DNA of 64,000 nt from Streptomyces sp. Edi2 (GTDB lineage Bacteria; Actinomycetota; Actinomycetes; Streptomycetales; Streptomycetaceae): contig NZ_JBEJGX010000003.1 of the NCBI RefSeq assembly GCF_040253635.1, positions 310,001-374,000 of the forward strand, written 5' to 3'. The notes beneath the pieces were generated by a model. It was not told the origin of the DNA, did no database searches, and worked only from the letters and a program-made list of their open reading frames with translations. The position numbers were made by a program, and so were the translations under genes. Shown piece after piece: positions 1 to 64,000 of this stretch. The first letter of the stretch is position 1; each line of letters starts with the position of its first letter.

Positions 1-658
1 TGAGCGCAATGGTGCTGGTCAGGACAAAGGCACCCAGACGATCAGCGCCGTGTGCGGAGCTCGATACGGGAAGCGGCACCCCGGACAGCAGCTTGACGCT
101 CAGGACCACGAATGCGGCACCCAGCACAAAGGTCATCACCGTTTGGAGCTGATGGAGCGCCTCGTAGCCGAAGACGCCGACGGCTCCCTGGAGCAGCAGG
201 ACCACCAGCGCGCCCAGCCAGAACGGCCAGCCGAGCAGCTGGGCCAGCGCCTCACCGCCGAAGAGGCCGATCAGCGCGTCCCAGGCGACGGAGGAGAGCC
301 ACTGCATGATGCCGGGCAGTGCCACACCACGGCCGAAGGCCAGCCGCGACAGCGGTAGCTGACCGGTCCCGGTCTGGCTGCCCCAGGTGCCGAGGTAGGC
401 GGCGGGCACCGCGCCGACGACGGTGCCGAGCACCATGGCCGTGAGAGCCGTCCAGAAGTCCAGCCCCAGGGAGATGCCCACGGTGCCGGAGAAGACTCCG
501 GTCATCGTGAGGTTGGGGGCGAACCACACGGTGAAAAGGCGGGCAGATTTGCCGTAACGGTTGCTTTCGGGCACCGGCTCGATACCGTGCCGCTCGACCG
601 CCAGGTCACCGGGATGGGCAGGCATCCGCCCTCGGAAGGCGGATTCTTCGATGGTCAT
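1..658 (-). CDS. NCS1-family purine/cytosine permease, 3' part missing
   Basis: Reading the minus strand from ATG at 658 gives an open frame of 219 codons that runs off the left edge. It begins MTIEESAFRGRMPAHPGDLA and continues with a hydrophilic N-terminus ending in ESNRYGKSARLF, then TVWFAPNLTMTGVFSGTVG and several hydrophobic helices. The aromatic FAPNL/TG pattern in helix 1, with GALPAAYLGTWG-like helix 2, is typical of the nucleobase:cation symporter-1 family (cytosine, purine, allantoin or thiamine uptake). The visible part corresponds to the first five or so of twelve membrane segments. The substrate cannot be told from this half. The next gene on this strand, at 859-2652, is unrelated. 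Confidence 0.8.
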   Translation of the reverse strand, partial: MTIEESAFRGRMPAHPGDLAVERHGIEPVPESNRYGKSARLFTVWFAPNLTMTGVFSGTVGISLGLDFWTALTAMVLGTVVGAVPAAYLGTWGSQTGTGQLPLSRLAFGRGVALPGIMQWLSSVAWDALIGLFGGEALAQLLGWPFWLGALVVLLLQGAVGVFGYEALHQLQTVMTFVLGAAFVVLSVKLLSGVPLPVSSSAHGADRLGAFVLTSTIAL

Positions 659-858
659 GACTCTCCAGGCTCAACGGATGCGCCGCCCTACGGTAGGCCG
701 GGCGGTCGGCCCACCCGTCACGGCCCCCTGACGCAGCCCCCTGGCACGGTGCCGCCGGCCATGGCTGGACGGAGGCATACGCCGTCCCAGGGGGCGGTCG
801 GTGATCACGACAATCCGAGAGACCCGATGGAGCGACCCGAGCGACCCGAGGTCAAGGA

Positions 859-2652
859 TCAGGGATAGGACACCACCGTCGACGGCACCGTCGAGGTGCC
901 CGAGGTGGGGGCGCCGACGCCGTTGATCACGTGCTCGTACTGCCCCTTGCCGCCGAGGGAGACCACGAGCAGATCGTGGAGCTTCACGCCCGGCTTCTCC
1001 GGGGCCTCGAAGCCGTGGTCCTGGCGGATGGTGGGATCCACGTTGTAGAAGCAGTAGCTGCCCAGGCCCCACCCTTCGTGCGTGGTCACCCCGTCGGCGA
1101 TCTTGTACGCGGCGTACCCCTTGGTGCTGCCGTTCTGCACCGCGGCCTGGTCGGGTGCGTCGTACGCCTTCTCATTCTGGAAGAAGACGGTGCGTCCCCG
1201 CTCACCGCGCCACTCCACGTCGTACTTGTTGAAGTGCTCGACGAAGAGCCCGGTCGCCAGGACGTCATCGCCGTTGACCCGGACCCCGTAGTCGGCCCGG
1301 TTGGTCTCCCAGCCCACACCGTCCCCGTGGTCGGCACGCCAGACCCAGGTGTGGTCGACGATGGTGTGGTGGCTGTTGATCACCATGCTGGTGGTCGCCT
1401 TGCCGGCGCCCGCCCCGCCGATCCGGATGAAGACGTCCTGCACCGTGGTCGGATTGGCGGCGTGGTCTGCAAAAGCGCCCTCGGGGCCGACCTCCAGCAG
1501 CGTGGTGGAGTTGACCGGTCCGGCATCGATCAGGAATCCGGCGAGCCGCACACCGTCGACGTCGGCGACCTTCACGGCCGTGACACCGTTGTCCGGAACG
1601 AGGGTCGCATACCCCAGCCCCAGGACCACGGTGTTCGGGCGCTGGACGTCTATCGGCCGGTCGAGGTGATAAATCCCGGGCGTGAGAAGCACGTTGAGGC
1701 CCTGCGCCAGCGCGGCGTTGAGGGTCGCCGCGGCCACGCCGGGCCTGGCCACATAGAACTGTCCGAGCGGCAGGGACCGGCCTCGTGGTGTGCCGCTTCC
1801 CCAGGTGGTGCCGCGCGCGTTGGTGCGCTGATCGGGCAGGAAGACCCGGTAGTCGGCCCCGTCGAGGTAGAGGAACGGCTTTTCGCGGGAGACCGGGGTG
1901 GTGTCGAGAGTGGTGTACGGGGGGTTGGGGAAGCTCTGCGCGGGGGCTCCCTCGACCCCCGAGAACACCATGTTCCACACGGCGTTGTTCCAGCCGCCCA
2001 CGGAACTGTCGCGGCTGTACCACTGCTGCTGGGAGTACGGGCTCACCGTGCCGTCGATGCGGCTGTCGGCGATATAGCCGCCGCTGGCCCAGCCGTAGCC
2101 GTCGGGTGCCAGGTTCAGCCCGCCCTTGACGTGCATCCGCCGGAACGGGGCCGCCTGGGCCACCGCCCACCGGTTGGTGCCGTTGGCGGGGCGCAGCGCG
2201 AGGTTTTCCGCCGAGCGCCAGAAGTTTTGCGTGGCATTGCCGTTGAACCAGCCGGCGTCGACGGTCACATCACCGTTGAAGGTGGTGTCGTCGGGTGACA
2301 GCCCGAGGCCCGCGATGGAGGTGTAGAAGCCGAGCTGGGCGTTCAGCCCGTTGTAGGTGCCGGGTTTGAAGAGGAGTTGGTACCTCCCGTCGCCGAACTG
2401 GGCCGACTCCTGCCGCCGGAAGATCTCGTCGAGCTTCCCCTGGATGTCGGGCGTGGCGGGATCGAAGACCAGCACGTAGGGGCCGAGGTCGCCGCCGCCC
2501 GGCAGCCCCGCGGCGGCCGGCGCCGCGGACGCCCGGGAGGAAAGGACCGGCAGGCTCGCGGCGGGGAGCGCGGCTGCCATCGCGGCCAGGACTCCGCGGC
2601 GTGAGGGTCTTGGCGCGGGGGACGCCGTGGCGTCGGTGGGGGGTGTGGGCAT
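859..2652 (-). CDS. Secreted right-handed beta-helix protein with Tat-type signal
   Basis: This is a 597-residue protein. Residues 17-45 form a twin-arginine-like export signal (RPSRRGVLAAMAAALPAA) followed by ASAAPAAA, so it should be secreted. The rest has short beta-strand-rich repeats with Asn/Gly/Val ladders (for example VINSHHTIVDHTWVWRADHG and DVLATGLFVEHFNKYDVEW), as in pectate-lyase-like parallel beta-helix folds. Homologues are often labelled coagulation factor 5/8-type or adenylyl cyclase protein in Streptomyces, but I see no F5/8 or cyclase motif, so those names are probably inherited errors. A polysaccharide-binding or polysaccharide-cleaving role is an inference. The start is the ATG followed directly by the Tat region. 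The 5' flank (2653-2730) contains AGGAG-like sequence. Confidence 0.75.
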   Translation of the reverse strand: MPTPPTDATASPAPRPSRRGVLAAMAAALPAASLPVLSSRASAAPAAAGLPGGGDLGPYVLVFDPATPDIQGKLDEIFRRQESAQFGDGRYQLLFKPGTYNGLNAQLGFYTSIAGLGLSPDDTTFNGDVTVDAGWFNGNATQNFWRSAENLALRPANGTNRWAVAQAAPFRRMHVKGGLNLAPDGYGWASGGYIADSRIDGTVSPYSQQQWYSRDSSVGGWNNAVWNMVFSGVEGAPAQSFPNPPYTTLDTTPVSREKPFLYLDGADYRVFLPDQRTNARGTTWGSGTPRGRSLPLGQFYVARPGVAAATLNAALAQGLNVLLTPGIYHLDRPIDVQRPNTVVLGLGYATLVPDNGVTAVKVADVDGVRLAGFLIDAGPVNSTTLLEVGPEGAFADHAANPTTVQDVFIRIGGAGAGKATTSMVINSHHTIVDHTWVWRADHGDGVGWETNRADYGVRVNGDDVLATGLFVEHFNKYDVEWRGERGRTVFFQNEKAYDAPDQAAVQNGSTKGYAAYKIADGVTTHEGWGLGSYCFYNVDPTIRQDHGFEAPEKPGVKLHDLLVVSLGGKGQYEHVINGVGAPTSGTSTVPSTVVSYP

Positions 2653-2916
2653 AGCGGCTCTCCTGATTCAGGAAGTGAACGAGTGATGTTCATGGGAGCG
2701 CTCTCCTGCCCGATGCATGTTCATTGCATGGGAACGGTGCGTCAAGCCTTCCGTCGGAATCCGGCGTCTCACTCCTGACGCCACATCAAATAACAGCCAC
2801 TTTGGGCATGTTGCTGCCGCACTGGGCCGAACCGGGGCCCGTCGGACACACGCCCTCCGTGTTCAGTAAATGTCGACGGAACGTGCAGCGGCGGGGTGTG
2901 CGCACACTGCGGGGTC

Positions 2917-3233
2917 ATGCCCATGCCACAGATTTCCCCGGCTCCGGACGCCACCGTGGTGCGCGGCGCACGAAGCAGTACTCCATCGAACTGTGCCCCC
3001 GCGGCCCGATCGATGACCGTGATCCGGTGCTGTGGGCCCTGGTCCGGGACGAGGAGCCGGCCGCCTCCGGTCTGCCACGGCTGCGCTACCGGCTCCCGCT
3101 GCCGGCCGGCAGCCAGGACAAGGTGACAGCGGCGATCCGCCAGTACCTCGCGCCGCACCTGTGGTGGGGCGAGGAACAGCGCGAGCCCGGCCACCTCGGC
3201 CGCCCGGACGTCAGCCGACGCCCCAGGTCCTGA
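2917..3233 (+). pseudogene. Short hypothetical gene, apparently frameshifted
   Basis: Two overlapping frames each look coding. From ATG 2917 the frame reads MPMPQISPAPDATVVRGAR. Near 2975 coding bias moves to the next frame, which continues KQYSIELCPRGPIDDRDPV and ends at 3233 with strong G/C third positions. Joined, they would give a polar protein of about 105 residues. Either a one-base indel has broken the gene, or the real start is an unusual internal codon. No domain is recognised. It is convergent with the GH15 gene at 3300-5135. Confidence 0.35.
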
Positions 3234-3299
3234 ACGATCCTCAGATCCTGGGCGACCGTGCCGCTCCGCTGCGTGCCGCCCGCCGGGTTGTGCGGTGCG

Positions 3300-5135
3300 T
3301 CAGCCCAGGGCCCGGTCAAGGTTGAACGCGGCGCTGATGAGGCCGAGATGGGTGAAAGCCTGGGGGAAGTTGCCGATCTGTTCGCCGGTGTGGCCGATCT
3401 CTTCGGCGTACAGACCGAGGTGGTTGGCGTAGGTGAGCATCTTCTCGAAGGCGAGCCGGGCCTCGTCCACCCGGCCGGCGCGGGACAGCGCCTCGACATA
3501 CCAGAACGAGCAGATCGAGAAGGTGCCCTCCTCGCCCCGTAGCCCGTCGGGGCTCCGGCGGGGGTCATAGCGGTAGACCAGGGAGTCGGACACCAGCTCC
3601 TCCCCCAGCGCATCGAGAGTGGAGAGCCACTTCGGGTCGGTGGGAGAGATGAACTTGGCCAGCGGCATCATCAGGACGGACGCGTCGAGGACTTCGTCGC
3701 CTTCGTGCTGGACGAATGCCTGTCGCCTGCTCGACCAGCCGCACTCCATGATCCGCCGGTAGATCGCGTCGCGGGCATGCGCCCACCGGGGCATATCCGC
3801 CGGCAGACCCCGATGGGTGGCGATGCGGATCGCGCGCTCGATCGCCACCCAGCACATCAGCTGCGAGTACAGAAAGCGCTGAGATTTGCTGCGCGTCTCC
3901 CAAATGCCTTCGTCCGGCTGGTCCCAGTGGTCGCAGACCCAGTTGACCAGGGTGCCGACGGTGGCCCAGTGCCCGCTGTGCAGCGGCTCCCCCCATTTGT
4001 CGTAGAGGTAGAGCGAGTCGATGAGGGCCCCGTAGATGTCCAGTTGGAGCTGGTGGACGGCCTCGTTGCCGATCCGGACGGGCGAGGAGCCCAGATGCCC
4101 TTCCCAGTGGAGGAGTTCTTCCTCGGGGAGTTCGCTGCGGCCGTCGATGCCGTACATGATCTGCAGCGGACCATCGGAACCGTCGTTGAGGGCGACGTTC
4201 TCCGACAGGAAGTGCACAAAGGCCTTGGCCTCATCGGTGAAGCCCAGTCTGAGCAGTGCGTAAATACAGAACGCGGCGTCCCTCACCCAGGCATAGCGGT
4301 AGTCCCAGTTGCGCTCGCCGCCTACCTGTTCGGGCAGGCTGGTGGTGGGAGCGGCCACGATGGCGCCGGTCGGGGCGTACGTGAGGAGCTTGAGGGTGAG
4401 CGCGGAGCGGTGCACCATCTCCCGCCAGCGCCCTCGGTAGCGGGAGCGCGACAGCCAGGTGCGCCAATACCGCACCGTGGCACCGAACAGGTCTTCCGCC
4501 TCCGCCAGCGGGCAGGCCCGCGGCTCCACCCCGCCGCCGATCCGGTCGAGCGCGAAGACGGCGGCCTCCCCCTCGCCCAGCAGGAACGAGGACGTGGCGT
4601 CCGGGCCGTCGATCTCGACCGGAACGCTGGAGGTCAGCGCCAGAGAGAGATCCGGGGACTCGAATACGGTCTGGCCCTGCCGCGCGCTCACGGTGTGCGT
4701 ACTGCGCCCGTAGTCGAAGCGGGGGGCCACCCGTGCGGTGAACGGCAGGGCCCCGCGCACACAGAGCACCCGACGGATCAGCCGGTGGCGGTCCGCCTCT
4801 TGGGAGTCGCCGACGATCGGCATGAAGTCCTGAACCTCGCCGACGCCGTGGTCCGCAAAGAACCGCGTGATCAGGATGTTGGTGTCGGGAAAGTAGAACT
4901 GCTTCGTCCGGGCGGGAACGTCCGGGGCCAGTTCGAAGGCTCCGCCCCGGTCGGCGTCGAGGATCGCCGCGAAGACACTGGGGGCGTCGAAGCGCGCGCA
5001 GCAGTACCAGTCGATGGTGCCGTTGGTACCGACGAGTGCGGCCGTACGCATGTCCCCGATCAGGCCGTGCTCGGCGATGGGGGTGTAGCGGAGTGCGTCC
5101 GCCTTGCTGGGGCGGAGGCTCACGGCGGCGGTCAT
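3300..5135 (-). CDS. Glycoside hydrolase family 15 (glucoamylase/trehalase-like)
   Basis: A 611-residue cytosolic protein with no signal peptide. The N-terminal beta-sandwich begins YTPIAEHGLIGDMRTAALVG and contains GTIDWYCCARFDAPSVFAAI, the standard opening of bacterial GH15 proteins. The (alpha/alpha)6 barrel follows, with NWDYRYAWVRDAAF, the general acid region DQPDEGIWE and the C-terminal catalytic-base region EEIGHTGEQIGNFPQAFTHL. Length and motifs fit the intracellular glucoamylase or trehalase subgroup common in actinobacteria. It would release glucose from alpha-linked oligosaccharides or trehalose. Which substrate is used cannot be decided from sequence alone. It stands alone and is not in an operon with its neighbours. 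Confidence 0.9.
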   Translation of the reverse strand: MTAAVSLRPSKADALRYTPIAEHGLIGDMRTAALVGTNGTIDWYCCARFDAPSVFAAILDADRGGAFELAPDVPARTKQFYFPDTNILITRFFADHGVGEVQDFMPIVGDSQEADRHRLIRRVLCVRGALPFTARVAPRFDYGRSTHTVSARQGQTVFESPDLSLALTSSVPVEIDGPDATSSFLLGEGEAAVFALDRIGGGVEPRACPLAEAEDLFGATVRYWRTWLSRSRYRGRWREMVHRSALTLKLLTYAPTGAIVAAPTTSLPEQVGGERNWDYRYAWVRDAAFCIYALLRLGFTDEAKAFVHFLSENVALNDGSDGPLQIMYGIDGRSELPEEELLHWEGHLGSSPVRIGNEAVHQLQLDIYGALIDSLYLYDKWGEPLHSGHWATVGTLVNWVCDHWDQPDEGIWETRSKSQRFLYSQLMCWVAIERAIRIATHRGLPADMPRWAHARDAIYRRIMECGWSSRRQAFVQHEGDEVLDASVLMMPLAKFISPTDPKWLSTLDALGEELVSDSLVYRYDPRRSPDGLRGEEGTFSICSFWYVEALSRAGRVDEARLAFEKMLTYANHLGLYAEEIGHTGEQIGNFPQAFTHLGLISAAFNLDRALG

Positions 5136-5464
5136 CCGACCTCCCCGGACGGGGGCTGCAGGAGCAGTGGATTCAGGTTACCTCCGTGCCGTCGCGGGCG
5201 GCGAGCGAGCGGTGTGCGCCCGGGACCGACTGCCGGGCTGTCACCGTGCGTGATCCCTACTCACAGAGGGAGTCGGCAAGGCTGCTTCCGCCGGCCACCG
5301 TCCCGGGCCTGGCTGCCTCGACCGCGGCCGCCGCGAGGTCTCCTGGCAGGCAGCGGGAATTCCGGCCCGGCCTCTCGCGCTGCGCCCCTCCGCCGTAGGA
5401 CGATGACACGCTCGCCTCGCGCCTGCCCCGTTCCGTACGCCATGCCCTGGGAAGGACCCGGATC

Positions 5465-6433
5465 ATGAGCAGACCGACTGCTGCACACGGCCGCCTCGCC
5501 CTCTGGCTCACCACCCTGCTCCTCGGAATGTCGCTCGCCCTCGCGCCCGGGCCCCTCGCTCACGCAGCGGGTGCGCCGGACGGCCCCGCTCACCCTGCCG
5601 CGTCGGCCGGCGCCTACTGGACCCCGCAGCGGATGCGGGCCGCACAGCCCGCCGTGGCCACCAGGAGTGGAACCGCGCCGCGCCCGGCAGCGGGCACCAC
5701 TCCGCCGAGCCACCCGTTCGACGGCCTCCCCCAGGTGGGAACCTTCTTCTGGACGGACGGCAGCAACACCGGGCGGTTCTGCGGCGGCACGGTCGTGCGC
5801 AGCCCGCATCGCGACCTCGTGGTCAGTGCCGCACACTGTCTGCGCTCCCCCGACCCGAAGCGGCACCTCTCGTTCGTGCCGCAGTACCACGACGGGCTCA
5901 CGCCGCACGGGATCTACCCCGTCGACCGCATCTACCTCGACCAGCGGTACTACGACCTCGGAACCGACGCGGGGGCCCGCTGGGACTTCGCGGTCGTGCG
6001 ACTGGGGGCGAGGAGCGACGGGCGGGAGGCGGAGGACGTGGCCGGCGGCTTCGACCTGCTCCCGTACCCGGGGTACGACCACCGGAAGGTACGGCTCATC
6101 GGCTACCCCGGCAACAACGACACCAGCCACCCCAAACCCCTCGACTGCACCTCCTCCACACACCGCTACACCAGCACCGACCCAGCCGCCCCCGGGGACT
6201 TCCTGGAGATCGCCTGCGCGGGCTACATCGGCGGCACCTCCGGCGGGCCGTTCCTGGTACGGGACTTCACCGGCTACGCCCTGATCGGCGTCATCGGCGG
6301 CTACCACACCGGCGGCGACTTCCCGGACGTCTCCTACAGCTCCTACTTCACGGCGGACACCCTGGCGCTCTATGCGCACGCGGTGCACGGCGATCCGCCT
6401 GCCGCACCGCGCCAGGATCCGCCGTCGAAGTGA
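5465..6433 (+). CDS. Secreted trypsin-like serine protease
   Basis: A 322-residue protein that starts at an ATG with AAGGA about 8 bases upstream. Residues 1-36 are a Sec signal peptide with a long hydrophobic core (WLTTLLLGMSLALAPG) and an AHAA cleavage region. A proline-rich propeptide-like stretch follows. The S1 catalytic triad is visible: VVSAAHCL (His), the WDFAVVRL region (Asp) and GGTSGGPFLV (Ser). The charge-relay spacing fits the chymotrypsin fold, close to V8/glutamyl-endopeptidase-like and trypsin-like proteins of Streptomyces. It is probably an extracellular protease. Substrate specificity is not predictable here. Confidence 0.88.
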   Translation: MSRPTAAHGRLALWLTTLLLGMSLALAPGPLAHAAGAPDGPAHPAASAGAYWTPQRMRAAQPAVATRSGTAPRPAAGTTPPSHPFDGLPQVGTFFWTDGSNTGRFCGGTVVRSPHRDLVVSAAHCLRSPDPKRHLSFVPQYHDGLTPHGIYPVDRIYLDQRYYDLGTDAGARWDFAVVRLGARSDGREAEDVAGGFDLLPYPGYDHRKVRLIGYPGNNDTSHPKPLDCTSSTHRYTSTDPAAPGDFLEIACAGYIGGTSGGPFLVRDFTGYALIGVIGGYHTGGDFPDVSYSSYFTADTLALYAHAVHGDPPAAPRQDPPSK

Positions 6434-6496
6434 TCGTGGACCTCTCCGGGCATTTCCTCGGGCCCGGTGAATGTCAGCCTTGATGTGAGCGTTCAC

Positions 6497-6544
6497 GTCC
6501 GCGTTAATGTCCGCGTTGAGGTCCGCTTTAGGGTCCGCGTCAGG
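6497..6544. repeat. Four 12-bp tandem repeats
   Basis: Four imperfect units of GTCCGCGTTAAT-like sequence start at 6497, 6509, 6521 and 6533, just before the potassium-channel gene. They contain no reading frame of interest. Confidence 0.8.
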
Positions 6545-6599
6545 TCAGCGATGGCTCAGGGCTGGTTTCCACCAGACCCGCAGTGGAAGGTGACGCCCG

Positions 6600-7097
6600 G
6601 TGGTGCCGTCGTTTCTCTTGTCCGTGCTGAACCGCCTCTTCGGCAATGAATCGTGGCGTCGGCTTCATGCACAGGCGGCGCTCTGGGTCACGCTGGCCAT
6701 GACCGCGGTACTTCTCGGCGGTGCCACTCTGGTCGTGGTCGCCGAATCCGGTGCGCCGCACGCCAATATCACGTCTTACCCGAGGGCATTGTGGTGGTCG
6801 ATCGAGACGGCGACCACCGTGGGGTACGGGGATTTCTATCCGGTCACCCTGTGGGGCCGCGTCATTGCTTCGCTCCTGATGCTCAGCGCCATTACGGCGT
6901 TCGGGGTCATCACGGCCGCCCTCGCCACCTGGTTCGTCGGGCGCGCGGAGCAGGACGTGATCCGCATGGGCAAGGCGGTGGGGAATTATGCACGCGAGGA
7001 CGCGGAAGCGCTCCGCTCGGAACTGCATACGCTGCACACGCGCTTCGACCACGTCGAGAACCTGATCCGGGACAAAGGCTCCCACTCCCCCTCTTGA
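6600..7097 (+). CDS. KcsA-like two-helix potassium channel
   Basis: A 165-residue membrane protein. Transmembrane helix 1 lies at about residues 28-50 (LWVTLAMTAVLLGGATLVVV), the pore helix and filter follow (WWSIETATTVGYGDFYPVT), and helix 2 is at about residues 84-110. The TVGYGD signature is the K+ selectivity filter and is nearly identical to that of KcsA. The C-terminal part (RAEQDVIRMGKAV onward) is charged and helical, like the KcsA cytoplasmic bundle. It should assemble as a tetramer and conduct K+. The GTG start at 6600 has GGAAGG about 9 bases upstream. It is monocistronic. Confidence 0.92.
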   Translation: MVPSFLLSVLNRLFGNESWRRLHAQAALWVTLAMTAVLLGGATLVVVAESGAPHANITSYPRALWWSIETATTVGYGDFYPVTLWGRVIASLLMLSAITAFGVITAALATWFVGRAEQDVIRMGKAVGNYAREDAEALRSELHTLHTRFDHVENLIRDKGSHSPS

Positions 7098-7134
7098 CCG
7101 AGGGGCGTTGCGGCCCCCATGCCGCGGTCCATGG

Positions 7135-7929
7135 CTATACCGAGGCGAGGAAGCCCCGGACCGCGTCCGCAAAGCCGACCGGGTCGTTGGCGTACAAGAA
7201 GTGGTCCGTCCCCAGTTCGACGACCCGTGTGCCGGGCCGCCGAGCGGCCATCTGTGCTGCCTGCTCCTCCGAAAGCACGCCGCCTTCGGTGCCGCGTATC
7301 AGCAGCGCCGGGCAGGTGGAGCGGGTCCAGTCGGCCCAGTGGTCGCCGTGGACCCGTTCCTCGGATTCGTAGATGTCCTTGGGGTGGAAGTGCAGGCCCC
7401 AAGTTCCCTCCGGCCGCTCGCGAACGGCCGATTCGAGGAAGGGGGCGAACGGTCCCAGCCGCGCCACGAAGGCCTCCCGGCTGGGGCAGGTGTCCTCCGG
7501 AAGGTTCAGCACGAACGCCAGCGGGTTGCTGCCGTCCAGGCCGAGCTCGGCACAGCCCTCGCCGTTGACCAGCGCGGTCACGCGCTCGGGGTGGCGGGCG
7601 GCGAACTGGTAGGCGTTGATCGCGCCCAGCGAGTGGCCGAGGAGGGCCGCGCGGTCCAGTCCCAGGTGGTCCATGAGGGCTTCCAGGTCGGCGAGGTAGC
7701 CCTCCCGGCTGTAGTCGGCCGCCCGGTCGGAATCGCCGTGGCCGCGCTGGTCGGGTGCGATGACCCGCCAGTCCGGGGCGAGGCGGGCGGCGAGATCGGC
7801 GTACGACATGCCCTCGGACATGTGTCCGTGCAGGGCGAGCAGCGGGCGGCCCGGTCCGCCGAAGTCCACCCAGGACAAGGTGCGACCGTCGAGGGTGAGC
7901 GCGGAACGCCTGGCGTCGTCGGTGTTCAT
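7135..7929 (-). CDS. Alpha/beta-hydrolase
   Basis: A 264-residue soluble protein. I chose the ATG at 7929 (MNTDDARRSALTLDGRTLSW) because the upstream extension is not family-like. LLALHGHMSEGMSYADLA is the oxyanion-hole region, DQRGHGDSD is the following loop, the nucleophile elbow is GHSLGA, and the C-terminal His is in TDHFLYANDP. This arrangement matches the haloperoxidase/esterase/epoxide-hydrolase-like branch of the fold. The substrate is unknown. It is convergent with the channel gene. Confidence 0.88.
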   Translation of the reverse strand: MNTDDARRSALTLDGRTLSWVDFGGPGRPLLALHGHMSEGMSYADLAARLAPDWRVIAPDQRGHGDSDRAADYSREGYLADLEALMDHLGLDRAALLGHSLGAINAYQFAARHPERVTALVNGEGCAELGLDGSNPLAFVLNLPEDTCPSREAFVARLGPFAPFLESAVRERPEGTWGLHFHPKDIYESEERVHGDHWADWTRSTCPALLIRGTEGGVLSEEQAAQMAARRPGTRVVELGTDHFLYANDPVGFADAVRGFLASV

Positions 7930-8145
7930 GGGGTCACCGTAGACGGCATCTATACGGGCGTACAAGACGCTTGTTCAAGACAGTCGTATGAACCTCAATG
8001 CCATGCGGTCGACCACCCGCCTGACGAGAGAGAGGCGCCTCGAACTCCACAAAGGTGTGCTCTCGTTGAGCTACACCTCATCTGCTGGAACTGCCTCACA
8101 GAGGCCGCATCGTGATCGCGTACGGGCCCTAAGCTGGTGGCCGTG

Positions 8146-8478
8146 ATGGATTCCGCCGATGTCCGCCGTATCGCCCTTTCCCTGCCCGAAACGGTGGAGA
8201 AGGTGGCCTGGGAGATGCCCACCTTCCGGGTCGCCGGAAAGATGTTCCTCACGATTCCCGACGATGAGACCTCGTTCGCCGTGCGATGCCCGAGGCACGA
8301 GCGGGAAGAGTTGATTGCCGCGGAGCCGGCGAAGTTCTGGGTACCGCCGCACGAAGCCGGCTCCGCCTGGGTGAGGGTACGGCTGGCCGCATTGGAGGAC
8401 ATCGACGAGCTGCGGGACATCCTCGTGGACTCCTGGAAGCAAGCAGCTCCGACGCGGCTCGTGGATGCCTTTCCCTGA
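8146..8478 (+). CDS. MmcQ/YjbR family protein
   Basis: A small protein of about 110 residues starting MDSADVRRIALSLPETVEKV. Family features are ALSLPETVEKVAWEMPTFRV near the N-terminus, the central FAVRCPRHEREELI, and the C-terminal VRLAALEDIDELRDILVDSW. MmcQ/YjbR proteins have a CyaY-like fold and an uncertain, possibly DNA-linked function. An in-frame GTG at 8137 would add three residues; no clear ribosome site decides between them. Confidence 0.8.
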   Translation: MDSADVRRIALSLPETVEKVAWEMPTFRVAGKMFLTIPDDETSFAVRCPRHEREELIAAEPAKFWVPPHEAGSAWVRVRLAALEDIDELRDILVDSWKQAAPTRLVDAFP

Positions 8479-8651
8479 ACGGACTGAGTCGGCCCGCCCT
8501 GCTGAGCGGGCATATCCTGCCGATTCGGCATGCCCTGAAAATAATGCGCCCTGCACGCACGCAATGTGAGCGATGACGTTCAGACAGGGCATCGCCAGGC
8601 CAACGCCGCTCGGCTCACGTCATCGGACGAGGGCCGTCAGCAAGGCCCTCC

Positions 8652-8822
8652 TCACGGGCGGCGGCGCAGGTCGCTCCAGTCCAGTGCCTGGGACGCCGTC
8701 TGCTGGGAACGCTCGGCGGCCTCGCGGGCTTCGGCGAGGATGTCTCCGTGCTCCTCGACGAGCTCTTCGTAGATGGGTGTAGGGCTGGAGGTGTGCGTGG
8801 AAGTGTGCGTGGAGATGGTCAT
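8652..8822 (-). CDS. Small hypothetical protein (56 aa)
   Basis: A short frame starting MTISTHTSTHTSSPTPIYEE, with a purine-rich GGGAACGGGAC stretch ahead of the ATG. The N-terminus is a Ser/Thr/His repeat; the rest (ELVEEHGDILAEAREAAERS) is acidic and helical, ending DWSDLRRRP. It has no Cys and no signal peptide. I do not recognise it. The frame stays open upstream of 8822, but that part has poor codon bias. Its general shape is that of a small helical regulatory or peptide-precursor protein, but nothing proves this. Confidence 0.5.
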   Translation of the reverse strand: MTISTHTSTHTSSPTPIYEELVEEHGDILAEAREAAERSQQTASQALDWSDLRRRP

Positions 8823-9202
8823 GTCGGTGTCCCGTTCCCTTGAGATTCTGTGACTGCGGCTTGATGGCTTCTCGCCGCCCTGGGAAGTAGGGAGCACCAC
8901 AGTTGCATAGTCGGTGCACAAAGGGAGGTTTTCCCCACTCGTCCGCCGCTCCCCCGCGCGGGCGCTGGACATCGTGTCATGAGCGCGGCGAGCACGCAAA
9001 GATCATCCCAGAGCCCGAGACCCTGGGCGGTTCGCTCCCCCAACCGCAGGTGAGGGGACACTTCTCGTCAAGGACCGACGCCCGCCCGGCCCGCCGGTGT
9101 GCGTCACCTCACGCGCTCCGCCCCTGGCGAGCGCGTCGGCAGCAGCCGGTCATCGTCGTCGCTCTCGGCACACATCAGCTCGGCACAGTGGGAGGAGACC
9201 TT

Positions 9203-9616
9203 GTGAGCAAGGCGCTGTACGTAAGGTTTCAGGGGACCAGGCGCAATTCGAGAGGTCGCTACCCCGGCGTGTTCGGCCTCGCCAACGGCCTTGCGCGGGA
9301 GGGCAAGTTGAGCGACGAGCAGTACCGCTTCTGGCGCGCCGGCAATGACTGGTACGACGCCCACTTCACCAACCCCTCGGACATCGACCCCACCGTCTAC
9401 GATCGGGACCTCAACCCCGGGGCGGTGGCCTGGTTCAAGGCCCATGCCGCGCATCTCATCGACCGGGTGGACGGATATCTGGAGCTCCTGGCCGCCCATC
9501 ACGTGCCCTGCGAGCGGATCGAGTCCACGGACCCCGGAAGGATCATTTACGAGGACGACGAGCAGGTCGTTGCCGTGCCGTGGCAAGCGGCAGAGCCAGG
9601 GGTGGCGATGCCTTGA
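9203..9616 (+). CDS. Conserved hypothetical protein
   Basis: A 137-residue protein. The GTG start at 9203 is fixed by GGAGGAG at 9191-9197. The sequence begins with KALYVRFQGTRRNSRGRYPG and contains FWRAGNDWYDAHFTNPSDID and WFKAHAAHLIDRVDGYLELL, so it is a compact, aromatic-rich soluble protein. I recognise no domain. It lies directly upstream of the large regulator gene with a gap of 40 bases, so the two may be cotranscribed. Confidence 0.7.
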   Translation: MSKALYVRFQGTRRNSRGRYPGVFGLANGLAREGKLSDEQYRFWRAGNDWYDAHFTNPSDIDPTVYDRDLNPGAVAWFKAHAAHLIDRVDGYLELLAAHHVPCERIESTDPGRIIYEDDEQVVAVPWQAAEPGVAMP

Positions 9617-9656
9617 CCGGGGACGGCTCCCAGGGCAACGCTGGTGCGGCTGAGGG

Positions 9657-12368
9657 ATGTTGGGCAGGATGCCTGGTGTGACGACGTCGCGGGGTTGTGA
9701 AGCATGTGGTGCGCCGCTCCCGACGCCTTCCCGGGCGGCGGGCGGCAGCACGACCGCGGGCGGCCGGCCCGCGCGCTACTGCTCCCGTGCCTGTCGGCAA
9801 CGCGCGTTCCGCCGGCGCGCGGAGCGTCGTACCCCATCCCGGGCGGAGCTTTCGGGGCACGGACTGCCGACGGCGCTCGATGCGTTCGTGGGTCGTGAGC
9901 GAGAGCTGTCGCGGTTACGTACGCTGCTGAGATCCGCGCGCCTCCTGACGCTGACGGGCCCGGGCGGAGTGGGCAAGACACGTCTGGCATTGGAGCTGGC
10001 GGGCGGTGTCCGGGGCGCCCGCGCGGGCCGGGCCCACTGGGTGGCGCTCGACTCGCTGGAGGACGGCACGCTGCTGCCGCAGGCGCTCGCCGCGGTCCTC
10101 GGGGTGCGCGAGCGCGGCGGCCGGGCCGGCGTCGAGGCAGTGATCCATGCGCTGGGCACCCGCACGGCGCTGATCGTGCTGGACAATTGCGAGCATCTGG
10201 CGGATGCCTGCGCCGGGCTGGCCGAGACGCTGCTCGTCCGTTGCCCCCGGCTGCGGATTATCGCCACCAGTCGGGAGACACTGCGAGTCCCCGGCGAGGT
10301 CGTCTTCCGTGTCGGCGAATTGTCGCTCTCGCCACCGGACGGGGACCACGACTTTGCCGAGCCACTGCGGTCGGAGGCAGTCAGGCTGTTCCTGGAACGC
10401 GCCCGGACGAGCGATGCGGAGTTCAGGCTCGGGCCCGGTGAGGCCCGTACGGTGGCCGAGATCTGCCGATGGCTGGACGGGCTGCCGCTGGCCATCGAAC
10501 TGGCGGCGGGCAGGGCGGGATCGCTCTCCCTGCCGGGCATTCTGCACGGCCTCGACGATCAGCTGTCCCTGCTGACCGACGGCAGGAGGACCGGGCCGGA
10601 GCGGCATCGCGAGTTGGGGGCGGCGATCGACTGGAGCCACCGCCTGCTGGATCCGCTGGAAAGAGTGGTCTTCCGGCGGCTGTCGGTGCTCGGGGGCGGC
10701 TTCGACGCGCAGGGAGCCGCCGCGGTCTGCGCCGAGGGAGAGGGTGGCGGTCGGAGCGGCAGCGTACCGCGCACGGAAACGATCGGTCGTCGCGACCCGC
10801 ACCGCCTCGTGCGCCGGGAGCAGGTGTTGCGCGTGATCTGCGCGCTGGAGGCCAAGTCTCTGGTCGTGAGGGTACGCGGGGATGAGCCACGGGGCACGGC
10901 GAGGTTCCGGCAGCTGAGTGCCATCCGGGCCTACGGAATGGAACGGCTCGCGGAAGCCGGGGAGCTGCAGGACACGTGGGACCGGGCGCTCGACTGGCTG
11001 GTGGAGCGGGCCGCGGGAGCCGTCGCGCCGGAGACGTTCCCCGACACCGCCGAGGGGCCCCTCGCCCAGGAGCAGGGGAACCTCACGGCGGCCGTCGCCC
11101 ACGCCGCCTCCCGCTCCGACCGCCGGTACCTCCCCCTTGCGGTCGCGCTGGCTCGTTTGCTGTACCAACAGGAGCAGCTGACGGCCGCGCGCACGCTGCT
11201 GTCGGAGGTCTTGGAGCGGGCGCCCGACCACGAGGACCGCGGAGCGGCGTTGGCGCTGGCCGCGCGGTCGGCATGTCTGCAGGACGACCATGCCGCGGCC
11301 CTCACCTTCGCTCATGAGGCCGTCGCCGCCGGGCGGAGCGGACGGCATCCCGCCGAGCGGAGCGGGCGGCATCCCGCCGAGCGGAGCGGGCGGCATCCCG
11401 CCGGGCTGGCCAATGCCCTGGACGCGCTGGCGGCCGCCCGGCTGTGCCGGGGCGAGTTCTCCGAGGCCGTCGCCGTTTTCGCCGAGTGTCTCGATGTGGT
11501 CCAGATGCTCGGCCGTCCACTGGACCTCGCGCTCTGCCGGCACCATCTGGCGTGGGCGCTGCTCCACACGGGCGGGGCCGTACAGGCCGAGCAACTGATG
11601 CAGCAGTGTCTTCCCGAGCTGGAAGCACGGGCACCGCAGGGTCAGTTGACCGCCGCTCTGCACACCGCAGGAGCGATCCGGCTGGCGCAGGGCGACGTGG
11701 ACGCCGCCGAGCGGAAGTTCGCCGAAGTGCTGCTCAAGACGCCGCCCGGCGAGAGCTACCACGCGCTCTACCCGTTGGAAGGGCTGGCCATCGTGTCGGC
11801 CGAGCGGGGGGACCTGGAGCGCTCGCTGCGGCTGTACGCGGCGGCCGCCGCGATACGGCGGCGCATCGACACCGAGCCGGAGGCGCACTGGTGGGAGCGG
11901 GTGGAGGCGGCGGTGGCGCGGGCCAAGGACGGGATTCCTCCCTCCGGGGTCAAGGCAGCGATGGCAGCGGGTCGCCGGCTCCGGGGAGCGCGGTTGGTCG
12001 CGTATGCGCTGCACGGCACGCCGCTTCGTTCCACGGGAGGCGACAGTGAACACGTCCGTTCCAAAGGACGCGACGGTGCGGAGGTCCGTTCCGCAGGAGG
12101 CGACAGTGACCAGGAAGTGAGGTCCGGCCGAGTCGGCATGGCCGCGCAGCCCCCGCTGACCGGACGTGAGTCGGCGGTCGCCGAGCTGGTCTCCGAAGGA
12201 CTGACCAACCAGCAGATCGCCTCGCATCTGGGCCTCTCCAAGAGCACCGTGGCCAGCCATCTGGACCGGGTCCGGGACAAGTGGGGGGTCAGATCCCGTA
12301 CGCAGATCGCCGTCCGGGCCGCGGGACGGGCAGCGGGACGGGCAGCGGGCGCCGAGCCCGGTCACTGA
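9657..12368 (+). CDS. Zinc-knuckle / NB-ARC-type ATPase / LuxR-HTH regulator
   Basis: A 903-residue transcriptional regulator. Domains in order: an N-terminal Cys cluster (CEACG, then RYCSRACRQRAFRRR, residues about 14-58), a P-loop ATPase (TLTGPGGVGKTRLALELAG, with LIVLDNCEHL as Walker B), a helical repeat region, and a C-terminal LuxR-type helix-turn-helix (LTGRESAVAELVSEGLTNQQ through SKSTVASHLDRVRDKWGVRS). It contains a TTA leucine codon at 9915-9917, so translation should depend on the bldA tRNA if the organism follows the Streptomyces rule. A 24-bp triplication (11333-11404) and a repetitive linker before the HTH are unusual. The regulator at 39754 has the same architecture. Exact start uncertain: ATG 9657, ATG 9669 or GTG 9678. 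Confidence 0.85.
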   Translation: MLGRMPGVTTSRGCEACGAPLPTPSRAAGGSTTAGGRPARYCSRACRQRAFRRRAERRTPSRAELSGHGLPTALDAFVGRERELSRLRTLLRSARLLTLTGPGGVGKTRLALELAGGVRGARAGRAHWVALDSLEDGTLLPQALAAVLGVRERGGRAGVEAVIHALGTRTALIVLDNCEHLADACAGLAETLLVRCPRLRIIATSRETLRVPGEVVFRVGELSLSPPDGDHDFAEPLRSEAVRLFLERARTSDAEFRLGPGEARTVAEICRWLDGLPLAIELAAGRAGSLSLPGILHGLDDQLSLLTDGRRTGPERHRELGAAIDWSHRLLDPLERVVFRRLSVLGGGFDAQGAAAVCAEGEGGGRSGSVPRTETIGRRDPHRLVRREQVLRVICALEAKSLVVRVRGDEPRGTARFRQLSAIRAYGMERLAEAGELQDTWDRALDWLVERAAGAVAPETFPDTAEGPLAQEQGNLTAAVAHAASRSDRRYLPLAVALARLLYQQEQLTAARTLLSEVLERAPDHEDRGAALALAARSACLQDDHAAALTFAHEAVAAGRSGRHPAERSGRHPAERSGRHPAGLANALDALAAARLCRGEFSEAVAVFAECLDVVQMLGRPLDLALCRHHLAWALLHTGGAVQAEQLMQQCLPELEARAPQGQLTAALHTAGAIRLAQGDVDAAERKFAEVLLKTPPGESYHALYPLEGLAIVSAERGDLERSLRLYAAAAAIRRRIDTEPEAHWWERVEAAVARAKDGIPPSGVKAAMAAGRRLRGARLVAYALHGTPLRSTGGDSEHVRSKGRDGAEVRSAGGDSDQEVRSGRVGMAAQPPLTGRESAVAELVSEGLTNQQIASHLGLSKSTVASHLDRVRDKWGVRSRTQIAVRAAGRAAGRAAGAEPGH
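11333..11404 (+). repeat. Three 24-bp in-frame repeats in the regulator gene
   Basis: Three near-identical 24-bp units begin at 11333, 11357 and 11381. Each encodes the octapeptide RSGRHPAE or a close variant. The unit is a multiple of three, so copy-number change would keep the frame. Confidence 0.9.
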
Positions 12369-12889
12369 ACCCAGGCGGCCACACCGATCGCGGGCGGGCG
12401 GTCCAGGCCGGTCCCCTTCCCGGTCCCGGTCCCGGTCCCAGCCCTGGTCCAAGCGCCAGCCCCAGCCCCGGTCCCGGCCCCGGTCCGAGCGTCCCCTCCC
12501 CCTCCCACTCCCACTCCCACTCCCGCACACCAGTGGTTTCGTCACGCGCACAACTCGCCGGTCATCCGACCGATGCGGAGGCCGACACGACATCGGAGGC
12601 TGAGCGGAAGAGAGCGCACCCGAAGGGGCGGCCGGCCATCCCGACCCCGCCCCCGCCGGCCAACCCGCAAAGGGCCATCCCCCGGACCCGCACCACAGGC
12701 ACCGGGACGACGGTCACAGGGACAAGGGCAGGACGAGCCTCACAGGAATGGCCGTCGCCATGACACCACCGACGACCGCCACAGTCAGCCGTTCGTCACA
12801 TCGCCACCGCTGACCCGGCCATCCGGACGCCCGGCCGTCCGTCCCCCTCGGGTGCCCCGTCCATGAGTTCCTTCCGGCAAGGAGATGCG
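12369..12889. other. Low-complexity intergenic region
   Basis: About 520 bases lie between the regulator and the dioxygenase gene. 12410-12535 is a run of degenerate hexamers (CCGGTC, then CTCCCA). Open frames here encode only Gly/Pro or Ser/His repeats and are not credible genes. The distal part probably holds the promoter of the dioxygenase gene. Confidence 0.6.
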
Positions 12890-13648
12890 ATGCGGTACGC
12901 CGACGATATGAGCCAGGGGGCTGCAACCGGCCCGGTGCCCCCGACGCGGGAAGACGGCGAGCAGGGAAGGTCCAGGAGGTCCTTCATCAAGTCCACTTCC
13001 GCAGGCGTGACCTCCGTGGCCCTCGGGGTGGGCGTGGCGGCCTCGGCCGGCCCCACTGCCGAGGCCACGGAGCCGCGCCGGCCGGCGACGGCACGGCGAG
13101 CGGCGGTCCCGCTCGCCGTCACCCCGGCCTGCTCGGGCCACGAGACTCCGGCGTCCATCGAAGGCCCGTTGTTCAAGCCCAACTCTCCCGCACGGGGCGA
13201 TCTGATCACACCGGGCATCCGCGGGGTACGGCTCGACCTCAGCGGAGTCGTGTACGACACCGCCTGCAAGCCGCTGCCCGACACGCTCATCGAGTTCTGG
13301 CAGTGCGACCAGAACGGCGACTACGACACCTCCGGGTTCTCGCTCCGCGGGCACCAGTACACGGACAGCCGAGGTGCCTACCTGCTCCGGACGATCATCC
13401 CCCGGGATTACTGGGGCCGTTGGGGCCAACGGGCACCGCACATCCACACCCGGGTGCAGGCGTCCGGCGGCCCCGTCCTCGTCACCCAGCTGTACTTCCC
13501 CGACGACACCCAGGCGTACGGCAGGGACTTCGCCGCCCTCAACGCCGCCGACCGGCTGCTCAACCGCGCCTGCACCATCGGTCTCAGTGGTCCGGCGGAC
13601 GGCCGCTACACCGGCACCTTCGACTTCGTGATCACCACCAAGGTCTAA
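12890..13648 (+). CDS. Tat-exported intradiol ring-cleavage dioxygenase
   Basis: The ATG at 12890 is preceded by AAGGAG at 12880-12885, which favours it over the ATG at 12863; the protein is then 252 residues. A Tat signal (RSRRSFIKSTSAGVTSVALG) lies near residue 30-50. The dioxygenase core follows: CSGHETPASIEGPLF, GVVYDTACKPLPDTLIEFWQ, the Tyr-containing GDYDTSGF, YLLRTIIPRDYWGRW, and HIHTRVQ with the metal-binding His pair. These are the Tyr2-His2 Fe(III) ligands of catechol/protocatechuate-type intradiol enzymes. Extracellular members of this group act on aromatic compounds outside the cell. The natural substrate is unknown. The secreted protein gene at 13739 follows. Confidence 0.88.
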   Translation: MRYADDMSQGAATGPVPPTREDGEQGRSRRSFIKSTSAGVTSVALGVGVAASAGPTAEATEPRRPATARRAAVPLAVTPACSGHETPASIEGPLFKPNSPARGDLITPGIRGVRLDLSGVVYDTACKPLPDTLIEFWQCDQNGDYDTSGFSLRGHQYTDSRGAYLLRTIIPRDYWGRWGQRAPHIHTRVQASGGPVLVTQLYFPDDTQAYGRDFAALNAADRLLNRACTIGLSGPADGRYTGTFDFVITTKV

Positions 13649-13738
13649 GGGGTGTCCCCCCGGCAAGCAGATGGGCGCACGCCCGTCGGCCAACCGCCCG
13701 TGCTCAGACCTGTTCCCCCACCTGACAAGGAAGTCCGC

Positions 13739-14917
13739 ATGCCCTCGAGTAACCCCCTGCCCAAGCGGCGTCCCGGCCGGGCAGCGCTGTCGGCGGCGTT
13801 TGCCGCCACCGTGGTCACCGGGGCACTGGCCCTGACCGGCCTGAACGGTGAACCCGCGGCATCCGCAGCCTCTGCGGCAGCCACCGTTCCCGCCCCGCCC
13901 TCCCTCTCTTCCGCCTCCCGCGCGGACCGGTGGCAGGCGACACCGGTGCCCGTCAAGAAGGGCGATCTGACCGCCATAGCGGCGCTGAGTGACAAAGAGG
14001 CCTGGGCAGTGGGCAATCGGCTGAAGAGTGCCACCGCTCTGGAAGCCGTCGCGCTGCGCTGGGACGGGACGTCCTGGACCCAGGAATCCACACTGCCGGA
14101 GAACAGCTTTCCGCAGGCCCTCGCCGTCCGGTCGGCCGCCGACATCTGGACGGTGGGCAGCGCGTCGGTGCACTGGGACGGCACCAAGTGGACCACGTAC
14201 CAGCTGGACCGCGATCCGGGCGGCCGGGTCGTCCCCGACGCCGTGACGACGACATCCGACGGGAAGGCCTGGACCGTGGGCCGGGCGATGGACCGGTCGG
14301 TCAAGGACGGAGTCCCGGCCATCCAGTCGTGGGACGGCAAGAGCTGGCACCGGCAGACCCTGCCCGATGTCGGCAAGGGCGAGCTCACCAGCGTAACGGC
14401 CGTCGCTCCGGACGACATCTGGGCGGCCGGCGCCGCGTACGCTCCCGATGCCACGTCACGGCAGACGGCGCTGCTGCTGCACTGGAACGGCAGCAGTTGG
14501 AAGCGCGTCACCGCGCCGGGCCCTCAGGGCTCCCATCACTGGCTCGGCGGCATCACCGCGTTCGGCGCCGATGACATCTGGGCCGTGGGCGGCAGCACTT
14601 CCGGCAGTACCGAACGTCCCCTGGCCGTGCACTGGAACGGCACCGCCTGGACGCAGGCAAAGACGCCGAACGTGGCGGACGGCCGGCTGCGGGCCGTCGG
14701 CAAGGCGGGCAACGGCGACCTGTGGGCCGTCGGAGGCAAGGGCGCCGCGCCCGTGGCTCTGCGGTGGAACCGAGAGGCCGGTCGCTGGGACGCTGCTTCG
14801 GCTCCGGGCATCGTCGTACGGAGCTTCACCACGGTGCCCAGGAGCGCCGACCTCTGGGCGGCCGGTATCGCCGGACAAGGAGACCTCGTGCCGGCGATCA
14901 CCCGACTGAGGGGCTGA
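13739..14917 (+). CDS. Secreted repeat (beta-propeller-like) protein
   Basis: A 392-residue protein starting MPSSNPLPKRRPGRAALSAA with AAGGAA 6-11 bases upstream. The N-terminal 45 residues form a signal peptide (ATVVTGALALTG, then AASAASAAA). The body carries at least five copies of a motif of the type DIWAVG-x(n)-HWNG-x-W (for example DDIWAAGAAY with LLLHWNGSSWKRV, and DDIWAVGGST with AVHWNGTAWTQ). Regular repeats of this kind suggest a beta-propeller. No enzymatic residues are recognised. It lies 90 bases after the dioxygenase gene on the same strand and may be cotranscribed. Confidence 0.75.
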   Translation: MPSSNPLPKRRPGRAALSAAFAATVVTGALALTGLNGEPAASAASAAATVPAPPSLSSASRADRWQATPVPVKKGDLTAIAALSDKEAWAVGNRLKSATALEAVALRWDGTSWTQESTLPENSFPQALAVRSAADIWTVGSASVHWDGTKWTTYQLDRDPGGRVVPDAVTTTSDGKAWTVGRAMDRSVKDGVPAIQSWDGKSWHRQTLPDVGKGELTSVTAVAPDDIWAAGAAYAPDATSRQTALLLHWNGSSWKRVTAPGPQGSHHWLGGITAFGADDIWAVGGSTSGSTERPLAVHWNGTAWTQAKTPNVADGRLRAVGKAGNGDLWAVGGKGAAPVALRWNREAGRWDAASAPGIVVRSFTTVPRSADLWAAGIAGQGDLVPAITRLRG

Positions 14918-15089
14918 GCCGACGATCACCCGACCGAGGAGCTGAGCCGGCGATCACTGGGCCGACGGGCTGAGCCGACGGTCACCGTGGGGGTGGACAG
15001 GGCGCCTGTCGTCCGTCCACTCCTCCGGCAGTGGGTGGCACAGGCCCGCCGTCGGCCGACGAACACCGGCTCCCCCCCGGGACCGGACT

Positions 15090-16025
15090 TCAGTGCGCGA
15101 TGCCGTCGATCAGCTCGCGGGCGCCCTGACGCAGCAGCGCGACGGCCACGGACGTGCCGAGCGTCTCCGGGGTGAGCGGGCCGGCCCATTCGTGCGCATG
15201 GAGGACCGTCTTGCCGTCCGGGGTGAACACACAGGCACGCAGCGACAGTTCGCCGCGCCGGTCGGTCTTGGCGTAGCCGGCGATCGGGCTGTTGCAGTGG
15301 CCCTGCAGCACGTGCAGCAGCATGCGTTCGGCGGTGGTCTCCTGGAAGGTCCGGGGGTGGCCCAGACCGCTGACGGCATCGATGGTGTCGGTATCGTCCT
15401 CGCGGCACTGCAGCGCCAGCACGCCCGCGCCGATGGGCGGGCACATCTCGTCCACCGACAGGATCTGGGTGATCACGTCCGTACGGCCGATGCGCTCGAG
15501 ACCGGAGACGGCCAGCAGCAGTGCGTCCGCGTCACCGGCCGCCAGCTTCTCCATCCGGCGGTTGGCGTTGCCGCGCATCGGCACACACTGCAGGTGCGGG
15601 TGGGAGGCGGCGAGCTGGGCGATCCGGCGGACCGAGGAGGTACCGATGCGGGTGCCGTCGGGGAGTTCGTCGAGGGTGAGCCCACCGGGGTGAATCAGTG
15701 CGTCGCGGACGTCATCGCGTTCGAGGAAGGCGGCGAAAGTGGTGCCGGCCGGCAGCGGGCGGTCCCCCGGGATGTCCTTGACGCAGTGCACCGCGAGGTC
15801 CGCCTCACCGGCCAGGAGGGCGGCGTCGACCTCCTTGGTGAACGCTCCCTTGCCCTCGACCTGGGACAGGGCACCCATCCAGCGGTCGCCGGTCGTCTTG
15901 ACCGGGATGACCTCGGTGGCGATGCCGGGATGGAGGGCGGCGAGTTCGGCGCGGACGCGCTCCACCTGTGCCAGGGCCATCGGCGAGTCGCGGGAGACGA
16001 TACGGATCAGTTCAGGGGCGGACAT
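15090..16025 (-). CDS. hemC: Hydroxymethylbilane synthase (porphobilinogen deaminase)
   Basis: A 311-residue protein that starts [20 protein letters not shown]; the longer upstream frame (to 16271) runs through repeats and is rejected. Family marks: [73 protein letters not shown], and the dipyrromethane-cofactor Cys in [15 protein letters not shown]. It condenses four porphobilinogen units to hydroxymethylbilane in tetrapyrrole synthesis. The N-terminal motif is [10 protein letters not shown], where most HemC proteins have TR-x-S-x-LA. No other hem gene is nearby, so this is probably a second, isolated copy. Confidence 0.9.
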
Positions 16026-16146
16026 GCGCCCACGATAGTCCGTCAGATGCGCGGGGCCCGCCACCAACGGGCCCGGCCCGCCCGCACTTCCGCACCCGCA
16101 CGGTACGGTCCCCGCGCCGTACGGCCCCGCGCGGTACGGTCCCCGC

Positions 16147-16806
16147 ATGACCCGATCGACCGAAGCCGACATCCTGCCGTCCTCAGCCGTCGCCGCGGAT
16201 GATCTCGACCGCGCCGTCCAGCTCGCGGTGGCCGTGCTGCGCGAGGCGCCCCCAGCCGCGTGGGACGGCAAGGCGGGCTCGCTGGAGTGGGACTGCTGGG
16301 AGACCGTCGAACACCTCAGCGACGATCTGTTCGCCTACGCCGTTCAACTGGGGCCCCGGAGGCCGCCGTTGGAGGGCCCGGTGCCTTTCGTGTGGGAGAG
16401 CCGGCGGCCGGGCGGTCCCTCGAACGCCGTGCACGCCGACCGTGCGGCGGGTCCTGTCGGGCTGCTGCAGGTGCTGGAGGCGAGCGGCGCCCTACTGGTG
16501 GCCATGGTGCGTACGACGCCGCCGCGGGTGCGTGCCCACCATGTGTTCGGGGTGTCGGACCCGGAGGGCTTCGCCGCGATGGGCACCGTGGAGACGCTGG
16601 TGCACACCCACGACCTGGCACAAGGGCTCCAGCTCGTCTGGAACCCGCCCGCCGACGTCTGCGCGCGGGTGCTCGCCCGGCTGTTTCCGGATGTCCCGGA
16701 GGCCGCCGATCCCTGGCGCACCCTGTTGTGGGCCACCGGGCGCGCCGAACTGCCGGGGTACCCTCGCCGCACCGCCTGGCGCTGGTACGGCAGCGTTCGG
16801 GGATGA
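16147..16806 (+). CDS. DinB/mycothiol-dependent maleylpyruvate isomerase-like protein
   Basis: A 219-residue protein. The N-terminal four-helix bundle has the DinB-like pattern [20 protein letters not shown], and later [15 protein letters not shown] supplies the His-x3-Asp-type metal ligands seen in mycothiol-dependent enzymes. It ends with [18 protein letters not shown]. This places it in the maleylpyruvate-isomerase/DinB superfamily common in actinobacteria, but the substrate cannot be named. GTACGGTCCCCGC is repeated just upstream (16098-16146). It is divergent from hemC. Confidence 0.7.
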
Positions 16807-16816
16807 CTTCCCGCTG

Positions 16817-16984
16817 AGGGCACGGCGCCCGGGCCGAAGGCACGACCCCGGACTGAGGGCACGGCGTTCGTACGGGGCTCGGGCCGAGGGCACGGCGCCC
16901 GGGCTGAAGGCACGGCGCCCGGGCTGAAGGCACGGCGCCCGGGCTGAAGGCACGGCGCCCGGGCTGAAGGCACGGCGCCCGGGC
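16817..16984. repeat. 20-bp tandem repeat array
   Basis: From 16891 the 20-bp unit CACGGCGCCCGGGCTGAAGG is repeated almost perfectly at 16911, 16931, 16951 and (partly) 16971. Degenerate copies extend left to about 16817. The unit includes GGCGCCCGGGC, so single strands could fold back. It lies between convergent genes. Confidence 0.9.
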
Positions 16985-17052
16985 GATTGCGCCGGCCGGA
17001 TGAACAACGGGCGCCTCACGCCGCTGCGTGCCTTCGGCCCGTCGTCCCCTTG

Positions 17053-18645
17053 TCAGTGCCGTGCCCAGGGGTGCCGCAGACGGAGCCAGAGGTCCCTGGC
17101 CCGTCGCCCCGCTTCGGTACGGCTCTTGGCCACCAGCTCCTGGGCCTGCTCCTCGCTCTCCACCATCGGGCCGGAGCCACGCAGCGGCTTGCCGGCCGTC
17201 TCGTGGAGGAAGAAGGTGGCGATGAGGCCGATGACGCCGGCCACCATGAGGTAGTAGGCGGGGACCAGGTCGTTGCCGGTCGCCTGGACCAGCGCGGAGG
17301 CAATGAGCGGTGTGGTGCCGCCGAACAGCGAGACCGAGATGTTGAAGGCGATCGACAGCGCGCCGTAGCGCAGCCGGGTCGGGAACAGTGCGGGCAGCGT
17401 CGATGCGGACGTACCGGCGAAGCACACCAGCAGGAGGCCCAGGATCAGGCATCCGAAGGCCGGCAGCAGGATGCCGCCGGCGCGGATGAGCAGCACCGCG
17501 GGCACGGCAAGGACGATCATGGCGGCGCTGCCCGCCATGAAGACGGGACGGCGGCCCCACCGGTCGGAGGTGCGGCCCACGGTGGTGATGGTGAGCACCA
17601 CGACGATCATGGTGCCGAGGACGAGCAGCTGGGCGGTGAGGGCTTTCTGACCGAGGGTCTCGGTCATGAACGTCGGCAGGTACGAGGTCACCATGTAGTT
17701 GGTGACGTTGTAGAGCAGCACCAGGCCCATGCAGATCAGCACGGCCTCCCAGTACCGGGTGAAGATCTCCTTCAGCCGTCCCTTGCCGGACTGGCGGGCC
17801 TCCTCCACCGGGTCCTCGCCGCCCGCGGCCACGGCCGCCTCCGCATCGTGGTGTGCCTGTTCGGCCTCGCGCTGGAAGGCGGGTGTCTCCTCCAGCCTCA
17901 GCCGCATGTACAGGCCGATGAGCCCCAGCGGCCCGGCGACGAGGAACGGCAGGCGCCAGCCCCAGTCCACCAAGCCGTCGTCGCCGAGCACAGCCGTGAG
18001 CAGGGTCACCAGTCCGGAACCGAGCGCATACCCGACGAAGGTGCCGAAGTCGAGCCAGCTGCCGAGGAATCCGCGGCGGGTGTCCGGTGCGTATTCGGCG
18101 ATGTAGGTGGTGGCTCCCGCGTACTCCCCGCCGGTGGAGAACCCCTGGACCAGACGGCAGATCAGCAGCAGAATCGGCGCGGCGAAGCCGACGGTGTGAT
18201 AGGCGGGCAGAAATCCGACGGCGAAGGTACTGACCGCCATCATGATCATGGTGGCGGCGAGCACGCGTTTACGGCCGATACGGTCGCCGAGCGGACCGAA
18301 TACCAAGCCACCGAGCGGCCGGACGAGAAATGCCGCGGCAAAGGTGGCAAAGGTCGATACGACCTGGGCACCGGGGGAACTCGACGGGAAGAACACCTTG
18401 CCCAAGGTGCCGGCCAGATAGGCGTAGACCCCGAAGTCGAACCACTCCATGGTGTTGCCCAGTGCCGCTGCCGACACCGCCTTGCGTACGGCGGGCCTGT
18501 CGGTGACCGTCACATCCTCGGCGCTCAGCGGCTGTTTGCGGCGGCGCAGCAGAATGCGGAGCATGCGGTCGGTGGCGGGAGTTCCCCCACGGGCCGGCTT
18601 CCGGCCCCTTCCCGGTTTCGACGGTCCTTGGCGTCCAGCGCTCAT
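17053..18645 (-). CDS. MFS transporter, metabolite:H+ symporter (ProP type)
   Basis: A 530-residue protein with a basic N-terminus of about 55 residues, then twelve predicted helices. Signatures: GNTMEWFDFGVYAYLAGTLG in helix 1, VRPLGGLVFGPLGDRIGRKR (the MFS loop 2-3 motif), RLVQGFSTGGEYAGATTYIA in helix 4, and LRLEETPAF at the end of the first half. This is the metabolite:H+ symporter subfamily that includes ProP and citrate or shikimate carriers. Transport of proline/betaine-type osmolytes or organic acids is likely but not decidable. The upstream flank is separated from the sortase gene by a strong hairpin. Confidence 0.87.
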   Translation of the reverse strand: MSAGRQGPSKPGRGRKPARGGTPATDRMLRILLRRRKQPLSAEDVTVTDRPAVRKAVSAAALGNTMEWFDFGVYAYLAGTLGKVFFPSSSPGAQVVSTFATFAAAFLVRPLGGLVFGPLGDRIGRKRVLAATMIMMAVSTFAVGFLPAYHTVGFAAPILLLICRLVQGFSTGGEYAGATTYIAEYAPDTRRGFLGSWLDFGTFVGYALGSGLVTLLTAVLGDDGLVDWGWRLPFLVAGPLGLIGLYMRLRLEETPAFQREAEQAHHDAEAAVAAGGEDPVEEARQSGKGRLKEIFTRYWEAVLICMGLVLLYNVTNYMVTSYLPTFMTETLGQKALTAQLLVLGTMIVVVLTITTVGRTSDRWGRRPVFMAGSAAMIVLAVPAVLLIRAGGILLPAFGCLILGLLLVCFAGTSASTLPALFPTRLRYGALSIAFNISVSLFGGTTPLIASALVQATGNDLVPAYYLMVAGVIGLIATFFLHETAGKPLRGSGPMVESEEQAQELVAKSRTEAGRRARDLWLRLRHPWARH

Positions 18646-18878
18646 GTCATCCCGTCAACAGGGCGGAATCGGTTTCCTCATGATTTGCCCATCGGCCCAG
18701 CATGGGCCGGCTCACCCGTGATTTCTTCGACGGTTCATTATTCCCCGGCCGATCCGTATCGGGAGAAGGCCGGGCGCCGCGTGTCGCACGAGCTGACGGG
18801 TGTCGGGGTCATGGGCCCGGCGAACCGGACAGGCGGCGGGCCGAAAGTTACGCGCCCGCAGCGCCCCGGCCGTGGCAA

Positions 18879-18910
18879 AGCCCAGGCCGACCAGAGGGTC
18901 GGCCTGGGCT
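18879..18910. terminator. Perfect 14-bp hairpin
   Basis: AGCCCAGGCCGACC at 18879-18892 pairs perfectly with 18897-18910 across the tetraloop AGAG. It lies downstream of the sortase gene and upstream of the transporter gene, both on the minus strand, and should end sortase transcription. There is no clear T-tract, as is common in Streptomyces. Confidence 0.7.
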
Positions 18911-19047
18911 GGTTCCGGGGCGCCTGGGGCATCTCCGGGAGGGGAGGAGAGGCCACCGGGAGAAAACTCCTGGTGGAGCCTCCTGGTGGCCCTCGTGCAA
19001 GAGGTCTCCTGGGAGCGGGCTCCCGGGCGGCCCCGAACCGGAAGGGC

Positions 19048-19746
19048 TCAGACGTGTCGGTACGAGGCGAGGTGGGCGAACACCACGATGTTGTCGACGT
19101 AGTCCTTGACCTTCCGGTCGTATGCACCACCGCAGGTGATCACCCGGAGTTGCGCGGTGGGGGCATCGCCGTAGACCCGGTCGCTGGGGAACCTCGCCTT
19201 GTTGAAGGTCTCGACACTGTCGACCCTGAAGGTCGCGATCATGCCGTCCTCGCGGGTGATGTTGATCGAGTTGCCGGGCTTGAGCGCTTCGAGTTGCAGG
19301 AACACCGCCGGTCCGATCTTGGTGTCCACGTGACCGGCGATGATCGCCGAGCCGCGCTCACCCGGCGCCGCGCCGTCCTTGTACCAGCCGACGATGTTCT
19401 TGTTCATCGCGGGCGGGGCGTTGAGCTGTCCGGTCGGGCCGATGGTCAGCTGGGTGAAGGGCGCGTCCACGCCGATCTGCGGGATCGTCACCCGCTTCGG
19501 GGCGGAACGGGGCAGGGCCAGATCAGGGACTGCCGCGGCGGTTGAAGGACTCGGGGTGGCGGAGGACGCCACGGCCGGCTGGGACTGCGGTCTGGGGTCT
19601 GCCGAGGTGTCCACGGAGTTGTAGACGAGGAGAGAGCCCAGCAGAAACGCTCCCGCGGACCACAGCAGGCCGCGGCCGACGGGGCGGGACGCGGTGGAGG
19701 TCCGGGAGGGGTTCGAATTCGGCTGGGGCGACTGCTGGGCGGTCAT
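19048..19746 (-). CDS. Class F sortase
   Basis: A 232-residue protein starting MTAQQSPQPNSNPSRTSTAS. A single N-terminal membrane helix (LLWSAGAFLLGSLLVYN) is followed by a Ser/Pro-rich spacer and the sortase barrel. Catalytic residues are visible: His in AIIAGHVDTK, Cys in LRVITCGGAYD, and a downstream Arg/Lys-rich strand. Class F enzymes are the actinobacterial group with a minimal barrel. The adjacent upstream gene at 19874 encodes a repeat-rich exported protein with a C-terminal hydrophobic helix, which is the natural candidate substrate or partner. Confidence 0.9.
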   Translation of the reverse strand: MTAQQSPQPNSNPSRTSTASRPVGRGLLWSAGAFLLGSLLVYNSVDTSADPRPQSQPAVASSATPSPSTAAAVPDLALPRSAPKRVTIPQIGVDAPFTQLTIGPTGQLNAPPAMNKNIVGWYKDGAAPGERGSAIIAGHVDTKIGPAVFLQLEALKPGNSINITREDGMIATFRVDSVETFNKARFPSDRVYGDAPTAQLRVITCGGAYDRKVKDYVDNIVVFAHLASYRHV

Positions 19747-19873
19747 GTGCAGGTGCCTTTCATGAACGGGCCGGCGGCGCGACATGAGGGCCACCGGTGA
19801 TGCCATCGCCGCGGCCACCGTTCGCAGGGAACGGTGGCCGCGAGCACAGCGGCCCCCGTATGGGGCAGCCGGA

Positions 19874-20803
19874 TCAGGCCGCCGCAGCGCCCGAGGAGTT
19901 GCGACGACGCAGCATGTAGGCACCAGCACCGAGACCACCGAGCATCAGCACGGAGCCGGCAGCCATACCGCCACCGGTCGCCAGGCCGCCACCGCCGGTG
20001 TGGATGCCACCGGTCGGCCTGCGGCGCTCGCCACCGCCGCCGTAGCCACCACCGTCGTGGTCACGGTCGCCGTAGCCACCCTTGTCGCGGCCGCCGTAGC
20101 CACCCTTGTCGTGGTCGCCGTAGCCGCCCTTGTCGCGGTCACGGTCTCCGCCGCGGCCGTGGTCGCGGTCGCCACCGCGGCCGTGGTCGCGGTCGCCACC
20201 GCGGCCGCCCTTGTCGTGGTCGTCGCCGTAGCCGCTGGTCTGGTCCCAGTCGCCCAGCACGGTCTTGGCCGCCATGGCGCCGCCGCCGGTGTGGACACCA
20301 CCGCTCGGCCTGCGGTCGTTGCCGCAGTTGTCGCCGCCGTAGCCGCCGCGGCCGTGGTCACCACCGCCGTAGCCGCCACGGCCGTGGTCGCGGTCGCCGT
20401 AACCGCCACGGCCGTTGTCACGCCCGTTGTCGCGGCCGTTGTCGCGGCCGTTGTCGCGGCCGTTGCCACCCCGGCCGTTGTCACGGTCGCCGAAGCCACC
20501 GCGGCCGTTGTCGCGGCAGTTGTCACGGCCCCAGCCGCCGCGGCCGTGGTCACGGTCGCCGTAGCCGCCGCGGCCGTGGTCGCGGTCACCGCCGCGGCCG
20601 TGGTCGCGGTCGCCGCCACGGCCGTGGTCACGGTCTCCGCCGCGGCCGTGGTCGTCGCCGTTCCTGTCGTGGTCGTTGTTGCTGACGGAAGAGGTACTGT
20701 CCGAGGCAATGTCCGCCGTGATCATTGCGTTCGCAGCGGGGGCGGAGATTGCGAGCACCGCCGTAACGGCGGCTGAGGCGAACAGGGTGCGAGCAGTGCG
20801 CAT
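19874..20803 (-). CDS. Exported Gly/Asp/Arg-repeat surface protein
   Basis: A 309-residue protein starting MRTARTLFASAAVTAVLAIS with AAGGAA upstream; residues 1-30 are a Sec signal ending SAPAANA. The body is a long array of GGDRDHGR-type repeats (Asp, His, Arg, Gly), so it is extremely polar and disordered. Two copies of the motif RP[ST]GG[VI]HTGGG occur, one central and one near the end. The second is followed by GSVLMLGGLGAGAYMLRRR, a hydrophobic helix and a basic tail as in sortase-processed proteins. There is no LPxTG. It lies next to a class F sortase gene, so wall attachment is likely but unproven. The DNA repeats may vary in copy number. Confidence 0.75.
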   Translation of the reverse strand: MRTARTLFASAAVTAVLAISAPAANAMITADIASDSTSSVSNNDHDRNGDDHGRGGDRDHGRGGDRDHGRGGDRDHGRGGYGDRDHGRGGWGRDNCRDNGRGGFGDRDNGRGGNGRDNGRDNGRDNGRDNGRGGYGDRDHGRGGYGGGDHGRGGYGGDNCGNDRRPSGGVHTGGGAMAAKTVLGDWDQTSGYGDDHDKGGRGGDRDHGRGGDRDHGRGGDRDRDKGGYGDHDKGGYGGRDKGGYGDRDHDGGGYGGGGERRRPTGGIHTGGGGLATGGGMAAGSVLMLGGLGAGAYMLRRRNSSGAAAA

Positions 20804-21823
20804 GGGGACATGTTCCTTTCGGCGCGACTGCGAAGGCTGACTCTTTGCCGGCTCATCGGATCGCAGTGGCGACGTGATCACCGTCAGCCGGATCGCGGCC
20901 TCGCACCACCGGAGAATGTCGCATTCGAGGGACACCATGGGCTCTTCGGGTGGCCGGAGGCAGCGGATTCACCCGTTGGATGGCGCGCGTCGTCGGCGTG
21001 TCGCGTAACGAGTGGGCTAGAGGCACTTTTGCGGCCCTCCAGGGCGCCGCAATTCAGCCGCGAACAGGCGCGTCGAGCGGGGCTTCGCCGCGACACGCCG
21101 ACGGCTGCGATGCCCGCGGCGACGCCCGCCGTGAGCCTGTGGTGACGCCATGGCGAGCCCGTGATGGCGCCCATGGCGAGCCCCCGTGGTGACGCCCCGG
21201 CACGATGGCGTGGGACGAGAGGTTTTCGGGAGCGAGCTCCACTCACTCGATGCGGCCCACGGCTGCTGGGCCGTGCGCCTTGCGGTCGGCAGCAGCCGTT
21301 CCGGGATGCGGTCGCTCAGGCATTCGCTTATGCGGTCGATTGTGTAGTCGCTCACGCAGACGGTCATGCAGTCGCTCACGCGGTCGGTTAAGCGTCGCTG
21401 CGTACGCCGTGAAGAACCGGCCGCCGGCCGGCCCGCGGGGAGGGCGGAGAAACACTCAACTCCCAGCAGGAAAAGCCCGTTCCTCCGTCGACGGTACCGA
21501 TGGAGGCCGATCCGGAAGCGGCGGCCACTGCTCGCTGCTTGTGCCTGCCGGAATGCTGATCGGTACCGTAACCGTCAGTGCTCTCCCTCCCCTTGCCCCA
21601 GGGGCAGTTGTCGCACAAGGGCCTCGCCACCCACGCGAACCGTCACCCGCGGGGCGCTTCAAAGACGCTCACCCGATATGAGGGATTCGTACGTCCGACG
21701 GGCCGAGCCGGCAGGCGGTCCCCTGCGTCCCATGACAGATCGAGGGCACCATTTCCGTCGCTCCCCCTCACCGCGCCTGGCCTCGCCTACCGTGCCCCCA
21801 GGCCGTCACCTCAGGCCGTCACC
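20804..21823. other. 1-kb region without a convincing gene
   Basis: The left part should hold the promoter and leader of the surface-protein gene. 21120-21200 carries repeats of ATGGCGAGCCC. 21300-21400 carries degenerate GCGGTCGCTCA repeats. Several open frames exist on both strands, but all have mixed third-position composition. I see no RNA gene. Confidence 0.5.
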
Positions 21824-22564
21824 TCAGGCCGTGCTGTCCCGGAGCGCCTTTTCCACGATCGCCTCCAGTCGCGCATGATGTGCCCCACGCCAATAGACGC
21901 GCCCGCAGGCAGTGCATTGCGCGAAGACGTCATACGTACGCTGGGTGCCGTGCTCCAGGTGCTCCCGGACCGAGTTCTTGTCAGCGTCCGCCAGTCGGCC
22001 GTTACAGGCGGTGCAGCGCGTCCACGGGGCGAGCGTGGGGGCGAAACGACCCAGTACGTCGCGGAGTTGGTCATCGGGCCGGTCACTGTAGACAAACGCG
22101 CCCGCCCAGATCTCCCGGCGTCGCAGCAATCCCCGGTCCCGGGAGAGCAGTACCCGCCGCTCCTTCGCCGAGAGCGCGGCCAGCGCCGCGTCACCAGGAT
22201 CCTCGTTCGTGTACGCCGCGTCGACGCCGAGCAGCCGCAACCTGCGCGCCAGAGTGCCGAGGTGCACATCGAGCAGGAACCTCAGGGGCGCGCCGGCGAT
22301 CCGCTGCGGGCGTTCGACGGCGTACACCTCGATGTTCTCGCCTGCCCCCGGCACATGGGAGACGGCAACCCCGACCCCGTCCACGACGAGTCGCCCGACC
22401 TCGGTGAGCGGGACGCCCAGCGACTCGACGACATGGCCGAGCGTCGATGAGCCATCGGTCACCACCGGCACGGGGGCAGTGGTGGTGTGCACCGATGCGA
22501 CGAAAAGGTGCAGCTCAGGGGCGAAGCTCAGATGAATCTCGGGTCCGTTCACGCCGGACAGCAT
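21824..22564 (-). CDS. Mut7-C RNase-domain protein with ubiquitin-like N-terminus
   Basis: A 246-residue protein starting MLSGVNGPEIHLSFAPELHL at ATG 22564; a GTG at 22552 is possible. Residues 1-90 resemble the Mut7-C ubiquitin-like domain. Residues 95-240 are the Mut7-C PIN-like RNase domain: FLLDVHLGTLARRLRLLGVD, VLLSRDRGLLRR, and a four-Cys zinc ribbon CTACNGR with CTACGRVYW. The acidic residues of the PIN fold (Asp in LLDVHLG and SRDRG) are present. Function is probably RNA processing or degradation; it is not characterised in detail. Confidence 0.88.
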   Translation of the reverse strand: MLSGVNGPEIHLSFAPELHLFVASVHTTTAPVPVVTDGSSTLGHVVESLGVPLTEVGRLVVDGVGVAVSHVPGAGENIEVYAVERPQRIAGAPLRFLLDVHLGTLARRLRLLGVDAAYTNEDPGDAALAALSAKERRVLLSRDRGLLRRREIWAGAFVYSDRPDDQLRDVLGRFAPTLAPWTRCTACNGRLADADKNSVREHLEHGTQRTYDVFAQCTACGRVYWRGAHHARLEAIVEKALRDSTA

Positions 22565-22785
22565 GCCATCGGGCAGGCCTGGCCAGCCAGCGGATTCCTG
22601 CCGGTCAAAGGAGGGACAACCATGCCTCTGGTCCGCCCCGCCATGCCGCAGTGTCGAGCCACCGGCCGGGCGCTGAGCCGCACGCGACCGCGCACCGTCC
22701 ACCCCGCGGGCCGGCCGGGCCAATGTGTGGACACCGCGGCACTGGTGGTGGCCGGCGAGCTTTTCCGGCCGGGCCGGAGTCCTCC

Positions 22786-23547
22786 TCAGCAGCTCAAATT
22801 GTCGCCAGGTGTCGTCCCCAGGATCTGCACAAAGCTCTGGTAGCTGTTGATCCGGCTCTGCACCTGGCCGGGGTTGCCGCCGTTGCACTCAAGAGCACCG
22901 TTGATGCTGCGGATGGTTTCACCGAAACCGGCCCCGCTGACCATGGCCTGGTGCGGGGTCATGGTGCCCGGCCCGGTCTGTGTGTTCCAGTACCAAAGCG
23001 CGGTCTTCCAGGCGACGGCGGCGTCCTGCTCCACCAGATAGGGGTTGTTCAGCAGGTCGATGCCGAGCGCATCGCCCGCCGCCTTGTAGTTGAAATTCCA
23101 GCTGAGCTGCATCGGACCGCGGCCGTAATACGCCGCCTGACCTGCTGGGCACCCGTACGGCTGACTGGCATCGCAGTAGTGGGGGTAGTTCCCGGTGTTC
23201 TGTTCCACCACGTAGACGAGGCCACCGGTCTCGTGACTCACGTTCGCGAGGAATGCCGCGGCCTCCTGCCGCTTCACCGTGTCGCTCCCGGTGTTCGCGA
23301 ACTCCGGATATGCGCTGAGAGCCGCGGTCAGGCCGCTGTAGGTGTAGAAGGCATTCCGGTTCGGGAACATCTGGTTGAACTGCGCCTCGCTGACGACAAA
23401 CCCCTCGTCCCGGGCATCAGAACCGCCCGGTACCGCCACACAGCCCTCACAGCCCACTGCGGCTGTCGCAGGCGCCGCCGGAACGACGACGGCCAGGCTC
23501 GCGGCGATAGCGGCGGCGCTCAGCAGCGCGGCAATACGTGATCTCAT
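22786..23547 (-). CDS. Secreted GH19 chitinase
   Basis: A 253-residue protein starting MRSRIAALLSAAAIAASLAV with a Sec signal ending ATAA. The GH19 catalytic domain follows: FVVSEAQFNQMFPNRNAFYT, the Glu-containing FLANVSHETGG, YYGRGPMQLSWNFNY, and RSINGALECNGGNPGQVQSR. The short single-domain form, without a chitin-binding module, matches Streptomyces ChiF/ChiG-type enzymes. It hydrolyses chitin with inversion of configuration outside the cell. A DasR-like site lies 216 bases upstream (23763-23772), consistent with N-acetylglucosamine control. The stop at 22786 is 220 bases after the Mut7-C gene start. Confidence 0.93.
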   Translation of the reverse strand: MRSRIAALLSAAAIAASLAVVVPAAPATAAVGCEGCVAVPGGSDARDEGFVVSEAQFNQMFPNRNAFYTYSGLTAALSAYPEFANTGSDTVKRQEAAAFLANVSHETGGLVYVVEQNTGNYPHYCDASQPYGCPAGQAAYYGRGPMQLSWNFNYKAAGDALGIDLLNNPYLVEQDAAVAWKTALWYWNTQTGPGTMTPHQAMVSGAGFGETIRSINGALECNGGNPGQVQSRINSYQSFVQILGTTPGDNLSC

Positions 23548-23762
23548 CACGGTGACTCCTTCGCGCGGCCGGACTCCGGACAGGAGGGGCCACGGCGTGT
23601 GGGGGGAAGACCTCATGGACGAAGTGCCTGTGCCTGTGCCTCACGAAGCGAACTACATCAGTTGCCGTGTGCGCCGTATCGCCTCAACCGCTGCCCTCGA
23701 AGTGCGAGCAAGACGACGACTTCAACTACACCTGGAACTGCGACCGTGACCACCAGAGCCGC

Positions 23763-23772
23763 GGTCTAGACC
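23763..23772. promoter_or_regulatory. DasR-type operator (dre-like)
   Basis: The perfect palindrome GGTCTAGACC occurs here, followed by A. It is the ten-base core of the known DasR consensus ACTGGTCTAGACCACT and of the direct repeats in Streptomyces chitinase promoters. The outer bases match poorly. It lies 216 bases before the GH19 chitinase start. Confidence 0.6.
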
Positions 23773-23775
23773 AAC

Positions 23776-24047
23776 CCAGGTTATGGCGCACGCATTGAAC
23801 ATGTCCATACCAATGCACCGTCCATCGGCGCTCAGTACTGACACTCAGTGCTGACAGTCAGTACCGACGACTGCATGGCAACTCGCCCCACGGTTACGGC
23901 CGTTCCACGCTCCTGCGCGAACGGGCCGGGACAAGCCGGGCCAGACCAGGCCGGGCCGGGCCGGGCCAGACCGGACCATGCCCGCTACATAGCGTCGGAC
24001 CAGGCGGTGGCGACGCAACAGCGCACGCCCTGTGCGAAAGTGGCCCG
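23776..24047. other. GGCCGG-rich intergenic stretch
   Basis: 23920-23985 is a run of GGCCGGGCC-like units. No frame is credible. The end of this stretch is the promoter region of the racemase gene at 24048. Confidence 0.5.
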
Positions 24048-24746
24048 ATGAAGACAATCGGGTTGCTCGGTGGCATGAGCTGGGAGTCCACGGCGGAGTA
24101 CTACCGGCTGCTGAACCAGTTGACGCGCGAGCGGCTGGGCGGTCTGCACTCCTCGAAGTGCGTGCTCTACTCCGTGGACTTCGCGGAGATCGAACGGCTG
24201 CAGGCCGAAGGACGCTGGGAGCAGGCCGGAGAGATACTGGCCGAGGCCGCCAGGGCGCTGGAGTCGGCCGGCGCGGACATGCTGCTGCTCTGCACCAACA
24301 CCATGCACAAGGTCGCCGACCAGGTATCCGCTGCCGTGACCGTCCCGCTGCTGCACCTCGCCGACACCACCGCGGACGCCGTACGCACCAGTGGCCTGCG
24401 CCGCGTCGGACTGCTGGGCACCGCTTTCACCATGGAGCAGGACTTCTACCGCGGCCGGCTCGAAAGCCACGGACTGGACGTGCTCGTCCCGGACTCCGCC
24501 GGGAGAGGCGCCGTCCATCGCGTGATCTACGAGGAGCTGTGCCTCGGCATCGTCCGCGAGGAATCCCGGAAGTCGTTCCAGGCCGTCATCAACCAACTCG
24601 TCGACGCCGGGGCCGAGGGCATCGTGCTGGGCTGCACCGAGATCGAGCTGCTCATCGAGCCGGAGCACAGCCCGGTTCCGCTCTTTCCGACCACCCGTCT
24701 GCACGCCGAAGCAGCCGTCACGCACGCCCTCGCCGACGCCCCGTAA
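24048..24746 (+). CDS. Aspartate/glutamate racemase family protein
   Basis: A 232-residue soluble protein starting MKTIGLLGGMSWESTAEYYR. The two catalytic cysteines of the cofactor-independent racemase fold are in LLLCTNTMHKV and IVLGCTEIELL, and the GGMSWEST motif near the start is typical of the YgeA-like aspartate/glutamate racemase branch. It should interconvert L- and D- forms of an acidic amino acid or a related substrate. The gene stands alone. Confidence 0.9.
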   Translation: MKTIGLLGGMSWESTAEYYRLLNQLTRERLGGLHSSKCVLYSVDFAEIERLQAEGRWEQAGEILAEAARALESAGADMLLLCTNTMHKVADQVSAAVTVPLLHLADTTADAVRTSGLRRVGLLGTAFTMEQDFYRGRLESHGLDVLVPDSAGRGAVHRVIYEELCLGIVREESRKSFQAVINQLVDAGAEGIVLGCTEIELLIEPEHSPVPLFPTTRLHAEAAVTHALADAP

Positions 24747-24951
24747 CAGGCCCTTGCCGGCGCCTTGTAGCCCGTACGGCCTAGCGCAGCAGCGCCGCGA
24801 TGACCGCGGGCCCGAACAACGGCAACGCCCCGAAGTCAGCGAAGGGAAGCTTACGGACGATCAGGGTTGGGAAGTGTGCTGCCGCCAACTCCCCTATCGT
24901 CACAAATTATTGGGTCGCGACCGGGTTTGAACTCGCGGCAGGTAGGCTGAC

Positions 24952-25227
24952 GTGGTGTCGCGTAGCGAGTTAGAACGATTGGCCAGAATCCGGATGCAGG
25001 TCACCGGTGAGACGCTCGAACGCGCCATGGCCGTACTCGAAGGCCAGACAGCTTTCTCCGCATTGCCCTCCGCGTCCGACGCCGAGCCCGATCCCGCCGA
25101 AAGCGTTGAGATCAGCGAGGCCGGCACGGACAGCGAAAGCGCTACGAGCAACGGGGACAGTGAGGCCCGCGTAGTGCCCGAGGTCCGACGGACGCCTCCC
25201 AAACGAAACCACCTGCGGGGCCTCTGA
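24952..25227 (+). CDS. Small hypothetical protein (91 aa)
   Basis: It starts at GTG 24952 (or GTG 24955). The N-terminal half (SRSELERLARIRMQVTGETL) is basic and helical. The second half is an acidic Ser/Glu-rich tail ending VRRTPPKRNHLRGL. Codon bias is good. I recognise no domain. Confidence 0.55.
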   Translation: MVSRSELERLARIRMQVTGETLERAMAVLEGQTAFSALPSASDAEPDPAESVEISEAGTDSESATSNGDSEARVVPEVRRTPPKRNHLRGL

Positions 25228-25376
25228 GCCGGCGAGCGGCCCCCCGACGCACCATGCCTTGGGCATGCGCCTGGCTCCTGCCCCGGACTCCTCAGCCCCT
25301 TGACTCCTCCACTCACCAGCCCCTCCCGGCTCCTTCGCTCCCCGGCCCCCCGGCTCCCGAAGCGGATCGTGCGCCA

Positions 25377-25913
25377 TCAGGACGCCGGCGGCTCGGCGGG
25401 GAAGAGGATGGGGCTGAGGAGGTAGGGTGCGCGGCCCGGGATGGGCTCGTTGCCGAGGGAGGGCTGCAGGGCCTCGACCAGTTTCCCGAGGAGTCCGGTG
25501 AGTTCGTCCGGGCTGAGCCAGAGGGTGCCCTGGCGATAGGAGACCGAGTCGTCGGCCGGGTTCGCGCCGTCGCGGTCGAGGTAGGCGTTGAATTCGGCGA
25601 TGAGGACGGCCATGGCGGCCGCGAAGCCGCGGCGGTGGTCGTCCAGGGACATGGCCGCGGCGGCGTCGCCGTCGATCGAGGGACGGTCCTTGCGCAGGCG
25701 GTACCGGCGCTCGACCGCGCCGCGCACGCGGTGCTCCCCGGCCACTTCGAGGAAGCCGGCCTCCGTCAGCAGGGCGACATGCCGGTAGACGGTCACCTTC
25801 GACACCCCGGGCATCCGGGCACACAGCTCACCCGTGGTGAGCTCACGCCCGCCGGACAGGGCGTGCACCACGCGCAGGCGAACCGGATGGAGAAGCAGAT
25901 CGACGGTATCCAC
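25377..25913 (-). CDS. ArsR-like winged-helix transcriptional regulator
   Basis: A 178-residue protein. The N-terminal winged helix is clear: LLLHPVRLRVVHALSGGREL, then TTGELCARMPGVSKVTVYRH for the helix-turn-helix and VAGEHRVRGAVERRYRLRKD for the wing. The C-terminal half is a helical effector-like region. It is divergently transcribed from the hydrolase gene at 25978 across an AT-rich 64-base gap that carries a palindrome, so it probably represses that gene and itself. The inducer is unknown. Confidence 0.85.
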   Translation of the reverse strand: MDTVDLLLHPVRLRVVHALSGGRELTTGELCARMPGVSKVTVYRHVALLTEAGFLEVAGEHRVRGAVERRYRLRKDRPSIDGDAAAAMSLDDHRRGFAAAMAVLIAEFNAYLDRDGANPADDSVSYRQGTLWLSPDELTGLLGKLVEALQPSLGNEPIPGRAPYLLSPILFPAEPPAS

Positions 25914-25933
25914 GCTCCTACTCTTTCACGAAT

Positions 25934-25945
25934 GATACCGTTATC
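25934..25945. promoter_or_regulatory. Palindromic operator candidate
   Basis: GATACCGTTATC pairs with its own reverse complement at 10 of 12 positions. It sits in the short AT-rich gap between the divergent regulator (25913) and hydrolase (25978) genes and is followed by CGAAATTGAAATCG. It is a good candidate binding site for the neighbouring regulator. Confidence 0.5.
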
Positions 25946-25977
25946 GAAATTGAAATCGTTAGCCGACGGGGGCGAAG

Positions 25978-26868
25978 ATGAGGCAGACGACGGGGCGAGC
26001 GGTGTCCGTGAACGGGCGGTCGGTTCATGTGGAGGTGTCGGGCCGGGGCACCGACTGGGTCGTCTTCGAGGCCGGCTCGGGCCAGGGCCGGACCTGCTGG
26101 GATGCGGTAATGCCGCTACTGGCCGACCGGGCCCGACTGGTGGCCTACGACCGCGCCGGGTTCGGCCGCAGTGGCCGGAGGTCAGATCAGTTGTCGGTCG
26201 ATGACATGGCCGCCGACCTGGTCACCCTGGTCGACGCGGTGATACCGCAGCCGGCCGGGGTCGTGCTCGTTGCGCACAGTATGGGCGGGCTGGTAGCGCG
26301 CCGCGCCGTGGAGAGCCTGGGCCCACGGCTTCGGGGACTGTTGCTGCTCGACCCGACACCGGAGCGTGCACCCGTCTACGACACGTTCGACCGGACCGCA
26401 GTAAAGATCGACCGCGCCATGGCCGTGACACAGGCACTGGTCCGGTTCCGCCCGCTGGCCCGCATGGTCAGCGGAAACGTCCGCCGCCTCTTCCCCGCGG
26501 ACACCTACGAGACCATGCTCGCCGAGGATTTTGTCCCGGCCGGCATCGCGCAGACGAGGAGGGAGTTCAAGGCCGTAGCCGCGGCCATCCCCCAGTTCCG
26601 CGCCGAGCCGCCCGGCCGCCCGACCTGTCCGACGGTCCTGCTCTCGGCATCCCGCCCCGTGAAGGGCCGCGAAAAGCAGCATGCCGTCGTCGCCGAGCAC
26701 CAGCGACGCTGGACCGAGACGCTGCCGGACGGGCACTTCGAAGAGGTCGACTCGGGGCACCTCATCCAGGCCGAGCAGCCGGCGATCGTCGCGGACCGGG
26801 TCACGCACCTCCTCGGCCCGTCACCGGAGCGCCGCACGCCGTCAGGCCGCCGCACCCCATCTGTCTGA
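25978..26868 (+). CDS. Alpha/beta-hydrolase
   Basis: A 296-residue soluble protein. VFEAGSGQGRTCWDAVMPLL is the oxyanion-hole strand, YDRAGFGRSGR the following loop, and VAHSMGGLVARR the nucleophile elbow. The C-terminal His is in VDSGHLIQAEQP. The fold and the length of the cap region fit esterases or lactonases. It is divergent from the regulator at 25377-25913 and likely controlled by it. Confidence 0.87.
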   Translation: MRQTTGRAVSVNGRSVHVEVSGRGTDWVVFEAGSGQGRTCWDAVMPLLADRARLVAYDRAGFGRSGRRSDQLSVDDMAADLVTLVDAVIPQPAGVVLVAHSMGGLVARRAVESLGPRLRGLLLLDPTPERAPVYDTFDRTAVKIDRAMAVTQALVRFRPLARMVSGNVRRLFPADTYETMLAEDFVPAGIAQTRREFKAVAAAIPQFRAEPPGRPTCPTVLLSASRPVKGREKQHAVVAEHQRRWTETLPDGHFEEVDSGHLIQAEQPAIVADRVTHLLGPSPERRTPSGRRTPSV

Positions 26869-27171
26869 CGATTCCCCGCCCGCCCACGCAAAACACCGGG
26901 CGCTTCTACGAGCCGTCCCGTCTACGAGCCGCCTGCCCGGCCTCTCATCCGTGGCGGGCTCTCTTCGGGCGCGCCCCGCGGGCCGCCTGCCCGGAATGGC
27001 CTGGCCCTGCCCCCCGGAATGACACGGATCGAAATCATCTGTGCACATAGCGTGAGAGGCAACGCGCCGTAAATGTCTGCCCCGTAAATATCGGCCCCGC
27101 AGGCAGAGGCCCGTAATCATCCGCCCACAGGCATCTGCCCGTAGACATCCGCGGGCCGAACTTCTGACATC
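26869..27171. other. Intergenic region with short repeats
   Basis: About 300 bases without a credible gene. CCGTAAATRTC-like and TGCCCGTARACATC-like units are scattered over 27060-27150. No hairpin or RNA gene was recognised. Confidence 0.4.
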
Positions 27172-27402
27172 TCATGGAGTCAGAGGTCGCGCCAGCAGCG
27201 GCGTCTTAAGCATCTGATGTCCCCCGCTGGCCAGCATGCGTACTTCACCCCGGTCACTGATCTCCGCGCGCACGATCCCCGACTCGTCCTCGTAGACCGG
27301 GTAGCCGCCCGCTCCTGCGCGCTCGGTGCGACGCACAATCACCACGTCATCCTCGACGGCAGGTGCTTGAAATACCAGCTCATAACATTCCGGATAATCC
27401 AT
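27172..27402 (-). CDS. Small conserved Streptomyces protein (DUF6296-like)
   Basis: A 76-residue protein. The ATG at 27402 has GGGAGGT 5 bases upstream, which fixes the start and excludes the longer frame. It reads MDYPECYELVFQAPAVEDDV, then VIVRRTERAGAGGYPVYEDE, then VRAEISDRGEVRMLASGGHQ. I believe this matches the family named DUF6296, but that is from memory. Its function is unknown. Confidence 0.7.
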   Translation of the reverse strand: MDYPECYELVFQAPAVEDDVVIVRRTERAGAGGYPVYEDESGIVRAEISDRGEVRMLASGGHQMLKTPLLARPLTP

Positions 27403-28124
27403 CGGGACCTCCCGACACGACTCGGCAGGTGCTCCGGCGTCACTCCCCCACCGCCGCTGCACCTCGGCCCTTCCATCGTCACCCACACCCGTCCGGCGCG
27501 CCTGAGGAGGACACAGAGATGACCGGAACCCATGTCGGCGTGCGGGACGGAAGCCACGCGGGGCGGAATCCGTGCCCGGGCGGTATCCACGCTGAGCGGA
27601 ATCCATGGGAGGCGGAATCCATGCAGCGCGGCCAGGCGAATCGAGGCAAATCGATGCCAGTCCATGTGTCGGCGCATCTGGCCTTGTCATCCGGGCGCGG
27701 GCGGGATCAAGGCCGTACCGGCGATGCCGCGCCTCACGCGGCTCCGCGGCCGCCCCCAGGTGCGTGAGCCCCGCTCCCGTGCGCTGTCACGGGAGCGGGG
27801 CGGGTCCGAGAAGCGCCAGCAGCTCGGATAGTTACGGGAGCCACGGTAGGGGGCACCACTGACAACGGCGGGTCCGGCGGAGCTCAACAAGGAGTGCGGG
27901 CAGAGCCACCTCGCCCAGGAACGATGAGACCGCGATGGCCTGCGCGTGCGGCGACGCCCAGGATGTGGCCACGGCACCGATCGCGACGACGGACTTCAGA
28001 CCTCACCCGATCGGGGTAGCGCCCGCCCGTCCACGGTGCGATCCTCGTCGGCCTGGGCAGGCCACGAACAGCGGCCGAGCCGGGCCGGAGACGGACAGGT
28101 TCCAGTGATTCGAAGGGTGCGAGG
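27403..28124. other. Intergenic region with repeats and a hairpin
   Basis: About 720 bases. 27540-27640 contains four spaced GCGGAATCC or near-identical units. No open frame has steady codon bias. The hairpin at 27768-27801 is listed separately. Confidence 0.5.
27768..27801. terminator. Perfect 14-bp hairpin
   Basis: GCCCCGCTCCCGTG (27768-27781) pairs with 27788-27801 across the loop CGCTGT. It has no identified upstream gene on the plus strand; it may end a transcript from an unrecognised small gene. Confidence 0.6.
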
Positions 28125-28502
28125 GTGGCGGGAAAGCCTTGGTTTTCACTTGCGACGGTGGTTCTGGACTGCCCGGATGCCCATGCGCTTGCCGAGTTCT
28201 ACCAGCGGCTCCTCGGCTGGGAAGTGAAATCCAGCGAACCGGACTGGGTGCTGCTCAGGGGCCCGGACGGAGGCACGGGGCTCTCGTTCCAGTCCGAGCC
28301 TGGGTATCGGGCTCCCATATGGCCGGAACGTCCCCGGGAGCAGCAGAAGATGTTGCATCTCGACATCCGGGTCGATGACCTTGCGGAGGCCGAGGCGTAT
28401 GCCGTCGCAGCGGGCGCGTCACGGGCCGAATTTCAGCCGCAGGACGATGTCCGGGTGCTTTTTGACCCGGCGGGGCATCCGTTCTGCCTCTTCCTTCATT
28501 GA
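28125..28502 (+). CDS. VOC (glyoxalase-like) family protein
   Basis: A 125-residue single-domain protein. It begins MAGKPWFSLATVVLDCPDAH and contains LAEFYQRLLGWEVKSSEPDW and LHLDIRVDDLAEAEAYAVAA, with the closing DPAGHPFCLF. This is the vicinal-oxygen-chelate fold used by glyoxalases, bleomycin-resistance proteins and dioxygenases. The GTG start has GAGG close upstream. Several such genes occur in every Streptomyces genome; the role is unknown. Confidence 0.85.
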   Translation: MAGKPWFSLATVVLDCPDAHALAEFYQRLLGWEVKSSEPDWVLLRGPDGGTGLSFQSEPGYRAPIWPERPREQQKMLHLDIRVDDLAEAEAYAVAAGASRAEFQPQDDVRVLFDPAGHPFCLFLH

Positions 28503-28876
28503 AGGAGGGGGTGGGGTGTTGGTTGGGCAGTGAGCTTTGCGGGGCTTGCCGGACCAGTTAGGGCTGTTGGGGCTGTTCGATCTCTCGGGCTTGTTGGGCC
28601 TGCTGGGTCTGCTGGGTCTGATGGGCCTGTCGGGCTTGCTTGTTGAACGGTGCCGGCCTTCAGCAGGGGAAGGGAGGCCTCCTCCGTAACGCCGGGCGAC
28701 CGCGGAGCGTGTGGGAAGGGACACATGCAGGCAGCGAAGCGCGAACGAAGGGCCGACTGTCCTCGCTGGTCAGGAAGTTGAGGTGGCGTCGGGGCAGCGA
28801 CTGGGGCGCCCACTGCGGGCCGGGGGACGCCGCGCGCGGGTCTGCGTTGTCAGTGTCTGCCCCTAGCATTGCTCAT
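28503..28876. other. Intergenic region with 9-bp repeats
   Basis: 28570-28650 holds degenerate 9-bp units of GGGCCTGCT type. On the minus strand they would give a collagen-like or Gln-rich peptide, but the frame has no start signal. No gene is called. Confidence 0.5.
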
Positions 28877-29062
28877 ATGTCCCCAACTCCTTCTGCCCCT
28901 ACGGGTGCGCCCGTTCCTGCTTCCGAGGCGAACGAATCGATCCGGCGATTTGTACGCGCCCGTCGCGGTATGGCGTGGTCGGCTCAGGACATGGCGGAGT
29001 ATGCGGTGCTGCTGGAGATCTGGACACTGGCGGTGCGCTCGGAGGTCGTCGAGGCGGCGTAG
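28877..29062 (+). CDS. Small hypothetical protein (61 aa)
   Basis: It starts MSPTPSAPTGAPVPASEANE at ATG 28877 and continues IRRFVRARRGMAWSAQDMAE and YAVLLEIWTLAVRSEVVEAA. It has a disordered Pro/Ala-rich N-terminus and a helical C-terminal half. Codon bias is good. I recognise no family with certainty. Confidence 0.5.
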   Translation: MSPTPSAPTGAPVPASEANESIRRFVRARRGMAWSAQDMAEYAVLLEIWTLAVRSEVVEAA

Positions 29063-29481
29063 GCTCGGCGCACGTTCAACTCGGCGGCCTGTGACCGACC
29101 TTCCTGGTTCCTGTTACCTGCCGCGCCTCATTTCTTGGCCCCTGGTTCCTGACTCCTGCCACCTGGCTCGTTGGCTGCGGTCTCGTGGGCTCCTGGGCTT
29201 GCACCTGGCCAGCAGCAATCCGTGGCACGCCCGCCCAGTGGACGATCTCCGGTGAACGAGCAGATGCCAAGGCTGCGTTAGTGGTGCGTTAGTCGATCGG
29301 CAGCGGCCGGCACCACCCTGGAGCCCGTCCCGCTCATGACGGCGGCACCCACGCCATGTCCCAAGCCCATGGCGAAACCAACGCGCACAGCCACGCCCAG
29401 GCCCACGCAGCACCAGCGCGATGCCGCAGCAACGCTGTGGCGGAAGAGCAGAGTGCAGACAAGGGGCAGAAAAGGGGACTC
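29063..29481. other. Gene-free stretch with TGGTTCCTG repeats
   Basis: About 420 bases. 29100-29170 has repeated CCTGGTTCCTG or CCTGCCACCTG units. No credible gene. The promoter of the lipoprotein gene is probably at the right end. Confidence 0.4.
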
Positions 29482-30237
29482 ATGTCCTGGAACAAAGCCT
29501 CGGAGGACGACGCAGCCATCAGCAGCGCCACGGCGTCCCCCACCACCGTAGGCTCCGCCTTACACCGTGGGCGCCGGATCGTTGCCGCTTCGCTGATCGC
29601 CGTTGCCGCACTCTCCTTGACCGCCTGTGGCAGCGACGGTGACACCACGAAGGCGAGCACCAAGGTCTCGTCACGGCCCGATGCCAAGGATCTGGCCAAG
29701 GAGGCCGCAGCCCTCGGCAGGGCAGCCGACGAACCGGAGCCCAAGGACAAGTCGGCACCGAGCCAGAAGCCATCCGACGCCGGAAAGAGCCACGGTGGCG
29801 GCTCCGCGGCAGGCGGCGGCAAGACGAGTCGCGGCAGCGGGACGAGCAGCGGGAGCGGAACGGGGGGCAAGGGCAGCACGAGCGGTGCCGGCTCAGATTC
29901 CGGCTCTGCGGCCGGTAGCGAGTCTACGCCGGACGGCAAGAGCGTGAGCGGCACCTGGAACGGCGTCCTCAAGTACCTGGCTCCCGGCAAGATGACCGTG
30001 GCCCCGGCCTCCGGAGCCGAGCAGGGCTTCTCCATCGGCCCGGAGACCAAGGCCCTGGGGGCCGCTGCCATGTGCGGTGGGCCGGACGGCGGCGTCACGA
30101 TGGACGAGAGCGGTTACGGCACCTCCCCGTGCACCGAATCGCAGTTGGACGAGGCCGCCAGGATGAACTCCCTCGAGGTCCGGGTCACCGTCGAGGACGG
30201 CATAGCGACGACGGTCGCCGAGCATTACCACCCCTGA
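29482..30237 (+). CDS. Exported lipoprotein of unknown function
   Basis: A 251-residue protein. The ATG at 29482 (MSWNKASEDDAAISSATASP) follows AAAGGGG. A membrane segment (RIVAASLIAVAALSLTACGS) ends in the lipobox LTAC, so Cys should be lipid-modified. Next is a 90-residue Gly/Ser-rich linker, then a globular domain of about 100 residues (GTWNGVLKYLAPGKMTVAPA, with two Cys in MCGGPDGG and SPCTES). The domain is not recognised. It may be a surface sensor or scaffold. Confidence 0.75.
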   Translation: MSWNKASEDDAAISSATASPTTVGSALHRGRRIVAASLIAVAALSLTACGSDGDTTKASTKVSSRPDAKDLAKEAAALGRAADEPEPKDKSAPSQKPSDAGKSHGGGSAAGGGKTSRGSGTSSGSGTGGKGSTSGAGSDSGSAAGSESTPDGKSVSGTWNGVLKYLAPGKMTVAPASGAEQGFSIGPETKALGAAAMCGGPDGGVTMDESGYGTSPCTESQLDEAARMNSLEVRVTVEDGIATTVAEHYHP

Positions 30238-30491
30238 GCATCGAGAGGATACGGAAATCCGGCCAACTCCTCTGACCAACCCGGCCGTTCATCCCCGAGA
30301 GCGCTGACCAGCCCGCCGCCGTGGCCCTCCCCCGTCCACGGCGGCAGCAGCTTGTTGGGCCATCACCCCGGCGCAGTGGCTTCCGGGGCCGAACGGCAGG
30401 AAGCTTGCCCCTCAGCTCGGCGACGCCGAAGGCTCGCCCCCGAGCCAAAGCCGGAGGGCGCGCGCGTCGCCTCTTCCTCGCTGGAGGACCC

Positions 30492-31736
30492 ATGCGCATG
30501 CGCACCAGAGCCGCACACCGCACCGTTGGGACCGTGGCCCTCGCTTCTGCCCTGGCGGTCGGACTTCTCGTCTCGGCACCCGGCATGAGCCAGGGCGCCA
30601 CGAGCCGTCGCGCCGGAACCCACCACGCCGCCGGAGCAGGACACGCCACGGGAGCAGGCCACGTCGCCAGTGCGAATCCCCTGGCCCATACGGGTCAGCT
30701 GACCGATACGGGACGCCTGGACAGTACGCGTCGCCTGGCCGACAGCCCACCGGTTCATGCGGTGTCCGAGCCCGGCGCGCCCGAGACCATCTCGACGGGC
30801 TGGACCGTTCCCTGGGGTCTGAGCTGGCTGCCGGAAGGTTCGGCCCTGCTTACCGAGCGCGATACGTTCAAGGTCTACACGCTCACCCGGAGCGGTACGA
30901 AGCGGCTGGCCGGCGAGGTTCCGGACGTCGTCACCACCGGCGGCGAGGGCGGCCTGCTGAGCATCGCCGTATCGCCGTCCTGGAAAACCGATCACTACGT
31001 GTACGTGATGCACACCGCCGCCGAAGGCAACCGCATCGCGCGCATGACCTTCGACGGCAGCACCCTCAGCGGCTACCAGGTGGTGGTCGACGGCATCAAG
31101 AAGAACACGTACCACAACGGCGGGCGCATCAAGTTCGGCCCCGACGGCTACCTCTACGCCACCACGGGCGACGCCCAGACGCCCGATCTCGCCCAGGACA
31201 AGAGCTCCCTCAACGGCAAGATCCTGCGGATGACCCTCGAGGGAAAGCCGGCTCCCGGCAACCCTTTCCGCTCGCTGGTCTACTCCTTCGGCCACCGTAA
31301 CCCCCAGGGCCTCACCTGGGATGTCCAAGGCCGCTTGTGGGAAGCCGAGTTGGGGGACAGCAAGTACGACGAGCTGAATCTCATCGAGCCGGGCAAGAAT
31401 TACGGCTGGCCCCGGTGCGAGGGCAGGTGCTCGACCTCCGGGATGACCGACCCCAAGTGTCAGTGGCCCGTCGCGGAAGCCTCCCTCAGCGCGGTCGCCT
31501 ACGCCGACGGGGCGATCTACATGGCCGCCCTGCGCGGTGAACGCCTGTGGCGCATCCCGGTCGACGGCAGCAGCGCGGGCACCCCGAAGGCGTACTACAC
31601 CCACGACTACGGACGGCTGCGTACGGTCGAGTCCGTACCCGGTACACAGTCCCTCTGGCTGACCACCACCAACGCCGACAACAACGGCAATGGCGAGGCG
31701 GGCTCCGACAAGGTGTTCCAGATCGACCTGAGGTAG
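30492..31736 (+). CDS. Secreted PQQ-dependent-type sugar dehydrogenase
   Basis: A 414-residue protein. The ATG at 30492 has GGAGG 5 bases upstream. The signal peptide is at residues 1-36. A repetitive Thr/Gly/Arg stretch (HTGQLTDTGRLDSTRRLADS) precedes the six-bladed propeller: PWGLSWLPEGSALLTERDT, GGEGGLLSIAVSP, NTYHNGGRIKFGPDGYLYAT and FGHRNPQGLTWDVQGRLWEA. These match the soluble glucose/aldose-sugar dehydrogenase (GSDH) family, which oxidises sugars with PQQ. Whether PQQ is present in this host is not known. It follows the lipoprotein gene on the same strand. Confidence 0.88.
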   Translation: MRMRTRAAHRTVGTVALASALAVGLLVSAPGMSQGATSRRAGTHHAAGAGHATGAGHVASANPLAHTGQLTDTGRLDSTRRLADSPPVHAVSEPGAPETISTGWTVPWGLSWLPEGSALLTERDTFKVYTLTRSGTKRLAGEVPDVVTTGGEGGLLSIAVSPSWKTDHYVYVMHTAAEGNRIARMTFDGSTLSGYQVVVDGIKKNTYHNGGRIKFGPDGYLYATTGDAQTPDLAQDKSSLNGKILRMTLEGKPAPGNPFRSLVYSFGHRNPQGLTWDVQGRLWEAELGDSKYDELNLIEPGKNYGWPRCEGRCSTSGMTDPKCQWPVAEASLSAVAYADGAIYMAALRGERLWRIPVDGSSAGTPKAYYTHDYGRLRTVESVPGTQSLWLTTTNADNNGNGEAGSDKVFQIDLR

Positions 31737-31996
31737 CTCCCCAGTGGGCAGCACGGTCGACGTGTCGGTCGGCGTGTCGGCCGTCGCCCGTACGGCGGGG
31801 CGACACGCCGGTGGCCGGAGTGCCGTAGGTGAGGGTGGCGCCGATGGGGCTACGGGGCGATGTGGGGCGAATGGCTGGAGCCGTCGGCTGTGGCCGACCG
31901 CGGCGCAACCGTGACGTCCGATTTCCGCCAGCCGCGACGCGGTCGAGCCCGCAGACTCGGGAAGTGAAAGCACCCCACGCGAACGAGGAGAGCGCC

Positions 31997-32536
31997 ATGA
32001 CCTCCCCCGCGGCATCCACCGCCACCACCTGCTACACCACGCTCGACAGCCCCCTGGGCGCGCTGCTGCTCGTCGGCCAGGAATCGTCCACCGCACCCGG
32101 CGGCACCGCTCTGACCTCCCTCTCCATGCCTCAGCAGCGGGGCGCCGCCGCCGTACAGCCGCACTGGCGCCGCGATTCCCGTCCCTTCACCGAGGTCGTA
32201 CGCCAGCTCCGCGCCTACTTCACCGGCGAGCTCTTCCGCTTCACGCTCGAATTCCGCACCACCGGTACGGAATTCCAGGAGCGCGTATGGCAGGCCCTGG
32301 AAGCCATCCCGTACGGCACCACGACCACCTACGGCCGACTCGCCGAGGGCCTCGGCGTGTCGCGGGCCGACGTACGGGCTCTGGGCGCGGCGATCGGGGC
32401 GAATCCCCTGCTGATCGTGCGCCCCTGCCATCGTGTGATCGGCGCGGATGGCTCGATGCGCGGCTACGCGGCAGGGGTCGAACACAAAACCGCGCTGCTC
32501 ACGCACGAGGGCACCCTTCAGCCGACGCTGATCTGA
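31997..32536 (+). CDS. ogt: Methylated-DNA--protein-cysteine methyltransferase
   Basis: A 179-residue protein. The ATG at 31997 has GAGGAG 6 bases upstream. FQERVWQALEAIPYGTTTTY is the DNA-binding helix region, and the acceptor Cys is in the canonical LIVRPCHRVIGADGSMRGYA. It transfers the methyl group of O6-methylguanine to itself in a suicide reaction. It begins a three-gene stretch with 32566 and the alkB gene at 33173, all on one strand with gaps under 50 bases, so the group looks like an alkylation-repair operon. Confidence 0.93.
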   Translation: MTSPAASTATTCYTTLDSPLGALLLVGQESSTAPGGTALTSLSMPQQRGAAAVQPHWRRDSRPFTEVVRQLRAYFTGELFRFTLEFRTTGTEFQERVWQALEAIPYGTTTTYGRLAEGLGVSRADVRALGAAIGANPLLIVRPCHRVIGADGSMRGYAAGVEHKTALLTHEGTLQPTLI

Positions 32537-32565
32537 GTCCGGCCTCGCCCGGTATCCCTTCGATC

Positions 32566-33126
32566 ATGACCTCTCCCCTCATTTCCCCGGCGGAGACGGC
32601 CGCATACGGCGACCTCCCCGCCCCCGCTCCGCACTCCGACGCCGAACTCACCGCCCTGCTCGGCCTGTTGACCGCGCCCGGGGCTCGTATCGCCACGGTG
32701 GTCGTCGGGCACAGCCGGGACACCGCGTCGCGGTCGGCAGCGGCGGCATTCGCCGAAGCCTGGCGTGCCCTCGGGCGTCTGCCGGTGCTCGCCGTGGTCG
32801 ACTGGCCGGAGTCCGCCGCGTCCTGGCTCCGGGCCGCGCGCCGGTTCACGGCCGAGGAGCCTGACGCCTGGGTGGTGGCCGCCGCGCCTCTCGGCTGGGC
32901 CCAGATGAGCCGCCGGCTGCGTCACAGCACCGACTGGGACCCGACGCGCACCTACGGCTTCGCGGCTCTCGGCGACTCCCGCATACCCGCCCTGGCCGGG
33001 CCGGCGACGCTGCAGGGCATGCGCGGTGCCGCCGCCGACGGCAGCACTTGGACCGTCGACCGCGCCTGGGTCACCCACCGGCTACCGGCCCGTCCGCCGA
33101 CGGCTCGCCCCCGTGGCACGCTGTAA
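32566..33126 (+). CDS. Conserved hypothetical in the ogt-alkB group
   Basis: A 186-residue soluble protein starting MTSPLISPAETAAYGDLPAP. It contains ATVVVGHSRDTASRSAAAAF and VLAVVDWPESAASWLRAARR, then WVVAAAPLGWAQMSRRLRHS. The strand-turn-helix pattern suggests a Rossmann-like fold, but no nucleotide motif is evident. It lies between ogt and alkB, so a role in alkylation damage is inferred from position only. Confidence 0.65.
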   Translation: MTSPLISPAETAAYGDLPAPAPHSDAELTALLGLLTAPGARIATVVVGHSRDTASRSAAAAFAEAWRALGRLPVLAVVDWPESAASWLRAARRFTAEEPDAWVVAAAPLGWAQMSRRLRHSTDWDPTRTYGFAALGDSRIPALAGPATLQGMRGAAADGSTWTVDRAWVTHRLPARPPTARPRGTL

Positions 33127-33140
33127 TCAGCGAGCGACAA

Positions 33141-33165
33141 GGCAAGGCAAGGCAAGGCAAGGCAA
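33141..33165. repeat. Five GGCAA pentanucleotide repeats before alkB
   Basis: Five perfect GGCAA units run directly into GGAG, the ribosome-binding site of alkB at 33166. Gain or loss of units could change spacing or folding of the leader. Simple repeats of this purity are rare in this GC-rich DNA. Confidence 0.9.
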
Positions 33166-33172
33166 GGAGTAC

Positions 33173-34012
33173 ATGAGCACGCCACTTCCCGGCTTCGAGG
33201 ACTTCGAGGGCTTCGGGGAACCAGAACCTGGGGCCCCCGGAAGGCGTGTGCCCAACGACTCCGGCAGCAGCGGTACGAGCCCCGGCGCGGCCCCTCCTCT
33301 GGGGCGTCTACAAGGGCTCCTTCAAGATCTCCCTCACCCCGCCCCAGCCGCCCGGGGCCAGGCCCCCTCAGGCAGCGGCCGAGAGATCGCCCCCGGTGCC
33401 GTCCATGTCCCCGGCTGGCTGACCATGGCCCAGCAACGCGAGCTCGTCACCGCGTGTCGCGACTGGGCGCGCGGCCCGGCCCCGATCCGGCACACCAAGC
33501 TACCGCGTGGCGGTGTGATGTCCGTCCAGACCGTGTGCATCGGCTGGCACTGGCAGCCGTACGCGTACACCCGCACCGCCGATGATGTAAACGGCGCCCG
33601 AGTAGCCGAATTCCCTGACTGGATGGTCGAGTTGGGCCGTCGTGCGGTGGCCGAGGCGTATCAGGATGCCGCCGCGGGCGACGACTACACGCCGGACACC
33701 GCACTGATCAACTTCTACGACGGCCAAGCGAAGATGGGCATGCACCAGGACAAGGAGGAACGCTCCGACGCACCGGTGGTCTCCCTCAGCATCGGCGACA
33801 CCTGCGTCTTCCGGTTCGGCAATACGGAGACGCGCACCAAGCCGTACACCGACATCGAGCTGGCCTCCGGTGATCTCTTCGTCTTCGGCGGACCGTCCCG
33901 TTTCGCGTACCACGGAGTGCCCAAGGTCAGGCCGGGCACCGGCGACCCCGCGTCCGGCCTGACCGCCGGGCGCCTCAACATCACCATGCGGATGACCGGA
34001 CTCGACGGATAG
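33173..34012 (+). CDS. alkB: Alpha-ketoglutarate-dependent DNA dioxygenase AlkB
   Basis: A 279-residue protein with an ATG at 33173 right after the GGCAA repeat and AAGGAG. Residues 1-65 are low-complexity; the catalytic domain follows (IAPGAVHVPGWLTMAQQREL). Fe(II) ligands are H and D in MGMHQDKEE and His in FAYHGVPK. The 2-oxoglutarate-binding Arg motif is RLNITMRMTG. It oxidatively removes methyl or etheno adducts from DNA bases. The N-terminal extension is longer than in E. coli AlkB. Confidence 0.93.
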   Translation: MSTPLPGFEDFEGFGEPEPGAPGRRVPNDSGSSGTSPGAAPPLGRLQGLLQDLPHPAPAARGQAPSGSGREIAPGAVHVPGWLTMAQQRELVTACRDWARGPAPIRHTKLPRGGVMSVQTVCIGWHWQPYAYTRTADDVNGARVAEFPDWMVELGRRAVAEAYQDAAAGDDYTPDTALINFYDGQAKMGMHQDKEERSDAPVVSLSIGDTCVFRFGNTETRTKPYTDIELASGDLFVFGGPSRFAYHGVPKVRPGTGDPASGLTAGRLNITMRMTGLDG

Positions 34013-34039
34013 CTGCCGCGCGCGAGGCAGACTGGACTC

Positions 34040-34273
34040 ATGTGCCGCAGCATCAAGACGCTCCGTCCGCCCGCCACCCCCGAGGTCACCGACGAGGACA
34101 TCCGGGCCGCTGCCTTGCAGTACGTCCGCAAGGTCTCCGGATTCCGCGCCCCGGCCGCACACAACCGCGAGGTGTTCGACCAGGCCGTGGACGCCGTAAC
34201 GGCCGCGACCCAGGAACTCCTCGACGGCCTCCAGATCCGCGGCTCCACCGCCCGCCGGTCCTCCCGCCCCTGA
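34040..34273 (+). CDS. DUF2277 family protein
   Basis: A 77-residue protein starting MCRSIKTLRPPATPEVTDED and continuing IRAAALQYVRKVSGFRAPAA and HNREVFDQAVDAVTAATQEL. The MCRSIKTLR opening is diagnostic of DUF2277. Function is unknown. It is 27 bases after alkB and probably in the same transcript. Confidence 0.88.
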   Translation: MCRSIKTLRPPATPEVTDEDIRAAALQYVRKVSGFRAPAAHNREVFDQAVDAVTAATQELLDGLQIRGSTARRSSRP

Positions 34274-34500
34274 GCCGCCCCTCGACCAGCACCCGGCTCG
34301 CCCGCTGGATCACCGGCTGCTTCACCGGCTCCACTGCCAGCTGAAACACCGGCGACAGCACCAGGCGCGCACTCGGCGACGGCTTCACCTCTGGGCGATC
34401 GCGCGGACACCGACCGTACGCAGAGGGGGGCAAGAAGGGGGAACACGAGGAAAGGGGCAGGTCCTCCGACCCTCGTATACGCAATGCGCGTACACAATGC

Positions 34501-34527
34501 CCGGCCCCGGGCCTCTCCCGGGGCCGG
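34501..34527. terminator. Perfect 11-bp GC hairpin
   Basis: CCGGCCCCGGG (34501-34511) pairs with 34517-34527 around CCTCT. It lies downstream of the flavin-reductase gene (minus) and 230 bases after DUF2277 (plus), and may end transcription from both sides. The 34274-34500 stretch has no gene. Confidence 0.6.
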
Positions 34528-34594
34528 GGGCGGTCCGGCACGCAAGAGGGCCGGGGCGGGTGAGCCCGCGGGGCAGCGAGGGCCCTCCTCATGC

Positions 34595-35212
34595 CTAGCG
34601 TGCGCCGGCGGGCCCCCGCCAGTCCGCATGCCGGATACGGGAGATCTCCCGCACCCCACCGACCGTGCCCCATTCGTCCTTCCCCAGCCGCGACAGAGGC
34701 CTCAGCCGCGAGATCTCGGGGTGGCCGTCGACCAGCACGTCCGGCGAGACGGCCGCATGCACCACGCGACCGAACACGACGGTGGAATCTCCGATGCCCA
34801 GCGTGCTGTGCACCTCGCACTCCAGCGCCACCGGCGAGCCCGCCACCCGCGGAGGCTTGACTCGCAAGCTCTGCTCGACTTCGATCCCGGCCGCCTCGAA
34901 TTCACTCACCCCGTGCGGGAAATCGGTGCCCGTGTCATTGATCTGCTCGAAGCTCTCCTCCACCGCAAGGTTGACGACGAACTCCCCGGTCGCCTCGATA
35001 TTGCGCAGGGTGTCCTTGCGTCCGACGGAGCTGAACTGCACAACGGGCGGCGCGACACTGGCGATCGTGAAGAAGGAATGGGGTGCGAGGTTGTGCGTCC
35101 CGTCCGCCGAAGTGGTCGACACCCAGGCGATCGGTCGCGGCACAACCACCGCGGTCAGGAGCTTGTAGAACTCGTTGCGGGACATGGCAGCGGGATCAAA
35201 GTCGGTACGCAT
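34595..35212 (-). CDS. Flavin reductase family protein
   Basis: A 205-residue protein starting MRTDFDPAAMSRNEFYKLLT. Motifs of the FMN-binding split-barrel reductases: VVVPRPIAWVSTTSADGTHN, LAPHSFFTIASVAPPVVQFS, and DTLRNIEATGEFVVNL. It would reduce or bind FMN/FAD, often as partner of a monooxygenase. No monooxygenase lies beside it. The upstream frame to 35317 lacks family similarity and was trimmed. Confidence 0.88.
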   Translation of the reverse strand: MRTDFDPAAMSRNEFYKLLTAVVVPRPIAWVSTTSADGTHNLAPHSFFTIASVAPPVVQFSSVGRKDTLRNIEATGEFVVNLAVEESFEQINDTGTDFPHGVSEFEAAGIEVEQSLRVKPPRVAGSPVALECEVHSTLGIGDSTVVFGRVVHAAVSPDVLVDGHPEISRLRPLSRLGKDEWGTVGGVREISRIRHADWRGPAGAR

Positions 35213-35331
35213 GGTGATCAGTATCCAGGAGGCGGCCGCGGCCCCTACAGCGGATCCACGGCACCACCGAACCCCTGAGTTCGGCGGAAAGTGCCCGGTA
35301 TCGGAGCCGACGAGCACCAGGAGCCGACACC

Positions 35332-35715
35332 ATGACGACAGCCGTGACTGTCTGGGAGGACTTCGACGTCCCCGCGCACACCCGTGGGGGCCAGGTCACC
35401 CTCAACCTCTACGACCACCTGGCTGCCTACGCCCCCAAACGGCCAGGAGCCTACCTGCGCATCTCCTCCGACCGCTTCGGCCTCGAAACCGGCGTCGACC
35501 GCCAGCTCGAAGACGCCCGTGCCGCCGGGGCCCTGGCCTGTGCGTTCCATGCCCGCGCGACCACCGCGACGATCCGCGACCACCTGATCAACGTGCCCAC
35601 ACGCCTGGCCCGCACGGCACGCCGCCTCACCCTCCACCTGCCCCAACACTGGCCCTGGGAAAGCGAGTTCATCCAGCTATTCACCGCCACGCATGCGCCA
35701 CCACCAGTCGGCTGA
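35332..35715 (+). pseudogene. Chimeric remnant: recombinase N-terminus joined to IS1380 transposase C-terminus
   Basis: A 127-codon open frame that reads like two truncated genes. Residues 1-68 include RPGAYLRISSDRFGLETGVD, the usual N-terminus of a large serine recombinase (active-site Ser in RISSDR). Residues 70-127 (RLARTARRLTLHLPQHWPWE and FIQLFTATHAPPPVG) match the C-terminus of an IS1380-family transposase. The join is in frame but cannot make a working enzyme. It marks the left edge of the accessory island. The N-terminal half of an IS1380 transposase is found at 62629-63173 on the other strand. Confidence 0.65.
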
Positions 35716-35878
35716 CGCTCCCTGAAACGACCCGCCCGAGAGGGCCCGACACCTGTAGAAACGTGGAAAAGCTGGGGCAGACCACCCGACACCCGACACC
35801 CGAAACCACCGGTCAACTCTGCGAGGACCCAAAACCCGCCGAACCCCTCACCCCGAAATCAACCCGGTGGATCCAGGC

Positions 35879-37027
35879 TCAGCAGTACGGCTCCCAGAGC
35901 TCGTACTCCAGGGCGTCGGAAATCGCGGGCGAGGTGTCGCGGAACTGGGCGAGCAGGGCACGGTTGTGCTCGCGGATCTCCTCGTCGTACCCAGCCAGCG
36001 GGCTGTCCTCGGACAGATCCAGCAGCCACAGCGGCCGGAGCGTCGCACCGCGCAGCGCCTTTCCTTCGGCGGTCTCGGTGCCCGCGTGCAGCCAGCGCAC
36101 TCCCGGAAGCCGCGCCGACATGTAGTAGGTGAGGTTGAAATACTCGGCGGCCGAGGCGAGTTGGTCGTAGTCGAAGCCGAGCGCCCGCAGGTAGACGGTG
36201 TCGCTTCGGCGGAAGTACATGCAGAAGCCGACGGGCGGCTCGCCGGGACGCGAGCACAGCACGACTTCGGCGCGCGAACCAGCGAGTTCACCCTGCTTGC
36301 GGAAGGACTCGGCCATCGGGGCCACGTCGACGGTCCTGCCGTAGCGCGCGAGCGAACAGGCCAGCAGCCGGGCGACGTCCCGCCAGCACTCGGCGAGCGT
36401 CCGGTGCTCCACCTCGTACCCGACCTTCTCGAACTTCCGTACCTCGCTGCGGATACGGCGGGCCCGGTGCGCCGACAGCGATTCCAGCCAGGCGTCGTAG
36501 CCGCCGGGCGGGATCTCGATCCAGGCGTCGGCCGTCAGCGCGACAGGGGCGGTCCGTACCCCCGCCGCGCGCAGCGCCCGCACGTCCTCGGTGGTCAGGT
36601 ACATCGCCACGCGGGCGATCTTCGACTCCTCGTGCAGGGGTGAGCGCAGCGCGCGGACCGCGTCGAGCACCGCGGCGGCGGCCTCGGTCCGATCGGTTCC
36701 CTCTCCGGTCAGCAGATGCGCCAGGTAGCCTCGGCGCTGGCCGATGAGCAGGCCACCGGGCTCGGGCGCCGGCAGACCGCGCGCGGCGAGCAGCTCGTGC
36801 CACCGAAGCTGCGGGGTGGGCTCGTCGGTCACCGCCGCCACGGGGATCGCGGCCCGGCCGCCGCCCGGGGTCTCCACGTGCAGACCGCCGGAGACCGACC
36901 CGGGGTCGAGGGCGCACAGCCGCAGCCACAGCGCCGACGAGTAGAACCTGCCGTCGGCGAGCCGGTCCCACTCGGCGTCCCCGAGCCCGCCGATGGCGTC
37001 GGCGAAAGTGTCCGTCATGGCGGTCAT
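35879..37027 (-). CDS. FemAB-like / GNAT-type acyltransferase
   Basis: A 382-residue protein. The ATG at 37027 follows GGGGAGGTG. The N-terminal part contains a large substrate-pocket region (YSSALWLRLCALDPGS) and the C-terminal half has the BioF2-like acetyltransferase core: RRIRSEVRKFEKVGYEVE, GFCMYFRRSDTVYLRALGFD, and FNLTYYMSARLPGVRWLHAG. Proteins of this double-GNAT class include Fem-type aminoacyl-tRNA-dependent transferases that add one amino acid to a peptide or precursor. Divergent from the ATP-grasp gene at 37344, it probably belongs to the island's peptide pathway. The substrate is unknown. Confidence 0.75.
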   Translation of the reverse strand: MTAMTDTFADAIGGLGDAEWDRLADGRFYSSALWLRLCALDPGSVSGGLHVETPGGGRAAIPVAAVTDEPTPQLRWHELLAARGLPAPEPGGLLIGQRRGYLAHLLTGEGTDRTEAAAAVLDAVRALRSPLHEESKIARVAMYLTTEDVRALRAAGVRTAPVALTADAWIEIPPGGYDAWLESLSAHRARRIRSEVRKFEKVGYEVEHRTLAECWRDVARLLACSLARYGRTVDVAPMAESFRKQGELAGSRAEVVLCSRPGEPPVGFCMYFRRSDTVYLRALGFDYDQLASAAEYFNLTYYMSARLPGVRWLHAGTETAEGKALRGATLRPLWLLDLSEDSPLAGYDEEIREHNRALLAQFRDTSPAISDALEYELWEPYC

Positions 37028-37237
37028 GGCACCTCCCCTTGGTCTTCGGCGGAACAGCTACGGCGACCAGGACGGGCGCCGCGGGGCCCCCGGGCCCCGG
37101 CCGGGCCCGGCCGCGTTCCACGGGCATCCGCCGCTCGTGAGGGCCAGGAACAAGCGTCCCGCATGACTGCGGAGCCGTTCCTTTCAGGTCTGCTGTCATT
37201 GCAGATTAATACAGATGTTCCGCGCCCGAAGGGGCCG

Positions 37238-37264
37238 TTGAGCGGGAATTGAGCCGCAATTGAG
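37238..37264. promoter_or_regulatory. Three TTGAG direct repeats at 11-bp period (SARP-like)
   Basis: TTGAG starts at 37238, 37249 and 37260. With their two following bases these are heptamers separated by four bases, the arrangement recognised by SARP-type activators. They lie 80 bases before the ATP-grasp start and between it and the divergent FemAB-like gene. Two of the three are retained at the paralogous promoter at 52256-52282. Confidence 0.6.
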
Positions 37265-37343
37265 TCACGCGGGAGATCGGGGTGAAACGGTGATTTCTGC
37301 GGGCCGAGATGTCCCGTCACCATCGAGCACGAGTGGAGCCTTC

Positions 37344-38729
37344 ATGTCGGCGGAACGGGTCACAGCCCAGTACAACGAGGAATTCCACACACCGGACAGC
37401 GAGTTGCCCTCGGTCGCCCGGTACGTCAAGGATTTCCCGACGCTCGCACCGTGGAATGTCGAGTTCTTGGCCAGGCCCCTCTTCGTGGCCGAGCGTGAGA
37501 TTCGCGAGTTTGCCGATGACCTGCGGCACCTCATCGACATGCTCTTCTCTCTGCCGGACCGGATGTTCGGCGGCGATCTGGAGGCATTCCGGTCGGTGCT
37601 GGGAATCAGCGACGACCGTTGGGAAGCGATTCGGCGGTTCGGTGACCTGCTGCCGCCCCATTACGGCCGGGCCGACATGTACCACGACGGGACCTCGTTC
37701 AAGCTCCTTGAGTTCAATCTGGGAAGCGAGGCGGGCGGCTGGGGATTCGCGGGGGAGATCTCCCGCGCGGCGATGGAGGTCGACGCCTTCGCTGGCTTCG
37801 CGCGCCGGAACCGGCTTGGTTACGTACATCCCGTCCGCGCCGCGGTGGAGGCCCTGCGCCGCTTCGGCGCCCGGGTGGCACCCGGCCGTGAGCCGGTGGT
37901 GGCCCTGCTGGAGTGGCGTGGCGGTCTGAAAGACTACGGCGAGCACTGGGCCAACTTCCAGTCCGCACTGCGCTGGGCGGGCCTCGACATCCTGGTGGCC
38001 GAGGTCTCCGACGTGCACGAACGCGAGGGGGCGCTTTACCTCGGGGACACGAAGATCGACGTGGTCTACCGCACCTTCGTCCCGGACCAGATCGCCGAGG
38101 AACCTGACGGCTGGGACCTGGTCGCACCGCTGCTGCGTGCGCACGGGGCCGGCGGGACGCTGCTCTGGACCCCCCTGTCCAGCAACATGTTCGCCAACAA
38201 GTCCTGTATGGCGCTGCTTTCCGATGCGGCGCGGCGGCGCGATCTCAGCGAGGACGAGTGCCGGCTCGTCGACCGGGTGTTGCCCTGGACCCGCCTGATC
38301 AACACCGAAACGCTCAAGACCGACACCGACCTCGTCGACGAATGCCTGGAGCGGCGCGAGCAGTTGATCCTGAAGGTCAACGCACGCGGCGGCGGAGTCG
38401 GCGCTGTCGTGGGCTGGGAGACGGACGACGCCACGTGGCGGCGGGCTCTGGAGGACTCGGCCGCGGAGGGATGTGTCGTACAGCAGAGAGTGGTACCGCG
38501 GTCTGAGTTCGTGGTGGACCCGGTGACCGGGGAAACCGAGGAGTGGCAGGCGGTCTATGGCATGTTCTACACGCCGCAGGGTTGCGCGGGAACGTTCGCC
38601 AAGGCGGTGCCGGCCGGTGCGAGCAGCATCATCTCCGTCGGGCCGCCCGCGAACGCGCGCATCGCGGCCGTATTTCATCAGAGCGAGCTGCCCGTGTGGG
38701 GCGAAGTGCCCGCCGACACAGCGAAGTAA
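37344..38729 (+). CDS. Circularly permuted-type ATP-grasp ligase
   Basis: A 461-residue protein. The ATG at 37344 (MSAERVTAQYNEEFHTPDSE) follows TGGAG. Marks: MYHDGTSFKLLEFNLGSEAG (nucleotide/metal loop of glutathionylspermidine-synthase-like ATP-grasps), VALLEWRGGLKDYG, LWTPLSSNMFANKSCMALLS, and QLILKVNARGGGVGAVVGWE near the C-terminus. The fold activates a carboxylate as acyl phosphate and joins it to an amine. The substrate is unknown; a peptide or amino-acid conjugate is likely in this cluster. A gutted second copy lies at 51996-52176 and an MFS copy is directly downstream. Confidence 0.8.
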   Translation: MSAERVTAQYNEEFHTPDSELPSVARYVKDFPTLAPWNVEFLARPLFVAEREIREFADDLRHLIDMLFSLPDRMFGGDLEAFRSVLGISDDRWEAIRRFGDLLPPHYGRADMYHDGTSFKLLEFNLGSEAGGWGFAGEISRAAMEVDAFAGFARRNRLGYVHPVRAAVEALRRFGARVAPGREPVVALLEWRGGLKDYGEHWANFQSALRWAGLDILVAEVSDVHEREGALYLGDTKIDVVYRTFVPDQIAEEPDGWDLVAPLLRAHGAGGTLLWTPLSSNMFANKSCMALLSDAARRRDLSEDECRLVDRVLPWTRLINTETLKTDTDLVDECLERREQLILKVNARGGGVGAVVGWETDDATWRRALEDSAAEGCVVQQRVVPRSEFVVDPVTGETEEWQAVYGMFYTPQGCAGTFAKAVPAGASSIISVGPPANARIAAVFHQSELPVWGEVPADTAK

Positions 38730-38739
38730 AGAGACGTCA

Positions 38740-39686
38740 TTGCCGCGGAACTCCCCCACCCCCTCGACGTGGCGGCAGATTCAGACGGCCTGGGGTCTGC
38801 CGGACCTCGCGGGGAAAGGCCGGTTCGTCGCGGCCAATCTGATCGGCAGTCTGGGAAACGGGCTGGTGGGGGCGTTCACCGTCGTCTTCCTCGTGAAGAC
38901 GACGTCGCTGTCACTGGTAGCCGTCGGCGCCGCGCTGACCGCCGGCCAGCTGCTTGTTCTGCCCGTTCCGTTCTTTATCGGGCCCCTGTTGGACAGATAC
39001 GGTCCGCGCACTGTGGTCGCTGTGGGTAACTGGATTTCGGTGGTCGGTTTCATCGGTTTCCTGTTCTCGCACGCGGCCTGGCAGATCGTGCTGTGGCAGC
39101 GGTGCTGCTCGTCGTCTACGCGGTGAACTACCTCGAAGTCGGCGCCTGGATCGTCGGCGTGCTCGTCGCGCTGAACGCGGCCATGGTCGCGCTGCTCCAG
39201 ACGCTCGCCAGCCGGTGGATCGAAGTCCGCAGGCCGGTGACGGTGCTGGTGCTGGCCCTGCTGTTCAACGCGGCCGCGTTCGTCGTCTTCGGCACGCTGC
39301 TCGTGCTGCCCGGCTGGGCGATGATCGCCGGGCTGCTGATCGCGATGGTGCTGTACACCGCGGCCGAGATCCTCAGCTCGCCGCCGACCAGCGAACTGAG
39401 CGTGGTGATGGCTCCCGAGCATCTGAGGGGCCGCTATCTGGGCGTCTACCAGATGTCCTGGTCGGTCGGCGGCGCCGTCGCCCCGGCGCTGCTCACAGCG
39501 CTGTTGGCGGGCGGTGCGGCGCTGCCCTGGGTGTTCCTCACCGCGATCAGCGTGCTGGCCGTACCGCTCGTGCTCGGACTGGACCGGGAGCCCGCGCCCA
39601 CGAGTGAGGCCGACACGGTGTCGGCCTCGTCGACTTCGTCTCGTCCGACGACGTCACCACCCGGGCAGGGCGGACAAGCCCATTGA
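38740..39686 (+). pseudogene. MFS transporter copy 1, internally deleted and frameshifted
   Basis: Starts at TTG 38740. Residues 1-119 match residues 2-120 of the intact copy at 50646-51986 (PSTWRQIQTAWGLPDLAGKG onward). After LWQ at about 39097 the reading breaks and stops at 39126. The match resumes in another frame at 39093-39590 (VLLVVYAVNYLEVGAWIVGV onward). About 433 bases of the intact gene are missing, so six or so helices are lost and the frame is shifted. The tail after PTSEA differs (DTVSASSTSS). It cannot function as a transporter. It lies 10 bases after the ATP-grasp gene, as in the duplicate locus. Confidence 0.9.
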
Positions 39687-39753
39687 TCGATGTCCCTGTC
39701 GTCGACCGCCTGACTGCCGAATTGCTTGATCAGAGTTGCGTGGGTGCTCACAG

Positions 39754-42225
39754 ATGCAGAAATCCAACGAGAAGGCGAACAAGAAGGCGTCTGCATGCGA
39801 GACGTGTGGGGAGCGCATACAACGCGTCGAGGGCAAGAAGTCGACACACAACCGCTATTGCTCGAATGCCTGCCGGCAACGCGCTTACCGGCGCCGCGTC
39901 AAGGACGGCACACCTCTGGCCGGCGCCAACGACGCGACTCAACTGAGCAGTTTCATCGGCCGCGAGCACGACCTCGTCGAATTGCGTCGCATTCTCCGTA
40001 CCACCAGGCTCCTCACCGTGACCGGACCGCCCGGCGTCGGTAAGTCCCGGCTCGCGACGGAACTCGCGAAGAAGGAACAGCGCGTCGGCCACCGCAACAC
40101 CGTGTTCATCGATCTCCGCACTCCGGAAATGGCCGGTTCCGATCCCCGGCGGGCCGTCGCGGCCCTTGAGGCGGCCATTGAGGACCAGATCGCGCCGACG
40201 ATCCGGCGCACGGCCTGTCGCGCCGATGAACAGCGCGTCCTGCTCGACAACTGCGAGCACGTACTGGAGACAAGCGGCGCGGCGATTGTCGACCTGCTGT
40301 TCCGATTCCCGGGACTACGCGTGATCGCCACCAGCCGGGAGCCGTGGCGCATCTCCGGTGAGGCCGTCTACCGACTCCCCGGACTCTCCCTGCCCGGCGC
40401 CGCCTCCGTCGAGTCGCCGGAGAGCTACCTACGGGCGGACGCTGTACGGCTTTTCGTCGAGCGGAGCAGCGCGGTCAACCACGAGTTCCGGCTGAACGAG
40501 GAGAACTCGGAGGACGTCAGAGCTGTCTGCACCGCACTGGACGGCATCCCGCTGGCTCTCGAACTCGCAGCCCAGCTCGCCCGCGCGCTCCCCGTGGCCG
40601 AGATCAGGGAGCGCCTCAAGGAACCGCTGTCCCTGCTGAATCAAGGCTGGCGGACCGCCGACCCCCGACACCGCAGCTGGCGTGCGGCGTTACGGTGGAG
40701 CTACGACCACCTCAGCGCCGATGAACAGCGACTGTTCCGCCGTCTGTCGCTGCTGCCCGGCATCAACAGTGTCGAGGCGGCGACGGTGGCGTACGGCGGC
40801 GATCCCGCCGACGCCGAGACGGTCCCCGACCTGCTGATCAGCCTAGAGGCGAAGTCGCTGGTTGTCGTCCGCACGCGCGGACCGCACCGGCCCTCCGGTT
40901 ACCAGGTGCCGAACTCCGTCGGCAGCCTCGGCCGACACCACCTGACCGCCTCCGGAGAGGAGGAGGGAGTGCTGAACCGGCTGGCGGACTGGACGGCGGC
41001 CCGCGCGAGAACGCTGAACGACGAACTGGTGCTGTCCCCTGGGGCGGTGTACCAGTTGTCCGACGAGCGCGACATCATCCGCCGTCTATTGTCGTGGCTG
41101 GCTACCACCGACGACGAGAGGCAGCTCTCCTTGTCCTGGGCGCTCGCCGCCGCAGAGCTGGCGTCCGGTGAGAACGTGGGCGATGTCCTGGAGAGAATCC
41201 AGCACACGCTGGCGGTCACCGAGACCTCCTCCGCACGCCGCCACCACGCGCTGGCGGGAGCGCTCACGCTTGCCTGCTGGTATGGGCACGGTCGGCAGGC
41301 CATGAATCTCGTCGGGAAGACCGTGGCCGTCGCGCGCCGCTCCGGTGACGACGTACAACTGGCCCGGGCCGCGCTGCTGTCGAGCCTTGCCAACGAGATG
41401 TACGGCGACCGTGAGGCCGCGTATCGCGACCTCGATGTGGCTCTGGGCGTCGCGAGACGTGGTGCGGAGGAGGTCCCGCTCGCCGTCTGCCGGGCGCATC
41501 TGGCCCGGCACCTGCTGCACCGCGGCCGCTGCGGCCTGGCCGCTGTGCTGCTGGAGAAGACCCTTCCCGTGTTGCGGGCGTCGGCACCGCCGGAACACCT
41601 CAGCGCCGCCCTGATCACCGCTGGTGCCCTCGCGCTGGAGAACGACGACCTGCCCAAGGCCGAGGGGTTCTTCCAGGAGGCCCTGGACTCCGCGTTCCGG
41701 CCCGGTGCCTACGACGGGATTCTCGGGCTTGCCCTCTGCGCGGCGCGGAGCCATGACTTCGAGCGCGTGCTCAAGCTCATGACCACCACTGAGGGCAGGC
41801 CCTCCACGGTGCTGCGCTTCTTCCCGGCCTGGCGTAAGGAGCTCGTCGAGGCCTACGGTGCCGCCACGCGCATCTTGTCGAAGGGACGGGTCGTCGCGGC
41901 ACTGGCGTCGGCCCGCGGTCTCGGCCTCCGGCAGAGTGTCGTGCTGACCCGCGCCGACGCCGTTCCCTCCCCGCCGACCGGGGACGACGACCTGCTGACG
42001 GCGCGTGAGTGGGAGGTGCTTCAGTTGGTGATGGAAGGACTCGCCAACTCGGAGATAGCCCATCGGATGCACCTCTCCGTGCGGACGGTGGAAACGCACA
42101 TCCGCAACATCCGGTCCGTCCTGCAACTGCGCTCCCGCGCGCACATGGCCGCCTGGGCCGCCCGCCACCACCCCGAACTCGTTCGCCGACGTCAACAAGA
42201 CCGCCCACCTGGGATCGCGGTATGA
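39754..42225 (+). CDS. Zinc-knuckle / ATPase / LuxR-HTH regulator of the island
   Basis: An 823-residue protein starting MQKSNEKANKKASACETCGE. Same order as the gene at 9657: Cys cluster (CETCGERI, then RYCSNACRQRAYRRR), ATPase (TVTGPPGVGKSRLATELAKK, Walker B VLLDNCEHV), helical repeats, and LuxR HTH (LTAREWEVLQLVMEGLANSE, then LSVRTVETHIRNIRSVLQLR). A TTA codon at 40690-40692 implies bldA control. It lies just before hpgT-hmaS-hmo and is the only pathway-type regulator in the island, so it probably activates these genes. An interrupted palindrome at 42372-42409 between it and hpgT is a possible target. Confidence 0.88.
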   Translation: MQKSNEKANKKASACETCGERIQRVEGKKSTHNRYCSNACRQRAYRRRVKDGTPLAGANDATQLSSFIGREHDLVELRRILRTTRLLTVTGPPGVGKSRLATELAKKEQRVGHRNTVFIDLRTPEMAGSDPRRAVAALEAAIEDQIAPTIRRTACRADEQRVLLDNCEHVLETSGAAIVDLLFRFPGLRVIATSREPWRISGEAVYRLPGLSLPGAASVESPESYLRADAVRLFVERSSAVNHEFRLNEENSEDVRAVCTALDGIPLALELAAQLARALPVAEIRERLKEPLSLLNQGWRTADPRHRSWRAALRWSYDHLSADEQRLFRRLSLLPGINSVEAATVAYGGDPADAETVPDLLISLEAKSLVVVRTRGPHRPSGYQVPNSVGSLGRHHLTASGEEEGVLNRLADWTAARARTLNDELVLSPGAVYQLSDERDIIRRLLSWLATTDDERQLSLSWALAAAELASGENVGDVLERIQHTLAVTETSSARRHHALAGALTLACWYGHGRQAMNLVGKTVAVARRSGDDVQLARAALLSSLANEMYGDREAAYRDLDVALGVARRGAEEVPLAVCRAHLARHLLHRGRCGLAAVLLEKTLPVLRASAPPEHLSAALITAGALALENDDLPKAEGFFQEALDSAFRPGAYDGILGLALCAARSHDFERVLKLMTTTEGRPSTVLRFFPAWRKELVEAYGAATRILSKGRVVAALASARGLGLRQSVVLTRADAVPSPPTGDDDLLTAREWEVLQLVMEGLANSEIAHRMHLSVRTVETHIRNIRSVLQLRSRAHMAAWAARHHPELVRRRQQDRPPGIAV

Positions 42226-42371
42226 CGCGAGTGGAGTCTCCGAGACGGTCCGCGCGTCGGGATCTGGCAGCGGTGGACAGCTGCGAGTGCTTCCGACCGC
42301 AGCGCGGGCCGCGCCGCCAGGGATCGCCTCCTGGCCATTGACCGCCCCTCCCGGAACAGCGTGCTCCCCGC

Positions 42372-42409
42372 GTTACGACACGGCCGGGGCCACCGCCCGC
42401 TCTCGTAAC
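42372..42409. promoter_or_regulatory. Interrupted palindrome upstream of hpgT
   Basis: GTTACGA (42372-42378) is mirrored by TCGTAAC (42403-42409), flanked by C- and G-runs. It lies 50 bases before the hpgT start and after the regulator gene. It may be an operator for a dimeric LuxR-type protein. Confidence 0.4.
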
Positions 42410-42458
42410 GGGGGCGATCACCGGTCCCCCGGGAGCGAGCAGCGTCGAGAGTGACGGC

Positions 42459-43763
42459 ATGGAACTCGCGATGGCGGAATTGACCCGCGCGCTACAAGAC
42501 CCCCTGCTCGACGCGATGAACTTCCTCAACGAGGTCGCCGAGCGGTTCCCCGACGCCATCTCCTTCGCGGCGGGACGGCCGAACGAGCGATTCGTCACCG
42601 CCGACGACACCGCGAACGACCTGCGTGCGTTCCGCACCTACCTGACGGCGCACTCGACCCGGCCCGAGCATGAAGTCATCAGAGCCCTGTTCTCGTACGG
42701 GCCGGCCAAGGGCATCATCAACGACCTCGTCTGCCGGTACCTGCACGTCGACGAGGGCATCGAGACCGTTCCCGAAGCGGTCGTCGTGACCGTCGGCGCG
42801 CAGGAGGCGATGGTGCTGGTCCTGCGCGCGCTGTGCCGCGACGCCGCCGACGTCGCGCTGGCGGTTGCACCGACGTACGCGGGTTTCACAGGAGCGGCCA
42901 GCGTGGTCGGTATGCCCGTTCTCCCTGTTTCCTCGGGTGACGACGGAGTCGACCTCGACGATCTGGAGGCCGTTCTCGCCACGGCCCGCGCGGCCGGTCT
43001 TCGGCCTCGCTGCCTCTATGTCATCCCCGACTTCGCCAATCCCACCGGGATGTGCCTGCCGATCGCCGAGCGGCGTCGGCTGCTCGAGGCCGCCGAACGC
43101 AACCGGCTGCTGATCGTCGAGGACAACCCGTACGGCATCTACGCAGGTCACGGCGAGCGGCTCCCCACCCTCAAGTCCCTCGACGAGGGCGGCCAGGTCG
43201 TCTACATCGGTTCCTTCGCCAAGTCGGTGATGCCGGGCGCCAGGGTCGGGTATGTGGTCGCCGATCAGGCGGTGACCTCGGGCGGGCGCAGGACCGGCCT
43301 GCTGGCCGACGAACTCGGCAAGATCAAGAGCATGATCACCCTGAACACATCCCCGGTGAGCCAAGCGGTCGTCGCCGGTCGTCTCCTGGCCCACGACTTC
43401 AGCCTCGTCCGAGCCAATGAGCGGGTGACCGCCACATACCGGGACAACCTGGACCGGCTGCTGCGCGGGCTGCGAGTACGGTTCGGCGGCGACGGCGCGC
43501 AGGCCGTGCACTGGACCAGGCCGGTCGGCGGCTTCTTCGTCATGCTGCACGTTCCGTTCCGGGCGGACGAGGCCTTGCTGGAACACTCGGCTAGTCGTCA
43601 CCAGGTGCTCTGGACACCGATGAGCCAGTTCTACCCCGGCTCCGATGCGGGCGCCCGCAGCCTGCGCCTGTCGTGCAGCGCGCTGCGGCCCCAGGACATC
43701 GAACCCGGCCTGGACCGGCTCGCGGCACTTGTGGCCGAGCAGAGCTCAGTGGTCGCGTCCTGA
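42459..43763 (+). CDS. hpgT: 4-hydroxyphenylglycine aminotransferase-like (HpgT)
   Basis: A 434-residue fold-type I PLP enzyme. LQDPLLDAMNFLNEVAERFP with DAISFAAGRPNERF is typical of HpgT. YVIPDFANPTGMCLPIAERR holds the cofactor-contacting Asn/Asp loop, and the PLP lysine is in GSFAKSVMPGARVGYV. In glycopeptide-type pathways HpgT transaminates 4-hydroxyphenylglyoxylate to L-4-hydroxyphenylglycine. Position next to hmaS and hmo supports this. The start is ATG 42459 or the in-frame ATG 42471. It is followed after 137 bases by hmaS. Confidence 0.88.
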   Translation: MELAMAELTRALQDPLLDAMNFLNEVAERFPDAISFAAGRPNERFVTADDTANDLRAFRTYLTAHSTRPEHEVIRALFSYGPAKGIINDLVCRYLHVDEGIETVPEAVVVTVGAQEAMVLVLRALCRDAADVALAVAPTYAGFTGAASVVGMPVLPVSSGDDGVDLDDLEAVLATARAAGLRPRCLYVIPDFANPTGMCLPIAERRRLLEAAERNRLLIVEDNPYGIYAGHGERLPTLKSLDEGGQVVYIGSFAKSVMPGARVGYVVADQAVTSGGRRTGLLADELGKIKSMITLNTSPVSQAVVAGRLLAHDFSLVRANERVTATYRDNLDRLLRGLRVRFGGDGAQAVHWTRPVGGFFVMLHVPFRADEALLEHSASRHQVLWTPMSQFYPGSDAGARSLRLSCSALRPQDIEPGLDRLAALVAEQSSVVAS

Positions 43764-43900
43764 CGCCGACGCCGGCCCCGGACGGGGCGGTGGATCTCGC
43801 GGACGACTGCCCAGCATCCGTAACAGCGGCTTCTGCGGATCCGGTCGACTCCTGGTCCGCACAGCATGGACGTACTGAGCTGACACGAGGAGAGAACACC

Positions 43901-44980
43901 GTGATGCCTGTGCTGAAAGATCTGAGTGTTGACCATGTCCGGTTCGCCGTCGTGGACCTCGACACCGCGACCGATGTCTGGGTGAAGCGTTACGGCATGA
44001 GTGTGTACGCCCGCTCCGCCGACTCGGCGTCCAGCGCGGGTGTGGCCACCGCGGCGGTAGGGACAGCGGAGATCAGGCTGGTGCTCACTGCCGCCGACGG
44101 AGCGGACCACCCGGCCGCGGCGTATGTGGCACTGCACGGCGACGGAGTGTCCGACATCGCACTCCGCACCTCCGACGCGGCAGCGGCCTTTCGTACAGCC
44201 GTCCGACGCGGCGCGCAGCCGGTGTCGCCCCCGGCCGACCACGACGGGATCATCTGTGCGACGATCTCCGGCTTCGGTGATGTGGTGCATACCTTCGTCG
44301 AGCGTCCGAACGCCCTGGACTCACGTACCCTGCCGGGACTCGTTCCGTCCGGCGAACCAGTCAAACCCGGCGCGGACAACCACTTGGACACGGTTGACCA
44401 CTTCGCGGTCTGCGTCGAGGCCGGCCAACTGCGCCCGACGGTGGACTACTACAAGCAAGTCCTCGACTTCCGCGAGGTGTTCACCGAACGCATCATCGTC
44501 GGCGAGCAGGCGATGGACTCCATTGCCATACAGAGCCGCTCCGGTGAGGTCACCTTCACGGTCATCGAACCCGACCTGACACGGCAGCCCGGCCAGATCG
44601 ACGCGTTCATCAAGAACCATGGCGGCGCCGGGGTGCAGCACATCGCCTTCAGTACCCGCGACATCACCCGGGATGTGGAAAGGCTGCGCGACACCGGCGT
44701 CCGGTTCCTCGAAACACCCGGGAGTTACTACGACATGCTGCCCGAGCGGCTGACACCCACCCGGCACGGTGTCGAGCAGCTGAGGGCTCTCGACATCCTC
44801 GCCGACGAGGACCCCGACGGCCAGCTCCTGCAGATCTTCACCGGCTCCGTCCACCCGCGCAACACCCTGTTCTTCGAGCTCGTCGAGCGGCTCGGCTCAC
44901 GGACCTTCGGCAGCGCCAACATCAAGGCACTGTACACAGCGGTCGAACGGCAGCGCGCCGCGGACGACGACCGCCGGTGA
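43901..44980 (+). CDS. hmaS: 4-hydroxymandelate synthase
   Basis: A 359-residue Fe(II) dioxygenase of the HPPD superfamily. GAGGAG at 43887-43892 points to GTG 43901 or the next codon ATG 43904. Motifs: HGDGVSDIALRTSDAAAAFR, TVDHFAVCVEAGQLRPTVDY (first His ligand), GGAGVQHIAFSTRDI (second His), and NTLFFELVERLGSRTFGSAN (Glu ligand). The pattern is closer to HmaS of glycopeptide producers than to HPPD, though these families differ only subtly. It converts 4-hydroxyphenylpyruvate to 4-hydroxymandelate, the first step to hydroxyphenylglycine. It is followed by hmo. Confidence 0.87.
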   Translation: MMPVLKDLSVDHVRFAVVDLDTATDVWVKRYGMSVYARSADSASSAGVATAAVGTAEIRLVLTAADGADHPAAAYVALHGDGVSDIALRTSDAAAAFRTAVRRGAQPVSPPADHDGIICATISGFGDVVHTFVERPNALDSRTLPGLVPSGEPVKPGADNHLDTVDHFAVCVEAGQLRPTVDYYKQVLDFREVFTERIIVGEQAMDSIAIQSRSGEVTFTVIEPDLTRQPGQIDAFIKNHGGAGVQHIAFSTRDITRDVERLRDTGVRFLETPGSYYDMLPERLTPTRHGVEQLRALDILADEDPDGQLLQIFTGSVHPRNTLFFELVERLGSRTFGSANIKALYTAVERQRAADDDRR

Positions 44981-45095
44981 GGTCGGGCCCGCGCCACCCG
45001 ATTGGGCCACGGCGCGCAACGCACACCGACGGCCACGCCCCCACCGGGCCGCGAGGTCACCACCTGAGCAGGGCTGTACGAGAAAGAGTCCCCCA

Positions 45096-46211
45096 ATGAG
45101 CAGCACCGGCGCCGGACCGGGCGTCACTCCACCCTGGACCCGCGTGACGGAGGCCGAGCAAGCGGCCCGCGACCGGCTTCCGGCGGACATCTGGGACTTC
45201 GTCGCGGGAGGCAGCGGGGACGAGTCCGTCCTGACGGGCAATCTGACCGAGCTGAACCGAATCACCGTGGTACCGCGTGTGCTGAACGGGCAACCGGGCG
45301 GTGTGCGGCTGGCGCGGCAACTCGGGCGCAGCGAGACCCGGATGCCGGTGGTGATTGCCCCAATGGCCTACCAACGACTCGTCCACCCACAGGGTGAACT
45401 CGCGGTGGCCGAGGCTGCGCGCGCGGAAGGCATTCCGTACGTTGTGCCGATGCTCTCCAGCCACCCGCTGGAGAAGATCGCGGACGTGGGCGCGACACTG
45501 TGGTTCCAGCTCTACTGGCTGCGCGACCGGGGAGTGCTGCTCGACCTGGTGCGCCGGGCCGAACAGGCCGGCTGCCGGGCCATCGTCATCACGGTGGACG
45601 TCCCCGTCATGGCCCGACGGCCGCGCGACCTGCGCAACGGATTCGCCCTGCCTGCCGACGTCACCGCCGGCAACCTCGACGACACCGGCCCAACCACCCA
45701 CACCCGGGTGCCGGGCGCCTCAGCCGTGGCGACCCACTCCGCGGTCGCCTTCGATCCGGCGGCCTGCTGGTCCGACCTGGAGTGGCTGCGCGCCCAGACC
45801 GAACTGCCGTTGGTGGTCAAGGGGATTCTCGACCCCCGCGACGCCGTGCGGGCGGCCGAGCGTGGGGCCGACACGGTGGTCGTCTCTAACCACGGCGGCC
45901 GTCAGCTACCCGCGGCCGTGCCGAGCTGCGCCGCGCTGCCCCCGGTGGTCGAGAGACTGGCCGGCCGCTGTGAGGTCCTGCTGGACGGCGGCGTGCGCAC
46001 GGGAGCAGATGTCCTGCGTGCTCTGGCCCTGGGCGCCGACGGTGTGATGTACGGCCGTCCGGTGCTGTGGGGCCTCGCCGCGGACGGCGGGGCTGGTGTA
46101 CGCACCGTTCTCGGCCTCCTGCGCACCGAGACCGAAGAGGCCCTGCTGCTGTCCGGCTGCGCCGACCTCGCCGCCGTTCGTCAGCTGACGGTGGCGCGCA
46201 CCGTCGCGTAA
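45096..46211 (+). CDS. hmo: 4-hydroxymandelate oxidase
   Basis: A 371-residue FMN-dependent alpha-hydroxy-acid oxidase. PADIWDFVAGGSGDESVLTG, MPVVIAPMAYQRLVHPQGEL, LWFQLYWLRDRGVLLDLVRR, the active-site His in VVSNHGGRQLP, and VLLDGGVRTGADVLRALALG with the flavin-phosphate loop are all present. It should oxidise 4-hydroxymandelate to 4-hydroxyphenylglyoxylate, the substrate of HpgT. It is the last gene of the hpgT-hmaS-hmo series. No prephenate dehydrogenase was found in the window; that step may be supplied elsewhere. Confidence 0.88.
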   Translation: MSSTGAGPGVTPPWTRVTEAEQAARDRLPADIWDFVAGGSGDESVLTGNLTELNRITVVPRVLNGQPGGVRLARQLGRSETRMPVVIAPMAYQRLVHPQGELAVAEAARAEGIPYVVPMLSSHPLEKIADVGATLWFQLYWLRDRGVLLDLVRRAEQAGCRAIVITVDVPVMARRPRDLRNGFALPADVTAGNLDDTGPTTHTRVPGASAVATHSAVAFDPAACWSDLEWLRAQTELPLVVKGILDPRDAVRAAERGADTVVVSNHGGRQLPAAVPSCAALPPVVERLAGRCEVLLDGGVRTGADVLRALALGADGVMYGRPVLWGLAADGGAGVRTVLGLLRTETEEALLLSGCADLAAVRQLTVARTVA

Positions 46212-46409
46212 CGGTGTCTCACGCCGTTCGGGCGGATGGTCCTGTTCGCCGGGGCAGTGGCGTGCGGCGTCGCCGCGGACAAGGCCCGCTCTGGCCAGTT
46301 GAACAGACACGGCATCTGTAGTTCGTCAGGCGTGAGGCATCGCCGCTGGCCGACGTGGTGGATGGGGTGCCTGCGCGCACGGGTACGGCCACCGGCATCG
46401 TGATCTTGT

Positions 46410-46816
46410 GTGACGAAGAATCGAGAAGCGGTGGCCGCGAAGACCACGGTAGTACACGCCGGCTGGGACGGGCGGTTCGAGGGGTTGATGGGTCGGTTCG
46501 CGAGCTGCTTCCCGCGCCGGGAGACCCGGCTGACCTACCGGAACATGGTCTCTGGGCTGTTGATGGTCACGGAATCAGCGAACTGCTGGTCGTTGGCCGA
46601 GGCGATCGGCCACAACGGTCCGATGTTTGCAGCACTTTGTCGAGGGCCCGCTTCGACAACGGAGCAGTCCGCCGGTCGGTCGCGGCCTGGACGGTGGAGC
46701 AACTCGGCAAGAGGAAGGTGATGTTGGTGGTGGACGAGACGGGTGATGAGAAGTCGTCCCTCGATGCGGTCGGCGCGGCCCGGCAGTATTCCGGGGCGTT
46801 GGGGGCCCGTATCTGA
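46410..46816 (+). pseudogene. IS701-like transposase remnant, frameshifted and truncated
   Basis: From GTG 46410 the frame reads VVHAGWDGRFEGLMGRFASC and NMVSGLLMVTESANCWSLAE, then loses homology near 46635. The next frame continues with VAAWTVEQLGKRKVMLVVDE and TGDEKSSLDAVGAARQYSGA and ends at 46816. This is the N-terminal third of an IS701/IS4-type DDE transposase, including the first Asp region (VVDETGD), with one indel. It cannot work. Confidence 0.75.
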
Positions 46817-47161
46817 ATAATTGTCACAGTTGACCTTCCTCGTGGACTTCGTCGGGCAGGTGGTCTCGGAGCTGTTCCAAGGTGCGAGCCGGTGATCCGG
46901 GCAGCGGTGTGACGGCGATGCGGTGAAGGTCCAGGAGCCGTGCCCGTCTTGGAACTGGTTGGAGAGGTTGGTTCGGGTGACGCCCAGCAGTTGAGCGAGG
47001 TGGGTGCTGGTGATCGCTTTGCGTCGACGTAAGAGTGCTGCCAGGAGACGGTGGTCGTGGTCCAGGCTGCTGGTTTGCGGGTGGAGGTAACTGCGCGGAC
47101 GGTGGAAGCGTCGTTAGAAGGCCGCCTCGGCCAGGGCGGGCCTTGACCCAAGGCCGGGTAG
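46817..47161 (-). other. Transposase debris with a helix-turn-helix fragment
   Basis: About 340 bases. On the minus strand, 47080-46920 can be read as LDHDHRLLAALLRRRKAITS, then HLAQLLGVTRTNLSNQFQDG, like the C-terminal HTH of some transposases (ISAzo13-like is a guess). Frames are broken on both sides. Confidence 0.4.
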
Positions 47162-48180
47162 TTAACGTATTTGCGCAGGTGGCAAGGGCTTTGAGGGGGT
47201 TCTCGGGCTGGCGTAGGTCCCGGGTCCGGTCTTGGAGATGAGTCCTTGTGCGGCCCATCTGTCGAGTTGCCGGTACATCGTGCCGAGGGTGATGTTGCGG
47301 AGGTGGCGGGCGAGGTCACGGGTGTGCCAGTGGCGGTCTGGGTCTGCGTGGAGGAGGTCCACGACCTGTCCTCTGCGCCGGTCTGCGAGCGGGGTGTACC
47401 GGTCGTCGTGGGAGACGGTGGGGAGGTCGGGCTCGGGGTCGAGGATGGCGACGTCGAGGCTCGTGACCGGGCTGCTGGCGCTGGGGCGGCCATCGTCCTG
47501 GCGTTCGGCATATCGGGAGACCGGGGACCTGACCTTTCGGGTGCTGATACGAGGACGTCTGGGCGGGAGGAGTCCTGCCAGGATGCGGTTGCCGATGACA
47601 CCCGCAATGCCGGTGGTGACGCCAGCGGGCCTGATGATGCCGGCGGCCTGGACGACGAGGTCACGGGCTGACTGGATCGTGATGGTGAAGCCGCAGCGGT
47701 CCGGATCGGTGCCGGGCCTGGACTCGGCGGCCTCCACCATCACCGTCCGTAATGCCTGGTAGAGGGCGAGGAGGGCCCACATCTCCTGCTCGACGCCGAC
47801 GGGGTCGCCCGAGCGCAGTATCCGACCCTCCATGATCGTGTGGCGAAGCGCGTAGTACGCCGACTCGTGTTCCCACCTTTGGTGGTAGAGGGCGACGAGG
47901 GTCTCAGCGGGATAGCGGCGGGCGTCGGTCAGTGTCGTGACGAGCCGGTAGGAGGCGGTGAACGAGGTGCCGTCTTCGCAGGTCACGGTGATCTGCGCTT
48001 CCACGACGCGGACCGGTACGGTGCCGGTGACGGACAGGTAGGAGCCGTCCGCGAGGCGGGCCAGGACCGGGTCGGACCCGACGGGCTCTGTGCTGGGTAT
48101 AAGGGACGGTTCTCCTGTCGTGCCCTCTCAGGCTAACCCCGCAGAACGGGATGTCTCACCCAAGGCTGACAGAGAGGGCT
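47162..48180 (-). pseudogene. IS4-family transposase, 5' truncated
   Basis: The minus-strand frame of 280 codons (48004-47162) starts inside the protein: TVTCEDGTSFTASYRLVTTL and YHQRWEHESAYYALRHTIME are the C-terminal catalytic-Glu (YREK-like) region, followed by the helical tail ending with HWHTRDLARHLRNITLGTMY. The matching frame can be followed upstream to about 48100. The N-terminal part with the first two Asp residues is missing. The element end (CTCTCTGTCAGCC side) lies near 48180 and abuts the IS3 fragment. Confidence 0.7.
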
Positions 48181-48196
48181 TGCCGCCCGCGGCGCG

Positions 48197-49150
48197 CTAG
48201 ATGTGTTGTCCGGAGAGGTTGGTGACGCGGCTGGCTGGGGTGTGGCCGCTGATTCCGGTGTGGGGTCGGTGGTAGTTGTACCAGTCGAGCCAGTCGGGAA
48301 ATGCGGCTTGGCGTTCGGCGTCTGAGGTGTAGGGCTGGTGGTAGGCCCATTCGTCGAGCAGGGTGCGGTGGAAGCGTTCGACCTTGCCGTTGGTCTGTGG
48401 GCGCCAGGGTCGTGTCCAGCGCGGTTGTATGCCCAGGTCGCGGCAGGTCTGGCGCCAGGTGTTCTTGCTGTAGGCCCAGGCGTTGTCGGTCAGCACACGC
48501 TCGACGGTGATCCCCCGGGCGGCGAACCAGGCCATGGCCCGCGTGAGGAAGCTCGCGCAGGTGGCCGCCTTCTCGTCGGGGAGGTCTTCGGTGTAGGCGA
48601 GTCGGGTGTGGTCGTCCAGAGCGGTATGGAGGTAGGCGAGTCCGGCGCCGGTGCGGTTCTTGCGGCCGGCGGCCCGGCCGAGGGCTTTGTGGCCGCCGCC
48701 GTCGGGGATGCGGCCGAGTTTCTTGACGTCGATGTGGACCAGTTCGCCGGGGCGGGCGCGTTCGTAGCGGCGGACGGGTTCACCGGTGGCCCGGTCGGTG
48801 GCGGCCAGCGGCGGCAGGCCGTGGCGCCTGAGGATGCGGTGGGCGGTGGAAGCTGCGACACCGGCACGGACGGCCAGCCGCAGCGGGCCGATCCGGTGCT
48901 CGCGTCGCATGCGGACGACCTCGTCCTCCACCGCTGCGGACGTGCGGTGAGGCTGGTGGTGGGGCCTGCTGGAGCGGTCCTTCATCCCCGCATGACCATG
49001 ACGTTGGTAGCGGCCGGCCCAGCGTGCCGCTGTCGTGTGGCTGACCTGGAACCGTTCCGCGGCCCGGCGCAACGGCCAGCCGTCATCGACGACGCACCGG
49101 GCCAGACGCAGCCTGCCGGTCGGCGTCAGCGGGGCGTTACGGTGGATCAC
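48197..49150 (-). CDS. IS481-family transposase
   Basis: A 317-residue protein starting at GTG 49150 (VIHRNAPLTPTGRLRLARCV). HTH domain: RRAAERFQVSHTTAARWAGR. DDE core: VHIDVKKLGRIPDGGGHKAL (first Asp), RVLTDNAWAYSKN (second Asp), and TNGKVERFHRTLLDEWAYHQ (Glu). All catalytic residues are present, so it may be active. Its stop codon TAG lies within the target-site duplication outside the left inverted repeat, which means the last codon depends on the insertion site. Confidence 0.9.
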   Translation of the reverse strand: MIHRNAPLTPTGRLRLARCVVDDGWPLRRAAERFQVSHTTAARWAGRYQRHGHAGMKDRSSRPHHQPHRTSAAVEDEVVRMRREHRIGPLRLAVRAGVAASTAHRILRRHGLPPLAATDRATGEPVRRYERARPGELVHIDVKKLGRIPDGGGHKALGRAAGRKNRTGAGLAYLHTALDDHTRLAYTEDLPDEKAATCASFLTRAMAWFAARGITVERVLTDNAWAYSKNTWRQTCRDLGIQPRWTRPWRPQTNGKVERFHRTLLDEWAYHQPYTSDAERQAAFPDWLDWYNYHRPHTGISGHTPASRVTNLSGQHI

Positions 49151-49266
49151 GAGGGCCTCCTGGCATCGGTGCAGACTTCGCAATCCACACCGAAACCAGA
49201 AGGCCCTCCCTCTTTCAAGCACCCTGAGAGGCATGTCGCCTGTCACCAACGTCCCGGGACAACACA
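48202..49266 (-). mobile_element. Intact IS481-family insertion sequence with 6-bp target duplication
   Basis: A 1065-bp element. The inverted repeats at 48202-48226 and 49242-49266 share 22 of 25 positions (TGTGTTGTCC outermost). It is flanked by the direct repeat GCTAGA at 48196-48201 and 49267-49272, a target-site duplication. It carries one complete transposase gene. It is inserted in the N-terminus of an IS3-family orfA: GCGCTC on one side and CGCGCCGCGGGC on the other would join to VAL-x-RAAGGK. The intact ends and perfect duplication indicate a recent insertion. Confidence 0.88.
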
Positions 49267-49324
49267 GCTAGAGCGCGACGGCGTCCTTCCTGAACTCATC
49301 CGGATACGGAGACTTGCGTCCCAT
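49267..49324 (-). pseudogene. IS3-family orfA fragment interrupted by IS481
   Basis: From ATG 49324 (with GGGAGGA upstream) the minus strand reads MGRKSPYPDEFRKDAVAL, the usual start of an IS3-family OrfA. It then meets the IS481 element. On the far side (48201-48178) it continues as RAAGGK before meeting the IS4 end. An amber codon replaces the expected Tyr. Confidence 0.7.
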
Positions 49325-49454
49325 CTGGACATCCTCCCTGGACCCTCGAGATCCATTGTCAGGGTGTCCACTCCAAAGGATCAGCCTCATACTGGCCTTG
49401 GACCTTGACCAAACACATAGGGGCACCCCCCGCGTCTGGTGACCAGAACGACAA

Positions 49455-49524
49455 GAGCCGTATGACGAGAGATCGTCACGTACGGATCTGTGAGGGCTGA
49501 GGGGTGCGAATCCCCTCGGCTACT
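49455..49524 (+). ncRNA. Group II intron 3' end (domains V and VI)
   Basis: GAGCCGTATGACGAGAG (49455-49471) with ATCGTCACGTACGGATC (49472-49488) forms the domain V hairpin, with the expected GAGCCGTATG start and CGTACGG arm. GGCTGAGGGG (49495-49504) with TCCCCTCGGC (49511-49520) forms a domain VI-like hairpin, followed by TACTC at the 3' end. No intron-encoded reverse transcriptase precedes it, so this is a truncated copy. The upstream 130 bases may be domain IV. Confidence 0.65.
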
Positions 49525-49564
49525 CGGCGATCAAGCCCAGTGGCCGGGGCCGCCTCGGTCACCG

Positions 49565-50488
49565 TCATGGCCTGCACCACTCCAGCACCGCCATTGCGCT
49601 GTGCATCTTGTTCTCGGCCTGTTCGAAGGCGATGCCGGCGGGCCCGTCCAAGACATCCGCAGTGACCTCCTCGCCGCGGTGCGCGGGCAGGTCGTGCATG
49701 AAGACGGCCTTGGGGCTGTCCTCCCACAGCGCCGCCGTCACCTGGAACGGCGCGAACACGGCCCGCCAGCCGGGGTCGGACTTGCTGGTGCCGGTGGTCT
49801 GCCAGCGGGTGGTGTAGATGACGTCGAGGTCGCCCGGCAGGTCCGCCACGTCGTGCCGCTCCCGGAAGAGTGACCCGTGGCGGGCGGCCTGAGCGGCGGC
49901 CCGCTCGCGGTAGGCGGGCGCGAGGCCGTACCCGGGCGGGGTGCGCAACTCCAGCTCGGTGCCGGGGAACCGGGTCAGGGCGAGGGCGAGCGCGGAGGCG
50001 GTGTTGTTGCCCTCGCCGACGTACAGCACCCGCAGGCCGTCGATCCCGCCGAACCGGCGGCGCATGGTGGTCAGATCGGTGAGCGCCTGGGTGGGGTGCT
50101 CGTCGGCGCTCATCGCGTTGACGACCGCCATCCGGTCCTGGGCCGCCCAGACTCGCATCTCCGCAGGGTCGCCCGAGGTCCGCGCGACCAGCACGTCGAG
50201 CATGCGGGACATTACCCGGCCGGTGTCCTCATTGGTCTCGCCCGTGTTGAGCTGGAGGTCGCCCGGCCCGTACGCGACGATGCGGCCGCCCAGGCGCAGC
50301 GCGCCGCTGGAGAACGCGGTGCGGGTGCGGGTGGAGGTCTTGCTGAAGTAGATGCCGACGATATCCCCGTCGAGCGGGGCCACCGGGCCAGCGGTGCCGG
50401 CCGAGAACTCGGCGCCGCGTGCGACGAGGGCGTGCAGGTCGGCGTCGGTGAGGTCGTCGATCGAGATCAGATGCCGTACGTGTGCCAC
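49565..50488 (-). CDS. Ornithine carbamoyltransferase-like enzyme
   Basis: A 307-residue protein. GTG 50488 has AGGAGGA 5 bases upstream. IYFSKTSTRTRTAFSSGALR is the carbamoyl-phosphate loop (STRTR), HPTQALTDL is the second signature, and VFMHDLPAHRGEEVTADVLD is the substrate loop. Ornithine transcarbamylases have HCLP there; here the Cys is replaced by Asp. In viomycin and capreomycin pathways a homologue carbamoylates diaminopropionate. Diaminopropionate genes sbnA/sbnB lie in this cluster, so formation of 3-ureidoalanine is a reasonable inference. It lies downstream of the intact MFS copy, separated by a hairpin. Confidence 0.8.
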   Translation of the reverse strand: MAHVRHLISIDDLTDADLHALVARGAEFSAGTAGPVAPLDGDIVGIYFSKTSTRTRTAFSSGALRLGGRIVAYGPGDLQLNTGETNEDTGRVMSRMLDVLVARTSGDPAEMRVWAAQDRMAVVNAMSADEHPTQALTDLTTMRRRFGGIDGLRVLYVGEGNNTASALALALTRFPGTELELRTPPGYGLAPAYRERAAAQAARHGSLFRERHDVADLPGDLDVIYTTRWQTTGTSKSDPGWRAVFAPFQVTAALWEDSPKAVFMHDLPAHRGEEVTADVLDGPAGIAFEQAENKMHSAMAVLEWCRP

Positions 50489-50560
50489 GGGTTCCTCCTG
50501 GCGGGACGGGGGTGGGCGGGGTGGCGGGAGCCACAGGTCATGGCCGCTCTTCGTCGGTGA

Positions 50561-50595
50561 CGACCGGCGCCCGGTGTGCTGCCGGGCGCCGGTCG
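50561..50595. terminator. Perfect 14-bp hairpin between MFS copy 2 and the carbamoyltransferase gene
   Basis: CGACCGGCGCCCGG (50561-50574) pairs with 50582-50595 across a 7-base loop. A related hairpin, with the same TGTGCTG loop in the other orientation, lies after the third MFS fragment (53369-53409), so the terminator was duplicated with the gene. Confidence 0.75.
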
Positions 50596-50645
50596 GCCTC
50601 GAGCGCGGTGCGCGCTCAACAGGCGCGGGCTGGCTCGTCGTCGAA

Positions 50646-51986
50646 CTACTCCACGGGGGCGACATCCCCGGCCGGTGCGGCCTCGCTCGTGGGCTCGGGC
50701 TCCCGGTCCAGTCCGAGCACGAGCGGTACGGCCAGCACGCTGATCGCGGTGAGGAACACCCAGGGCAGCGCCGCACCGCCCGCCAACAGCGCTGTGAGCA
50801 GCGCCGGGGCGACGGCGCCGCCGACCGACCAGGACATCTGGTAGACGCCCAGATAGCGGCCCCTCAGATGCTCGGGAGCCATCACCACGCTCAGTTCGCT
50901 GGTCGGCGGCGAGCTGAGGATCTCGGCCGCGGTGTACAGCACCATCGCGATCAGCAGCCCGGCGATCATCGCCCAGCCGGGCAGCACGAGCAGCGTGCCG
51001 AAGACGACGAACGCGGCCGCGTTGAACAGCAGGGCCAGCACCAGCACCGTCACCGGCCTGCGGACTTCGATCCACCGGCTGGCGAGCGTCTGGAGCAGCG
51101 CGACCATGGCCGCGTTCAGCGCGACGAGCACGCCGACGATCCAGGCGCCGACATCGAGGTAGTTCACCGCGTAGACGACGAGCAGCACCGTGATCACCGT
51201 GGAGGCGAAGACGAAGGAGATGTTCGTCGCGACCAGCCGCAGATACCGAGTGTCCCTCAGCACGGTGCGATAGCCGCCCGAGGGTGGTCTGGTGGGTTCG
51301 CCCACCTCCTGCTCCGGCTCGGAGGACTTCGGCTCAGCAGGCCCGGCGCCGGCCGCCTCGCTCGTGTCCGCGCCCCGCAAGGTGATCACGAGCCAGCCTG
51401 CGACGGCGAAGGTGACCACGTTGACCACCATGACCGCCCGCAGCCCGGCGACGGTTCCGATGCTCAGGGCCACCGCGGACACAGCGCCGCCGAAACCGAC
51501 GCCGACATTGCGCAGGCCACGGACGAAGCCGAACCAACGGGCCCGCTGCACACCTTGGGCGACCAGCACGACGAGCGGACTGCTGCCCATCCAGAAGGCG
51601 GTGGAACCCACTTGAACCGCGAACTGCCACAGCACGATCTGCCAGGCCGCGTGCGAGAACAGGAAACCGATGAAACCGACCACCGAAATCCAGTTACCCA
51701 CAGCGACCACAGTGCGCGGACCGTATCTGTCCAACAGGGGCCCGATAAAGAACGGAACGGGCAGAACAAGCAGCTGGCCGGCGGTCAGCGCGGCGCCGAC
51801 GGCTACCAGTGACAGCGACGTCGTCTTCACGAAGAAGACGACGATGAACGCCCCCACCAGCCCGTTTCCCAGACTGTCGATCAGATTGGCCGCGACGAAC
51901 CGGCCTTTCCCCGCGAGGTCCGGCAGACCCCAGGCCGTCTGAATCCGCCGCCACGTCGAAGGCGCGGGGAAATTCTGCGGCATCAT
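50646..51986 (-). CDS. MFS transporter copy 2 (intact)
   Basis: A 446-residue, twelve-helix protein starting MMPQNFPAPSTWRRIQTAWG. Helix 1-4 region: NGLVGAFIVVFFVKTTSLSL, LLVLPVPFFIGPLLDRYGPR (MFS motif A region) and TVVAVGNWISVVGFIGFLFS. The central loop is acidic (EPKSSEPEQEVGEP). The second half includes VLVALNAAMVALLQTLASRW and LRGRYLGVYQMSWSVGGAVA. It resembles drug or peptide exporters (MFS, enterobactin-exporter-like). It is the complete form of the gene broken at 38740-39686. It likely exports the cluster product. It follows the gutted ATP-grasp copy. Confidence 0.85.
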   Translation of the reverse strand: MMPQNFPAPSTWRRIQTAWGLPDLAGKGRFVAANLIDSLGNGLVGAFIVVFFVKTTSLSLVAVGAALTAGQLLVLPVPFFIGPLLDRYGPRTVVAVGNWISVVGFIGFLFSHAAWQIVLWQFAVQVGSTAFWMGSSPLVVLVAQGVQRARWFGFVRGLRNVGVGFGGAVSAVALSIGTVAGLRAVMVVNVVTFAVAGWLVITLRGADTSEAAGAGPAEPKSSEPEQEVGEPTRPPSGGYRTVLRDTRYLRLVATNISFVFASTVITVLLVVYAVNYLDVGAWIVGVLVALNAAMVALLQTLASRWIEVRRPVTVLVLALLFNAAAFVVFGTLLVLPGWAMIAGLLIAMVLYTAAEILSSPPTSELSVVMAPEHLRGRYLGVYQMSWSVGGAVAPALLTALLAGGAALPWVFLTAISVLAVPLVLGLDREPEPTSEAAPAGDVAPVE

Positions 51987-51995
51987 GACCTCTCT

Positions 51996-52176
51996 TTACT
52001 TCGCCGCGTGGGCGGGCAATTCGCCCGCCTCGGCAACGAAGAGGGGCTCCGCCAAATGCTCGCCATGCCAAGGTGCGAGCGTCGGGAAGTCCTTGACGTG
52101 CTGGGCGGCCGCGGGCAAGTCACTGCACGGCGTGCGGAACTCCTCATTGTACTGGGCTGTTACCGGTTGCTGACAT
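51996..52176 (-). pseudogene. ATP-grasp copy 2, gutted remnant
   Basis: From ATG 52176 a 2-base deletion shifts the frame after a few codons, then the sequence reads VTAQYNEEFRTPCSDLPAAA and HVKDFPTLAPWHGEHLAEPL, matching residues 6-55 of the gene at 37344. It then jumps to the C-terminal ELPAHAAK (ELPVWGEVPADTAK in copy 1) and stops at 51996. About 1.2 kb of the gene is missing. It is 9 bases before the intact MFS copy, so the gene order of copy 1 is kept. Confidence 0.85.
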
Positions 52177-52255
52177 GAGGCGTCCCCTCCTGCTCGATGG
52201 CGGCTGGGCCTCTCGGCCCGCAGGGGTAACTGTTCCACCCTGCCATCCGGCGCGA

Positions 52256-52282
52256 CTCAATTGCGGCTCAATTCTCAATCAA
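52256..52282. promoter_or_regulatory. TTGAG direct repeats at 11-bp period, copy 2
   Basis: On the minus strand TTGAG occurs at 52260-52256 and 52271-52267, and the related TTGAT at 52282-52278. The spacing is exactly 11 bases and the central TTGAGCCGCAATTGAG is identical to the one at 37249-37264. Upstream of the gutted ATP-grasp and MFS genes, so it may now drive the intact MFS copy. Confidence 0.6.
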
Positions 52283-52600
52283 CGGCTTCCGTGGACACTG
52301 GATATCCGCTTTGTGAATGGAATACTTGAACACCCGAAAAAATAATACTTCTGCAGCCATGGGGAGCGTTTACTTTCGGCCATGCCGCAAGAGTGGCGAA
52401 CGCCCGTGGAACACATCCTACCGATGGGGGGAAGACCAATGGCCATGAGTTGACTTCGATTCTTCCGAGGGTTGACGGCGATGCCGTGAATCGACGCAAG
52501 ACGTTTGTAGTCTGCGCCGCTTGCCACGACGAAATCCATGCGCGGCAACTGGCCGCTGACTCCACGGAATAGTCACTGGAGAGCCGGATACTCTGAAACG
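52283..52600. other. AT-richer segment without a confirmed gene
   Basis: GC content drops (for example GAAAAAATAATAC near 52338). A minus-strand frame 52548-52279 begins MPRMDFVVASGADYKRLASI, but its codon bias is poor and no family is recognised. Likely foreign flanking DNA of the intron and the promoter region. Confidence 0.4.
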
Positions 52601-52830
52601 GTGCGCCGTTTCACTCGGCGCTGGATCGCCCCCGCAGGGGGCCGAGGTTCGGAAGGAGATGACCTTGGGGCTACCCGCCTGACCTGGACGCGAAAGCGCG
52701 AGGGGACAACAGCATGGCGGGAAAGCCTGGAGCGTTGAGAAGGCGTCAAAGGCGCTGCCGCGCAAAGCCCGCGTGATACGGCGAAAGCCATACTGCCTGA
52801 AGCCCAGTCACCAGCGGTGGAAATGCACAC
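52601..52830 (+). ncRNA. Group II intron 5' part
   Basis: It begins GTGCGCCG, fitting the group II GUGYG start. AAGCCGCGTGATACGGCG near 52767 and GGGGACAACAGCATGGCGG near 52701 look like the domain I features of actinobacterial introns. After about 52830 the sequence changes to an IS21 remnant, so the reverse transcriptase and 3' end are missing. The 3' end found at 49455 is in the same orientation but lies to the left, so it is from another copy or a rearrangement. Confidence 0.45.
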
Positions 52831-52888
52831 CCTGCGACACGACGCCTTGTTGAGGCGCTCGGAGTGGCAGGGAACATCCGCGAGCCCG

Positions 52889-53013
52889 TGGCCGCCGCCA
52901 TGATCGACCGCCTCGTCCACCACGCCGAGGTCCACTCCCTCAAGGGCGACTCATTCCGCATGCGAGGACGTGAACTCGGACGCGTCCCCACCGCCACCAC
53001 CGACAACAACTGA
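52889..53013 (+). pseudogene. IstB-like ATPase C-terminal remnant (IS21)
   Basis: The plus frame reads AAMIDRLVHHAEVHSLKGDS, then FRMRGRELGRVPTATTDNN and stop. This is the characteristic IstB C-terminus (RLVHHAE ... LKG.S.R.RG). The rest of the IS21 helper gene is absent. Confidence 0.7.
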
Positions 53014-53102
53014 ACCAACCAAACCGAAGACACCTGCGACAGAACCCAAGTTCAGCCGCCGCCGACAGACTCATCAGGAGAGCGGTGTAGCAGGAGCGCC
53101 CG

Positions 53103-53332
53103 CGGGCGTCTACCAGCTGTCCTGGTCGATCGGCGGTGCCGTCGCCCCGGCGCTGCTCACAGCGCTGTTGGCGGGCGGTGCGGCGCTGCCCTGGGTGTTC
53201 CTCGCCGCGATCAGCGTGCTGGCCGTACCGCTCGTGCTCGGGCTCGACCGGCGGCCCGCGGCCACGAGCGAGGCCGCACCGGCCGGGGACGTCGCCCCCG
53301 TGGAGCAGCTCGACGGCGACCCCGTCGGCTGA
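53103..53332 (+). pseudogene. MFS transporter copy 3, C-terminal fragment
   Basis: The plus frame YQLSWSIGGAVAPALLTALL, then AGGAALPWVFLAAISVLAVP, and a C-terminal tail ending QLDGDPVG match the last 75 residues of the intact MFS (copy 2) with a few substitutions. All upstream parts are missing. The downstream terminator is also a relative of the one at 50561, so the fragment includes 3' flanking DNA. Confidence 0.85.
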
Positions 53333-53368
53333 GCCTGCCCGCGCCTGTCGAGCGCGCACCGCGCTCGA

Positions 53369-53409
53369 CGCCGACCGCCGCCCGGCAGCACACCGGGCGG
53401 CGGTCGGCG
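53369..53409. terminator. Perfect 17-bp hairpin after the third MFS fragment
   Basis: CGCCGACCGCCGCCCGG (53369-53385) pairs with 53393-53409 over CAGCACA and is followed by TTTCCCG. It lies between the convergent MFS fragment (plus) and the ATP-grasp remnant (minus), so it can end both transcripts, including the NRPS operon. Confidence 0.8.
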
Positions 53410-53429
53410 TTTCCCGTGTTCGCCATTCG

Positions 53430-53748
53430 TCAGCCCGCGGCCCTGCGGTCCCATGCCGTCCCGGCCGGCACCAGCGCGCCGCCCGCGAGGCCGAGCGCGC
53501 CGAGCCGTTCGCCGTGCCGCGCAGCGGCTCGACCACGATCCGGCCGCCGACCTCGCGGGGGAAGTCCCTCAGCGATCCGGCGTACTCGACGAGCAGTTGC
53601 CGCGCCCCGCGCAGTCCCGCCGCCCTGCCTCCGCCGTGCTCTGTACGCGGACGACGGCGCAGCCGCGGTTCATGAACGCGTACGCCGACGGGTGACTCGG
53701 CAGATAGGCGTCGGCCAGGACGACGCTTGTGCTGTTGGTGCTGCTCAT
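53430..53748 (-). pseudogene. ATP-grasp gene with internal deletion, coupled to the NRPS gene
   Basis: Its ATG (53748) overlaps the NRPS stop as ATGA, so it was translationally coupled. It reads MSSTNSTSVVLADAYLPSHP, then AYAFMNRGCAVVRVQST, a typical ATP-grasp N-terminal domain. After about 40 residues the frame moves and LLVEYAGSLRDFPREVGGRI and GALGLAGGALVPAGTAWDRR follow in two different frames, ending at 53430. The tail resembles the C-terminus of the ATP-grasp at 63198 (ARTLHVEYEEQG). So most of the ligase is missing. Confidence 0.6.
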
Positions 53749-56700
53749 CGCTGTGTGTCCGCCTCCAGGGCCTCGGCGAGGCCCGCGACGGTGGGGTTGG
53801 TGAAGACCAGGGCCGGCGGGACCCGGCGCCCGAGCCGTTCGCCGAGCCGGCCCGCGACCGTGGTGATGGTCAACGAGGTGCCACCGACGTCGAAGAAGTC
53901 GTCCTGTGGCCCGAAGTCCTCCTCGACGCCCAGGCATTCCCGCCACACTTCGGCGACGAGGAGCTGCTGCTTGGTGACGGCCCGGCGGGTGGCGGGGGCC
54001 GGGGCGGACACCGGGCGTGGGTCGGGCAGTGCGTCCCGGTCGACCTTGCCGTTCGGGGTGAGGGGGATCTCGTCGATCACGGTGTAGCTCTGCGGCAGCA
54101 TGTACGGCGGCAGTTGCTCCGCCAGGTGGGCGCGCAGTTCGGCCGGGTCCGGGGCGGGTCGGTCGGGGTGCTCGGGGATCAGGTAGGCCGCCAGCTGGTC
54201 CACGCCGGTGCGGGTACGGCGCACGGCCACCACGCACTCGGCGAGGGCGGGGTGGCTCTGGAGTGCGGACTCGATCTCGCCGAGCTCGATGCGGAAGCCG
54301 CGCACCTTGACCTGGTGGTCGTTGCGGCCGAGGAAGACCAGATTTCCGTCGGGCAGCAGCCGGACCACGTCGCCCGTGGCGTACATACGGGCGCCCGGCT
54401 CCGCGGCGTACGGGTCGGGCAGGTACGCCCCGGCCGTGCGGGCCGGCCTGCCGAGATAGCCGCGGCCGACCGCGCTGCCGCCGACGTACAGCTCGCCGCG
54501 ACAGCCCGGGGCGACCGGGCGCAGCCGCGGGTCCAGCACGTAGAGGTGCGCGTTGTCGGTCGCCCGGCCGAACGGGACGCTCGGGCGATGGCTGTGCCGG
54601 TCGAGCAGCTCCTCGGTGATCGGGCAGAACGCCGAGGTGACGGTCGCTTCGGTGGGCCCGTACTCGTTGAAGACCTGGCATCCCGGCGCGGTGGCGGACA
54701 GGATGCGGCGGGCCACCTCGTGCGGCACGGCCTCGGCGCCGGTGAACACCAGGCGTACGGAGGCGAGTCGGGGAGCGGGATCCGTACCGGACTCCAGCAG
54801 GATCCGCATCTGCGAGGGCGTCGCGTTGAGCGTGGTGATGCCGCGCGCGGCGACCTCTCGCAGGAACTCCTCGGGGTCGTAGGCGGCGGTGGGGCTCGCC
54901 AGGTGCAGTTCGGCGCCGGACACCAGGCACTGGAAGATCTCCCAGACCGAGTTGTCGAACGCCACCGAGTGGTTGAGCAGGGCCCGGTCCCGCCCGGTGA
55001 GCCGGCACAGCCGCTGGTTCCACTCCAGGAACCCGGTGATGTTGGCGTGGGTGATCGCGACGCCCTTGGGGTTGCCGGTCGAGCCGGACGTGTAGATCAC
55101 GTAGGCAAGGTGGTGCGGTTGTGCCTCCTCGGCCGGCCCGGGGTCCGCCCCGGGTTCCTGGTCCACCGCCACGAGCCGCACGCCGTCGCCGAACAGGGCC
55201 GAGGCGGGGTGCCCCGGGTCCGCGACGACCAGGCGTACGCCCGAGTCGGCCAGCAGGTACTGCAGCCGGTCCGTCGGGTAGCCGGGGTCGAGCGGGACGT
55301 AGGCGCCGCCCGCCTTCAGCACGCCCAGCAGGGCGACCACCAGCTCCACCGAGCGTTCCAGGCAGACGCCGACCAGGCTTTCGGGGCGCACGCCCCCGGC
55401 CCGCAGCTCCCGGGCCAGGGCCGAGGCCCGCGCGTCGGTCTCGGCGAACGTCAGCGTCCGGCCGTCGCCCACGACGCAGACCGCGTCCGGGGTGGTCCGC
55501 ACCTGGCGGTCCCACAGGCGGACCAGGGTGGTCGGCTCGGGCAGCGGCTCGGCCCGGTTGCCGAGGGAGAGGGCGCGCAGCTCATCGGCCGAGACGAGCT
55601 CCAGCTCGGACAGGTGGGCCGTGGCGTCGGACACCATCTGCTCGATCACCCGCAGGAAGTGCCGGCCGAGGCCCCGGACGAAGTCCGCGTCGAACAGGTC
55701 GGTGGCGTACTCGACGGAGACGCTGAGGTCACCGGCCCCGGCGGCGTGGTCCGTCACGTCGAGGGCGAGGTCGAAGCGGGCGGTGCCGAGCCGTCCCTCC
55801 AGCTCCTTGCGGTCGTACAGCTCGGTGAGGTGGCCGGCCTCCGGCTCCTCGTGCAGGGCGAACAGCACCTGGAAGAGCGGGTTGCGGCTCAGGTCGCGCT
55901 CCGGGCTCAGCTCCGCCACCAGCTTCTCGAAGGGCAGCTCCTGGTGCGCGTACGCCTGCCGCGCGACCTCGCGGACCCGGCCCAGCAGCTCGCGCCAGGT
56001 CGGGTCACCGGACAGGTCGGTGCGCAGGACGACGGTGTTCACGAAGTAGCCGACCACCTCGTCCAGTTCGGGGCGCGGCCGGCCGCCAGCCAGGGTGCCG
56101 ACGGCGACATCGCTCTCGTCGGCGTACCGGCCGAGCAGCACCTGCAACGGGGCCAGCAGGCCCATGAACAGGGTGACACCCTCGGCCCGGCACAGCGTGC
56201 GCAGCCGGTGCGCCAAGTCGGCGGGGATGCGCAGCAGTTCGCGGCGGCCGCGGTGGCTCGCGACGGCCGGCCGGGGTCGGCTGGTCGGCAGCTCCAGGGC
56301 GGGCACGCCGGACAGCCGGGTGCGCCAGTGGTCGAGCAGCCGCTCCAGCTCGGCGCCGGTGAGCCGTTCGCGCTGCCAGGCCGCGTAGTCGGCGTACGTC
56401 ACGGGCAGCGGTGCCGGGGCGGGGCGGCGGCCGGCGGCGAGCTCCGTGTAGAGCTCGCCCAGTTCCCGCACCATCAGGTCGACCGATGCGCCGTCACATG
56501 CGAGGTGATGAATCGTCAGCAACGTGAGGTCACGGCTCGGGGTGCGCAGCACGTCCGCGCGCAGCAGCGGTGGGCGGTCGAGGGCGAAGGGGGCGCGGAT
56601 CCGCTCGGTCACCAGCGCGTCCAGATCCTCCTCGGCGACCTCGGTGCGACGCAGCGGTACCGGTCCCGGCTCGCGCAGTTCGGGGCGGCCCCGCCCGTCG

Positions 56701-58679
56701 ACGGCGACGAGGGCCGTGCGCAGCGCCGGGTGCCGTCGCACCAGCGCGGACAGGCAGTCCTGCAGCAGCGTCAGGTCGACGCGCCCGCCGGGCAGGCCCA
56801 GGGCGACGGGCAGGTGGTAGGCGGGACTTGCGTCGTTCAGCTGCTCGAAGAACCAGATCCGCTCCTGGCCGAAGGAGAGTTCGGCGGTCGCGGCCGCGGG
56901 GATCGGCTCGTCGTCCGAGGGCGCCACGCCGATCAGGGCGGCGGCGAGCGTGACGGGTGTCGGATGCGCGAAGACCGACTGGGCGTCGACCGGCACGCCG
57001 AGCTCCGCACGCAGCCGGGCCACGGCCCGTACCGCGGTGAGCGACTGGCCGCCCAGGCCGAAGAAGTCGTCGTACGGGGACACGTCGTCGAGCCCGAGCA
57101 CCTCGGCCCACACGCGGCGCACCGCCGCGGTGTGCGGCGGCAGCGGGGCGTCGTCGGGCACCGGCCCGCTCGCCCGGACCGGGCTGTACGGGATCCGCCG
57201 CACGGCGCCGCGGTCGGCCTTGCCCGCAGGGGTGCGGGGCAGGGCGTCGAGCACTGCGTAGCCCTGGGCCACCATGTGGGCGGGCAGCCGCTGCGCGAGG
57301 TGGTCACGGACCTGGCGGGACAGGTCCTCGGATACGTTCCGCACATCGTGCGCGGGCACGAGGTACGCCAGCAACTGGTCGCCGCCGGCCGCCTCGCGGT
57401 CGACGACCACCACCGCGTCCGTGACGAGGGGGTGGCTGCGCACACAGGCCTCGATCTCGCCGAGCTCGATGCGGAAGCCGCGCACCTTGACCTGGTCGTC
57501 GTTGCGACCCAGCACCTCCAGCATGCCGTCGGCGGACCACCGGGCGAGGTCGCCGGTCCGGTACAGGCGCCCGGAGGCGTCCCCGAACGGGTCGGGCACG
57601 AACCGGTCGGCGGTCAGCGCGGGCCGGTTGAGGTAGCCGCGCGCCACGCCCGCGCCGCCGATCCACAGCTCGCCGGTGACTCCTGGGCCGGCCTCCCGCC
57701 CGCCCTCGTCGACGACGTGCAGCCGGGTGTTGGGCAGGGCCGTGCCGACCGTGACCCGGTCGGCCACGGCGTCGATGCGGGCGGCGGTGGCCCACACCGT
57801 CGCCTCGGTCGGCCCGTACAGGTTCCACAGGGTGCCGCAGGTGGCGAGCAGGTCGCGGGCCAGCTGCGGATCGAGCGGCTCACCGCCCGACAGCAGTACC
57901 CGGCCGTGCCCGTCGCTCCAGCCGGACGCCAGCAGCATCCGCCAGGTGGTGGGGGTCGCCTGGACGACGTTCACACCCGCCTCGGCGATGGTGGCGGCCA
58001 GCAGCTCGGGGTCGGTGTTGGCGGCGCGCGGGGCCATCACCACCGTCGCTCCCCGGGTCAGCGGCAAGAACAGCTCCAGTACCGAGATGTCGAACGACAG
58101 CGGGGTCAGCGCGAGGACCCGGTCGTCCGCCCCGAGGCCGGGGCGTTCGGCCACACTCCGCAGGAACGAGGCGATCGCCGCGTGGTCGACGGCCACGCCC
58201 TTGGGCAGGCCGGTCGAACCGGAGGTGTAGATGACGTAAGCCAGGTGGTGCGGGTGTACCACCGGGGCCACCGGTGCGGCAGGTTCCGCGGGGAGATCCT
58301 CGACCAGCAGGACGTCGGCCACGCCGGACGCCAGGGCCTGCGCGCGGTGGTCCGCGTCGCACAGCCACAGCCCGGCCCTCGAGTCGGTGATCATGTGCCG
58401 CAGCCGCCCGGCCGGGTAGCTCGGGTCGAGGGGCAGGTAAGCGGCGCCCGACTTCAGGATGCCGAGCAGGGCCACGACCATCTCGACCGAGCGGCCGAGA
58501 CAGACGCCGACCAGGTTCTCCGGTCCGATGCCGCGTGCCTGCAGCTCGGCGGCGACTGCCGTGGCCCGGCGGTCCACGTCGGCGTAGGTGGCGCGGTGTG
58601 CTCCCGCGACGACGGCGACCGCGTCGGGTGTCGCGGCTGCCTGCTGTTCCCACAGTGCGACCAGGGTGGTCGGCGCCAT
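53745..58679 (-). CDS. Nonribosomal peptide synthetase, A-T-C-A-T
   Basis: A 1644-residue protein starting MAPTTLVALWEQQAAATPDA with AAAGGAT before the ATG. Adenylation domain 1 (residues 1-500, YTSGSTGLPKG, YGPTEATVW), carrier 1 (515-580, Ser in DDFFGLGGQSL), condensation domain (600-1030, HHLACDG), adenylation 2 (1045-1540, YTSGSTGNPKG), carrier 2 (1575-1640, DDFFDVGGTSL). The ten-residue code of A1 reads D-I-L-Q-L-G-L-V-W-K, very close to the glycine code DILQLGLIWK. A2 reads D-N-W-N-F-G-E-V-T-K, which I cannot assign. There is no thioesterase at the end and no starter condensation domain, so it starts a chain and passes it on. Confidence 0.92.
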   Translation of the reverse strand: MAPTTLVALWEQQAAATPDAVAVVAGAHRATYADVDRRATAVAAELQARGIGPENLVGVCLGRSVEMVVALLGILKSGAAYLPLDPSYPAGRLRHMITDSRAGLWLCDADHRAQALASGVADVLLVEDLPAEPAAPVAPVVHPHHLAYVIYTSGSTGLPKGVAVDHAAIASFLRSVAERPGLGADDRVLALTPLSFDISVLELFLPLTRGATVVMAPRAANTDPELLAATIAEAGVNVVQATPTTWRMLLASGWSDGHGRVLLSGGEPLDPQLARDLLATCGTLWNLYGPTEATVWATAARIDAVADRVTVGTALPNTRLHVVDEGGREAGPGVTGELWIGGAGVARGYLNRPALTADRFVPDPFGDASGRLYRTGDLARWSADGMLEVLGRNDDQVKVRGFRIELGEIEACVRSHPLVTDAVVVVDREAAGGDQLLAYLVPAHDVRNVSEDLSRQVRDHLAQRLPAHMVAQGYAVLDALPRTPAGKADRGAVRRIPYSPVRASGPVPDDAPLPPHTAAVRRVWAEVLGLDDVSPYDDFFGLGGQSLTAVRAVARLRAELGVPVDAQSVFAHPTPVTLAAALIGVAPSDDEPIPAAATAELSFGQERIWFFEQLNDASPAYHLPVALGLPGGRVDLTLLQDCLSALVRRHPALRTALVAVDGRGRPELREPGPVPLRRTEVAEEDLDALVTERIRAPFALDRPPLLRADVLRTPSRDLTLLTIHHLACDGASVDLMVRELGELYTELAAGRRPAPAPLPVTYADYAAWQRERLTGAELERLLDHWRTRLSGVPALELPTSRPRPAVASHRGRRELLRIPADLAHRLRTLCRAEGVTLFMGLLAPLQVLLGRYADESDVAVGTLAGGRPRPELDEVVGYFVNTVVLRTDLSGDPTWRELLGRVREVARQAYAHQELPFEKLVAELSPERDLSRNPLFQVLFALHEEPEAGHLTELYDRKELEGRLGTARFDLALDVTDHAAGAGDLSVSVEYATDLFDADFVRGLGRHFLRVIEQMVSDATAHLSELELVSADELRALSLGNRAEPLPEPTTLVRLWDRQVRTTPDAVCVVGDGRTLTFAETDARASALARELRAGGVRPESLVGVCLERSVELVVALLGVLKAGGAYVPLDPGYPTDRLQYLLADSGVRLVVADPGHPASALFGDGVRLVAVDQEPGADPGPAEEAQPHHLAYVIYTSGSTGNPKGVAITHANITGFLEWNQRLCRLTGRDRALLNHSVAFDNSVWEIFQCLVSGAELHLASPTAAYDPEEFLREVAARGITTLNATPSQMRILLESGTDPAPRLASVRLVFTGAEAVPHEVARRILSATAPGCQVFNEYGPTEATVTSAFCPITEELLDRHSHRPSVPFGRATDNAHLYVLDPRLRPVAPGCRGELYVGGSAVGRGYLGRPARTAGAYLPDPYAAEPGARMYATGDVVRLLPDGNLVFLGRNDHQVKVRGFRIELGEIESALQSHPALAECVVAVRRTRTGVDQLAAYLIPEHPDRPAPDPAELRAHLAEQLPPYMLPQSYTVIDEIPLTPNGKVDRDALPDPRPVSAPAPATRRAVTKQQLLVAEVWRECLGVEEDFGPQDDFFDVGGTSLTITTVAGRLGERLGRRVPPALVFTNPTVAGLAEALEADTQR

Positions 58680-58693
58680 GAACGGATCCTTTC

Positions 58694-59638
58694 TCAGCCC
58701 CGCGCGGGGAAGGCGCGCGTGATCGTCTCTGCCAGCTGTCGTTCCGCGCCGCGCACATACAGGTGGGGGGCACCAGGAAACAGGTGCAGTGCGAAGTCGG
58801 CCGAGGTGTGCTTGCGCCAGTCGGCGAGTTCCGTCCCGTCGACGCTGTCGTCGTCCGAGCCGGCCAGAACGGTCAGGGGACAGGGCAGGGGTGCCTCGGC
58901 CCGGTGTGTGTACGTCTCGCACAGCGTCAGGTCCGCGCGCAGCAGCGGCAGCAGTATCGTCTGCAACTGGGCGTCCAGGCCGTCGAATTCGGCCGTGGCG
59001 AGCAGCTCGTCGGCCGGCAGCGTGTGCCGGGGGGCGCGGTCCGGCAGGCCGGGGGCGCGCATGCCCGACAGGAACAGGTGCTCGGGCAGCCGCCTGCCGA
59101 GGGCCCGGAGCCGTCGGGCGGTCTCGAAGGCGATCAGGGAGCCCATGCTGTGCCCGAAGAAGGCGTACGGCAGGTCGGTGCGGTCCGCGAGAAGCGGCGC
59201 GAGCGCGGCCACGGCCTCGTCCAGGGACGTCAGGGCCGGTTCGGTGAACCGGGTCTCCCGGCCGGGCAACTGGACCGTACAGACCTCGACGGTGTCCGGC
59301 AGGTGCGCCGCCAGCCGGTAGGCGGACGCGCCGGCCCCGGCGTGCGGGAAGACGAACAGCCGCCGCCGCGCGGTGCGCGCGCGGCTGCCGAGTCCGCGCA
59401 GCCAGGCCGCCGCGAGGCCGTCGGCCGTCCTCGTCGGCGCGCGCACGGAGCGCGGGGTCAGGTCGGTCCACACTTCCTCGATATGGTCCAGGCAGTCCTG
59501 GCGGGTGCCCTGCGCGCCGGTGGCGGTCCAGCCGGCGGGCAGGGCACGGTCGGCGAACCAGACCGAGTACTGCTCCTCGTCGTTCACCACGACGACGTAC
59601 CGGTCCCCGGTGGGGCGCAGCTCGGGCGAGGCGCTCAT
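58694..59638 (-). CDS. MbtH-like domain fused to type II thioesterase
   Basis: A 314-residue protein. Residues 12-65 are MbtH-like: YVVVVNDEEQYSVWF, LPAGWTATGAQGTRQDCLDH and IEEVWTDLTPRS, with the three conserved Trp. After a linker the thioesterase follows: FVFPHAGAGASAYRLAAHLP, the nucleophile in FFGHSMGSLIAFE, Asp and His in SDDDSVDGT and FPGAPHLYV. MbtH proteins support adenylation domains; type II thioesterases clear misprimed carriers. Here both are one chain. The gap to the NRPS start is 14 bases. Confidence 0.88.
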   Translation of the reverse strand: MSASPELRPTGDRYVVVVNDEEQYSVWFADRALPAGWTATGAQGTRQDCLDHIEEVWTDLTPRSVRAPTRTADGLAAAWLRGLGSRARTARRRLFVFPHAGAGASAYRLAAHLPDTVEVCTVQLPGRETRFTEPALTSLDEAVAALAPLLADRTDLPYAFFGHSMGSLIAFETARRLRALGRRLPEHLFLSGMRAPGLPDRAPRHTLPADELLATAEFDGLDAQLQTILLPLLRADLTLCETYTHRAEAPLPCPLTVLAGSDDDSVDGTELADWRKHTSADFALHLFPGAPHLYVRGAERQLAETITRAFPARG

Positions 59639-59641
59639 GCG

Positions 59642-60661
59642 TCAGACCCCCACGCCGGTGAAGAAGTCGCTCTCGCGGCGGCCCCGGCCTGCGGCGACGA
59701 CCCGGTCGTGCACCCACTTGCCGACGGCGAGGTCGAGTACGCCGAGCCCGAACGGCGAGAAGACCGCCGGGCGCGCGACGTCCCGGTGCAGCCGCCCGCG
59801 CAGCAGGTCGCCGAGGGTGCCGTCGACGAAGTCCCGGTTGCCGGTGCGCTGTTCGGTCAGGTGCAGCGAGGTGTGCTCGCGTACGGCGTGGTCGATGTCG
59901 TCGGTGACGTTCTGGGCGGCGAGGATCATCTTGGGGGCGAGGTCGCGCAGGGACAGGTGCAGGACCACCGGGTTGTGCGCCAGCAGCCGGGGGTCGTGCA
60001 GGTGCGGTTCGCCGGCCACGGTGGCCAGCAGCACCAGGTCGCAGTCGGTGAACGCGTCCTCCACCGTGCCGGCGACCTCGATCTCGGCGTCGGTGTGCTC
60101 GGCCATGACCGCGCCGAAGCGGCCCGCCGCCGCCGGGTCGAGGTCGAAGAGCCGGAAGCCGTCGATCTCCCAGTCGAGATCACGCAGGAACCGCCATACG
60201 TGCTGGGCGATCAGACCCGTGCCCACGATGCCGACCCGGCGGGCTCGGCGGTCGCCGAGCAGCGTCTGCGCGCCGAGCACCGCGGACGCAGCGGTCCGCG
60301 TCGCCGAGACGATCGAGGACTCCATGCAGGCGAACGGGTACCCGGTGACGCAGTCGTTGAGGATCAGCGTCGCCGAGGCGCGGGGGATTCCGTGGCGCGT
60401 GTTGTCCGGAAAACTGGCGATCCACTTGTTGCCGGCGACCTCGAACTCGCCTCCCAGATAGGCGGGCAGGGAGATGATGCGCGACCGGCTCTGGTGCGGG
60501 AAGCGCAGGAACGAGCTGTGCGGGTTCGCGCTCTGACCGGCGTCGTGCGCGAGGTAGGCGGCACGGACGACCTCGACGAGCTCCGGACGGTGACGGTCCG
60601 TCTCGGCGGCGATCTCGCCCGCGCCGATCACGGTCATGGGCGGTGGGGCCAGGGTGGACAC
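59642..60661 (-). CDS. sbnB: 2,3-diaminopropionate biosynthesis protein SbnB-like
   Basis: A 339-residue ornithine-cyclodeaminase/mu-crystallin family protein. GTG 60661 has AAGGAGA 8 bases upstream. SRIISLPAYLGGEFEVAGNK, IVSATRTAASAVLGAQTLLG and the NAD-binding GIVGTGLIAQHVWRFL are family marks. SbnB oxidatively cleaves N-(2-amino-2-carboxyethyl)-L-glutamate to 2,3-diaminopropionate and 2-oxoglutarate. It lies 14 bases after sbnA and 3 bases before the MbtH-thioesterase gene, so these form one operon. Confidence 0.9.
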   Translation of the reverse strand: MSTLAPPPMTVIGAGEIAAETDRHRPELVEVVRAAYLAHDAGQSANPHSSFLRFPHQSRSRIISLPAYLGGEFEVAGNKWIASFPDNTRHGIPRASATLILNDCVTGYPFACMESSIVSATRTAASAVLGAQTLLGDRRARRVGIVGTGLIAQHVWRFLRDLDWEIDGFRLFDLDPAAAGRFGAVMAEHTDAEIEVAGTVEDAFTDCDLVLLATVAGEPHLHDPRLLAHNPVVLHLSLRDLAPKMILAAQNVTDDIDHAVREHTSLHLTEQRTGNRDFVDGTLGDLLRGRLHRDVARPAVFSPFGLGVLDLAVGKWVHDRVVAAGRGRRESDFFTGVGV

Positions 60662-60675
60662 GGGGTGGCTCTCCT

Positions 60676-61692
60676 TCAGTTGACGGCCAGGGCTTCGACG
60701 CCGGCGGGCGCTGCCGCTTCCGCGCGCAGCTGCTGGACCCACGTGGGGTCGTAGACGGTCCGGGCGTAGGCGTGGCCGCGGTCGGCGGCGATGAAGGCGA
60801 CCCGGGGGCGGTGTGCGCCGGGTCGCTGACGAGCGAAGTAGTCCTGGACGGCGGCATAGGTGCTGCCGGTGGAACCTCCCGCGTACAGGCCGTACTTGGC
60901 GACCAGGGCGCCGCAGGCCTCGACGGCGCGCACCTCGGAGACGATCTCGACCTGGTCGATCAGCGCCTGACCGCACAGCGGCGGCACGATGCTGGAGCCG
61001 ATGCCGGGGATCCGCCGCTTCTTCGGCGGGCCTCCGAAGATCACCGAGCCTTCGGTGTCGACAGCGACGACCACGCAGCCCGGGTACGTTTCCTTGACCC
61101 GGTGGGAGAGCCCGGCGATCGTGCCGCCCGTGCCCACGCCGACGAAGAGGTAGTCGAGCGGGCCGGCCTGCGCGATCAACTCGCCCGCGGTGAAGCGGTA
61201 ATGCGCGTCGCGGGCATCCGGATTGGCGTACTGGTTGGGCCAATAGGCCGAGTCGAGTTCGACCAGCAGTTCCCGCACCCGGGACAGCCGGGTCTTGAGG
61301 TAGCTGCCCGCCGCATCACGAAGGGAAACTTTCTCCACCCGCCCGCACAGCAGCCGGAGTTGGGCCTCGGTGGCCTCGTTGCAGTTCGGATCGATGACCG
61401 GGACGAACGAGATGCCGAGCAAGCGGCAGTAGAAAGCCAGGGCCAGCGCGAAATTGCCGGACGACGACTCGACCACCGTGGTGTCCTGCGTTATCTCCCC
61501 GCGACCGATCGCCTGTTCCAAAATCCACAGTGCCGAACGGTCCTTGGTACTTCCGGCGGGATTGCAGAATTCCAGCTTCGCGACGATGTCACACTGCTCG
61601 TCCGCCAGCGGAATCAGTGGGGTGCCCATAAGGCCCCCGCGAATTTGCCTTGCCCGTCCGATCAGAGATTGATCAGCACGTTTGTCTAGCAT
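60676..61692 (-). CDS. sbnA: 2,3-diaminopropionate biosynthesis protein SbnA-like
   Basis: A 338-residue fold-type II PLP enzyme starting MLDKRADQSLIGRARQIRGG. The PLP lysine is in FCNPAGSTKDRSA, with the phosphate loop VGTGGTIAGLSHRV. The family is cysteine-synthase-like; SbnA makes N-(2-amino-2-carboxyethyl)-L-glutamate from O-phosphoserine and glutamate. It starts the operon sbnA-sbnB-mbtH/TE-NRPS. TTGAG repeats at 61726-61741 lie 34 bases upstream. Confidence 0.9.
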   Translation of the reverse strand: MLDKRADQSLIGRARQIRGGLMGTPLIPLADEQCDIVAKLEFCNPAGSTKDRSALWILEQAIGRGEITQDTTVVESSSGNFALALAFYCRLLGISFVPVIDPNCNEATEAQLRLLCGRVEKVSLRDAAGSYLKTRLSRVRELLVELDSAYWPNQYANPDARDAHYRFTAGELIAQAGPLDYLFVGVGTGGTIAGLSHRVKETYPGCVVVAVDTEGSVIFGGPPKKRRIPGIGSSIVPPLCGQALIDQVEIVSEVRAVEACGALVAKYGLYAGGSTGSTYAAVQDYFARQRPGAHRPRVAFIAADRGHAYARTVYDPTWVQQLRAEAAAPAGVEALAVN

Positions 61693-61725
61693 GAGCCGAG
61701 TGTGGCATGGGATCGGTCGAGGCGG

Positions 61726-61741
61726 CTCAACCACGACTCAA
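61726..61741. promoter_or_regulatory. Two TTGAG direct repeats at 11-bp period upstream of sbnA
   Basis: On the minus strand the heptamers TTGAGTC (61741-61735) and TTGAGCC (61730-61724) are 11 bases apart. The same heptamers, in the order TTGAGCC, TTGAGTC, occur at 37249-37266 and at 52256-52271. This fits a SARP-type activator site for the sbnA-NRPS operon. Confidence 0.55.
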
Positions 61742-61955
61742 GTGTGGTACGAGAAGAGTTTGCTGTGGGAAAAGAGAGGAGCTGTTCAACTGTCCACGAC
61801 GGATGGTTGAACAGCCCTCAGCGTCAGGGCAGACCTCCGTGCGGACCGCCTGCACGCCTGCCTGGAAGAGGCTTCATGGCGGCCAGACCCTCACCGGTCG
61901 GCAACACCACCCGGTCAGGCCGAGCAATCACGTTCGATGGTTACTGAGCTTGAAC

Positions 61956-62337
61956 TCATGAAGTCGTAGGGCTGAGGGTCAACCCGGTTCCGTGGTGGAA
62001 GCGGCGGCCTATCACAGTCTTGATCCGCGACAGCGTCCACCGCTGATCCGGCCGGCCGTGCGCGACCGGCCCCTTCGCCAACCCCGCTTCCAGCTGGGCA
62101 AACTGCGCCTCGCTCAGCCTGGGCGGCGAGGCCGAACCCACCGAGCGCACGGCCCGCGGCCCACTCTTGTCCCAGGCCCGCCGCCACCGCTGTACGGACC
62201 GGGCGCTCACCCGCAACTCCTTGGCGATCGCCAAGCTGGGCTCGCCCCGGGCGAACCCCCTCTGCCGCGTTCATCCGGATCCCCTCGCGGAACTGCCGAC
62301 GCTCGTCCGACAGACCGCTGCCCTGCGCATACCCCAT
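61956..62337 (-). pseudogene. IS630-family transposase N-terminal remnant
   Basis: Frame 1 starts MGYAQGSGLSDERRQFREGI at 62337; after a GGGGG run near 62257 the match continues in the next frame as FARGEPSLAIAKELRVSARS and VQRWRRAWDKSGPRAVRSVG, then GRPDQRWTLSRIKTVIGRRF. The sequence ends at 61956 without the DDE region. It is a truncated and frameshifted remnant. Confidence 0.7.
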
Positions 62338-62628
62338 GACAACGGCCTACCGCGAGAATCAAGCTCCGTCAGCGACTGCGACAACCCGAGTTCAAGCTCA
62401 GTAGTACTCCAACGCCGTTGCGTTTAGCGGCGGGAGCGGGGTGCAAGGCCGGTTTCCATGATGTGGATCCAGCACCGCGTCCACCAGCGCGAAATCCACG
62501 ATCTGGGTCAGCTCGCCGAGGTGTCCCGGCGCGTGGACACCCGCGGCGGTCTCGCTGGTGCGGGCGATGGCAGACTTCTCTTGCAACGGGACCCCTGGTT
62601 CCTGATCATCTTGCTCGACACAAGTGAT

Positions 62629-63173
62629 CTACCAGAGGTCCCGTTCTCCTTCATCAGCAGCTTGACGAACCACCGACCGGCCAAACGCAACGGCGTTGGC
62701 GTCCAGGTCCAGGACGTACCAGCCGGTCAGCTCCCGGCCACACACCGAGATCCAGGGAAAGCCCCCGGGCCGCAGGGCGAGCAGTGTCCACACCACGCGC
62801 CGTATCCCGGCGCGGACGCGCTCGTCCCGCGCCGCCACCGGGCCGTCGATCGCCTCCAGCATGCTCGCAGGGTGCTGTCTGAGACGGGTCGCGGGAACAA
62901 CTTCCGCCAATGATGCCGGAGTTGCTCGACCACCAGCACGTTCGTCGCGCCAAGCGCGATCCGACAGGCCAGCCGCACCAGCGTAATGCCTCGGTCGCGC
63001 CACCCAGGCCCGGTGCCCTTGGGGAGCGCGGCCGTAAGGCCCGGGTCAGCCCGACCCGGTCGGCGATGCGGCGCAACAGCACGATGCCCGCCTGCCCAAC
63101 CCCAGAGCCACCAGTAGGGACGGCAATCCGTCCACGGTCGTCCGGAGGAAGGCCATGAGGCGTTGTCCGCCAC
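62629..63173 (-). pseudogene. IS1380-family transposase N-terminal remnant
   Basis: The minus strand from 63173 reads VLLRRIADRVGLTRALTAAL, GWRDRGITLVRLACRIALGA and TNVLVVEQLRHHWRKLF; the match moves between two frames near 62890 and continues AIDGPVAARDERVRAGIRRV, FPWISVCGRELTGWYVLDLD, then is lost and stops at 62629. This is the first 40% of an IS1380 transposase including the first Asp region (LDLDA). The C-terminal end of such a transposase is at the left border of the island. Confidence 0.7.
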
Positions 63174-63197
63174 GGCGTACCGCGCCGTGGCGCATGC

Positions 63198-64000
63198 TCA
63201 ACCCTGCTCTTCGTACTCGACGTGCAGCGTCCGGGCGAGGTGGGCGCGGTATGCCACGGCCGCGGCATCCGACTCGTGACGGGAGACCACGATGGCCGGG
63301 TATCCGGAAAAATCCGGGTAGGGGAGCAGCAGTTCGCCGGGGCTCACGGTCTGCACCACGTAGTCCACCTGCGGGTCGTTACGCACCGAGTCCAAGCCGT
63401 GTACCTGCTTCATCCGTCCTCCGCTGCCGACCGGCACCTCATAGACCGCGACGTGACCGACCAGTGCCGGCTCCTCACGCCAGCAGAGCGGTTCCCGGCC
63501 GAGGTGGATGCGCAGCGCCTCGGCGGCCAGGTCGATCCCGGTGCTGAAGTGGACGAGGTGGTGCGTAAAGCCCCCGCCGCCGAGGCGCGCAGCCATCTCC
63601 AGCAGAACCGGCCGCACCCCACCGACCAGCCGCAGTTCGGTATGCGTGGTGCCTTCCGTGATGCCGAAGGCGTGGTGGGCGCCGATCACCTCCGCCTCGA
63701 TCGCGGTGAGTATCTCGGTGGGCAGTTGGGCGGGGGCCCTGAACATGGTCTCCTCGAAGTAGGGCCCCGCCAGTTCCCCCTTCCAGCTGATGCCACAGAC
63801 CCGTACCTGCCCGTGGTGCACGAGGGATTCTGCGGCGACCTCCGGCCCGTCCAGGTACTCCTCGACCAACACACCGGTTTCTGGGGTCGGTCCGTCGGCG
63901 ACCCCCAGGTGGTGAGTTTCGATGAGCTTCCATGTGCGGGCCACGGCCTGCTCAAGGCAGTCCTTGTCATCCACACGGATCACACCGAGGCTGGAGTGGC
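63198..64000 (-). CDS. ATP-grasp carboxylate-amine ligase, 5' end outside the window
   Basis: A frame running in from the right edge, ending at 63198; about 267 codons are visible. ETGVLVEEYLDGPEVAAESL is the ATP-grasp lid/strand, and LEMAARLGGGGFTHHLVHFS with GIDLAAEALRIHLG is the metal-binding end (Glu, Arg/Gly loop). It resembles dipeptide ligases of the carnosine-synthase/dapdiamide-synthase group, which join amino acids through acyl phosphates. Diaminopropionate genes nearby make a role in the same peptide plausible. The N-terminal domain and start lie outside. Confidence 0.8.
   Translation of the reverse strand, partial: HSSLGVIRVDDKDCLEQAVARTWKLIETHHLGVADGPTPETGVLVEEYLDGPEVAAESLVHHGQVRVCGISWKGELAGPYFEETMFRAPAQLPTEILTAIEAEVIGAHHAFGITEGTTHTELRLVGGVRPVLLEMAARLGGGGFTHHLVHFSTGIDLAAEALRIHLGREPLCWREEPALVGHVAVYEVPVGSGGRMKQVHGLDSVRNDPQVDYVVQTVSPGELLLPYPDFSGYPAIVVSRHESDAAAVAYRAHLARTLHVEYEEQG

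Follow-up and report, generated by a model that had tools for sequence, protein, structure and literature searches.

Genes and repeats at the locus

The window (the whole 64,000-nt stretch of DNA analysed) carries an ATP-grasp gene and an MFS exporter gene twice, in opposite orientations, between a resident FemAB-like transferase gene and a resident NRPS (Table 1). The first-pass annotation had already described such a repeat, at the same place. Self-BLAST of the window resolves it into three blocks of 79.6-99.4% identity: 37234-37493 against 52286-52029 (79.6%), 38699-39099 against 52026-51624 (95.8%) and 39100-39612 against 51190-50678 (99.4%, 510/513). Elsewhere in the strain genome there is no further DNA-level copy of the unit beyond short weak matches; a distant ATP-grasp homologue, with 41% amino acid identity, is found at C3:1834138-1835487.

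Table 1 Features of the repeat and its surroundings, in coordinates of the window
Feature	Position	Strand	Remarks
FemAB-like transferase gene, resident	35879..37027	-	Pfam PF04339 E 1.3e-4 (under cut-off); transcribed away from ATP-grasp copy 1
Copy 1, whole	37234-39612	+	ATP-grasp complete, MFS without 433 bp
SARP-like operator, copy 1	37238..37264	+	three TTGAG repeats, 11-bp period
ATP-grasp copy 1, complete	37344..38729	+	461 aa from conserved ATG; mechanical ORF start 37260
MFS copy 1, broken	38740..39612	+	without usual ATG; 433 bp missing between 39099 and 39100; 3' cut at 39612
Putative homogenised tract	38778..39612	+	differs from copy 2 at 6 positions; ATP-grasp 5' part, about 20%
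Odd palindrome, 23 bp	39606..39628		11-bp arms; at end point of copy 1
LuxR-type ATP-binding regulator gene	39736..42225	+	Pfam GerE and AAA
Hydroxyphenylglycine-type genes	42459..46211	+	aminotransferase, 4-HPPD-like, FMN-dependent oxidase
IS4-type transposase remnant	47137..48071	-	78.8% to annotated IS4 transposase L170
IS481 element	48197..49274	-	100% identical to second genome copy
Group II intron 3' end	49453..49528	+	Rfam RF00029, 55.7 bits
Carbamoyltransferase gene	49568..50488	-	OTC family, HDLP motif
MFS copy 2 end and 3' flank	50561..50648	-	common to copy 3 and relatives
MFS copy 2, complete	50649..51986	-	446 aa; 81.5-86.1% aa to 7 relatives
Copy 2, whole	52286-50678	-	MFS intact, ATP-grasp without about 1.2 kb
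ATP-grasp copy 2 remnant with promoter	51987..52286	-	2-bp loss near ATG, about 1.2 kb lost
SARP-like operator, copy 2	52256..52271	-	two perfect TTGAG repeats
Repeated-element fragment	52577..52849	+	90-93% to L167 and L169
IS21 istB 3' end and element end	52881..53067	+	
Copy 3: MFS 3' end and flank	53104..53412	+	resident remnant adjoining NRPS
NRPS, resident	53745..59717	-	two AMP-binding, one condensation, two carrier domains; transcribed towards copy 3

Each copy retains one complete gene and one damaged gene, in the way that had been described. The 433 bp missing from MFS copy 1 are present in copy 2 at 51191-51623, and their absence shifts the reading frame; the deletion junction is without microhomology. 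A 2-bp loss takes away the usual ATG of the same gene. In ATP-grasp copy 2, the ends around the 1.2-kb loss remain in frame, with an 80-residue open reading frame at 51996-52238, and a 2-bp loss lies no more than ten bases 3' of the ATG. Copy 3, which the first-pass annotation overlooked, matches the other two over 53104-53406 (self-BLAST), with 89% identity to the end of copy 2 and 94% to copy 1.

The protein encoded by ATP-grasp copy 1 matches 0 Pfam families at the curated cut-off, and the CP_ATPgrasp_1 cut-off is passed by one of the six ATP-grasp homologues scanned. Its AlphaFold model (pLDDT 88.1) has a predicted ATP-grasp fold of the glutathione synthetase type, the best PDB matches being glutathione and glutathionylspermidine synthetases (Foldseek E 3.3e-17, TM about 0.6). 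It thus resembles these circularly permuted ATP-grasp ligases in predicted fold, and some of its homologues give weak CP_ATPgrasp or GSP_synth matches, but sequence identity in the structural matches listed is 11-17%. Values of dN/dS are 0.23-0.41 for ATP-grasp copy 1 (0.21-0.68 for pairs of relatives) and 0.41-0.64 for MFS copy 2 (0.38-0.67 for pairs of relatives). The values of both genes fall inside those ranges and so speak neither for nor against relaxed selection.

Divergence along the repeat

The divergence between copies 1 and 2 is very uneven, a feature which escaped the first-pass annotation. In the 5' part 51/258 sites differ (19.8%; identity 80.2%), whereas in the MFS tract only 4/816 differ (0.5%), with a run of exact identity at 39138-39594, and the identity changes sharply near 38777. 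For these values the 5' part of copy 2 was aligned separately, and differences at 38110-38698 in the multiple alignment, where it is misplaced, were left out. The ratio of MFS to 5' divergence is 0.025 for copies 1 and 2, and 0.375-0.771 for the remaining 35 pairs of sequences (Fisher P 6e-29). A single simple duplication should give even divergence; the 20% and 0.5% found here, and the outlying ratio, argue against it.

In the 5' part, the 80.2% identity between copies 1 and 2 falls within the span of their identities to the copies of other species (77.9-85.3%). Over the first 45-48 residues, proteins of other organisms give the better match to both copies, with 87.5% and 88.9% identity, as against 75.6% between the two copies. 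In a tree of the MFS tract, copies 1 and 2 are sisters with support of 100/100. The best tree of the 5' part also joins them, with support of 39/0, and since the segment is short this sisterhood is neither supported nor formally rejected. A sharp change of identity next to a flank of apparently separate ancestry is the pattern of a gene-conversion tract.

Related clusters and the insert

Seven related clusters were compared (G684, G365, G600, G503, G548, G315 and S. angustmyceticus). Each has one intact FemAB/ATP-grasp/MFS unit, whose aligned frames are free of internal stops. The FemAB-like protein is 83-91% identical to that of the relatives and is divergent from the ATP-grasp gene in all seven. 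In five of them the MFS gene and the NRPS converge, at a junction which copy 3 matches; in G315 and G365 the MFS gene lies away from the NRPS.

Because the relatives have a single intact unit, with the MFS gene ending against the NRPS where copy 3 lies, the region 39.6-53.1 kb is an insert. It comprises the regulator and hydroxyphenylglycine genes, scraps of insertion sequences and group II intron, the carbamoyltransferase gene and copy 2. Scraps of mobile elements flank copy 2 on either side. One of them, the fragment at 52577..52849, is probably the 5' part of a group II intron: it gives no group II match itself (Rfam), and at the related locus L169 a match to group II D1-D4 occurs 2.1 kb further on, past an ISL3 element. 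A composite transposon was considered and rejected, since the left end has no matching insertion sequence; the IS21 end occurs only at the right and IS481 only inside. The left end (39605-39860) has no match in the plasmid collection.

No hydroxyphenylglycine genes are present in the fetched stretches of the seven relatives. As to a part for these genes in this cluster, the observations point both ways: in their substrate regions, the two adenylation domains of the NRPS share 93-97% identity with those of relatives whose cluster has no hydroxyphenylglycine genes beside it, yet three of these relatives (G503, G548 and G684) carry them at other genomic sites. Nucleotide matches to the hydroxyphenylglycine module are at most 72% (101/392 genomes of the genus at E<=1e-40, own included). 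The LuxR-type regulator has its best match, of 61% amino acid identity, in Actinacidiphila, near a 73% match to HpgT (among the 80 of 209 matches listed). The carbamoyltransferase gene has nucleotide identities of up to 85%, and the HDLP motif is found in all 14 of the near homologues examined.

A search with copy 2 DNA gave matches in 12/392 genomes of the genus (E<=1e-60, own included). No donor was found among the five of the 11 foreign matches that were followed (G684, G365, G600, G503 and G548); the other six are weaker, G623 at 80% and G469, G364, G307, G465 and G634 at 65-67%. Nor was a donor found in a partly overlapping set of 395 relatives (3/395 at E<=1e-150, own included), or in the protein database using MFS copy 2, where the best foreign protein is 89% identical (169 proteins, from 8000 scored candidates). 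An MFS gene joined to the carbamoyltransferase gene was not found in the seven fetched relatives, and no described cluster in the literature, among the matches listed, was recognised as matching this one.

SARP-like operators

The promoter repeats reported in the first-pass annotation are genuine. TTGAG pairs with an 11-bp period occur five times in 103.5 kb, counting both strands, whereas 30 mononucleotide shuffles average 0.27. Three belong to copies 1 and 2 (37238/37249 on the plus strand, 52271 on the minus strand), one precedes an SbnA-like gene, and one, at 81276, may be due to chance. At least two TTGAG repeats are kept before the ATP-grasp gene in all seven relatives, and repeats precede SbnA in all six whose fetched stretch held that promoter. 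A BTAD regulator is encoded just beyond the window, at C3:374844-376676 (E 5.7e-42).

SARP operators are described (PMC5930380, 2018) as heptameric direct repeats with 4-nt spacers. The heptamers here (TTGAGCC/TTGAGTC) have the corresponding 11-bp period, are conserved, and accompany a BTAD regulator in the cluster. These putative operator sequences differ from the PimR heptamer, CGGCAAG. Because the same SARP-like operator is kept in both copies, the surviving genes, ATP-grasp copy 1 and MFS copy 2, are probably still a co-regulated pair.

Proposed history of the locus

We hypothesise that the ancestral resident order was FemAB (-), ATP-grasp (+), MFS (+), NRPS (-), as in five of the relatives. 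The resident MFS gene would have been split by insertion of a mobile element, so that only its 3' end (copy 3) was left next to the NRPS. A segment with a foreign but related ATP-grasp/MFS unit (copy 2), the carbamoyltransferase gene, the regulator and the hydroxyphenylglycine module would then have come into the gap, facing the other way. The inverted copies may next have recombined, sequence of the copy 2 type overwriting the MFS part of copy 1 and 433 bp being lost, and ATP-grasp copy 2 would have lost its 1.2 kb. The outcome would be a working ATP-grasp gene of resident origin and a working exporter gene of the incoming type, with SARP operators of one kind in front of both. We put the probability of this history, in which a foreign homologous unit came to lie beside the resident one, followed by gene conversion of the MFS and complementary loss, at roughly 0.62. 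The present breakpoints do not stem from a single insertion, because copies 1 and 3 overlap.

It is worth adding that 173 bp of copy 3 are the basis for the direction of conversion. Within them copy 3 differs from copy 1 at 10 sites, with the relatives' state at seven, while two favour copy 1. As regards the merger, an old duplication since lost in all seven relatives would give the same picture.

A recent inverted duplication of the MFS part, with homologous recombination later bringing a foreign 5' part into one copy, would account equally well for the sharp change near 38777. It seems unlikely, as it leaves unexplained the 6% of sites at which copy 3, which occupies the resident position by the NRPS, differs from copies 1 and 2.

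The original interpretation was a plain inverted duplication of one operon in this lineage, followed by complementary loss. The second half of it stands: the deletions are reciprocal, and the surviving intact ATP-grasp and MFS genes lie in different copies. The inverted arrangement and the 99.5% identity of the MFS parts would also suit a plain duplication. We nevertheless regard this as distinctly improbable, given the distance between the 5' parts and their unsupported sisterhood, which would require later replacement of the 5' part in one copy. Furthermore, copy 3 is of a different type, and together with the relatives it reveals a resident MFS/NRPS junction split by the insert.

We give little credence to the idea that the reciprocal loss is one inversion isomer of an arrangement with one intact and one fully broken operon, their halves exchanged by crossover between the MFS 5' tracts. 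Near-identical inverted tracts do flank the 433-bp gap, and the anatomy implies that a crossover in 38778-39099 would unite the intact ATP-grasp gene with the gapless MFS gene, placing both damaged genes in the other operon. Against this, ATP-grasp copy 1 adjoins the FemAB gene as in all seven relatives, but that is expected of both isomers alike. Inversion of the 11 kb between the copies, as the first-pass annotation proposed, is possible in principle. That the inverted MFS tracts form an invertible switch, with a population mixing two expression states of the cluster by homologous recombination, is very doubtful; if true, the ATP-grasp and exporter genes would be in separate SARP-driven operons in one orientation and reunited ahead of the carbamoyltransferase gene in the other. 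The chance of an assembly artefact is negligible, despite the identical IS481 copies and several repeats close by: the window is part of a 9.1 Mb contig, and the many sites that differ between the copies mean that they are not collapsed or duplicated reads.

Relation to known processes

The locus is a clear and unusual case of known processes, and not a new kind of system. Homogenisation of homologous sequences within a cluster by internal recombination, and growth of clusters by merger of sub-clusters, are both described in PMC4256081 (2014), and the history proposed above resembles both. That account deals mainly with PKS/NRPS domains, whereas here an exporter gene is concerned, in inverted copies of apparently different ancestry and with reciprocal loss. 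Mutagenic joins, with capture or integration of DNA, are described for NHEJ repair in Streptomyces (PMC5869714, 2018), and the 433-bp gap of MFS copy 1, with its lack of junction microhomology, may be likened to them.

The case rests on three fragments and seven reference clusters, and concerns an antibiotic-type cluster of Streptomyces. It suggests that reciprocal loss in an inverted repeat need not imply duplication, and that the ancestry of each part of such a repeat needs its own assessment. A cluster of this kind may survive disruption of its exporter gene by acquiring a related unit, keeping one good gene from each and retaining a common operator.

Structure of the repeated unit

The ATP-grasp and MFS genes occur in the window, which spans G000:C3:310001-374000 in an assembly of 9.81 Mb, as two inverted copies. 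Comparing the window with itself confirmed the repeat where the first-pass annotation had placed it, and the open reading frames bear out the damage described there. In copy 1 the ATP-grasp frame is complete, while the MFS lacks 433 bp and is shifted in frame. In copy 2 the MFS is complete (446 aa), and only the two ends of the ATP-grasp gene are left, about 1.2 kb having gone with the frame kept. Alignment to relatives adds two losses of 2 bp each, one close to the ATG of the copy 2 ATP-grasp and the other removing the usual start codon of the copy 1 MFS. A third piece, copy 3, consists of the 3' part of the MFS gene with its downstream flank, and stands directly before the end of the convergent NRPS gene. 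Apart from short weak matches, no further DNA-level copy was found in the genome. A second, distant member of this ATP-grasp family (41% amino acid identity) is located at G000:C3:1834138-1835487 (own genome, same contig). Separately from these copies, the self-comparison gave degenerate internal repeats at 16813-16984 and 19976-20675.

Features of the cluster and insert (window positions unless prefixed G000:C3)
Feature	Position (strand)	Remark
Flavin reductase gene	34595-35317 (-)	Left edge of cluster; partial copy at G000:C3:395978-396223
Copy 1	37234-39612 (+)	
23-bp palindrome	39606-39628	Where copy 1 homology stops
LuxR-type regulator and three hydroxyphenylglycine-type genes	39736-46211	
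IS4 remnant		Inside insert
IS481	48197-49274	100% identical to G000:C3:714834-715911
Scrap		Inside insert; annotated IS3 in 2 of 6 records listed
Group II intron 3' end	49453-49528	
OTC-family (carbamoyltransferase) gene	49568-50488 (-)	Inside insert, followed by copy 2
Copy 2	52286-50678 (-)	MFS gene at 50649-51986
Repeated fragment, probably group II intron 5' part	52577-52849	
IS21 3' end		Element ends at about 53067
Copy 3	53104-53412 (+)	

Comparison with relatives

The ATP-grasp protein was used as a query against 394 family genomes and plasmids; 111 of the 394 genomes gave a match, at 84% or more in two besides its own. Using copy 2 DNA, 392 genus genomes and 395 relatives were queried. 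Seven close clusters, six genomic and one on an S. angustmyceticus plasmid, were fetched as stretches of 12.8-41.5 kb, and six weaker copy 2 DNA matches were left out. Each of the seven carries just one FemAB/ATP-grasp/MFS unit, with aligned frames free of internal stops. The MFS end abuts the NRPS in five (S. angustmyceticus and genomes G684, G600, G503 and G548) but not in G315 and G365. Copy 3 matches this MFS/NRPS junction, and the spacing between the matches to 53104-53412 and to 53559 onwards is 46 bp in G600 against 146 bp in the window. The regulator, the hydroxyphenylglycine genes, the IS481 transposase and a full carbamoyltransferase are encoded in none of the seven stretches, so what lies between copies 1 and 3 is, in comparison with them, an insert.

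The identical second copy of IS481 points to recent transposition. The IS21 end and copy 3 are separated by 36 bp. The intron 3' end and the probable 5' part, on the same strand, flank the OTC gene and the MFS and ATP-grasp genes of copy 2, the 3' part coming before these genes and the 5' part after them, an arrangement like that of a circle opened within an intron; Rfam did not confirm a group II intron on the 52577-52849 fragment itself. In the G315 stretch (about 15.9-17.3 kb) what follows the MFS looks, by eye, like a scrap of an IS110-type element and a group II intron containing a frame that resembles a reverse transcriptase. The 3' end of this intron is 83% identical to window 49435-49526, and introns thus recur at this cluster edge.

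Uneven divergence and proposed history

The two copies do not diverge evenly. Their ATP-grasp 5' parts differ at 51 of 258 sites and their MFS tracts (38779-39594, gap left out) at only 4 of 816 (Fisher P 6e-29), with a change point in identity near 38777. The ratio of MFS to 5' divergence is 0.025, as against 0.375 to 0.771 for the other 35 pairs of the nine sequences. The MFS tree makes copies 1 and 2 sisters with support of 100/100. In the 5' tree their end branches measure 0.16 (copy 1) and 0.14 (copy 2) and their common branch is unsupported (39/0); the best tree nevertheless joins the two copies, and sisterhood is compatible with the data. At the sites where the 5' parts differ, gap positions included, copy 1 has the relatives' consensus state (at least 6 of 7) at 18, copy 2 at 17 and neither at 3, the relatives varying at 15; neither therefore looks like a decayed offspring of the other. 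In its first 45-48 residues each copy is closer to proteins of other organisms (87.5% and 88.9%) than to the other copy (75.6%). Of 173 sites compared between copies 3 and 1, 10 are different, and the relatives' state is found in copy 3 at 7 of these and in copy 1 at 2 (the relatives vary at 1). Since copy 3 mostly keeps that state, two MFS lineages seem to meet here: copy 3 represents the resident lineage, and copies 1 and 2 the other.

The first-pass annotation had proposed duplication followed by complementary loss. That interpretation is partly supported: the reciprocal loss is present, but the 5' parts argue against derivation of either copy from the other. We hypothesise instead that mobile elements split the resident MFS, that a homologous unit of foreign origin came to lie next to the resident unit with its already split MFS, that the left MFS was later overwritten by copy-2-type sequence, and that each copy lost one gene. 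This would be the simplest account, the foreign origin of copy 2 being inferred from its divergence. No donor was found among the matches followed up from the copy 2 DNA searches of 392 genus genomes and 395 relatives, partly the same genomes, nor in a protein database queried with the copy 2 MFS. Alternatively, there may have been an old duplication that was lost again in all the relatives. For the foreign unit and later overwriting, the processes involved (IS insertion, uptake of a related segment, gene conversion and non-homologous loss) are already known; they are combined here in an unusual and well-documented way, which does not amount to a new type of system.

Gene identities

The ATP-grasp protein has no match of its own in Pfam or NCBIfam. 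Its predicted structure (pLDDT 88) is nearest to glutathione and glutathionylspermidine synthetases, and some ATP-grasp homologues give weak circularly permuted ATP-grasp matches. The exporter is an MFS_1 protein. Among the homologues of its copy 2 form are orfF from Actinoplanes sp. N902-109 and an S. hygroscopicus membrane transport protein, names that also occur in rapamycin cluster flanks. The gene upstream of the ATP-grasp is FemAB-like, under the Pfam cut-off. The OTC-family protein has the motif HDLP, as do its 14 nearest fetched homologues (14/14), where the family usually has HCLP, and its substrate may thus be other than ornithine. Further along the cluster is a PLP-dependent, SbnA-like gene, and beyond the window a BTAD regulator; in the related S. 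angustmyceticus plasmid cluster the annotation names SbnA/SbnB and deazaguanine genes. The partial copy of the flavin reductase gene (first 82 residues, 96% identical) lies about 51 kb rightward in the same orientation, so that direct repeats enclose the whole cluster.

The NRPS has two adenylation domains. The substrate region of domain 1 is 93-96% identical to six relatives (the G365 stretch excludes this domain), and that of domain 2 is 95-97% identical to all seven, in whose fetched stretches no hydroxyphenylglycine genes occur. A whole-genome DNA search with the module (E ≤ 1e-40), covering the relatives other than G315 and S. angustmyceticus, gave no match in G365 and G600, which speaks against a link between module and NRPS. 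On the other hand, G503, G548 and G684 do have hydroxyphenylglycine-type genes elsewhere in the genome, and the module may yet serve the neighbouring NRPS.

Probable shared control and possible inversion

TTGAG repeats with an 11-bp period precede both ATP-grasp copies and the SbnA-like gene (61741, minus strand). They are conserved before the ATP-grasp in all seven relatives, and before SbnA in all six whose stretch includes the promoter. These direct repeats share the layout of SARP operators (PMC5930380), and the cluster also has the BTAD regulator. In the PimR study two repeats are the minimum for binding, which is the number of perfect repeats before the copy 2 ATP-grasp. As both copies keep SARP-type repeats, the copy 2 exporter is likely still switched on together with the copy 1 ATP-grasp.

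The near-identical inverted MFS tracts, with the hydroxyphenylglycine genes in the segment between them, could also recombine. If a crossover took place on the left side of the 433-bp gap, one operon would combine the intact ATP-grasp with an ungapped MFS, and the other would be left with the two damaged genes. The reciprocal pattern of loss could therefore be one isomer of an inversion.
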